A stretch of DNA of 31,047 bases from a virus: positions 1-31,047 of IMG/VR virus record IMGVR_UViG_3300037041_000385; one strand, written 5' to 3'. Made by a program: the position numbers and the translations under genes. This document shows, one piece after another, positions 1 to 31,047 of the stretch; within the stretch, counting starts at the first letter, position 1; each line of letters begins with the position of its first letter. The notes beneath the pieces were generated by a model. That model was not told the origin of the DNA. It worked only from the letters and a program-made list of their open reading frames with translations, and did no database searches.

Positions 1-138
1 ACAGAGCTATCATGGAAATTCTATTGCGTGAAAGTTGATGGCGCGAAATTAGACCATGAGGATGTGATAAAACTATTTGGTGGGTGGAATCCTGCGTTTT
101 GCTCAGAGCATGAAATCGCGCTTTACATACAAGACAAT
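1..138. repeat. Terminal overlap, left copy (circular genome)
   Basis: Bases 13-138 are identical to 30922-31047. Extending to base 1 (30910) adds three mismatches at window positions 6, 9 and 12, all third-codon changes that keep the same amino acids (T-E-L-S-W). This is the signature of a circular or circularly permuted genome whose contig ends overlap, with the two ends coming from slightly different members of the phage population. A physical direct terminal repeat is less likely but not excluded. Confidence 0.9.
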
Positions 139-192
139 TACACGCTGTTTGAAGATTACGAAATCACATACACTTACATAGACATCGAATGA
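1..192 (+). CDS. 3' part of a small hypothetical protein interrupted by the contig join
   Basis: This is the C-terminal 63 codons of a 71-aa protein whose first eight codons lie at 30886-30909; joining the two ends of the window restores one open frame. It ends in TGA at 190-192, overlapping the next ATG by four bases (ATGA), so the two are probably translationally coupled. The protein is acidic and rich in aromatic residues near the end (EDYEITYTYIDIE), with no signal peptide or membrane segment. I recognise no family. Its place at the head of a run of small early genes suggests an accessory early function, which is inference from position only. Confidence 0.75.
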   Translation, partial: TELSWKFYCVKVDGAKLDHEDVIKLFGGWNPAFCSEHEIALYIQDNYTLFEDYEITYTYIDIE

Positions 193-524
193 AAACGAAA
201 AAACACAGCCGAATTAAGCAAATAAAAAAGCGCCTTAGCTTCAAGACTTACAATGAAAACCACTATTTCGATATTTGCCCACAAGAAGTATTTGAGAAAA
301 ACCGACACGGAAAAATCGCAGCATGGCGGCATTTAGGTTTGGTTTGGGCTACCTTAGCAACTGGCAACGCATCAGAGGCGCAAAGACGTTTGAACTTGCA
401 GAATCATTGCGCGGTTTCTTTGTACGCTCAGCAAAGGTTTATCAATATGCTCGATGGCTTTCCTGACCCTGACTTTCAAGATGCTTACGAAACTTTATTA
501 AACCACATTAAGAATGAAAATTGA
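189..524 (+). CDS. DnaA domain IV-like small DNA-binding protein
   Basis: A 111-aa protein with a very basic N-terminus (about residues 1-20, many K/R) followed by a helical region. Residues about 46-88 (WRHLGLVWATLATGNASEAQ, then LNLQNHCAVSLYAQQRF) follow the layout of DnaA domain IV: an RH-start helix, a helix-turn-helix, then an NH-x-x-V segment resembling the DHTTV DnaA-box signature. The AAA+ domain of real DnaA is absent, so this would be a stand-alone box-binding module. It sits 1.2 kb from a candidate origin in a replication operon, which fits a role in initiation or in interfering with host DnaA. The homology is remote and judged by eye. Confidence 0.45.
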   Translation: MKTKKHSRIKQIKKRLSFKTYNENHYFDICPQEVFEKNRHGKIAAWRHLGLVWATLATGNASEAQRRLNLQNHCAVSLYAQQRFINMLDGFPDPDFQDAYETLLNHIKNEN

Positions 525-801
525 ACACAACAATACAAAGATTGCGTACTACTTAAAGCAGTTATTTCAGTCGCCTTTCTACGTACCTCGCGATATGGGT
601 GCGTATGATGAGCATCAATGGCGACAAGCAAGGGCAATATTTCGGGAAATGCAAAGCATAAACGAAGATGCGATACTAAGTAATGGCAACGAAACTTGGG
701 AGAATATCCACTTGAAGCCATACGGACTTCACACTGATAACATTCACATCGAATCAGATGGCACGTGTATAATTACATTAACAGCAAAATCTAAGGTATG
801 A
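514..801 (+). CDS. Hypothetical early protein
   Basis: A 95-aa protein starting inside the 3' end of the previous gene (11-base overlap) and ending with an ATGA overlap with the next, so it belongs to a tightly coupled early operon. The N-terminal half looks helical (KIAYYLKQLF, EHQWRQARAIFREMQSI), and the last 30 residues look like beta strands (NIHIESDGTCIITLTAKSKV). There is no cysteine cluster, signal peptide or membrane segment. I do not recognise a family. Confidence 0.7.
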   Translation: MKIEHNNTKIAYYLKQLFQSPFYVPRDMGAYDEHQWRQARAIFREMQSINEDAILSNGNETWENIHLKPYGLHTDNIHIESDGTCIITLTAKSKV

Positions 802-1067
802 ATAGCGACATCCTAAACAAAGTAATACGCGCTCAGGTGTTAGCGCAGTTACTACTCGAGCAGTTGGACGAACTCGAAATGACTGATAAGGTTTGGAAGA
901 TGCAAGCAAAGAAATTCGGCGCTCAGGCAATTCGCACTGGTGAATCAATGGTTAATATGCTCACGGGGTCTTTGAACTGCTTAGAATCGCAATCGTACGT
1001 CAATTCATGCGACTATGTTAGGCAACGAGTTGATGAAATTAATTTAGAGATTTCACCAACGGATTAG
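798..1067 (+). CDS. Hypothetical helical early protein
   Basis: An 89-aa, probably all-helical protein (VIRAQVLAQLLLEQLDELEM and following), with leucine-rich heptad-like spacing in the first 30 residues that suggests a short coiled coil or dimer. It starts in an ATGA overlap with the gene before and is the last gene before a 158-base gap that contains a promoter and a structured RNA, so it probably closes the small early operon. No enzymatic motif is seen and the function is unknown. Confidence 0.7.
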   Translation: MNSDILNKVIRAQVLAQLLLEQLDELEMTDKVWKMQAKKFGAQAIRTGESMVNMLTGSLNCLESQSYVNSCDYVRQRVDEINLEISPTD

Positions 1068-1076
1068 ATTTATTTG

Positions 1077-1084
1077 TATATTTG
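1077..1084 (+). promoter_or_regulatory. Bacteroidetes -7 box (TATATTTG)
   Basis: TATATTTG fits TAnnTTTG exactly and lies 10 bases after the stop at 1067, at the start of a non-coding gap. Only TTTC (1051-1054) is found where TTTG would be expected, so the -33 element is weak. The predicted start near 1090 falls just before the structured RNA. Confidence 0.5.
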
Positions 1085-1089
1085 CAGCG

Positions 1090-1184
1090 AGGTTGTGGTC
1101 TGACTTAAGCAACTAAAAGAAGTTATTGAAGCTCGATAATGAAGTAAGAAGTCAGACCCTTACGGATTTATCGGGCTTTTCTTA
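1090..1184 (+). ncRNA. Candidate structured RNA or leader with pseudoknot-like pairing
   Basis: This non-coding stretch holds two long pairings. GGTCTGACTT (1097-1106) pairs perfectly with AAGTCAGACC (1149-1158). GCTCGATAA (1131-1139) pairs with TTATCGGGC (1168-1176) with one G-U. The second helix starts inside the loop of the first and ends outside it, so they form either an H-type pseudoknot or two competing folds. The second is followed at once by CTTTTCTT, as in a terminator or attenuator. A promoter box lies just upstream and a gene starts at 1226. It could be a stable small RNA or the cis-acting leader of the replication operon. Confidence 0.5.
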
Positions 1185-1200
1185 TGTACTAAAGTTTGTT

Positions 1201-1215
1201 TGTTTTCTGAAAACA
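1201..1215. promoter_or_regulatory. 15-bp inverted repeat before gene 1226 (operator or start-site hairpin)
   Basis: TGTTTTCTGAAAACA is a perfect 6+3+6 inverted repeat ending 10 bases before the ATG at 1226. It could be a dimer-binding operator or a small hairpin near the ribosome site. No partner protein can be assigned from sequence. Confidence 0.3.
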
Positions 1216-1225
1216 TTCACAAGTT

Positions 1226-1468
1226 ATGGTAAAAGTATTTTTTTACGGGTCACAAAAAAGTGAAACATGTGACACACAACTATCTGTAAAATGCACAAAC
1301 TCAATGGAGATACTTATTGAGATTGTTGATGGTGAATCTAATAGGGATTTAAATATAATTCTAGACAGAACTACAGCAATCAAGTTTCATAGGGAGTTGA
1401 AAAAACAAATTGCATCGGCTGCTATACCGTCTGATTTTAATGTTTGGAATGAATCTGATAAAATTTAA
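1226..1468 (+). CDS. Hypothetical small protein of the replication operon
   Basis: An 80-aa protein with an alternating beta pattern in the first 50 residues (MVKVFFYGSQ, EILIEIVDG, LNIILDRTTAI) then a helix (IKFHRELKKQIA). It could be a small beta-sheet binding protein, but no family is recognised. It is the first gene after the structured leader at 1090-1184 and the inverted repeat at 1201-1215, and the next gene starts five bases after its stop, so it is likely co-transcribed with the replication genes. Confidence 0.65.
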   Translation: MVKVFFYGSQKSETCDTQLSVKCTNSMEILIEIVDGESNRDLNIILDRTTAIKFHRELKKQIASAAIPSDFNVWNESDKI

Positions 1469-1472
1469 CGAC

Positions 1473-2225
1473 ATGGCAGCAGGAAAAAAATCTTTTGTAC
1501 TCTATTCAGACCAAAAAGAATTGTTTGAATCGCTACCTGACGAACAAGCAGGAAAGTTGATAAAACACATTTTTAAATACGTCAATGATGAAAACCCAAT
1601 AAGCGAAGACGCTTTGGTGAATTTGGCGTTTATATCTGTCAAGGCATCACTAAAGCGCGACCTACAAAAATGGGAAAAACAAGTTGAGCAACGTTCGGCA
1701 GCTGGAAAAGCGAGCGCAGAAAAGCGTAAACAATCGTTAACGGAAAGCAACGAAAAGCAACGACCGTTGGAAGTCGTTAACGAAACGCAACGAAACCCAA
1801 CTGATAGTGTAAGTGATAGTGTAAGTGTTAATGTAAATGATACTGATATAAATAATATACCCCAAACCCCTAAAGGGGATTCTTATTTGTACGATAATTT
1901 TGAGCCAAACTTAGAAAGGCTTTTGAATCAAATTAATTATGCGTTTGGTAAAAAGTATCAAAAGATTAGTGATAAGGTTAAAGCGAAATACAAAGTATTG
2001 CTTAAATCTCACAAATGGGTTGATATTAAAAACGCGATTAATGCAGTCAAAGACGATAAATTTCACATTGATAGCGGTTACAAATACGCCACGCCTGAGT
2101 TTTTTAGCCGACCTGAAAAAATAGATATGTACGGGTTTAAGTCTGAGATTGAACAAGAGTACACTGGCGAAAACGCGTTGCTTGTGAACAACATGAATAA
2201 ATACCTTAAAGCAGGACAGTCATGA
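1473..2225 (+). CDS. DUF6291-like phage replication protein
   Basis: This 250-aa protein has three parts. Residues about 1-85 (KKSFVLYSDQKELFESLPDE and following, ending in RDLQKWEKQVEQRSAAGKAS) match my recollection of DUF6291, found at the head of replication modules in Bacteroidetes phages. A low-complexity linker follows (TDSVSDSVSVNVNDTD). The C-terminal ~80 residues (YAFGKKYQKISDKVKAKYKV, then YATPEFFSRPEKI) resemble the conserved C-terminal domain of phage DnaD/initiator-like proteins. The ATG at 1473, four bases after the previous stop, was chosen over an upstream ATG at 1410 because homology begins at AAGKKSFVLY. The next gene, an ATPase, starts in a 4-base overlap, so an initiator or helicase-loader role is likely. 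Confidence 0.7.
   Translation: MAAGKKSFVLYSDQKELFESLPDEQAGKLIKHIFKYVNDENPISEDALVNLAFISVKASLKRDLQKWEKQVEQRSAAGKASAEKRKQSLTESNEKQRPLEVVNETQRNPTDSVSDSVSVNVNDTDINNIPQTPKGDSYLYDNFEPNLERLLNQINYAFGKKYQKISDKVKAKYKVLLKSHKWVDIKNAINAVKDDKFHIDSGYKYATPEFFSRPEKIDMYGFKSEIEQEYTGENALLVNNMNKYLKAGQS
1734..1878. other. Candidate replication origin inside the DUF6291-like gene
   Basis: Within the linker-coding part of the gene, TCGTTAACG occurs at 1734-1742 and again at 1774-1782, 40 bp apart. CGTTAACG is palindromic, and each copy is followed by GCAACGAAA-type direct repeats. Next come tandem GATAGTGTAAGT units (1803-1826), an AT-rich run (about 1839-1859) and a CCCC-TAAA-GGGG hairpin (1867-1878). Iterons plus an AT-rich segment inside an initiator gene is the arrangement of the lambda O/ori region. 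Function is inferred. Confidence 0.45.
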
Positions 2226-3232
2226 TACTAAAGAGCGGACATAGCACAAAGTATCTTAGCGACTATCTCGATGGTAAAATACAGATGGGTTTGGGCTTAG
2301 GGTGTGAACTTGACGAACATCTGAGATACAAGAAAGGGCAGCTTAATTTCTTTTTAGGGCATGACAACGTAGGTAAGTCTTATTTCATGAAATGGTATTT
2401 CTTAGCCTTAGCAACAAATCACGGGCTTAAATTCTGTTTGTTTATGGATGAAGATTATCACGGTAAAGTCATGCGCGATTTGGTGCAAATGTACACTGGT
2501 AAACCGTTCATGAGTTTATCACACAAAGAAGTTCGCAGGGCTGAGATGAAATTAGAAACATTCTTTTCGTTTATTGACAATTCCAAAAGATACGAACCCA
2601 AAGAAATAACTGATTTGTTTTTAGAATCACAAAGCGATGTTTTGCTAATTGACCCGTGGAATGCATTGAAAATTGAGATGAGTTACGGGGATAATTACAA
2701 CGTGCTGAATGAATTGAAAATGATAACAAAGAACACGGATAAATCAATCTACATTAACTTACATCCAACAAGTGCAAGCGGACGTTTAGGGGCTGTTTAT
2801 CCTAAAGACCACCAATGGGCAGGACAAGTTCGACTACCTTTGAAATCCGATGCGGAGGGCGGTAAAGCGTTTGCAAACAAAGCAGATGACTTTGTTGTTA
2901 TTCACAGATTAACAAGCCACCCCGATATGTGGAAGCATACGCTTGTCGAGGTGGTTAAGGTTAAGGACGTGGACACTGGAGGTAAGCCGACAATGTTTGA
3001 AACTCCCGTGATGTTGGATTATAACTTTGGATGCGGTTTCTTAGTAGGACATCAAAGAATCGACGTAATTAAACGACCTGAGCCACCAAAACAAGCAGCG
3101 GTTTTTGAAGATAAAAAAGACGCAGTTTCAAGTTGGAAGCCTGACTTTGACAACGAAAAGCAATTGCCACCAACAGACAAGAAAGTGTTTAACGACCCAG
3201 ATGATATTTGGGACACAATACCGCAACCATAA
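2222..3232 (+). CDS. RecA-fold replicative ATPase (RepA/DnaB-like helicase)
   Basis: A 336-aa protein with a clear Walker A, GHDNVGKS at residues 46-53, and a Walker B, SDVLLIDP ending at D144-P145. A later segment around residues 190-230 (GQVRLPLKSDAEGGKAFANK, then ADDFVVIHRL) resembles the DnaB/RepA region where a conserved loop precedes the AD-x-v strand. Its length fits a single-domain hexameric helicase without the DnaB N-terminal domain. The C-terminal ~50 residues look disordered and proline-rich. It overlaps the DUF6291-like gene by four bases, so the pair probably acts as initiator/loader and helicase at the fork. RadA/KaiC-like ATPases share the fold, so the helicase role is inferred. 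Confidence 0.7.
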   Translation: MILKSGHSTKYLSDYLDGKIQMGLGLGCELDEHLRYKKGQLNFFLGHDNVGKSYFMKWYFLALATNHGLKFCLFMDEDYHGKVMRDLVQMYTGKPFMSLSHKEVRRAEMKLETFFSFIDNSKRYEPKEITDLFLESQSDVLLIDPWNALKIEMSYGDNYNVLNELKMITKNTDKSIYINLHPTSASGRLGAVYPKDHQWAGQVRLPLKSDAEGGKAFANKADDFVVIHRLTSHPDMWKHTLVEVVKVKDVDTGGKPTMFETPVMLDYNFGCGFLVGHQRIDVIKRPEPPKQAAVFEDKKDAVSSWKPDFDNEKQLPPTDKKVFNDPDDIWDTIPQP

Positions 3233-3522
3233 TGGAACTACTAAACAGAATACTCGCAAAGACAGCGGTAACGAATGCTCAGGCAATCATTACTGATATG
3301 ACAAATAGGATTGAAGCTAAAGACCCGAATCACGAAATCATATCGCGAAATAGAGTTTTATGCGATGACCTTCATGCAACCCGTTTATTCTTGATGGATA
3401 CGGAGAATGAAATTAGAACGCTTAGAAATATGCTGTTAATTTCCGAATCAAAAAACATTGAATATCAACAAGAAATCACTAACTTGCAGGCTCAAAACAA
3501 AGAGTTGATGGACTTGATATAA
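3232..3522 (+). CDS. Hypothetical coiled-coil protein
   Basis: A 96-aa protein. The start at 3232 (TAATG, sharing one base with the previous stop) was chosen over an in-frame ATG eight codons upstream because it gives the usual stop-start coupling. Nearly the whole protein is predicted helical; about residues 50-95 (TENEIRTLRNMLL, YQQEITNLQAQNKELMDLI) have clear heptads, so it probably forms a coiled coil. It sits between the helicase-like ATPase and NinG. Its function is unknown; a structural partner of the replication complex is one possibility. Confidence 0.65.
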   Translation: MELLNRILAKTAVTNAQAIITDMTNRIEAKDPNHEIISRNRVLCDDLHATRLFLMDTENEIRTLRNMLLISESKNIEYQQEITNLQAQNKELMDLI

Positions 3523-3530
3523 CGGGAAAA

Positions 3531-4070
3531 ATGAAAATATGCAAGCAATGTAGCGAACTATTCGAGCCGATTGATAAGCGGGTGGTTTGCCATGCTTGTA
3601 GGGCTGATGAACTGACAAAAAAAGCGCTCAGGAACTTAGGCAAACAGAAACGCGAGAAACAAGCCAAAGACAAGGAGCGTATAAAGACACGCCCCGAATG
3701 GCTGAAAGATGCTCAGGTAGTGTTTAATGCGTTTATACGGGTGCGAGATAAGGGCAAACCGTGTATAAGTTGTGGCAAACAAATAGGCTACAATGAGAAA
3801 CACGATGCGGGGCACTTCTATTCGGCAGGTGGGCATTCCAATTTGCGGTTTAACGAAAACAATTGTCATAGCCAGTGCGTACATTGCAACCAACATTTGA
3901 GCGGAAATCTTATTCCATACGCTATTAACCTACCTACTCGAATAGGGCAACAAGCATTTGACGAACTCCACGAATTAGCTTACATACCAAAGAAATGGAC
4001 TATTGACGAATGCAAGCAAATTATCGAGATTTACAAACAAAAAACAAAGGAACTGAATGAACGAAATTGA
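3531..4070 (+). CDS. ninG: NinG (Rap)-like recombination endonuclease
   Basis: A 179-aa protein with the layout of the lambda NinG/Rap family. It has an N-terminal zinc-finger-like pair (CKQC near 4-7 and CHAC near 20-23), a basic helix (LGKQKREKQAKDKERIKTRP) and a C-terminal HNH-like core: CISCGKQIGYNEKHDAGHFY, then LRFNENNCHSQCVHCNQHLS GN. The DAGHF, NCH and C-x-x-CNQH positions are the family's metal-binding and catalytic landmarks. Rap resolves branched recombination intermediates in lambda. Here it lies upstream of an ERF annealing protein, so it likely serves phage recombination-dependent replication. The length matches the family and all key residues look intact. Confidence 0.85.
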   Translation: MKICKQCSELFEPIDKRVVCHACRADELTKKALRNLGKQKREKQAKDKERIKTRPEWLKDAQVVFNAFIRVRDKGKPCISCGKQIGYNEKHDAGHFYSAGGHSNLRFNENNCHSQCVHCNQHLSGNLIPYAINLPTRIGQQAFDELHELAYIPKKWTIDECKQIIEIYKQKTKELNERN

Positions 4071-4404
4071 AAAAGTAGAATTGCTGGTGCAAGCGTATCG
4101 AGATGCAAACCTGCAAGATGGAAACGAACTAAATGAACTGATGCGCAATTTGGGCGGTGTTTTAGCTTATTTGGAAACACTTAGAGCAACCGTGCATGAT
4201 AACTTTCAAAGGGAAATATTTAAACTCACTAAGGAAGGCAAAACCGTTTCCCGTGCTGAAAACGAAGCCCACGTTACATATCCACAAATGTATCAACTTC
4301 GCAGGATAATGGATGCAGGTTACAAAGTTCACCATGCTTTGGGCTTGCATTTGGCATATCTAAAACATGAGAGAAACGCTGTGAATAGAGGGCATACGAC
4401 ATAA
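4057..4404 (+). CDS. Hypothetical helical protein of the recombination module
   Basis: A 115-aa protein that starts 14 bases inside the end of ninG. It appears almost entirely alpha-helical (NELNELMRNLGGVLAYLETL, MYQLRRIMDAGYKVHHALGL), with a conserved-looking middle (SRAENEAHVTYPQMYQLRR). Similar small helical proteins sit beside annealing-protein genes in many phages, but I cannot name the family. It is the last gene before a strong promoter at 4441-4470, so it probably ends the replication transcript. Confidence 0.65.
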   Translation: MNEIEKVELLVQAYRDANLQDGNELNELMRNLGGVLAYLETLRATVHDNFQREIFKLTKEGKTVSRAENEAHVTYPQMYQLRRIMDAGYKVHHALGLHLAYLKHERNAVNRGHTT

Positions 4405-4440
4405 TTTTAAAAAAAAATAAAAAATATTTTTGCTTTTTTG

Positions 4441-4470
4441 TTGTTCGTATATATATATACTATATCTTTG
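4441..4470 (+). promoter_or_regulatory. Strong Bacteroidetes promoter with an embedded palindrome
   Basis: TTG at 4441-4443, a 19-bp spacer, and TATCTTTG at 4463-4470 match the TTTG/TAnnTTTG consensus. The spacer holds the 14-bp palindrome GTATATATATATAC (4447-4460), a possible operator or easily melted site. The predicted start is near 4476, about 26 bases before the ATG at 4502. The region is clearly related to the leader at 29911-29992. Confidence 0.75.
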
Positions 4471-4501
4471 CTGCATAAAACAAAACAAAAAACAAAGTAT
4501 T

Positions 4502-4720
4502 ATGAATGCAACGATTAAATTAACAGTAAGTCACAACGAGGTAACAGCAAATTACTCAGTTATGGGCAAGCCCTCAACTTTAATAGTAAAGATAGACGAG
4601 GATAAGTATAAATTAGCACAACAATTTCCTTATTTATTAGACGTTTGGGGTCAACAAATTTGGGATATGAATTACCCTAATACCTTTGGAAAAGTAGTAA
4701 AGGTTGAATTTTGTAACTAA
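4502..4720 (+). CDS. Small acidic protein, first gene of cassette A
   Basis: A 72-aa protein, mostly beta-strand in pattern (ATIKLTVSHNEVTANYSV, STLIVKIDED), ending in KVVKVEFCN. The frame is open further upstream, but that part overlaps the promoter; the ATG at 4502 is the first after the predicted transcription start and is preceded by an A-rich leader ending in AAAGTATT. The gene is followed by an RNA hairpin, then ERF. The same arrangement recurs at 29.9-30.3 kb with an unrelated 95-aa protein in this position. Function unknown. Confidence 0.65.
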   Translation: MNATIKLTVSHNEVTANYSVMGKPSTLIVKIDEDKYKLAQQFPYLLDVWGQQIWDMNYPNTFGKVVKVEFCN

Positions 4721-4729
4721 AATCAAAAC

Positions 4730-4756
4730 GGGGAGCAGCATCCGAACAACTGCACT
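4730..4756 (+). promoter_or_regulatory. RNA hairpin with CAUCCG loop, copy A
   Basis: GGGG (4730-4733) is followed by GCAG (4735-4738), a loop beginning CATCCG (4739-4744) then AACAA, and CTGC (4750-4753), giving a 4-bp stem. It lies between genes and ends 23 bases before the ERF start codon. Copy B at 30290-30313 keeps the G-run and CATCCG loop but has a different, still paired stem (GTGCG/CGCAC). Paired changes of this kind support selection for RNA structure, probably a cis-acting control of the downstream gene. Confidence 0.6.
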
Positions 4757-4776
4757 AATCAAAAAACAAAAACAAG

Positions 4777-5283
4777 ATGAAACAAGAACAAGCGCAAAGA
4801 CTATTTAAAGCGATTCAGGAAATTAAGCCCGTAGTCAAAGACAAGAAAAACCCGCATTTTAAAAACACCTATGCCGACATCAACACGATGCTGGAAGACG
4901 TGAAACCAATCATGCACGCGAATGGTTTATTTATTATGCAACCCATCATTGACGGGTGCGTTACTTCGCAAATCATTGACGGGGAAACGGGCGACATTGT
5001 GGCGGCTTCAAGTTTGCCTATTAATCCAAACTTAGCAGCACAAGCGAAAGGCTCAGAGATAACGTATTATAGACGATACACTTTGCAGTCATTGTTAGGC
5101 TTAGAAGCGGAGGACGATGATGGAACGAAAGCAACAGCGCCACAACCAAAGAAAGCGGTTAAGAACTTTGAGGCAATGAAAGACGCGGTAAAAGAAAAGC
5201 CAAATTTGTTAACTGAAATAATTAAGCAGTACGAACTTAGCGCGATTCAATTGGACGATTTACAAACCCTAATATCTAAGTAA
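4777..5283 (+). CDS. erf: ERF-family single-strand annealing protein
   Basis: A 168-aa protein with the ERF hallmarks: an N-terminal segment KNPHFKNTYADINTMLEDVK (residues 25-43), the central GSEITYYRRYTLQSLLGL (92-109), and the acidic EAEDDDG (110-116). ERF proteins form rings that anneal complementary single strands, serving recombination, genome circularisation and recombination-dependent replication. The C-terminal 50 residues are variable, as in the family. The A-rich leader carries the CAUCCG hairpin. A 151-aa partner starts two bases after the stop and an SSB-like gene follows, making a compact recombination operon. Confidence 0.88.
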   Translation: MKQEQAQRLFKAIQEIKPVVKDKKNPHFKNTYADINTMLEDVKPIMHANGLFIMQPIIDGCVTSQIIDGETGDIVAASSLPINPNLAAQAKGSEITYYRRYTLQSLLGLEAEDDDGTKATAPQPKKAVKNFEAMKDAVKEKPNLLTEIIKQYELSAIQLDDLQTLISK

Positions 5284-5284
5284 G

Positions 5285-5740
5285 ATGAAACAAGAAGAGA
5301 TTTATCACAATGCCCAATGGGAAGCAATGGAAGCCCGTTTGCAAATGAGCAAACACGACATTCAACTTGAGGCGCAAAACCAACTGCAACAAATTTTGGA
5401 TGCTGGCGAAACAGACGAATTTAAGTTGTTAGCTATCACGGAGCGAAACAAGACGTTTTGGGACACTTTCAGCGCTGAGGTAAGAGCAAAGATTAACGAC
5501 ACGCCTGAGAAGAGTTACAAAGCGTTTGGATGCGAGTTTGCAATGCGAAACACGGGAGACCGTTTAGACTATGCAACCGACCCTATATACGCTCAAATTC
5601 AGGAGCAACTTAAAGAAAGGGAGGCATTGTTAAAAGTAGCGTTCAAATCAAAGCAACCTATCTACGACGAACACGGGGCAGAAGTGCCGAAAGTCCCCGT
5701 AAAAACTTTCGGAAAAGAAACATTAATCGTTAAATTTTAG
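5285..5740 (+). CDS. Hypothetical protein coupled to ERF
   Basis: A 151-aa protein. Its first codons (MKQEEIY) echo those of the ERF gene (MKQEQAQ). It is largely helical and glutamine-rich (MSKHDIQLEAQNQLQQILDA), with a C-terminal basic helix (EREALLKVAFKSK) and a short beta end (EVPKVPVKTFGKETLIVKF). That ending is a pattern I associate with phage recombination-module proteins of unknown function. It starts two bases after the ERF stop, so a partner role in annealing or protecting single strands is plausible. No nuclease motif is visible. Confidence 0.65.
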   Translation: MKQEEIYHNAQWEAMEARLQMSKHDIQLEAQNQLQQILDAGETDEFKLLAITERNKTFWDTFSAEVRAKINDTPEKSYKAFGCEFAMRNTGDRLDYATDPIYAQIQEQLKEREALLKVAFKSKQPIYDEHGAEVPKVPVKTFGKETLIVKF

Positions 5741-5752
5741 TAAATTAGCAGT
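5741..5752 (+). promoter_or_regulatory. Possible start-proximal promoter motif (TAAATTAG)
   Basis: TAAATTAG ends four bases before the ATG at 5753, the same spacing as the motifs at 9993, 18112, 21300 and 25227. The surrounding AGTATG is shared with the copies at 9993 and 21300. No -33 element is apparent, so this is weak on its own. Confidence 0.3.
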
Positions 5753-6094
5753 ATGAAAATCAAAGGTAAATTAGTAAACGTTGGGCAAACAATCAACGTA
5801 AGCGACAAGTTCAAGAAGCGTGAAATATGGCTTAAAACACAAGAGCAATATCCGCAAACGTTATCACTTCAAATCGCGTCCGCAAAATGCGATATGTTCA
5901 ACGGTCACAACGGTCAAGAGATTGAGGTTGAAATCAATCTGAAAGGTAGGGTGTGGACTAACAAGGAAGGCAATCCGAGCGTGTTCAATACGCTTGAGGT
6001 TTGGAGTTGGAATGTGTTAGGTCAAGCGCCACAATCGCCAACCGTAGCAAACACGCCAGTAGGTCATGTAGAGGAATCAGATTTACCGTTCTGA
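5753..6094 (+). CDS. OB-fold single-stranded DNA-binding protein (DUF3127-like)
   Basis: A 113-aa protein starting MKIKGKLVNVGQTINVSDKF, with FKKREIWLKTQEQYPQTLSL in the first half and NLKGRVWTNKEGNPSVFNTL in the second. This is the strand pattern of the DUF3127/SSB-like OB fold common in Bacteroidetes. The tail is flexible and ends VEESDLPF, close to the acidic D-[IL]-P-F tip by which bacterial SSBs recruit replication and repair proteins. It follows ERF and its partner, so it probably coats single-stranded DNA for annealing and replication. Confidence 0.8.
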   Translation: MKIKGKLVNVGQTINVSDKFKKREIWLKTQEQYPQTLSLQIASAKCDMFNGHNGQEIEVEINLKGRVWTNKEGNPSVFNTLEVWSWNVLGQAPQSPTVANTPVGHVEESDLPF

Positions 6095-6095
6095 T

Positions 6096-6182
6096 ATGAA
6101 AGCCCTACTTTTAGCCCTCACAATATACGCAGCGGTCATGACATTCGTGGCTGCTGTGTTAAGTAATCGAAATAAGCTATGA
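6096..6182 (+). CDS. 28-aa single-pass membrane microprotein
   Basis: ATG at 6096 opens a 28-codon frame, one base after the SSB stop, ending in an ATGA overlap with the next gene. The product (MKALLLALTIYAAVMTFVAA, then VLSNRNKL) is one hydrophobic helix of about 20 residues with a short basic tail. Tight coupling on both sides argues for a real gene. It could modify the host membrane or act as a small accessory lysis or exclusion protein. No homology is recognisable at this length. Confidence 0.55.
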   Translation: MKALLLALTIYAAVMTFVAAVLSNRNKL

Positions 6183-6418
6183 ATCAAATATCAAATCAAA
6201 TTGGCGAGGTAATTGTTCGAACTGTCGGTGGCTCTTTCTTAGACAAAAAAAACATCAAGTGGAAAAATATTGATGGTCAATGGATAGGAAAAAGAACAGT
6301 TTGGACTTATGATTTTACAGCGTGTTGGTTAGAAGAAACAACCCTTGACAGAATCAAGTCGTGGTGGTGCGGTAAATATGCCGACTACAACGAGGTGTTT
6401 ATTAGAAATAAAATGTAA
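6179..6418 (+). CDS. Hypothetical protein
   Basis: A 79-aa protein with a strand-rich, tryptophan-rich centre (KNIKWKNIDGQWIGKRTVWT, then CWLEETTLDRIKSWWCGKY) and one cysteine in each half. It starts in a four-base overlap with the microprotein. The last codons contain the -7 box of the next transcript. No family is recognised. Confidence 0.6.
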   Translation: MNQISNQIGEVIVRTVGGSFLDKKNIKWKNIDGQWIGKRTVWTYDFTACWLEETTLDRIKSWWCGKYADYNEVFIRNKM

Positions 6419-6423
6419 CTTTG
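6416..6423 (+). promoter_or_regulatory. -7 box (TAACTTTG) before the sigma-like gene
   Basis: TAACTTTG matches TAnnTTTG and ends four bases before an ATG at 6428, the same spacing seen at other start-proximal motifs in this genome. No good -33 element is present. It implies a near-leaderless transcript beginning about 6428. Confidence 0.4.
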
Positions 6424-6427
6424 TAAA

Positions 6428-6454
6428 ATGAAAAGCATACAATGTGTTAAGTAA
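6428..6454 (+). CDS. Possible 8-codon leader peptide overlapping the sigma-like gene start
   Basis: ATG at 6428 gives MKSIQCVK and a stop at 6452-6454, eight bases past the GTG used by the next gene. The ATG lies directly after a -7 box. It may be a leader peptide that passes ribosomes to the GTG, or, since the larger frame is +1 to it, the true N-terminus of the regulator reached by a +1 shift. Short length keeps confidence low. Confidence 0.3.
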   Translation: MKSIQCVK

Positions 6455-6938
6455 AGTCGAAATAGATACATTTTTCACAACACACGACAAGCAAATTGAC
6501 GTTATAATTTCGACCAATAAACACAAGTGCAACCTTCCAAATGTGGAAAGCATTAAAACAGACTTATATTTAATTTGCATTGAAAAAAAACACATCATAA
6601 AAGACCTGAGCCTAAGTTGGATAAAGCATTTAGCGAACACAGAATATCGTTGGAAAAACAGCCAATCGAATAAAATAAACACTATATTTGCGAATGAACA
6701 CGAACTGAGTGCAGACATCGAAAGCGATGAGTACTGCGAAGATGAACAGAATTTAGAGTTTTCACTGGCTAAATACTTACTACAAGCAAAGCCATCTGAG
6801 AAACTATTTTATGATTTATACGTTAACAAAGGAATACGAACTGTGCGAGGTGTGGCAAAGTATTTGAACATATCACACAGAAGTGCATGGACTATTATAA
6901 ACGATTTCAAAACTAAAATTAAGAATTATGAACGGTAA
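6444..6938 (+). CDS. Sigma/HTH-like phage transcription regulator
   Basis: A 164-aa protein read from GTG at 6444 (TTG at 6447 is the alternative); the frame has no internal ATG. The first ~90 residues contain WIKHLANTEYRW, compatible with a small sigma region 2-like helix set. An acidic linker follows (SADIESDEYCEDEQ). The end, LFYDLYVNKGIRTVRGVAKY then LNISHRSAWTIINDFKTKIK, is a helix-turn-helix of the sigma region 4 type. Sigma-like genes just before the packaging genes occur in other Bacteroidetes phages and probably turn on late transcription; the shared motif at 9993, 18112 and 21300 is a candidate target. The family call is tentative. Confidence 0.5.
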   Translation: MLSKVEIDTFFTTHDKQIDVIISTNKHKCNLPNVESIKTDLYLICIEKKHIIKDLSLSWIKHLANTEYRWKNSQSNKINTIFANEHELSADIESDEYCEDEQNLEFSLAKYLLQAKPSEKLFYDLYVNKGIRTVRGVAKYLNISHRSAWTIINDFKTKIKNYER

Positions 6939-7035
6939 AGACAAAATGAAAAGAAAAGGCACACAAGTTGAGCCACAAGTCGAAGTGAAGGAAGTGCCAA
7001 AGGCAAAGCCAGCGCCAAAGAACAAAACAAAGTAG
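6928..7035 (+). CDS. 35-aa lysine/proline-rich small protein
   Basis: ATG at 6928 (or 6946, giving 29 aa) opens a frame of mostly K, P, E and V (MNGKDKMKRKGTQVEPQ, then VEVKEVPKAKPAPKNKTK). It overlaps the end of the sigma-like gene by 11 bases and stops one base before the ParB-like gene. The product would be disordered and basic, perhaps nucleic-acid-binding. The neat fit between neighbours supports it being a gene. Confidence 0.45.
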   Translation: MNGKDKMKRKGTQVEPQVEVKEVPKAKPAPKNKTK

Positions 7036-7036
7036 T

Positions 7037-7642
7037 ATGCAGCTATCTGACTTAAAACCAAACCCGAACAACCCTCGAATTATCAAAGATGATAAGTTCA
7101 AGAAGTTGGTTAAGTCAATCGAGGAGTTCCCCGAAATGATGGCAAAGCGTCCGATTGTGTGCGTTACTGATGTGGATGGTAAGATATACCCACTTGGTGG
7201 TAATATGCGTTTAAAAGCGCTGCAAGAGTTGAAATACAAAGAAGTGCCTGATGAATGGGTGCAGATGGCAGATGAATGGACTGAGGAGCAGCGCAGGGAG
7301 TTTGTGATTAAAGATAACGTTGGCTTTGGTGAGTGGGATTGGGAGCAGTTAGCGAATGAATGGGATGCTGAGAAGTTGGAAGAATGGGGGTTGGAAGTTG
7401 GAGGGTTTGATTTAGATAGCGATGAATTAGGAACGGATTTTACTTTGCCAGACGGAGACAAAGCACCGTTTCAACAAATGACTTTTACGTTAGCAGATGA
7501 ACAAGCGGAACAAATAAAAAATGCTATTTCAGATATTAAAGAAACGGAAGAGTATAAGTACACAGAAACAATGGGCAACGAAAACAGCAACGGAAATGCA
7601 CTATATTTAATTATTATGCAATGGGCAGAGCAAAAGAAATAA
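7037..7642 (+). CDS. ParB/Srx-like N-terminal domain protein
   Basis: A 201-aa protein opening with the ParB-N pattern: MQLSDLKPNPNNPRIIKDDK at residues 1-20, RPIVCVTDVDGKIYPLGGNM near 37-56 (the GGNMR position of the ParB GxxR box), and helices to about residue 110. There is no partition helix-turn-helix or ParA partner, so segregation is unlikely. Similar domains accompany phage DNA-modification enzymes. This gene overlaps the Mom-like gene by 22 bases, suggesting the pair acts together on phage DNA. Residues 140-201 are a separate helical domain (FTLADEQAEQIKNAISDIK, ALYLIIMQWAEQKK). Confidence 0.75.
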   Translation: MQLSDLKPNPNNPRIIKDDKFKKLVKSIEEFPEMMAKRPIVCVTDVDGKIYPLGGNMRLKALQELKYKEVPDEWVQMADEWTEEQRREFVIKDNVGFGEWDWEQLANEWDAEKLEEWGLEVGGFDLDSDELGTDFTLPDGDKAPFQQMTFTLADEQAEQIKNAISDIKETEEYKYTETMGNENSNGNALYLIIMQWAEQKK

Positions 7643-8349
7643 TAGTTAAAGTAATTCCATCTAAAATTGCAAATGAGTTTGTAAAAAAAAATCACTATTC
7701 AGGTAAGGTAGCGGCAACTGGATTGATATGTTTTGGAGCGTTTTTAGACAATAAAATAATAGGAGTTGCACAATGGGGAAGACCTATAAATAAATATTTG
7801 CATTTACACTTAATTGAAAATACAAAGTGGAATGATTTTTTAGAATTAAATAGATTAGTTTGTATTGATGACACACCAAAATATACAGAGAGTAGATTTA
7901 TTAAAATATGTTTATTGTTAATTAAAAAAAATGCGCCACAAGTAAAATGGGTTATGAGTTTTGCAGATGCTACTCAATGCGGAGACGGCACAATTTATAG
8001 AGCAAGTGGTTTTGTATTGACAAACATAAACGATAGTAAGCAATTATATGAATTACCTAACGGAGACACTTTACATTTAATGGGTTTACAAGGTGGACAG
8101 CACGGAGCATTAAGAAAAAAAATGTTAGAGAGTGGTTATGGTAATGCTAAAAAATATATGGTTGAAGTTTTAAAAGGTAAGCCGTTAGTAGGTAAACAAT
8201 TAAAATACATTTACCTAATAGATAAAACTTGCAAGATTACCGTTCCAATATTACCATTTAGTAAAATAGATGAAATGGGTGCAGGAATGTATAAAGGAAA
8301 AAAAGTATCTTTGCAAGAACGAAAAGAAATACAAGCGCAAGAAGTGTAA
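7621..8349 (+). CDS. Mom-like GNAT-fold DNA hypermodification protein
   Basis: A 242-aa protein resembling the phage Mu Mom family. Landmarks are FVKKNHYSGKV (residues 20-30), the strand pair ICFGAFLDNKIIGVAQWG (36-53), FLELNRLVCIDDTPKYTESR (73-92), VKWVMSFADATQCGDGTIYR (108-127) and ASGF. In Mu, Mom converts adenine to a carbamoylmethyl form and protects phage DNA from many restriction enzymes. The gene is markedly richer in A/T third positions (AAA, ATA, TTA) than its neighbours, suggesting separate origin. Its last bases overlap the tRNA by 15, and it follows a ParB-like gene that may help target it. The family call is strong; the exact base modification is inferred. Confidence 0.75.
   Translation: MGRAKEIIVKVIPSKIANEFVKKNHYSGKVAATGLICFGAFLDNKIIGVAQWGRPINKYLHLHLIENTKWNDFLELNRLVCIDDTPKYTESRFIKICLLLIKKNAPQVKWVMSFADATQCGDGTIYRASGFVLTNINDSKQLYELPNGDTLHLMGLQGGQHGALRKKMLESGYGNAKKYMVEVLKGKPLVGKQLKYIYLIDKTCKITVPILPFSKIDEMGAGMYKGKKVSLQERKEIQAQEV
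8306..8313 (+). promoter_or_regulatory. -7 box (TATCTTTG) upstream of the tRNA
   Basis: TATCTTTG followed by C matches the best -7 boxes here and lies inside the end of the Mom-like gene, 21 bases before the tRNA. A -33 TTG is not evident. If active it would give the tRNA and terminase genes their own start near 8320. Confidence 0.45.
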
Positions 8350-8405
8350 TGGTTGCACGTTAAATATTCCAATTTAAAGGAGGGGTTCGATTCCACCTTT
8401 GCGCT
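8335..8405 (+). tRNA. tRNA-Gly(UCC) with an 8-nt anticodon loop
   Basis: The cloverleaf is: acceptor GCGCAAG (8335-8341) with TTTGCGC (8398-8404, one G-U); D-stem GTGT/GCAC (8344-8347, 8355-8358) with loop AATGGTT; anticodon stem TTAAA/TTTAA (8360-8364, 8373-8377); T-loop TTCGATT (8386-8392). The loop TATTCCAA has eight bases rather than seven; U-UCC-AA aligns with bacterial glycine tRNAs, giving anticodon UCC with an extra base on its 5' side. Glycine identity features (G1-C72, C2-G71, G3-C70, C35, C36, U73) are all present. The T-stem pairs only as GGGG/CC-A-CC with an odd A at 8395. CCA is not encoded. It overlaps the previous stop by 15 bases. Confidence 0.65.
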
Positions 8406-8430
8406 CAAAATAAACAGCGATAAAACAGCG

Positions 8431-8835
8431 ATGCCAAAACCTGAAAACATAATAGACAAGCAGTTCACAAAAGGACAAAGCGGAAACCCAAACGGGAGAC
8501 CGAAAAAGATTGAAACAATTTTGAAGGAGCACTTTTTGGATGAGCACAACTTGAAGCTATCAAAGTCGCAAGTTGGTGACATTATAACCGTTATTTTAGG
8601 TAAGACCAAATCGCAGTTAGTTGAGATGGCAAAGAATGACGAGTTACCGTTTTGGATTAGCTTAATAGCGAAGAAAGCACAAAGAGACTTTGAGAAGGGC
8701 AGCATACATATTTTGGATGTTCTATTCGACAGAGTGTATGGCAAACCAAAAGAGGAAGTTACTCAGACTATTCAACAAGTTGAAATATTCAAAGGCATCG
8801 ATTTAAGTGTTAAAGAAGACGACAGCACAGATTAA
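8431..8835 (+). CDS. terS: Small terminase subunit-like protein
   Basis: A 134-aa protein beginning MPKPENIIDKQFTKGQSGNP then NGRPKKIETILKEHF. The FTKGQSGNPNGRPK box is typical of DUF5681-type proteins encoded next to large terminases in Bacteroidetes phages. The rest is helical, as expected for a TerS oligomer that recognises the packaging site. The ATG at 8431 was chosen because the frame upstream runs through the tRNA. It overlaps the large subunit by 29 bases. DNA recognition is inferred from family and position. Confidence 0.7.
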   Translation: MPKPENIIDKQFTKGQSGNPNGRPKKIETILKEHFLDEHNLKLSKSQVGDIITVILGKTKSQLVEMAKNDELPFWISLIAKKAQRDFEKGSIHILDVLFDRVYGKPKEEVTQTIQQVEIFKGIDLSVKEDDSTD

Positions 8836-9976
8836 GATTGCAGCCCTTCGCAAACGTGTAAGGGTGGTGCAGGGTGGCTCGTCAAGTTCAAAGACGTTTT
8901 CAATTATTCCTTTGCTTATACACTACGCAAACAAACACCCGAATAAAGAAATAAGCATCGTTTCTGAAAGCATCCCACATTTAAGGCGTGGCGCTATTCG
9001 GGACTTCGTTAAGATTATGGAGTGGATAGGTTTGATGGATTATTCAGCATGGAATAAATCAACACTAACTTACAACTTTGCAAACGGTTCATTTATCGAG
9101 TTCTTTTCGGGAGACCAGCCCGACAAGATGCGAGGCGCAAGGCGTGATGTGTTATTCGTGAATGAGGCTAATAATATCAATTGGGAAACCTACTATCAGT
9201 TAGCAATCAGAACACGTGAATTTATCTATATTGACTACAATCCAACGAGCGAGTTTTGGGCGCACACCGAGTTAGTAAACCAAAAAGATACCGACTTTAT
9301 TATACTTACATACAAGGATAACGAAGCCTTAGAAGCGTCGATTATTAACGAGTTTAAAAAAGCAGAGGTCAAAGCCAAAACAAGTGCGTATTGGGAGAAT
9401 TGGGTTAAGGTTTATGTTTATGGCGAAATCGGTAGTTTGCAGGGCGTTGTGTTCAATAACTGGCATCAATGCGACTATGTACCCGAACACGCTAAATTGT
9501 TAGGATATGGATTAGACTACGGTTATAGAAACGACCCCACAGCATTGGTGGCTATTTGGTACGCTGACAATACATACTACTTAGATGAGTTGATATATCA
9601 AACTGGGCTGCTCAACAAAGAGATTAGCAACAAAATGAAGGCGCTGAATGTTGACCCATATCAGTCAATTATTGCTGATAGTGCCGAGCCAAAGTCAAAC
9701 GCTGAATTACGAGTTGAAGGGTGGCGTATATTGGATGCGAAAAAAGGCGCTGATTCAGTTGTTTACGGTGTTTCAAAGATGCAGGAACTTGATTTGCGCG
9801 TAACTAAGCGAAGCCTTAATCTAATAAAAGAGTTCAGGAATTACACATGGGCTACGGATAGGGATGGCAACCCAATGAACAAGCCTATTGATGCTTATAA
9901 CCATGCCATTGATGCGATACGTTACTACTTCCAAACGGTTACATACGCACCCGACACGCCTCGCATGATTTGGTAA
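8807..9976 (+). CDS. terL: Large terminase subunit
   Basis: A 389-aa protein using GTG at 8807 inside terS. The ATPase half has the terminase-type Walker A RVVQGGSSSSKT (residues 19-30) and Walker B DVLFVNEA (114-121), with the catalytic E at 120. The nuclease half has the RNase H-like acidic motifs GYGLDYGYRNDPTALV (D237), IIADSAEPKS (near 290) and DAYNHAIDAIRYYF (near 367). It translocates genomic DNA into proheads and cuts it. All motifs look intact, though it is short for the family. It is followed by a short gap with a start-proximal promoter motif. Confidence 0.92.
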   Translation: MLKKTTAQIKIAALRKRVRVVQGGSSSSKTFSIIPLLIHYANKHPNKEISIVSESIPHLRRGAIRDFVKIMEWIGLMDYSAWNKSTLTYNFANGSFIEFFSGDQPDKMRGARRDVLFVNEANNINWETYYQLAIRTREFIYIDYNPTSEFWAHTELVNQKDTDFIILTYKDNEALEASIINEFKKAEVKAKTSAYWENWVKVYVYGEIGSLQGVVFNNWHQCDYVPEHAKLLGYGLDYGYRNDPTALVAIWYADNTYYLDELIYQTGLLNKEISNKMKALNVDPYQSIIADSAEPKSNAELRVEGWRILDAKKGADSVVYGVSKMQELDLRVTKRSLNLIKEFRNYTWATDRDGNPMNKPIDAYNHAIDAIRYYFQTVTYAPDTPRMIW

Positions 9977-10004
9977 ACAAACCGAAATAAACTACGTTAT
10001 AAGT
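9969..10004 (+). promoter_or_regulatory. Late promoter candidate: TTTG, 20 bp, TACGTTAT
   Basis: TTTG (9969-9972) is 20 bp upstream of TACGTTAT (9993-10000), which is followed by AAGT and the ATG at 10005. TACGTTATAAG also precedes the starts at 18124 and 21312. If it is read as a degenerate -7 box, transcription would begin at the start codon itself, a leaderless mRNA. Confidence 0.5.
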
Positions 10005-10364
10005 ATGGCTACAATTCAAGACGTATATCGAAGACAAGGCACAGCAACACGCATACTGAATCTTGAGTTAAAAAAAGAGATTGTGCGCCAAAATGCAGTT
10101 GATACGGGGAGGATGAGAAACGTGTCAAGGATAGTCAAGTTTAAATGGAACGAACAACAAGAGGGCATATCCTTTGAAATAGAAGATATTGACTCGACAT
10201 TTTATTATCCGTTTGTTGAGGGAAAACCAGCGCGAAAGTGGAAAAATGCAACCGTACCGAGAAACATTACGGAGGCATTTACTCAGCGTGAAAAGGTAGT
10301 CGAGCAAATAGATAAGTTTATAGAAGTATTATTTGAGTATAGAATAGACCAACAATTTCAATAA
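10005..10364 (+). CDS. Putative virion neck or tail-completion protein
   Basis: A 119-aa protein with VDTGRMRNVSRIVKFKW (about residues 31-48), IDSTFYYPFVEGKPARKWKN (about 63-82) and PRNITEAF. The DTGRMR element and short alpha/beta build are reminiscent of HK97 gp10-type head-tail joining proteins, but the match is loose. It is the first gene after terL and one base before the next tail gene. It begins a late transcript if the motif at 9993 is a promoter. Virion role is inferred from context. Confidence 0.4.
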   Translation: MATIQDVYRRQGTATRILNLELKKEIVRQNAVDTGRMRNVSRIVKFKWNEQQEGISFEIEDIDSTFYYPFVEGKPARKWKNATVPRNITEAFTQREKVVEQIDKFIEVLFEYRIDQQFQ

Positions 10365-10365
10365 A

Positions 10366-11832
10366 ATGGCAGTTACATTAATCAGTTCACCAGAGGTATT
10401 TCATCCTGCGTACAATCAATCTTATTTCGTGTTTGATTCAGACGATTCAGCAGAAAACGGATTCAGATATGTCGTAGATGTCATTGTAAGTAGCGCAGTC
10501 GTGGCAACCTACAAGATACGTCCTTTGCCGAATACCTTATACGGTGAAGTTGACATCGCTAAGGTAGTTCAATCTTTGCTGAGTAAGGACTTTCAATTAG
10601 CAGACACATACAACGCAACGGGGCATTTCGTTAATTACACGCTTCAAATTGATGAAGAGTACTTTGTTAACCATCCTTTTGACTTGGCACTTGCTGCGAG
10701 TGGTGGTGTGTTGTTCACTTGGCCGAACTTTAACAACCTTACAATCAACCCTGATGGCGGTGTGAAAACACAACTTACAAGCGCAACGCTCCCACCGTTT
10801 GCAATTGGTGATGTGATTAACGTGCAGCAGGATGTTGTATTAAATTCAGCTATTGAGGGCGTGCATACGGTGTTGGATATTTATTTAGCGAGTGGCGTTT
10901 ACTATATTGTTTTAGATTTACCTTGGGTTGGTGGTGGTATTATTGCAATGGAGGGAGTGTTGACTTATGCCAACGGACTTAAGGCACGGTTCACGGGGCT
11001 AACAACAACCCCGTTCACAGCGTTCAGAGGGGCGTTTGGCTTCGCTTCATTCCCTAACTATTTAGCATCCGACTACCTTATTGATGGGGCTACAAAGAAA
11101 CTACTCACAACGCTTCCTGATGGTGTTCGTATATCGCGAAACACGATGACTAAGTTTGCGTGCAGGAAACCAAGCGCAGCCCGTTATGCGGTGTTTAATT
11201 TGGAAGGTGATTTGTATAGATTTCAAATCGCGAGTGGCACGGTGGTTAACTTTGATGCCATACCGACAAACGCGAATATAGAAGATTGGTGGAACGGTGC
11301 TGCATGGGTGGCAAACCCCGATGATGTGGATGCTGCTCTGGCTTTGTTGCCAAGTTATGAATTGACCCTCAGAACGTCTGCTTTGACAATCATGAGCCAA
11401 ACAAGAGTGATAACGCTATACTCAGAGTGCGATTTCTTTGACAAATACGACATAACATTTATGGATAGGTTAGGTTCGTATATCACTATACCATTTTACA
11501 AAGCGGATTCAATTAGTGCCAGTGTGGAGCGTTCCGAATTGAATAGAAAACTGCCAAACGATTACAGTCTTTTGGATGCCGGTATGGATTCATACCACAT
11601 TGAAGAAACGCTATCTTATACGGTTAACTCAGGGCAGTTGAGCCAAACCGAATACTACTACATGAGGGAGTTGTTAAGCACACCACAAGCGTTTGTCAGC
11701 ATAAACGGAGCGCCACAACAACGCATCATTATAACATCGAGCAACTTTGATTTGCTTAGACAAAGAACGTCAAAGCAACGTAACTTAGCGATTCAGTTTA
11801 AAATGAGTACTCAAGACGAAATAAACGGATAG
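10366..11832 (+). CDS. Virion protein, probably distal tail component
   Basis: A 488-aa protein, beta-rich throughout (for example SSAVVATYKIRPLPNTLYGE, YYIVLDLPWVGGGIIAMEGV), with no coiled coil or membrane segment. A central region (about residues 140-225) reads like a small beta-barrel insert. The C-terminal 130 residues (SYHIEETLSYTVNSGQLSQT, RIIITSSNFDLLRQRTSKQR) resemble the ends of Bacteroidetes phage tail proteins of this size. It lies next to a 951-aa tail protein and the tape measure gene, so a distal tail or baseplate part is the best guess. No enzymatic motif is seen. Confidence 0.5.
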   Translation: MAVTLISSPEVFHPAYNQSYFVFDSDDSAENGFRYVVDVIVSSAVVATYKIRPLPNTLYGEVDIAKVVQSLLSKDFQLADTYNATGHFVNYTLQIDEEYFVNHPFDLALAASGGVLFTWPNFNNLTINPDGGVKTQLTSATLPPFAIGDVINVQQDVVLNSAIEGVHTVLDIYLASGVYYIVLDLPWVGGGIIAMEGVLTYANGLKARFTGLTTTPFTAFRGAFGFASFPNYLASDYLIDGATKKLLTTLPDGVRISRNTMTKFACRKPSAARYAVFNLEGDLYRFQIASGTVVNFDAIPTNANIEDWWNGAAWVANPDDVDAALALLPSYELTLRTSALTIMSQTRVITLYSECDFFDKYDITFMDRLGSYITIPFYKADSISASVERSELNRKLPNDYSLLDAGMDSYHIEETLSYTVNSGQLSQTEYYYMRELLSTPQAFVSINGAPQQRIIITSSNFDLLRQRTSKQRNLAIQFKMSTQDEING

Positions 11833-14688
11833 ATGACACGAATACAATTAGCAACGGGCTTTCTTGAGGTGGATGTTGACTTCCCTATTACGGTGTCATT
11901 TAATGACATTCTGAAACGTGGGCAAAGGTCTGGCGGTTTCAGTCAATCCATCGAGGTGCAGGGCAACGCTAACAACCAAACTTTGTTAGGGTTGTATTTC
12001 GATGTGGACTTGGAAAACGACACTTTCAATAGAAACGTCAAAACAGAATGTAGCATAATTCAGAACGATGTTGAGGTGTTTAATGGCTTCATTCAACTTT
12101 TGGAGATTAAGCGAATAAACAAAGGGCGTTCCAACAACGAGCAAAAGATTACATACAGCGTATTCGTATTCGACGAGGTGGCTAATTTCTTTAACGCGAT
12201 GGCTGATTTTGAGTTAACCGATTTGAGCTTCCCCGAATATACCCATACATTTAACCGTGCTGAAATTATAGCTTCATGGCAGGACGGTCAAGAAGGGTAT
12301 TGCTACCCACCATTCGCCAAACAAGACAATGTTTATACGCTGAGAGATTTTAAACCTGCTTTGTTTGAGTACGAATATTTTAAAAAGATTTTTGCTGTGC
12401 ATGGTTACACGTTTGAGTTCGACCAATACGATGAGCCGACCTTGCGCATGGATAGGCGGATAGTGCCCTACAATGGCAAAGGGCAAAACCCACAACTTTC
12501 AGCGGTGCTACAAAACCAATATAAGGTGGTAGGTGAGCAGGAAACATACGATGAGTTGATTGCTCAGACGATGCCTTACGGATTTTTGCCAAGACCCGAT
12601 GCGATGTTGGCAAGTGTGATGCAAAGTTATGCAGCAACACAGCCCGAAATTGAACTAACGGAAATCCAAGACACTCAAAACCAATACAACGGAACTACTT
12701 TTTTACTCGAAAACTTAGCAGGTGAGCAGAGAACATGGACGTTCCTGAGTAGGTACAATGTAACCACGCGAGTAAGGGCTTACGATGATACAAATACTTT
12801 GGTTAACAACTGGCAAAACAACTTAGCGTCTGGAGTGAACCGAGTTGATATTATTGTTTCTTTGGTGATTCAAAGCACAACGGATGCCAATAAAAGACTT
12901 GTTTTGGACGTTGGCAGCCCTATTGATTCATGGGGCAATCAATCCTTTGTTGGTGGTGCAGGTTCATGGGTTAACTTAGGCACAGCGAGTATTGCAAGTG
13001 TCGGCAACTTAGGGTTGTTCGACCAAGGCGAAGAGGTGAGAATCACGCCTTTGATATTTGCCCGTGCGTTTACCAATACAGGAGAAGAAACAACCAATCA
13101 ACCAATATTCACAGTGTCACCATTTGGCACACCAATAATACCATACACAAATCAATTAGGCTATCGTATCTGGGATGGCACAGACAACCTACGCTTGGAG
13201 TTCGATATTGAAATAAACGATTTGTCATTTGAGGCAATACCAAACATCGAGGAATTGATAAGCGGCTCGGTTGTGGATATTTCTGCGTTTATACCTCAGA
13301 AGATTAAACAAAAAGATTTCATTAGTACAATCATAAAGACGTATAATTTATTATTAGAGCCCGACCCCACCAACGAACAAAACATCATAATTAGCACAAG
13401 GGATGCCTACTTAGATGCTGGTGTTGAGTGGGATTGGACTGCTAAATTAGCGCAGGATATTGAGAACAATATCACCTTCCTGAGCAACGATATTAACAGA
13501 GTGCAGGTCTATACATACAAAGAAGATAAAGACACTTTAAACACAGCATACCAAACGCAAATTAAAGAGGTGTACGGTGAAGCGCAATTGACCTTAGACA
13601 ACCAATACAAACGTGGTGAAGACGTGAATCAACTTATCTATTCGCCAACGCCAAACATAATGAGTGGCATCAATATCACTTTGCCATCGATTAACGGAAT
13701 AGACCCTGACATGAATCCAAGGGTGTTATTGAATAACGGTTTAGTGACGTGCAGCACAATGATGTTATATGATTCGTTGCTACCTGACACAACTGCTCAG
13801 AACGTAGTTGAAACGTTGCACACGTCAATGTTCGACAATGACCAACAACCGAATTTTAGTATCTGTTTTGATTCGCCAAAGTACTTATTTCATCCTACTC
13901 AGCAAGGGCAAACAACAAACTACCTTTATTTCCTGCATCATAAAAGAGAGGTTACAAACCTAAACAACGGTAAAATGTTTGTCGGTTATTTCGACCTTAC
14001 TGAGGTGGATTTCCAAAGGGTTGCAAGGCAGTTAAATTGGAAGATTTGGATTAAGGATAACGGATGGTTTTACATCAACAAAGTAGATAAATACAACGCA
14101 GGAAAGCGCACACTTACACGGGTTGAACTTATCACCTTAGACGATGAAAGCGACCTGAAACTACCCACCGTGATAGGTACAGGAACGCTACCGAATAGCA
14201 CTATTGTAACGAATGATTTTTTACTACAAGTGAATCAAAGCACGAATATAATCATGTCGCCAAACACACGAATACAAGGCGGTTATAATTTCGTGACGAT
14301 GCCAGATGTAACCATCATGGGAAATAGAAATACGGTGCTATCTCCAAACGTCCGAGTGATGGGCAATAATAACCGATGCGAAGCAGGGGCGGATGGGTCG
14401 ATTGTGTTAAGTGATGATGCAATCGTTTCTCAGCGCAGCACGGTTGTAGGTAATCGGAATGTGAATCAAGATGTCATAACCTTAGATTTAGAATCCACAC
14501 TTACGATTACGTTTGTGGCAGCGTTTGATTTCATTATCGAATCGGTTACATTTTTAACAACAGCCACAACTGAAACAATAGAAGTGAATGGAAACCCTTA
14601 TACATTTGGCGTTAAAATTATAACAGGGCAAATGGTTGAGGTTACCGTATTAGCCAACACTACAATCAATCTAAACATATACCGATGA
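11833..14688 (+). CDS. Large tail tip/baseplate protein with C-terminal beta-helix-like repeats
   Basis: A 951-aa protein and the largest in the genome. It begins MTRIQLATGFLEVDVDFPIT directly after the previous stop. The first two thirds alternate strands and short helices, as in tail hub or tail-associated proteins. Near residues 795-880 are short repeats of one form: NIIMSPNTRIQGGYNF, VTIMGNRNTVLSPNVRVMGN, STVVGNRNVNQ. This suggests a small parallel beta-helix, often used in receptor contact or trimerisation. The last ~70 residues form a beta domain. It overlaps the tape measure start by four bases. Role inferred from size and neighbours. Confidence 0.55.
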   Translation: MTRIQLATGFLEVDVDFPITVSFNDILKRGQRSGGFSQSIEVQGNANNQTLLGLYFDVDLENDTFNRNVKTECSIIQNDVEVFNGFIQLLEIKRINKGRSNNEQKITYSVFVFDEVANFFNAMADFELTDLSFPEYTHTFNRAEIIASWQDGQEGYCYPPFAKQDNVYTLRDFKPALFEYEYFKKIFAVHGYTFEFDQYDEPTLRMDRRIVPYNGKGQNPQLSAVLQNQYKVVGEQETYDELIAQTMPYGFLPRPDAMLASVMQSYAATQPEIELTEIQDTQNQYNGTTFLLENLAGEQRTWTFLSRYNVTTRVRAYDDTNTLVNNWQNNLASGVNRVDIIVSLVIQSTTDANKRLVLDVGSPIDSWGNQSFVGGAGSWVNLGTASIASVGNLGLFDQGEEVRITPLIFARAFTNTGEETTNQPIFTVSPFGTPIIPYTNQLGYRIWDGTDNLRLEFDIEINDLSFEAIPNIEELISGSVVDISAFIPQKIKQKDFISTIIKTYNLLLEPDPTNEQNIIISTRDAYLDAGVEWDWTAKLAQDIENNITFLSNDINRVQVYTYKEDKDTLNTAYQTQIKEVYGEAQLTLDNQYKRGEDVNQLIYSPTPNIMSGINITLPSINGIDPDMNPRVLLNNGLVTCSTMMLYDSLLPDTTAQNVVETLHTSMFDNDQQPNFSICFDSPKYLFHPTQQGQTTNYLYFLHHKREVTNLNNGKMFVGYFDLTEVDFQRVARQLNWKIWIKDNGWFYINKVDKYNAGKRTLTRVELITLDDESDLKLPTVIGTGTLPNSTIVTNDFLLQVNQSTNIIMSPNTRIQGGYNFVTMPDVTIMGNRNTVLSPNVRVMGNNNRCEAGADGSIVLSDDAIVSQRSTVVGNRNVNQDVITLDLESTLTITFVAAFDFIIESVTFLTTATTETIEVNGNPYTFGVKIITGQMVEVTVLANTTINLNIYR

Positions 14689-16868
14689 GCGAACAAAGAG
14701 TAATATCTTATAAAATAGAAGTTGACGATGCACCCGTAAAGTCATTAAAGCAGCAACTTCGCGAGGCAACATTAGAAGCGCAACGATTAGCCACAGCCGA
14801 GATAGTTGACGAGAAGGCGCTACAAGCAGCGATTCAAAAGACCGCTGAGTTAAAAGACCAAATGATGGACGTTAACGAGCAGGTAACGGAACTTGCAGCA
14901 GGTTCACCATTTGAGAAAATGAAAAACAGCATCGGTGGGGTGCAAGGCGCTTTGATGAATTTGGACTTTGACAAGGCAGCAACGTCCGCTAAGGCTTTGA
15001 CAAATACCATAACCAATTTGAACCCAGCAGCGATGGCTTCACAGTTTGCTGCATTTGGTGGTGTGATTATGCAGTTAGGCAGGGCAGTGGGTATGCTGAC
15101 AATCAAGTTCGTTCAGATGGGTATTGCCTTGCTGGCGAATCCTATATTCTTATTGGTGGCTGCGATTGTGGCTATTGTGGCAGCGGTTGTGATATTTTTA
15201 CATAAGATAGGGGTACTTCAAAAGATACTCGATGTATTGATGTTGCCCATTAATATGCTTATTGATGGATTCTATGCCCTTACAGATGCGATTGGGATAA
15301 CGTCGAAGGCTGCCGAAGAGGAAGCTGAAAAGATTAAAACAGCATATGAAGAATCATCCAAAGCAATAGATGAAAGAGGTAAAATATTAGAGGCTCAGGT
15401 CGGGAATGAATTAGAATTGCTGAAAGCGCGAAGCACGGGAACGGAAGAGGATTTAGAGAAGATTAGGAAAAAGGAAGAGCAACTTTTATTCGTTAAGCAG
15501 AAGGGCGCTCAGGATAGTTTGAAATTGGCGCAAAGCACGTTAGACCAAATGAAAAACAACTCCGAAATAACGGAGGAGGAATTAGAAAAGCAGCGGTTAA
15601 TAGTCCTTGATTTGCAGTTAGCATACGACAAAGCAAAGACCGCATCACTATCTTATTTCGCTCAGCGTATTGCAGACGCATCAAAAGCAAAGACTGAAGC
15701 CGATGAGAAGGCAGCCGAGTTGGATAAAAAGAATAGCGAAGAGGCGGCAGCCAACGCGAAACGAGCAAGAGAAGAATCAAAAAGACGAGCAGAAGAAGAA
15801 GCGAAGCTATTAATTGAGCGCAAAAGATTCTTAAAGGATATCGAGTTAAATGCAATTGAAGATGACCGGCAAAGGGAGTTAGCAATATCTCAGGAGAAAC
15901 TGAAACGCGAACAAGAGGATTTGATGAACACCGTGAATTGGATGCGTTATTCAAAGGAGCAACAAGAGCAAATCACAAAGGACTTTCAGAATAGAGAAGC
16001 GCAGTTGATTGTTGATTTCAACACGCAGACGGGTGTCATAGCCAAAGCGAAAATGGCAACTGATTTGGCGCTGGCAAAAGAGAAAGCAGCCAAAGAAAAA
16101 GAAGATTTAGAGCAGCAGCGCAGAAGTTTGTTTGACTTGGAGATGCAATATCAACAAGCCATATTGGATGAGAATGATTTTGCTACTAAAAACGCTTTGC
16201 TCCAAGCACAATACGATGAAGAGTTAAGGTTGCTAAAACAGTCTTTGGATGACAAAGAGTTGAGCCAAGAGGAATATAATGCGAAGATTAAACTATTAGA
16301 TGCAAATTTAGCCACAAGCAAAAAAGAAAACACGGATAAAGAAACGCAGCAGGAAAAAGATTTACGTGACAAAAAGATAGAAATGGCGTTTGCTGCTTCA
16401 AGTGCTATCATGGGGCTTATGAATGCCTTATCTAAAGACAATGAGGCAAACGCTCGCAGGATGTTTAAAATAAACAAAGCGTATCAGATAGGGCAAGCGG
16501 TGGCGAATACTGCCTTAGCGGTTACGGGTGCGTTAACTGCTGGAGGTAACCCAATGAAGTTAGCAACGGGCGCTCAGTTCATTGAAGCGGGTATTGTTGC
16601 TGTCAATGGCGCGGCTCAAATAGCAACGATTGCAAAGACTAAATTTGAGGGAGGCGGTAGCACACCACCATCGAATATAACGGGCGGTTCAATGTCTACA
16701 CCATCAATGGGGCAACCCCAACAAACACCTCAGATAAATATGTTTGAAAACAACCAAAACAACCAACCAATGAGCGGTGTGAATAAGGTGTCTGTTGTGG
16801 ATTATACGGATATACAAAACACAGGCAACCGCGTTGCTATGTTGCAAAATGCAGTATCTTTGGGCTAA
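14685..16868 (+). CDS. Tape measure protein
   Basis: A 727-aa protein with a helical N-terminus (SLKQQLREATLEAQRLATAE), a hydrophobic stretch near residues 130-200 (GIALLANPIFLLVAAIVAIV, AAVVIFLHKIGVL), long charged coiled coils (residues about 215-560, rich in E/K/A) and an alanine/glycine region then an asparagine/glutamine-rich tail. This is the standard tape measure build; it sets tail length and may insert into the host membrane at DNA entry. At about 0.15 nm per residue it predicts a tail of roughly 110 nm. No sheath gene is seen, so siphovirus-like morphology is likely. No lytic domain is visible. Confidence 0.85.
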   Translation: MSEQRVISYKIEVDDAPVKSLKQQLREATLEAQRLATAEIVDEKALQAAIQKTAELKDQMMDVNEQVTELAAGSPFEKMKNSIGGVQGALMNLDFDKAATSAKALTNTITNLNPAAMASQFAAFGGVIMQLGRAVGMLTIKFVQMGIALLANPIFLLVAAIVAIVAAVVIFLHKIGVLQKILDVLMLPINMLIDGFYALTDAIGITSKAAEEEAEKIKTAYEESSKAIDERGKILEAQVGNELELLKARSTGTEEDLEKIRKKEEQLLFVKQKGAQDSLKLAQSTLDQMKNNSEITEEELEKQRLIVLDLQLAYDKAKTASLSYFAQRIADASKAKTEADEKAAELDKKNSEEAAANAKRAREESKRRAEEEAKLLIERKRFLKDIELNAIEDDRQRELAISQEKLKREQEDLMNTVNWMRYSKEQQEQITKDFQNREAQLIVDFNTQTGVIAKAKMATDLALAKEKAAKEKEDLEQQRRSLFDLEMQYQQAILDENDFATKNALLQAQYDEELRLLKQSLDDKELSQEEYNAKIKLLDANLATSKKENTDKETQQEKDLRDKKIEMAFAASSAIMGLMNALSKDNEANARRMFKINKAYQIGQAVANTALAVTGALTAGGNPMKLATGAQFIEAGIVAVNGAAQIATIAKTKFEGGGSTPPSNITGGSMSTPSMGQPQQTPQINMFENNQNNQPMSGVNKVSVVDYTDIQNTGNRVAMLQNAVSLG
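16834..16862 (+). promoter_or_regulatory. Promoter candidate before gene 16879
   Basis: TTG (16834-16836), 18 bp, then TATCTTTG (16855-16862), at the very end of the tape measure gene. The predicted start lies about 10 bases before the ATG at 16879. The spacing is slightly short of 19-21. Confidence 0.4.
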
Positions 16869-16878
16869 AATTAAGACT

Positions 16879-17430
16879 ATGATTAAGTACGTTAAAGGAA
16901 ATCAAGAATATAAGTTGAAGAATTTACCAAAGGAAATTACGCTTTTGGAGATGTCAAAAGTTGCCATAATCTTAAAAGATGGCACTACCTTAGACAAGGT
17001 CGATACCTATTTAAAAGTAATTGATATTTTGGGCGATAAGGGCTTATCGGATGTAATTTCGTTTACCAATATTCAACAATTTGCCGACAACTTTCAAAAG
17101 GAAGCACCGAAAAAAATCAAGAAAACAATCGAGGTGAACGGGCGTAAATACGTATACAATCCTGAGCCAAGCGCACGTGCGGTGTCATTGGTTGAAAAGA
17201 ACATCACGAACAATAACGGTTTGGTGTATCTGTTTGCGATTGCTTATGAAGATGAGCAGTTAACAATCAAAGAACACAACGACCCTGCGCACATTAAGCA
17301 CAAGGTTGATTTATTCGGCTCAAATGTCATGGCGGACGTATCGACCCCCGTATTGGTTAAGATGACCGATTTGTTTATTCAAAATACAAAGCAACTGAAT
17401 GAAGGTGTGGCAGTGGAAGCAAATCAATAA
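16879..17430 (+). CDS. Putative tail assembly chaperone, first of pair
   Basis: A 183-aa protein from ATG at 16879 (an upstream in-frame ATG lies inside the tape measure gene and was rejected). The first half contains KNLPKEITLLEMSKVAIILK and VDTYLKVIDILGDKGLSDVI, a mixed alpha/beta pattern seen in proteins beside Bacteroidetes phage tape measure genes. The second half (KTIEVNGRKYVYNPEPSARA and on) looks like a separate alpha/beta domain. The next gene starts 32 bases before its stop, in the +1 frame, recalling the overlapping chaperone genes (G/GT) of siphoviruses. Identification is from context. Confidence 0.45.
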   Translation: MIKYVKGNQEYKLKNLPKEITLLEMSKVAIILKDGTTLDKVDTYLKVIDILGDKGLSDVISFTNIQQFADNFQKEAPKKIKKTIEVNGRKYVYNPEPSARAVSLVEKNITNNNGLVYLFAIAYEDEQLTIKEHNDPAHIKHKVDLFGSNVMADVSTPVLVKMTDLFIQNTKQLNEGVAVEANQ

Positions 17431-18121
17431 GGCTATTGCTGAGGGGTTTATTTCGCGCATGATTCTATTCGTTTCTATCTTAACGGAAACACCCGAAGAG
17501 GAAATCGAAACTTTGCCATCGAGTGAACTAATTAAGCGGTTCAAAACGATTCAGCATTTAGGACAAGTGAATGACAATAACAAAGACGTTATTGATTTGG
17601 GTATTGAACTGAGTTTTATTCCGTTTAAACAACTCACATTCGGACAGTTCATTGATTTGGAAACGATGGTATCTGAAGATTGGGAGGGCAATTTCTGCAA
17701 GATAGTCGCATCAATTTACCTACATTCTGAGGGCGGTGGATTGTATGAAACGAAGCCCGAACCATACGAACATATAAATGTTTCACACCGTGCTGAACTA
17801 ATTGAAGAGTGTGAAATATCGGATGTTTACGGTGCAGTGCAAAAGTACCTTAAATGGCGTCAAACATTCTTTAATTCTTACGAACTATTTGCTGACCCGT
17901 TTGAGGGTATGGATGAAAGCAACGAAGAGGACAAGCAAGTTATTGAGCAAGAAAAGAAACGCTTGCAGAATAGTGGCGACCAATGGATGAACATTCTAAA
18001 TACTTTGACCGATAACGATGTAACCAAGTTTGAGGACGTACTTAGAATGAATGTTTACCTGGTGTTTAATCAATTGACGCATTTGAAATCTGTAACAAAA
18101 AACAGTCTTTCTACGTTATAA
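17399..18121 (+). CDS. Putative tail assembly chaperone, second of pair
   Basis: A 240-aa, mostly helical protein with LSFIPFKQLTFGQFIDLETM (about residues 71-90), a segment I associate with Bacteroidetes phage chaperone-like proteins, and an acidic region (EGMDESNEEDKQVIEQEKKR). It starts at ATG 17399, immediately after an in-frame TGA, within the end of the previous gene and in its +1 frame. Normal initiation or termination-reinitiation is enough to explain expression; a programmed +1 shift inside the 32-base overlap would give a fusion. Its last bases carry the TACGTTATAAG motif for the next gene. Confidence 0.45.
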   Translation: MKVWQWKQINKAIAEGFISRMILFVSILTETPEEEIETLPSSELIKRFKTIQHLGQVNDNNKDVIDLGIELSFIPFKQLTFGQFIDLETMVSEDWEGNFCKIVASIYLHSEGGGLYETKPEPYEHINVSHRAELIEECEISDVYGAVQKYLKWRQTFFNSYELFADPFEGMDESNEEDKQVIEQEKKRLQNSGDQWMNILNTLTDNDVTKFEDVLRMNVYLVFNQLTHLKSVTKNSLSTL

Positions 18122-18123
18122 GC
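18112..18123 (+). promoter_or_regulatory. Start-proximal motif TACGTTATAAGC
   Basis: TACGTTATAAG, then C, ends at base 18123, directly before the GTG at 18124. It is identical over 11 bases to the motifs at 9993 and 21300. A TTTG lies at 18082-18085, 26 bp upstream, longer than the usual spacer. It marks the start of the capsid module. Confidence 0.45.
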
Positions 18124-19599
18124 GTGGAGCAGATTGCAGAATATTACGTTACCCTAAAACCAACGCACGACAAAGGCAGAAATGCCGATGGTATGCACCA
18201 TATCGCGTTTGTTGAAGACCCTGCAATTGAAGAGATAGGCATATACCTAAACGCGCATGATTCGCGCATTGTAGCGGACGAAGATATCCAAAAGAAAATT
18301 TTAGAATACTTAAAATCATGCGGTCAAGAAGTGCCATCACATTGGCGCGAAGTTACCGACGAAGAGTATCTAGCAGCACGTGAAATTGAACTAACTACAG
18401 ACCCTACAAGCCGCGAATCTTATAATGATTTACCAGACCCTAAAGGTGGCGGTCAATGGCTTGTCAGGTATAAATATTTCGGACCAAGAGACGATAGAAA
18501 CAGAACATTCTGCGCTGAGGTGTTATCGTTAGCACGTATCTATACCGAAGAGGAAATACAAAACGGTTTATTCAATCCTGAGTTCGGCAACTATTCAATA
18601 TTTGATTACAAAGGTTCGTATGGATGCCGACACGTTTGGAAGCGCCAAATCTATTATGAAGACTACGAAGATGATGAAGTTCGCAAGGTTGGTTTTGTGC
18701 CCCGTGTTGTTTCACGTTTAGATGACACCGATGCAACAACATTAAATGCGTATTTGTCTAAGGATGAAAAGATGCAGGTGGTTGCTCCGTTGCTTATTCC
18801 TGAAAAGAAAGTATTTCGCAATGATGAACTTGGGAGATACTATATGATATTTTCCAAAGAAACGATTACTGAACTTCGCGAAATTGCCCACAACAAAGGT
18901 ATCTTGATGAGCAAAAACTTATTTAAAGACACCCACGATGGAGGCGTAGCACCAAGCTACATATTGGACGAGTGGCAAACCGAATCTGAAGATGACAAGG
19001 CATATACTGAGTATGGGTTTAACATACAACGATGCCCCGTTGGCACTTGGATGGTGATGAGCCAAATCACAGACAAGGAGTATTGGAAAAAAGAAATTAA
19101 AATAAATAAGAAACACGCGTATTCAATCGAGGCGCTTATCAATTTATCAATCATAAAAATGCAGAAAATGGCAGAAACACAAAAAGTTGTTTTACCTGAT
19201 GGCGAGCACTTAATCAATGGCACAATTTACGTTGTGGAAGGTGGTGAAGTTGTATCGACTAAAGAGGTAACAGAACAACAAGAAGAGGTCATTGAGGAGG
19301 TTGCTGAAAAAGCAGTTGAAACAATGACAGTGCACACAGAGGTGAAACCCGAAGAGCAGATGTCTGTTCACACGGAAGAGCCTAAGCCCGTAACAGAGAT
19401 GGAAGCGGTAGTACCAACACCCGAAGCACCAGCGGAGGACGAAAGAGTGAGTAAATTAGAATCTCAGATGGGGGAAATGGTTACGGAGATTGCAACGCTT
19501 AGAGCGATGATTGAAACACCAGCACCCGTTGAAGATGTTGAAGTACAAATGAGTGGTTCATTGTGGCGTTCAATTGCTGCTTTGAGAAGTAAAAAGTAA
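18124..19599 (+). CDS. Capsid maturation protease (XkdF-like) fused to MuF-like insert and scaffold
   Basis: A 491-aa protein from GTG at 18124. Residues 26-40 (HIAFVEDPAIEEIGI) and 215-345 follow the XkdF prohead protease layout, including APLLIPEKKVFRNDELGRYY (221-240), KDTHDGG with H271 and AYSIEAL with S334, the likely catalytic His and Ser. Between them residues 112-178 (TFCAEVL, NPEFGNYSIFDYKGSYGCRH, VWKRQIYY) resemble the MuF/SPP1 gp7 head-morphogenesis domain. The C-terminal 130 residues are Glu/Val/Pro-rich, then coiled coil (VSKLESQMGEMVTEIATLRA), as in a scaffold. One chain thus seems to combine protease, inner-head and scaffold functions, directly before the capsid gene. Confidence 0.7.
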   Translation: MEQIAEYYVTLKPTHDKGRNADGMHHIAFVEDPAIEEIGIYLNAHDSRIVADEDIQKKILEYLKSCGQEVPSHWREVTDEEYLAAREIELTTDPTSRESYNDLPDPKGGGQWLVRYKYFGPRDDRNRTFCAEVLSLARIYTEEEIQNGLFNPEFGNYSIFDYKGSYGCRHVWKRQIYYEDYEDDEVRKVGFVPRVVSRLDDTDATTLNAYLSKDEKMQVVAPLLIPEKKVFRNDELGRYYMIFSKETITELREIAHNKGILMSKNLFKDTHDGGVAPSYILDEWQTESEDDKAYTEYGFNIQRCPVGTWMVMSQITDKEYWKKEIKINKKHAYSIEALINLSIIKMQKMAETQKVVLPDGEHLINGTIYVVEGGEVVSTKEVTEQQEEVIEEVAEKAVETMTVHTEVKPEEQMSVHTEEPKPVTEMEAVVPTPEAPAEDERVSKLESQMGEMVTEIATLRAMIETPAPVEDVEVQMSGSLWRSIAALRSKK

Positions 19600-19619
19600 A
19601 AACTAAAAACACATAAAAA

Positions 19620-20639
19620 ATGAAAAATAACGAAACCGTTACATTCAACTTTGGTGAGAAGTCAATCTCACTATCTGCAAACGACTTCATGAATGGAGTT
19701 GCTTCAACTGAGGGCGTAAATGCCAATTTGGCAATGACCGTTGATGCCTCAGCAAACTACGCTACAAACGCGCAGGAATATTTTACACGTGCAATGATTG
19801 GCGACGAGGCAAGCCGCACAAACTTTCGTCAATTGCTTGGTGTTAAAGACCGCGTAAAATTAGGTGGTGTAACTACTACGGGTATCAATATCAAACCTTA
19901 TGCGGCTGTATTCAACCCTGACAACACAACTGTTGTTCAAAAAGAGTACGTTGTGCAGCCTTTGATGTGGGGAACGAAGTTCGATGTTCGTTCATTGGAG
20001 ATTGCTTTCATGTCTGACCAACTTGCAAAAGGGTCAAACAACTTTAGCGACCAATTCGCGTTCATGACTTTCTTTTATGCGGAAGTTGAAAGACGCATCC
20101 AAGAAGATATGGAATTGTTGACGTTCCAAGGCGTTTTGGCTACGGATGGCGTTGATGGTTTGGAAACATTGTTGGCAGTTGATGGTAACGTATTGTTTCC
20201 AACAGCAGGCAACGGAGGTGTAGCTTCGGCTGTAACGTCTGCAAACGTAATCGCAAAACTTACACAAGCAAGAAACGTTGTACCAAAGGCAATTCGTAAG
20301 CGCTCAGATTTCGTTTATATCGTTTCACAAAACGTTTATGATGCTTTGGCGGATATCGTTGCTGAAAACAAAGCAAGTGGTTTGTACTATTTAGAAGGTG
20401 AAACAATGCGTTTTCAAGGTCGTCAAGTTTACCTTGCCGATGGTGCATCTGACAACACAATCATTTGTACGTATTGGGAAAACTTGGTTAACGTTATGGA
20501 CTTGATGTCTGACGAGGTTGGATTCAACACAGTTGACTTCATGGGTACTACATTGGAGCGTTCAATTGGTATTCGTGCAGACTTCAAGTTCCAACCATCG
20601 TATGTTAATTCAAACGAAATCTACTTGCACACATTTTAA
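19620..20639 (+). CDS. Major capsid protein (HK97 fold)
   Basis: A 339-aa protein of typical size. It has a short N-terminal arm, NAQEYFTRAMIGDEASRTNF (about residues 47-67), VVQKEYVVQPLMWGTKFDVR (about 105-124), a long helix (FAFMTFFYAEVERRIQEDME) matching the HK97 spine helix, and a domain with FVYIVSQNVYDALADIV. It follows the protease/scaffold gene and is followed by its own terminator, as expected for the most expressed virion gene. It uses an A-rich leader (20 bases) without a Shine-Dalgarno site. Mature N-terminal cleavage by the upstream protease is possible but cannot be placed. Confidence 0.88.
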   Translation: MKNNETVTFNFGEKSISLSANDFMNGVASTEGVNANLAMTVDASANYATNAQEYFTRAMIGDEASRTNFRQLLGVKDRVKLGGVTTTGINIKPYAAVFNPDNTTVVQKEYVVQPLMWGTKFDVRSLEIAFMSDQLAKGSNNFSDQFAFMTFFYAEVERRIQEDMELLTFQGVLATDGVDGLETLLAVDGNVLFPTAGNGGVASAVTSANVIAKLTQARNVVPKAIRKRSDFVYIVSQNVYDALADIVAENKASGLYYLEGETMRFQGRQVYLADGASDNTIICTYWENLVNVMDLMSDEVGFNTVDFMGTTLERSIGIRADFKFQPSYVNSNEIYLHTF

Positions 20640-20646
20640 TTGATTG

Positions 20647-20680
20647 AGGGGAGTTGAAATACACTCCCCTTCATTTATTC
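20647..20680 (+). terminator. Terminator after the capsid gene
   Basis: AGGGGAGT (20647-20654) pairs with ACTCCCCT (20663-20670), an 8-bp stem with an 8-nt loop, followed by TCATTTATTC. The U-run is imperfect, so it probably attenuates rather than stops transcription into the tail tube gene. Confidence 0.65.
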
Positions 20681-20700
20681 ACTTTTAAAAATTAAAAATT

Positions 20701-21249
20701 ATGCCAGTATGTAGTAATATAGTAGGTATTCCAAAGGACTGCGGAGACAACAATCAAGGCTCAATTAAACGTGCTGCGTTGTTGGACTACGAAGATTTGG
20801 TATCCGTAACCTTAACAACGGGAGGCACAGCCGACACCGATAACATTGCGAGCGCGATTTCAATTGAAGTTGGTTCTCAATTTGAGGAGTTTTATTTTCC
20901 AAAAGATACAAGCTCATTCAACCAAGAATTGGTGCAAGATTTGGCAGCAGACACGCATGGATTTAGCCAAACTTTGACGCTTGGTTTCAGACGAATCGAC
21001 ACACGCAAAAGAAACGCTATCAGTTTACTTTGTGCAGGGCGACGCGATTTGATTGCTTTGGTTGAAGATTGGAATGGTGATTGGTGGTTGCTTGGACGCG
21101 AGCAAGGTCTTCGCGTAACTGCAAGCACGATGAATACTCAGGAAGGACGCACAGCAGGACAGTTAGCCCCTATCACTTTGACGGGTGAATATGAGCCGAC
21201 TATGTTGGTGAAAGTTCAAACAGCGGTTGCCGAGGCGTTTGTATCGTAA
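20701..21249 (+). CDS. Major tail (tube) protein
   Basis: A 182-aa beta-rich protein (SVTLTTGGTADTDNIASAIS, TLGFRRIDTRKRNAISLLCA, LVEDWNGDWWLLGREQGLRV, LAPITLTGEYEPTMLVKVQT) matching the tube proteins of Bacteroidetes siphoviruses as I know them. The pattern of a strand pair, a helix and a final ITLTGEYEP strand fits the tail-tube fold. Strong terminators before and after make it a separately dosed gene, in keeping with many copies per virion. It lies after the capsid gene rather than beside the tape measure, reflecting the unusual order here. Confidence 0.7.
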   Translation: MPVCSNIVGIPKDCGDNNQGSIKRAALLDYEDLVSVTLTTGGTADTDNIASAISIEVGSQFEEFYFPKDTSSFNQELVQDLAADTHGFSQTLTLGFRRIDTRKRNAISLLCAGRRDLIALVEDWNGDWWLLGREQGLRVTASTMNTQEGRTAGQLAPITLTGEYEPTMLVKVQTAVAEAFVS

Positions 21250-21272
21250 GGTTCAAAATTAAAAAAATAAAG

Positions 21273-21300
21273 AGGGAGTGTAACAACTCCCTTTTTTTTT
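21273..21300 (+). terminator. Strong rho-independent terminator
   Basis: AGGGAGT (21273-21279) pairs with ACTCCCT (21286-21292) with a 6-nt loop and is followed by a run of T through 21300. It ends exactly where the TACGTTATAAG motif of the next gene begins, so the downstream genes need a new start or read-through. Confidence 0.9.
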
Positions 21301-21311
21301 ACGTTATAAGT
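21300..21311 (+). promoter_or_regulatory. Start-proximal motif TACGTTATAAGT after a terminator
   Basis: TACGTTATAAGT occupies the 12 bases between the terminator T-run and the ATG at 21312. As the only DNA between a strong terminator and the next gene, it is well placed to be a core promoter for a leaderless transcript. No -33 TTG is found at the usual distance, where the terminator stem lies. Confidence 0.5.
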
Positions 21312-21659
21312 ATGAGTAATTTCGTGATAAGAAAAAATCAAGTTAACAACATTCCTTTGACGCTTCGTGAGCGCTCTCAGTTAGTCAATCCTTACTACCT
21401 TATTGTGTTTGAAAATAACTTTAGTACAAGCAATGTATTGAAGTATGCAAGCGTGTTAAACCAAGCACCATCGAATATTCGTTATGATTTGGTAGTGATT
21501 GAAGAAACAGCCAGCCCCGATGCTTTGCTTGGTGAGGTTCGTATGTTGGTTGGCGAATGGTCGTATAAGGTATATGAAAGCGTGAATCAAACTTTGGATG
21601 TTGCTGAAACAACGGGGCGTATTTTGCAGCATGGATTAGTAATCGTAATTGAAGATTAA
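21312..21659 (+). CDS. Hypothetical virion protein
   Basis: A 115-aa, probably beta-sandwich protein (VIRKNQVNNIPLTLRERSQL, NPYYLIVFENNFSTS, RYDLVVIEETASPDALLGEV, HGLVIVIED). The opening VNNIPLTLRE-LVNPYYLIVF recalls small structural proteins of Bacteroidetes phages, but I cannot name the family. It is the first gene after a terminator and precedes the portal gene by one base, so it may be a head decoration, neck or tail component. Confidence 0.45.
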   Translation: MSNFVIRKNQVNNIPLTLRERSQLVNPYYLIVFENNFSTSNVLKYASVLNQAPSNIRYDLVVIEETASPDALLGEVRMLVGEWSYKVYESVNQTLDVAETTGRILQHGLVIVIED

Positions 21660-21660
21660 G

Positions 21661-23049
21661 ATGGAAATATTTGGATTAAATATAAGTTTAGGCAAGGCAA
21701 AAGAAACGCCAGCATTAACTGAGCAAAAGGACTTTCACGGTTTTCGTGCGGTGAATACTGAGGGCTTGGATTTGAGCAAGCCTTTTGTTGACGATTATAA
21801 TAGTCGTTCATTGCGATTCGTGGAGTTTGGTGAATCTAATCTTTACCCTCAGATTTTGAATCAGTTGTATGTGAGTAGTCCGATGCACCAAGCGTGTTGC
21901 AACTTCAAGAAATATGCGCTTTGTGGTGATGGGTATGAGTGGGTTGGTTATGACGATTTGACGATGCCTGAGAAGATACAAATTGAGCAGTTTGAAATAA
22001 TGTCCGGTCTGAAAAAAGGACTTGATAAAATCACCTTAGATTGGATTAAACACGGGCGTATAATTGCCTTAGTTCGCTTCGACAAAGAAAACAATAAGTA
22101 CACGCATTTCCGTATTGTTGACCCTGAGTACATTCGTAATTCACGAACGGATTGGATGTCTGATTTACCTGCTTTGTACTACTACTCAAGAGATTGGGCT
22201 GTTCGTCAAATAGGCATACAATTTTCACACATCGCACCAAAGAATTGGGATGAATGGCAAGTGATGGAGTTGAAAAACGAGGTGGGCGGATTCAGGTCGT
22301 ATGGAATGCCTGACTGGGCTGCGAGTGCGAATTGGCAGGTGGTGAGTGCTGACTTGGGACTACTTCATAAGTCAGCTATTGAGAACGGAATACAGCCGAG
22401 TATTATTTGGAAGATACCATATGTGATGTCACCTGATGAGCGCAGCGCATGGGAGGTTAACGCAAGGCATTCGGGTAAGGGCGCAAAGAATTACGGACGT
22501 GCTATTAAATTAGAAGCACCATCAAAAGACCAATTGCCTGAGATTGACGTGGTAAACACAACCGACAATCATGCGTTATTTGAGCAGACAAGCAAAGAGC
22601 AAAAAGAAGAGATTGCGATTAGTCACGGTATTAACCCTGCTTTGATGGGTGTGCGTATTGCAGGCAGTTTAGGGCAAAGCGAGGAGATTGAATTTTCAGC
22701 AAAGCAGTTTAAAAGAATTTGGTTAAATTCAAACCGTAAAAGAGTTGAGGATTTCCTTAATGAATTAGCAAAAACTTGTGGAATTAAAGCACGTTTGAAT
22801 ATCAAAGAAACTGAGTTGATTGACTTCGCGATGGAGCAGCCAAAAACAAGCGAACCACAAGCACAAACAGAACAGCTGCAAAACCAATCAAACGATGCTT
22901 TGCGAGGGCTTACAGCTAAAGAAAACATGGATATGATGCGTATTATAAGAGACTATGCAAAAGGCAAACTTGCAGAACCTTTGGCACGTACACGTTTGGC
23001 AGCGTATGGCATTGATTCAGACACTATAACCGAAATACTTACGACATGA
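21661..23049 (+). CDS. Portal protein
   Basis: A 462-aa protein started at ATG 21661, one base after the previous stop (an in-frame TTG four codons earlier is less likely). It has the HK97-like portal build: YVSSPMHQACCNFKKYALCG (about residues 73-92), FRIVDPEYIRNSRTDW, a helical stem region (TSKEQKEEIAISHGINPALM), GVRIAGSLGQSEEIEFSAKQF and the crown/C-terminal helices. The portal forms the dodecameric DNA channel at the capsid vertex. It sits downstream of the capsid gene, the opposite of the usual order. Confidence 0.85.
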   Translation: MEIFGLNISLGKAKETPALTEQKDFHGFRAVNTEGLDLSKPFVDDYNSRSLRFVEFGESNLYPQILNQLYVSSPMHQACCNFKKYALCGDGYEWVGYDDLTMPEKIQIEQFEIMSGLKKGLDKITLDWIKHGRIIALVRFDKENNKYTHFRIVDPEYIRNSRTDWMSDLPALYYYSRDWAVRQIGIQFSHIAPKNWDEWQVMELKNEVGGFRSYGMPDWAASANWQVVSADLGLLHKSAIENGIQPSIIWKIPYVMSPDERSAWEVNARHSGKGAKNYGRAIKLEAPSKDQLPEIDVVNTTDNHALFEQTSKEQKEEIAISHGINPALMGVRIAGSLGQSEEIEFSAKQFKRIWLNSNRKRVEDFLNELAKTCGIKARLNIKETELIDFAMEQPKTSEPQAQTEQLQNQSNDALRGLTAKENMDMMRIIRDYAKGKLAEPLARTRLAAYGIDSDTITEILTT

Positions 23050-23543
23050 TTTACTACGTAACAGAAGATTTCCTAAAGAATAAAACGCCCATCACACAAA
23101 ATGTGAGTGCAAAAGACTTAGCGCCATTCATTGAGATGACCGTTAAAACCTACGTTCAGCCGATTTTGGGGTATAATTTTAACCGTGAATTATTAGAGAA
23201 ATTCAACGATGAAACTTTGAGCGTAATCGAAACGGAGTTGGTTGAGTTCATTCAATTCGTGACTGCTTTTTATGCGGTTTACGATGCGATTCCAAGCCTT
23301 ACGTTTAGGATTTCAAACAAAGGGATACAGTCCCAGTTTGGAGATTATCAGAACTCTGAGGGCGTGGCAACGGTTACATATTTGCAAAACAATATGTTGA
23401 AGTTTGCAAAGGTTCACGAGAGTAATTTGAGGGCGTTTTTGGATTTGAATAGAAACGCTTTCCCTACCTACTTAGCTGAGATTAATAAGGATATTGAAGC
23501 GCCCGACCAAGGCACAACACGAACCGATACAACATGGCTATAA
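23046..23543 (+). CDS. Head-tail connector/neck protein
   Basis: A 165-aa helical protein (MIYYVTEDFLKNKTPITQNV, LAPFIEMTVKTYVQPILGYN, ELVEFIQFVTAFYAVYDAIP) with the helical-bundle pattern of small connector proteins (gp6-like or DUF6712-type in Bacteroidetes phages). It starts in an ATGA overlap with the portal gene and overlaps the next by 10 bases, which supports a role in the neck ring joining portal and tail. Confidence 0.55.
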   Translation: MIYYVTEDFLKNKTPITQNVSAKDLAPFIEMTVKTYVQPILGYNFNRELLEKFNDETLSVIETELVEFIQFVTAFYAVYDAIPSLTFRISNKGIQSQFGDYQNSEGVATVTYLQNNMLKFAKVHESNLRAFLDLNRNAFPTYLAEINKDIEAPDQGTTRTDTTWL

Positions 23544-25234
23544 ATACACTAATCACATTAAGAGATGCTTTACAAGCGTTTGCCGATGGACACGGTCAAA
23601 TCCAACGTATCTACTTTGGAGCGGATGACAAACGCGCTCCTTTGCTTACTGATGCTGAGTTGTTTCCTGCTTTGTATGTTGCGCCCATTGATGTAGTAGT
23701 AGGTCAGGCACACAACACGCATAGACTTCGCATTTACGTTTATGAGCGTTTAGATTCGGGCGCTTCCGATGAATGGGAAAACGCCAACGATACATCGTTA
23801 ATTTTGCGCGATATTCGGGTGTGGTGGAACGCTTACGGAATAGATGACATATTAATTAGCGAAGACCCAACGGGGCAGTTTAAAACCGATTCTGAACTTG
23901 ATAACTTAGTGGGCTATTTTTCTGAGTTTCTTTTCGAGATTCCTTCGCATGGACGTTGTGACGTTCCTGTGAGCATTGCACCAATACCACCACCAACGTG
24001 TGAAGATGCTTCGTATATTGTCGAATACGCCAATGGCGACCCAATTGAAAGCGGTACTATTCCAAGCGGTGGAAGTGAAACTATTGTAGTTCCGAATTGC
24101 CCAGCAGTTGACCCTTCTGATGTGTTTATAAACGGTGTTGAAATAGGCACGACCACCAACGGTGAGCAGTTTGATATAACAGTCGAACAAGGCGGTGTTG
24201 AGGTAGGTTCGTTTGTGGGTGGTGTTTGGGTTGTGCCTGAGTGCTCTCCATGTGATGACGCTTCGTTTACACTTGTCAATACAGATGCAACGGTGTTGGA
24301 TTCAGGCACGATTCCAAGCGGTGGAAGCCAAACAATTACAGCACCAGATGCCGATATTAGTTTAAACGGTGTTGCATTTCCTAGTATTCCAAGCGGTGGC
24401 AGTGATAACATCGAGGTCAGACGAGCTACGGGCAGCACGCAGGTAGGTTCAAAGCAAGGGCAATTTTGGCGAATAGCGAACACAACGGTACAACTTCGTG
24501 ATTCAGCAAATAACAATATAGGCTCAGCACATTCGTATGCAGCCGAAACATCACACAATTTAACTGCTCCCGATGGAACGGTTACCATCAGGCGCGATGG
24601 GGTGTTTTACGCTACTCAGGCCGTGCGGTCAAATGGCAGCGAAACGGTCAATGTTATTAGTGCAGTAACCACACCAAAGGGGCGGATGCCTTTAAAGACA
24701 TGGCAAACAACGCCACAAGGTAGTGGAACGGATGGCGACTTAGAACAAGGTTATGGGGTGTCGCTTTTAGTGCTACCTTACAACAATCCTTTTGGCAATA
24801 CAAACCGATTCACAGCACCCGATGGTTCACAGACATACACGGATGCGATTGCGTGTGATTGGTTAACATGGAATGAATCTACAAACACTGTTTTGATGGT
24901 GCATTTCGGTAGTGTTGCGGGTCAAGTATTGAGCCAAAACCGAAGCCTTGCAGATGGAATAACGTACATAAACGGGCTTACGGTTGGCGGGTATTCGGGT
25001 TGGAATATGATAAACAAGAACCAACTTTTATTTTTAACTGAGGATGAAGCGGGTTTTAATAGTTTGAATTATGCACCTTTCAATATTGGAGCTTTAAACA
25101 TTCAAACAAATACAGCGTATTCAGCAACAAGTAGAGCAGTTAGAGAGGGAACGGGCAGATTGTCAGCATTAACAACAACAGCGCGCACCTTAGCGGTTAG
25201 AATAGGCACAGTATCAGGCACAGTAATATCTTAG
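23534..25234 (+). CDS. Tail terminator-like domain fused to a repeat-bearing adhesin-like region
   Basis: A 566-aa protein. Residues 1-145 (LITLRDALQAFADGHGQIQR, LYVAPIDVVVGQAHNTHRLR, VGYFSEFLFEIPSHGRCDVP) form an alpha/beta domain of the size and position of a tail terminator or completion protein. From about 150 on, beta modules repeat SGTIPSGGSETI, SGTIPSGGSQTI and PSIPSGGSDNI, alternating with short cysteine-containing strands. The last ~180 residues form another beta domain rich in T, N and G. Fusion of a neck protein to Ig-like surface modules would place adhesins at the neck or tail. The domain roles are inferred. Confidence 0.45.
   Translation: MAINTLITLRDALQAFADGHGQIQRIYFGADDKRAPLLTDAELFPALYVAPIDVVVGQAHNTHRLRIYVYERLDSGASDEWENANDTSLILRDIRVWWNAYGIDDILISEDPTGQFKTDSELDNLVGYFSEFLFEIPSHGRCDVPVSIAPIPPPTCEDASYIVEYANGDPIESGTIPSGGSETIVVPNCPAVDPSDVFINGVEIGTTTNGEQFDITVEQGGVEVGSFVGGVWVVPECSPCDDASFTLVNTDATVLDSGTIPSGGSQTITAPDADISLNGVAFPSIPSGGSDNIEVRRATGSTQVGSKQGQFWRIANTTVQLRDSANNNIGSAHSYAAETSHNLTAPDGTVTIRRDGVFYATQAVRSNGSETVNVISAVTTPKGRMPLKTWQTTPQGSGTDGDLEQGYGVSLLVLPYNNPFGNTNRFTAPDGSQTYTDAIACDWLTWNESTNTVLMVHFGSVAGQVLSQNRSLADGITYINGLTVGGYSGWNMINKNQLLFLTEDEAGFNSLNYAPFNIGALNIQTNTAYSATSRAVREGTGRLSALTTTARTLAVRIGTVSGTVIS
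24059..24402 (+). repeat. Three 17-bp direct repeats in the adhesin-like gene
   Basis: ATTCCAAGCGGTGGAAG occurs at 24059-24075 and 24311-24327, and with one change (C for A) at 24386-24402. All are in the same frame and encode I-P-S-G-G-S. Conservation at the DNA level, beyond the protein, suggests recent module duplication or recombination. Confidence 0.75.
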
Positions 25235-25238
25235 ACTT
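25227..25238 (+). promoter_or_regulatory. Possible start-proximal promoter motif (TATCTTAG)
   Basis: TATCTTAG ends four bases before the ATG at 25239, matching the spacing of the other start-proximal motifs. Its TAG is also the stop of the previous gene. It marks the change from virion to lysis genes. No -33 element is seen. Confidence 0.35.
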
Positions 25239-25475
25239 ATGAAATATAAATTTGAAAATTATAACATCGAAATCATTGACCCTACAATCGTCAGGCTGCA
25301 ATACACTGGCGAACACGGGTCGAAGGAAATTAGAACATTCGCAACATTGCAAACTCCCGACGGTTCGCGATTTGGTGGCATTGACTTAGGAGTGTTCGTT
25401 TATGCTGAGCCTTTCGAAGATGCTCAACTTATGGCGTGGGCTTTGGCTCAACTTGAAACTTACAGAGTAAAATGA
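25239..25475 (+). CDS. Hypothetical protein before the holin
   Basis: A 78-aa protein with strands in the first half (YKFENYNIEIIDPTIVRLQY) and a final helix (DAQLMAWALAQLETYRVK). It ends in an ATGA overlap with the holin gene, so it is co-translated with the lysis cassette. Small proteins in this place may be tail-fibre chaperones or lysis regulators; nothing in the sequence decides. Confidence 0.6.
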   Translation: MKYKFENYNIEIIDPTIVRLQYTGEHGSKEIRTFATLQTPDGSRFGGIDLGVFVYAEPFEDAQLMAWALAQLETYRVK

Positions 25476-25903
25476 AAGATATCCGCGAACTAATTTTGAT
25501 TGGCGCTTCGGCTTTGTTTGTTGCATTAACGCCTATTCACGGGCTTATCTTAGTCATTAGTCTATTGGTTGGCTCAGATACGATATACGCTATCTACGCA
25601 ACTGTTAAACTAAAAGGATGGGAAGCGTTTAGAAGCCACAAATTATACAATATTGTGCCTAAAACATTTGGCTACATGGGTGGTATAATCTTAGCGTTCA
25701 TGATAGATAAATTCTTTTTTGAAGGCGAATTGAAAGAAGTGCCCTTTGCAGTTAGTAAGGTCATCACTGCGATTTGGTGTTATATCGAACTGAAGTCAAT
25801 TGACGAAACGCGAATCAAGTTAGGGCATCAATCATTTATGACGCTTATGGCAAAGGCGTTTGCAAAGATTAAAGAGTTCAAAAAGAACATCCAAGATTTA
25901 TGA
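25472..25903 (+). CDS. Holin (phage holin family 4-like)
   Basis: A 143-aa membrane protein with predicted spanning segments near residues 8-24 (LILIGASALFVALTPIHGLI), 25-48 (LVISLLVGSDTIYAIYATV) and 65-85 (FGYMGGIILAFMIDKFFF), plus a weaker one near 91-110, and a basic C-terminal tail (AKAFAKIKEFKKNIQDL). The layout matches Bacteroidetes phage holins of the Phage_holin_4 type. It overlaps an amidase gene by four bases. It would form membrane lesions that release the endolysin at lysis time. Confidence 0.75.
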   Translation: MKDIRELILIGASALFVALTPIHGLILVISLLVGSDTIYAIYATVKLKGWEAFRSHKLYNIVPKTFGYMGGIILAFMIDKFFFEGELKEVPFAVSKVITAIWCYIELKSIDETRIKLGHQSFMTLMAKAFAKIKEFKKNIQDL

Positions 25904-26361
25904 AACAAGTGGTTAAAATTAGCCCGAACAAAGGGCGTGTATTAAGCCCGAAAGGAATCGTATTGCATCACACTGCAGGCAGTTACTCAGGCAGCGTGTC
26001 GTGGTGTTTGAATCCAAAATCAAGAGTAAGCTATCATGCCATCGTGAACCTTAACGGAGACATGACAATCTTAGTGCCTGACAACTCGCAAGCATGGGCA
26101 AACGGTGTTTCAAGTTTCAAAGCTAAAACCAATTGCAACGGGTTTATGCTTTCAATAGCGGTTTCTGGCGACACGTCAAAGCGTGAATTGACCGAAGAGG
26201 AAATTGAAGCAGTCGCTTTGTGGTGCGTGGATAAAATGAAGCAATACAACTTTGGTTTGGATATGGTTACAACGCATCGAGAAATCGCACCAAAACGAAA
26301 AACGGACGTAGATACACGTGCTGAGAAAGCCATCAAGGATAGGATATTTGAAATGATATAA
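25900..26361 (+). CDS. N-acetylmuramoyl-L-alanine amidase (endolysin)
   Basis: A 153-aa Amidase_2/PGRP-type enzyme. Landmarks are GIVLHHTAG with H23/H24, YHAIVNLNG (45-53), AWANG (65-69), and VTTHREIAPKRKTD with H126, K134 and D136, giving the zinc ligands and catalytic lysine of the T7-lysozyme family. It cuts the bond between muramic acid and the peptide stem. There is no signal peptide or wall-binding domain, as expected for a holin-released endolysin of a Gram-negative host. The length is typical. Confidence 0.9.
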   Translation: MKQVVKISPNKGRVLSPKGIVLHHTAGSYSGSVSWCLNPKSRVSYHAIVNLNGDMTILVPDNSQAWANGVSSFKAKTNCNGFMLSIAVSGDTSKRELTEEEIEAVALWCVDKMKQYNFGLDMVTTHREIAPKRKTDVDTRAEKAIKDRIFEMI

Positions 26362-26648
26362 TGAAACAGTCGAAATTAGCAAAAGCGATTTGGCACTTCT
26401 ATATAGAAATATACAAGGTTGCAACACCAAGTGTTGATTTCAATAATTTGGTAGACAAAGCACCCCTAAACAAATACGGTCAAAAAGAAATCGAGTTTAA
26501 TTCGTATGAAGTGGATGGTGATTTATTTGATAAAATACTTCATGAAACTTGCAAAAATTTTAAATTGAATATTCGGGAGAAAAAAATGTTCATGTTTGAA
26601 GCCTATTTAGGAGCATCACCAAAAATCCAAAGAAATGAAAATCCGTAA
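26361..26648 (+). CDS. Hypothetical protein
   Basis: A 95-aa protein starting in a TAATG stop-start with the amidase gene and overlapping the next gene by 14 bases. It is mixed alpha/beta with a basic N-terminus (MKQSKLAKAIWHFYIEIYKV) and a helical end (KKMFMFEAYLGAS). It has no signal peptide. No family is recognised; its place links the lysis genes to the phosphoesterase. Confidence 0.6.
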   Translation: MKQSKLAKAIWHFYIEIYKVATPSVDFNNLVDKAPLNKYGQKEIEFNSYEVDGDLFDKILHETCKNFKLNIREKKMFMFEAYLGASPKIQRNENP

Positions 26649-27708
26649 TATTTTAAAGGGTTACCAAGAAAAAGGCATGAATGTCATCAAGGTTCGATTG
26701 CATCAAGATGAGATTGATGTCATAAATAACCTTAGAACGCTTTGGAATGAATCTGTGCAGTCTGGAATCAATCCGCAAGAGGTTAAGCACGGGTGGATTA
26801 AGAACAAAACAAACAGCTTATTTTTAAAAAATCATTCATACAAAGAGCCTGAAACATTACAAATTGAAAAGACCTTTGAAAAGTTAATTGAGCAATTAAA
26901 AGACCACGCACCCCAATATCCTGACATTAAACGAAAGCAATCTACAAACGGTCATTTGTTTGTCATTTCGCCAGCCGATGTTCACATAGGTAAGCTATGC
27001 AGAGCGTTTGAAAGTGGCGAAGATTATAACAGTCAGATAGCTGTTCAAAGAGTAAAAGACGGGGTGCAAGGATTGCTCAACAAGGCAAGCGGTTTTGAAA
27101 TCGACCAAATACTATTAGTTATTGGTAACGATATTTTGCACACGGACACCCCGAAAAGAACAACGACATCGGGAACTTCTCAAGACACGGATGGGATGTG
27201 GTTTGACAATTTCAATACAGCGGTCATGCTTTATGTGGATATAATCGAAACGCTCTTATCGGTTGCTGATGTTCATGTTGTTTACAACCCATCAAATCAT
27301 GATTACATGAGTGGTTATTTTACTGCCCAACTAATTGAAGCGTATTTCCGAAACAACAAAAATATAACCTTTGATTGCAGCATAGCGCATCGAAAGTATT
27401 TTACCTACGCTTTAAATTTAATTGGAACTACTCATGGTGATGGTGCGAAGACAGACGATTTACCTAATTTGATGGCGCATGAATCACAGAACTGGAGTGT
27501 TTGCAAGCATAGGTACATATACACGGGTCATCTTCATCACAAGGTGAGCAAAGATTATTTGAGCGTGTGTGTTGAAACACTAAGAAGTCCAAGCGGCTCA
27601 GATAGTTGGCATCACAGAAACGGATATCAACACGCTCCAAAAGCAATTGAAGGGTTTTTGCATGACAAGTTACATGGTCAGATAGCCCGTTTTACTCATT
27701 TGTTTTAA
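26635..27708 (+). CDS. Calcineurin-like metallophosphoesterase
   Basis: A 357-aa protein. Residues 1-95 are helical and basic (MKIRNILKGYQEKGMNVIKV). The catalytic domain follows with metallophosphoesterase motifs: SPADVHIGK (near 114-122), VIGNDILHTDTP (GND, near 162-173), YNPSNHD (near 220-226), GTTHGDG (near 264-270) and YTGHLHHK (GHLHH, near 297-304). The metal ligands D, H, N and H all look present. Relatives in phages may act as nucleases or nucleotide/phosphate hydrolases; SbcD is the best-known DNA-acting member, but no SbcC partner is seen here. It converges with the minus-strand gene, overlapping by 17 bases. Confidence 0.75.
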   Translation: MKIRNILKGYQEKGMNVIKVRLHQDEIDVINNLRTLWNESVQSGINPQEVKHGWIKNKTNSLFLKNHSYKEPETLQIEKTFEKLIEQLKDHAPQYPDIKRKQSTNGHLFVISPADVHIGKLCRAFESGEDYNSQIAVQRVKDGVQGLLNKASGFEIDQILLVIGNDILHTDTPKRTTTSGTSQDTDGMWFDNFNTAVMLYVDIIETLLSVADVHVVYNPSNHDYMSGYFTAQLIEAYFRNNKNITFDCSIAHRKYFTYALNLIGTTHGDGAKTDDLPNLMAHESQNWSVCKHRYIYTGHLHHKVSKDYLSVCVETLRSPSGSDSWHHRNGYQHAPKAIEGFLHDKLHGQIARFTHLF

Positions 27709-27853
27709 TTGCCTTAACTGCTTCGCGCACTATTTGGCTTCCGCTTACTTTGCGACCCTTCGCTAATGTTTCAATGCTTTCTATTGTTTCGGCATCAAGA
27801 TAAAATAGTTTGTTTTGGCCGCCGATTAGAGTAGGTCTGATTTTCTTTTCCAT
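27692..27853 (-). CDS. Ribbon-helix-helix (CopG/Arc-like) regulator, the only minus-strand gene
   Basis: A 53-aa protein: MEKKIRPTLIGGQNKLFYLD then AETIESIETLAKGRKVSGSQ and IVREAVKAIKTNE. A short strand (KLFYLD) followed by two helices with a small turn (SGSQIVREAVKAI) is the ribbon-helix-helix fold, which dimerises and binds operators through the strand. It is transcribed leftward against the rest of the genome, from a promoter overlapping that of the rightward gene at 27932. It probably represses itself and the divergent transcript. Its 3' end overlaps the phosphoesterase gene by 17 bases. Confidence 0.75.
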   Translation of the reverse strand: MEKKIRPTLIGGQNKLFYLDAETIESIETLAKGRKVSGSQIVREAVKAIKTNE

Positions 27854-27865
27854 GTTTTTTTTTGA

Positions 27866-27873
27866 CAAAGATA
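27866..27873 (-). promoter_or_regulatory. Leftward -7 box for the RHH gene
   Basis: On the minus strand, 27873-27866 reads TATCTTTG, an exact TAnnTTTG, 12 bases before the ATG at 27853. A -33 TTTG is not evident. It lies 7 bp from the -33 element of the rightward promoter, so the two would compete. Confidence 0.5.
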
Positions 27874-27880
27874 AATTTTT

Positions 27881-27913
27881 TTTGTATATGTATTAATAAG
27901 TTATATATATTTG
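27881..27913 (+). promoter_or_regulatory. Rightward Bacteroidetes promoter (TTTG, 21 bp, TATATTTG)
   Basis: TTTG (27881-27884) and TATATTTG (27906-27913) with a 21-bp spacer match both promoter elements. The predicted start is near 27920, about 12 bases before the ATG at 27932. The AT-rich spacer contains TATATGTATTAATAAG, possibly the RHH operator. Confidence 0.7.
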
Positions 27914-27931
27914 CACAAAAAATAATTAACA

Positions 27932-28090
27932 ATGAACACAATTAGAACTAAATTCGGACTATCTTATAAGGTAGCAGAAACAGATGCTGAGATTCAGCAC
28001 AAGATTAGCAACGCGACTACTTTTATTTATTTGACTTCGGCAAGTGGTGAGCGTATAATGTTAAACGTGGCGCAAATAGTACTCTTATGA
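27932..28090 (+). CDS. 52-aa hypothetical protein under the divergent promoter
   Basis: ATG at 27932 opens 52 codons: MNTIRTKFGLSYKVAETDAE, then strand-forming IYLTSASGERIMLNVAQIV. It ends in an ATGA overlap with the 3D-domain gene, and a consensus promoter lies just upstream, both of which support a real gene. No family is recognised. It is the first product of the rightward transcript likely controlled by the RHH protein. Confidence 0.6.
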   Translation: MNTIRTKFGLSYKVAETDAEIQHKISNATTFIYLTSASGERIMLNVAQIVLL

Positions 28091-28428
28091 TTCACCTAAT
28101 AACACCAATCATTTTCAACTTCACAATCTTGCAAGCATCGTTTTACAACCCCGTACCCGAGCAATGTTGGGGCGACCCTACCATAACAGCATCAGGCGCG
28201 AAGATAGACTTAGACAACGTTCAACAATGGTGCGCTTTAAGTCGCGATTTGTTGGAGCGTTGGGGCGGTCAGTATGCCTATGGCGATACTTTGACACTAT
28301 GGACGTTGCAAGGCGTGGAGAAATGGGTTGTAAGGGATTGCATGAACGCACGATTCACGAAAAAAATAGACTTCCTTATGCCCGTTGGGAGTAGAAAAAA
28401 CGGGCGATTTGCATTAATAATAAAATAG
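28087..28428 (+). CDS. 3D-domain (double-psi beta-barrel) cell-wall protein
   Basis: A 113-aa protein. After a hydrophobic start (LITPIIFNFTILQAS, a possible signal or anchor) it reads FYNPVPEQCWGDPTITASGA, WCALSRDLLERWGGQYAYGD and WVVRDCMNARFTKKIDFLMP. This matches the 3D domain named for its three aspartates, related to the catalytic barrel of MltA lytic transglycosylases; Asp positions lie in YGDT, VVRDC and KIDF. It may cut glycan strands as a second lysis enzyme or help peptidoglycan crossing at infection. Its last 20 codons lie in a 56-bp repeat also found after the methyltransferase, suggesting its 3' end was replaced when that gene arrived. Confidence 0.7.
   Translation: MIHLITPIIFNFTILQASFYNPVPEQCWGDPTITASGAKIDLDNVQQWCALSRDLLERWGGQYAYGDTLTLWTLQGVEKWVVRDCMNARFTKKIDFLMPVGSRKNGRFALIIK
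28363..28418 (+). repeat. 56-bp direct repeat, left copy, flanking the methyltransferase
   Basis: Identical to 29337-29392 except for three bases. It encodes the end of the 3D-domain protein (KIDFLMPVGSRKNGRFALI) and contains a stem-loop, GCCCGTT pairing with AACGGGC, which may act as a weak terminator. Confidence 0.9.
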
Positions 28429-28434
28429 AATGAA

Positions 28435-29331
28435 ATGGGAAAGACTGATTTATTTGGAAATGAAATAAAAGAAGAATTGAGTTTAGCTGATAAATATTTA
28501 CTATGCCCAACAACAGTATTGAGTAAACGCGACCCAAAATGGTCAGAGTTAAAAAGGAAGTGGTTAAAATTAGGAATAAAATCCGAATTAGGAAGGATTG
28601 AAAAAATAAATAAAGAATTAAGAGGTTCATATAAAGATAATTATCCTTATATGGATAGATTTAAATACGAAGCGGTTGGTGTTGGAAATACATTTTCAAT
28701 TTTTGACCCTGTTTTATGTGAAATAATATATAAATGGTTTTGTCCTGATAACGGATTAATACTTGACCCATTTGCTGGTGGCTCAGTTCGTGGAATTGTA
28801 GCAAATTACTTAGGGTATAAATACACTGGCATTGAATTAAGAGAAGAACAATGTATAAGTAATAGAGAACAATCTGTAAACATACTTGAAGTAAATAATC
28901 AACCACAATGGTATTGCGGAGATAGTGAACAAGTATTAGATGCTAAATGGAATATTGAATTTGATTTATTGTTTAGCTGTCCACCTTATATGAATTTAGA
29001 AGTTTACAGCGATTTGCCCGAAGACCTTAGTAATATGAATGATGATGCATTTATTACTAAATACAATTCAATAATTGATAAGAGTTGTAAACTTGTTAAG
29101 CGTGGCGGATATGCTGTATTTGTTGTTGGGGATTTGAGGGATAACAAAGGTTATCAGAAGGATTTTACAGGAATAACCAAACAAGCATTTATAAGAGCAG
29201 GAATGAAGTTGTACAATGAATTAATATTGGTTGAACCTGTTGGTTCTAAGGCAATGACATTAGAACGTGGGTTCAAGAACGGTAAACTTGCAAAAGTTCA
29301 TCAGAATGTTTACATATTCAAAAAACCATGA
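28435..29331 (+). CDS. DNA methyltransferase (N4-cytosine/N6-adenine type), AT-rich insert
   Basis: A 298-aa enzyme with AdoMet motif I LDPFAGGSVRG (residues 110-120), an acidic end of the next strand TGIEL (131-135), a GD step (162-163) and motif IV SCPPY (181-185). Motif I before IV indicates alpha or gamma order. SCPPY, in place of DPPY, hints at N4-cytosine chemistry, but this is not decisive. Residues 20-60 (LSKRDPKWSELKRKWLKLGI) form a conserved N-terminal region seen in phage methylases paired with ParB-like proteins. Codon use is strongly A/T-ending, unlike its neighbours, and direct repeats flank it, both pointing to acquisition. It probably protects phage DNA from host restriction. 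Confidence 0.8.
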   Translation: MGKTDLFGNEIKEELSLADKYLLCPTTVLSKRDPKWSELKRKWLKLGIKSELGRIEKINKELRGSYKDNYPYMDRFKYEAVGVGNTFSIFDPVLCEIIYKWFCPDNGLILDPFAGGSVRGIVANYLGYKYTGIELREEQCISNREQSVNILEVNNQPQWYCGDSEQVLDAKWNIEFDLLFSCPPYMNLEVYSDLPEDLSNMNDDAFITKYNSIIDKSCKLVKRGGYAVFVVGDLRDNKGYQKDFTGITKQAFIRAGMKLYNELILVEPVGSKAMTLERGFKNGKLAKVHQNVYIFKKP

Positions 29332-29336
29332 GTAAT

Positions 29337-29392
29337 AAAATAGACTTCCTTATGCCCGTTGGGAAAAGAAAAAACGGGCGATTTGCTTTAAT
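29337..29392 (+). repeat. 56-bp direct repeat, right copy (leftover 3' end of the 3D-domain gene)
   Basis: This copy still reads as the C-terminus of the 3D-domain protein (KIDFLMPVGKRKNGRFALIL), now separated from it by the methyltransferase gene. It keeps the GCCCGTT/AACGGGC stem, with both differences from the left copy in the loop. It probably represents the original gene end before insertion. Confidence 0.85.
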
Positions 29393-29407
29393 TTTAAACA
29401 AAACAAT

Positions 29408-29827
29408 ATGAAAACAATCCTAATTTCCCTCGCAACGTTGACTTTGTTTTCCTGCGACCCCGTAAAAAAACACCAGCGACTTGTTAAGCGTTATCCATAC
29501 GTTCACACGTCTGAAATCACAACCGTTCACGACACGTTTGAGGTGATAGTCCCACAAGTTAAAGTTGACACCGTTACAAGCGTTAATTTCGACACGGTAA
29601 TAATTGAGCGCGATAGGCTTCGCGTTCAGCTTGTAAGGGTGCATGATTCAATCTTCGTGGATGCTGAGTGCAAAGCCGACACGATTACTGTAACACGGAC
29701 AATTGAAGTGCCTACCTATGCGAGTGAAAAGCCTCGCAGCAATTGGTTTGGCAAATTAATTTCGTTTGCTTGGATAGTATTCTTTTTTGTTTTGTTGTAT
29801 TTTGTTTGGAGGGGTGCAAGAAAGTAG
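29408..29827 (+). CDS. Putative unimolecular spanin (u-spanin)
   Basis: A 139-aa protein with a lipoprotein signal (MKTILISLATLTLFSC, lipobox LFSC with C16), a beta-rich periplasmic region (residues about 35-110: TVHDTFEVIVPQVKVDTVTS, NFDTVIIERDRLRVQLVRVH) and a C-terminal transmembrane helix (LISFAWIVFFFVLLYFVW, about 117-134) followed by basic RGARK. A lipid-anchored N-terminus plus C-terminal inner-membrane helix is the u-spanin topology of T1 gp11, which fuses outer and inner membranes in the last step of lysis. The position near other lysis genes agrees. The Asp after the Cys would retain lipoproteins in the inner membrane of enterics, but that rule need not hold in Bacteroidetes. Confidence 0.7.
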   Translation: MKTILISLATLTLFSCDPVKKHQRLVKRYPYVHTSEITTVHDTFEVIVPQVKVDTVTSVNFDTVIIERDRLRVQLVRVHDSIFVDAECKADTITVTRTIEVPTYASEKPRSNWFGKLISFAWIVFFFVLLYFVWRGARK

Positions 29828-29835
29828 TATCTTTG
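29805..29835 (+). promoter_or_regulatory. Strong Bacteroidetes promoter (TTTG, 19 bp, TATCTTTG)
   Basis: TTTG (29805-29808), a 19-bp spacer and TATCTTTGC (29828-29836) match the consensus closely. It overlaps the end of the u-spanin gene, and the predicted start is near 29842. The only thing before the next terminator is about 25 bases of non-coding DNA. Confidence 0.65.
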
Positions 29836-29841
29836 CATCAC

Positions 29842-29893
29842 TTGTTTTTTTGATTAGGTTTGTTGAAGGCGCTCAGAAATGGGCGCTTTTTTT
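29842..29893 (+). ncRNA. Candidate ~50-nt small RNA between promoter and terminator
   Basis: A good promoter points into a region with no ORF that ends, within about 50 bases, in a rho-independent terminator. The transcript would be U-rich (ACTTGTTTTTTTGATTAGG), then the terminator hairpin. It could be a small regulatory RNA, or the attenuated leader of the operon starting at 29993. Confidence 0.4.
29866..29893 (+). terminator. Rho-independent terminator
   Basis: GCGCTC (29869-29874) pairs with GGGCGC (29881-29886, one G-U), extended by AAG with TTT, around a 6-nt loop AGAAAT, and is followed by seven T (29887-29893). It closes the lysis transcript and any small RNA from the promoter at 29805. 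Confidence 0.8.
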
Positions 29894-29910
29894 GTTTCTG
29901 CAAAAAAAAA

Positions 29911-29992
29911 TAAAATATTTTTGTTAAAATGTATTTCGTATATATATATGTATTACTTTTACACCATCAAACAAAACGAAAAAATAAAGATT
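29911..29992 (+). promoter_or_regulatory. Leader/promoter region B, duplicate of the one at 4404-4501
   Basis: Shared blocks with the 4.4 kb leader, in the same order, are A-run plus TAAAA, TATTTTTG, TTCGTATATATATAT, AACAAAAC, then AAAG and ATTATG. The -7 box here is TACTTTTA (29954-29961), weaker than TATCTTTG in copy A, so the duplicated promoters have probably diverged in strength. Confidence 0.55.
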
Positions 29993-30280
29993 ATGAAAAA
30001 TTTAGAAGTAGCAAAAAACTGGAACAAGTTGTCAAACTCTGACAAATTACAAATCATTGAAACGGCAATTGATATGTGCAACACAAATGAAGGCTTTTTA
30101 ATGCTTCGTTTGTGGTCAAAAGACAACTCATTGAGCGCTTATATCACAACAAAATTAGACAATCATCTTTGCGTTGAGGCTGTGTCTCAAAGCACTTTGT
30201 TTGATTTGTTTGGTGAAGACCACGATTTTCAAGAAGAGGACGCTGTTGTGATTTTAAAATGGATGAACGAGCAAATATAA
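29993..30280 (+). CDS. Small acidic protein, first gene of cassette B
   Basis: A 95-aa protein: a helical N-terminus (MKNLEVAKNWNKLSNSDKLQ, IIETAIDMC) and an acidic C-terminus (LFDLFGEDHDFQEEDAVVIL, KWMNEQI). The ATG at 29993 was chosen because the upstream extension of the frame lies in the promoter region and terminator. It holds the same place in its cassette as the 72-aa protein at 4502 but is not similar to it. Possible roles include binding a host protein; nothing specific can be claimed. Confidence 0.65.
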   Translation: MKNLEVAKNWNKLSNSDKLQIIETAIDMCNTNEGFLMLRLWSKDNSLSAYITTKLDNHLCVEAVSQSTLFDLFGEDHDFQEEDAVVILKWMNEQI

Positions 30281-30289
30281 AAACCAACA

Positions 30290-30313
30290 GGGGGGTGCGC
30301 ATCCGTAACGCAC
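30290..30313 (+). promoter_or_regulatory. RNA hairpin with CAUCCG loop, copy B
   Basis: A G-run (30290-30295), then GTGCG (30295-30299), loop CATCCG-TAA (30300-30308) and CGCAC (30309-30313), a perfect 5-bp stem. It ends 16 bases before the ATG at 30330. It shares the G-run and CATCCG loop with copy A at 4730-4753, but the stem bases differ while pairing is kept. Confidence 0.6.
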
Positions 30314-30329
30314 GAAAAAACAAGTAATT

Positions 30330-30521
30330 ATGAAAGCAAACAAGTACACTTCGCCAGAAGAAAAAAACATCAACTTATCTATTAACATCGCACTGATGGA
30401 GGTTGCAAACATTCTATCAGATAGGAGCATCGAATTAGCACGTTATCCAACGGATGCGGCCATTCAAAAAATAAAAACGCATACTGAAATTATTGAACTT
30501 TTAAAAACTAAAATGAAATGA
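30330..30521 (+). CDS. Hypothetical small helical protein
   Basis: A 63-aa protein, helical throughout (INLSINIALMEVANILSDRS, DAAIQKIKTHTEIIELLKTK), probably a two-helix hairpin. It follows the CAUCCG hairpin and ends in an ATGA overlap with the next gene. No family recognised. Confidence 0.65.
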   Translation: MKANKYTSPEEKNINLSINIALMEVANILSDRSIELARYPTDAAIQKIKTHTEIIELLKTKMK

Positions 30522-30898
30522 GAACACCAACACACGTAATCACATCGCAAGGTCAGTACTTTGGCGAAGTAGGTCACATAATCGCAGGGTCTAACAACCT
30601 TGTGAAAGTGACGTTTTTAATCCACAAAACAAAAAAGCCCGTTTTTATTCGACGTGAGGCGCTTTTACCGTTAAATCCATGTGACACTACTACTCAGGAA
30701 GTGAACGTCGCGCAAATCGAATCTGAGGCGGTTTACAAAGCGTTTATGGAAGTTATAAACGAACTTGCAGCCGAAAGCAAAACTTTGGAGCAATACAAAA
30801 ACGTCGCAGCGGTTCACTATGTTAAGGGCATAACCTTAGCCATTCAGCACATGAGTTCAAAAATCGCATTTAAAAACTACGAGCCATGCAAAAATTAG
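30518..30898 (+). CDS. Hypothetical early protein
   Basis: A 126-aa protein with a small beta domain first (THVITSQGQYFGEVGHIIAG, VKVTFLIHKTKKPVFIRREA), which could be an SH3- or Tudor-like barrel, then helices (SEAVYKAFMEVINELAAESK, YVKGITLAIQHMSSKIAF). It overlaps the junction gene by 13 bases. A barrel plus helix layout is common in small nucleic-acid or host-protein binders, but no assignment can be made. Confidence 0.65.
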   Translation: MRTPTHVITSQGQYFGEVGHIIAGSNNLVKVTFLIHKTKKPVFIRREALLPLNPCDTTTQEVNVAQIESEAVYKAFMEVINELAAESKTLEQYKNVAAVHYVKGITLAIQHMSSKIAFKNYEPCKN

Positions 30899-31047
30899 AG
30901 ATTTGGATTACAGAACTTTCGTGGAAATTCTATTGCGTGAAAGTTGATGGCGCGAAATTAGACCATGAGGATGTGATAAAACTATTTGGTGGGTGGAATC
31001 CTGCGTTTTGCTCAGAGCATGAAATCGCGCTTTACATACAAGACAAT
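30886..31047 (+). CDS. 5' part of the small hypothetical protein that crosses the contig join
   Basis: ATG at 30886 (inside the end of the previous gene) opens MQKLEIWITELSWKFYCVKV and runs off the window end in frame. Its continuation is at 1-192, and residues from T9 onward are the same as those read from base 1. The full product is 71 aa with no recognised family. This end and the start of the window differ only by synonymous bases. Confidence 0.75.
   Translation, partial: MQKLEIWITELSWKFYCVKVDGAKLDHEDVIKLFGGWNPAFCSEHEIALYIQDN
30910..31047. repeat. Terminal overlap, right copy
   Basis: Matches 1-138 with three differences near its left edge (30915, 30918, 30921), all synonymous; 30922-31047 is identical to 13-138. 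It shows that the sequence closes on itself. Confidence 0.9.

Follow-up and report, generated by a model that had tools for sequence, protein, structure and literature searches.

Complete or near-complete elimination of short recognition sites has been reported for roughly a tenth of viral genomes, predominantly those of non-temperate viruses (Rusinov et al. 2018, PMC6286503). Coliphages with hydroxymethylated DNA avoid few sites (2.4% versus 55.8%; PMC6286503). The single-stranded DNA coliphage phiX174 is wholly devoid of GATC, a lack that has been linked to mismatch repair (PMC5014478). Closer to the phage studied here is the isolated Bacteroides uniformis phage EMB1 (ON721384), which has a related terminase and has lost GATC (observed/expected 0/77), CTAG (0/67) and much of its GGCC (6/93).

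The window, by which is meant all 31,047 bp of IMG/VR record IMGVR_UViG_3300037041_000385 (GC 40.0%), comes from a tailed phage whose lineage is of Bacteroidota type. Like the phages surveyed by Rusinov et al. (2018), it is a dsDNA phage with observed/expected ratios below 0.1 for palindromic Type II sites, but it differs in that about ten distinct sites are gone from one 31 kb genome that also encodes a Mom protein. EMB1 differs from it in retaining CCGG (122/137) and CCNGG (135/93), while the account offered for phiX174 does not fit the loss of many sites seen here. The window is a strong new example of the known escape of phages from restriction enzymes.

The absence of GATC had been noted in a reading of the sequence by eye, and an exact count gave none from one end of the window to the other. 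The number expected was 108 from base composition, 72 from a first-order model and 91 from trinucleotides. When synonymous codons were shuffled in 40 selected reading frames, which cover 28,800 bp, with proteins and codon usage held constant, 83.6 ± 7.2 GATC were obtained, the lowest of 1000 runs having 62. Some 85 to 90 would be expected in 31 kb. The observed zero is therefore far from the near-expected count that had been named as the outcome contradicting the original prediction. GAT makes up 60% of all Asp codons, yet where the next base is C, Asp is encoded by GAC 50 times and by GAT never. Likewise, Ile codons preceded by G are ATT (86) or ATA (46) and never ATC, and no GATC straddles a codon junction (..GA/TC..) in the 40 reading frames. 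The loss of GATC is thus at the level of DNA and proceeds via synonymous codon choice.

Table 1. Depleted sites and the packaging and modification genes of the 31,047 bp window.
Feature	Position	Strand	Remarks
GATC, GGNNCC, GAATTC, AAGCTT	1..31047		All zero (exact counts)
CTAG	1361..1364, 18370, 24381		Only 3 in window, 46 expected
GGCC	10721..10724, 24619, 27817, 30458		Only 4 in window, 42 expected
CCGG	11579..11582, 15866, 22004		Only 3 in window, 34 expected
ParB-like protein	7037..7642	+	Overlaps Mom gene; N-terminal half similar to ParB-methyltransferase fusions (phrog_498)
Mom family protein	7621..8349	+	Match to PF25680 at E 2.8e-43; among solved structures, best match to 8bv8 (methylcarbamoylase Mom)
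Probable terminase small subunit	8353..8835	+	By position ahead of large subunit; bounds modification slot
Terminase large subunit	8807..9976	+	Query for finding relatives
DNA methyltransferase	28435..29331	+	PF01555, E 1.4e-8; phrog_12517

GATC is only one of the sites that are missing (Table 1). The scarcity of GGCC and CCGG had also been noticed by eye (about four and three), and these tallies agree with the exact counts of 4 and 3. Further depleted sites were found by a scan of degenerate palindromes and then re-tested with synonymous shuffles; GATC alone was named in advance, so borderline single motifs picked by the scan need care. Observed/expected counts in the shuffled frames were 2/37 for GGCC, 1/21 for GGNCC, 0/34 for GGNNCC, 3/25 for CCGG, 1/16 for CCNGG, 3/43 for CTAG, 1/24 for GASTC, 1/26 for CGSCG and 1/17 for RCATGY. 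If elimination is defined as observed/expected < 0.1 with at least 15 expected, all of these qualify together with GATC, except for CCGG, which at 0.12 is slightly over the limit. CCNNGG (7/27), AGCT (32/91) and CTNNAG (32/73) are partially depleted. The lost patterns match separate types of Type II enzyme, which we take to be those of HaeIII, Sau96I, NlaIV, HpaII, ScrFI and BfaI.

The edges of these losses are sharp. GG and CC separated by zero to two bases are almost absent, but GGN3CC is near expectation (34/41), as is CCN3GG (29/39) at the end of the corresponding CC..GG series. GCGC, TGCA and ACGT are near their expected counts in the window. Since neighbouring spacings and control palindromes are normal, it is discrete, enzyme-like sites that were removed, with base composition unchanged; synonymous shuffles, adjacent gaps and never-eliminated palindromes all show this specificity. 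Avoidance of hairpins was ruled out, as GG..CC with gaps of at least three, which are able to form hairpin loops, stand at a normal level.

One motif is over-represented. CTNAG is in about two-fold excess (145 versus 64 in the window; 138 versus 68 in synonymous shuffles), chiefly as CTSAG (83 versus 26 in the window). CTSAG is also about two-fold in excess in sister loci L003, L005, L008 and L174 (36/17, 27/13, 22/11 and 26/12). The excess of CTNAG is not due to the Mom or methyltransferase genes, because a 32 kb sister that lacks both shows it too.

Searching with the terminase gave 39 loci in IMG/VR. The nearest (L002 to L009 and L029; 75 to 90% terminase identity, from different metagenomes) have no GATC at any locus, and together with the remainder of sister record G311 they contain a single GATC in 126.6 kb, a total that is redundant and includes partial sister records. 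Relatives at 51 to 63% terminase identity show different patterns, such as loss of GGCC, GCGC and CGCG with GATC only reduced. Among the wider relatives, which are Bacteroidota-type phages, the palindromes that are missing differ from phage to phage, some losing CATG, CTNAG or GAWTC and others retaining GATC. GATC has been eliminated from 21 of 52 non-redundant loci, and GTAC, TGCA, AATT, TTAA, ATAT, TATA and GCGC from none. Forty-nine named phages matched the terminase at E < 1e-60 (phages of Flavobacterium, Elizabethkingia and Bacteroidales and two unassigned), and megablast of the window against named phages gave no match. Locus L003 (21 kb) has 13 CTAG, all within positions 1 to 2800 and none beyond, with GATC at zero throughout; this suggests that its first 2.8 kb is an imported module of different history.

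The phage had also been predicted to carry a Mom-like enzyme and a methyltransferase, and both are borne out by family matches (Table 1). The Mom product scores 148 bits against a Pfam cut-off of 27.1. It is of the same family as Mom of phage Mu, with about 34% identity over part of the protein, and differs in being ParB-linked. Mu Mom acts in the context (C/G)A(C/G)N(C/T), which does not include GATC. For the methyltransferase, PF01555 is the sole family above cut-off, the Dam-type family MethyltransfD12 was not matched, and the search of solved structures gave one weak match (2zie).

It had been supposed that avoidance and modification were layered. This holds only in the sense that the two co-occur. 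Sister G311 (32,102 bp, made up of loci L008 and L174) has 1 GATC against about 89 expected; it has the ParB gene, tblastn detected no Mom in either part, and nothing in it matches the methyltransferase of the window. As this sister avoids GATC equally without either gene, avoidance is independent of both. This sister, along with the comparison of phages with and without Mom, led us to reject Mom or the methyltransferase as a cause of avoidance or a substitute for it. GATC is eliminated in 16 of 34 Mom-bearing loci and in 5 of 18 without Mom, and the mean number of eliminated motifs is 2.8 and 2.0, respectively, a comparison that is confounded by host and by choice of locus. Phages whose Mom proteins are 90 to 98% identical range in GATC from 0/54 to 101/106, and L068, L083, L085, L102, L114 and other Mom-bearing loci eliminate CTNAG, GAWTC or CATG in a combination that differs from phage to phage. 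Mom-bearing loci avoid no fewer sites than others, unlike coliphages with hydroxymethylated DNA (PMC6286503). As Mom is, as far as is known, site-specific, the pattern in those coliphages is not directly contradicted. Avoidance and modification are separate features which merely coincide.

In its complement of sites, the mobile Mom gene resembles whichever genome carries it. CTAG occurs 3 times in the Mom genes of 33 CTAG-lacking carriers and 9 times in those of 11 normal carriers; for CATG, the figures are 1 in 18 lacking carriers and 24 in 31 normal ones. When removal of GATC from GATC-rich donors was considered, close Mom relatives proved to lack GATC even inside GATC-normal phages. The slot between the ParB-like gene and the terminase genes varies in content (7037-8835 in the window, 7872-9777 in L003 and 897-2855 in L010). 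In the window it holds Mom, and in sisters L003 and L009 a gene weakly similar to phrog_842, the T4-type beta-glucosyl-HMC-alpha-glucosyltransferase family (E 1.5e-6). L010 has at this place a fusion of ParB and methyltransferase, with a partial AdoMet synthetase gene next to it. It is possible, and we put it forward tentatively as the less probable view, that the lineage has two independent defences. One would be the erasure of nearly all short Type II sites, and the other a ParB-linked modification slot with exchangeable content (Mom in the window, the glycosyltransferase-like gene in sisters and the ParB-methyltransferase fusion in a more distant group). Modification would cover threats that erasure cannot, so that Mom would leave avoidance unrelaxed, at variance with the pattern reported for coliphages with hydroxymethylated DNA.

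A relative resident in a bacterial chromosome allows phage and host DNA to be compared directly. In Flavobacterium muglaense (locus L048, 48% terminase identity), there is no GATC and no CATG over about 31 kb, at approximately 116-147 kb of a 187 kb contig. Counts of both sites per 2 kb are ordinary on either side of this element, and the rest of the genome is normal too, showing that host composition fails to explain the loss in this relative. The same absence in host core genes had been named as a second outcome contradicting the original prediction; the host DNA beside this related element has GATC at a normal level. The approximate borders of the element are given by the zero-count block. 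Although its element is GATC-free, F. muglaense has neither the DpnII nor the MutH/Sau3AI family. As regards a non-temperate lifestyle, no integrase was identified among those reading frames of the window that were covered by the searches; end repeats are absent from the record.

A terminase search of 84,980 genomes gave mostly Bacteroidota matches (34 to 56% identity among Bacteroidota-type and stray relatives, 22% for the lowest hit), the best being 56%. Enzymes that cut GATC exist in Bacteroidia, though they are uncommon, each family being present in about 2 to 4% of 295 sampled genomes: the DpnII family in 9 (five near full length), MutH/Sau3AI in 11 and DpnI in 7. Seven of the MutH/Sau3AI matches are strong, with a full-length domain in frames of 441 to 514 amino acids, an architecture that we assume to be that of Sau3AI rather than of E. 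coli MutH. GATC restriction systems, proposed as something to look for in candidate hosts, thus belong to a minority of Bacteroidia, and in the 13 genomes that carry terminase relatives neither DpnII nor MutH/Sau3AI was found. Published systems include an MboI-like GATC system in Prevotella intermedia (PMC5608340) and, in Flavobacterium psychrophilum, HpaII (CCGG), ScrFI (CCNGG) and CGCG systems and a prevalent methyltransferase for GATC, with up to 12 to 15 systems per strain (PMC11837570). Some F. psychrophilum phages retain CCGG or CCNGG, so avoidance is not always a mirror of the host.

Other causes of the loss have to be weighed. A GATC-dependent process in host or phage was the alternative offered with the original prediction, and Dam/MutH mismatch repair, proposed for GATC-free phiX174 (PMC5014478), would be such a process. 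It is very unlikely here, since about ten further palindromes that have no role in mismatch repair are equally lost. Moreover, MutH-domain proteins are as rare in Bacteroidia, and as absent from the 13 terminase-relative genomes, as described above, and the strong matches have the frame length of Sau3AI, unlike E. coli MutH. The multi-site pattern of loss already weakens this alternative. Somewhat less improbable, though still unlikely, is methyl-directed restriction, in which the host or the phage methylates GATC, a DpnI-type enzyme cuts the methylated sites, and GATC is purged for that reason. The DpnI family does occur in Bacteroidia, and GATC is reduced in every one of 46 phages that infect hosts with Type IIM enzymes specific for GATC (PMC6286503). 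However, DpnI cuts only methylated GATC and so requires a second, methylating agent, a sister in which GATC is avoided to the same degree lacks the methyltransferase of the phage, and the other lost sites are left unexplained.

A bias in composition or mutation, or a GATC-poor composition inherited from the host, has nothing in its favour beyond the general variation of tetranucleotides and is hardly credible: the observed count lies > 9 standard units from both the Markov and the synonymous-codon null, adjacent gap lengths are normal, and the DNA of F. muglaense is GATC-normal beside a GATC-free element. We give equally little credence to an artefact of assembly or of a library prepared with a GATC cutter, even though the record derives from assembled metagenomic data. 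A single metagenome (3300042868) gives both L003 (GATC 0/65) and L062 (11/26), relatives without GATC were recovered from numerous metagenomes and from a cultured strain, and chance survival of a GATC-free stretch of 31 kb is not expected. The artefact is refuted by the element of cultured F. muglaense and by isolated phage EMB1.

By far the most probable explanation (about 0.88) is that the genome was purged under prolonged selection by the Type II restriction systems of its Bacteroidota hosts, one of them of DpnII/MboI or Sau3AI type. Restriction-driven purging is best supported because many independent sites are missing and the spacing at which loss stops is sharply defined, because the set of sites varies by lineage and because, in a host chromosome, only a phage-like element shows the loss. 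For the same reasons, the original suggestion that GATC was purged by GATC-cutting hosts remains the best supported, with the enzymes named as candidates. We infer restriction as the selecting agent, as well as the enzymes and the host. Selection on the DNA itself would have erased the recognition sites of Type II enzymes encountered by the lineage. Complete removal of GATC points to a lasting encounter with hosts that have enzymes of the DpnII/MboI or Sau3AI type. GGCC, GGNCC, GGNNCC, CCGG, CCNGG, CTAG, GASTC, CGSCG and RCATGY, which were almost completely removed, are each a kind of site that a separate Type II enzyme cuts. Loss of a site leaves the corresponding enzyme nothing to cut in incoming DNA.

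The missing sites may thus be read as a record of the restriction enzymes met by a phage lineage, even where the identity of the host is not known. With about ten sites, this record is unusually rich here; it varies among close lineages and could serve in host prediction. Full avoidance alongside a Mom enzyme bears on the question of when phages modify their DNA and when they erase sites from it.
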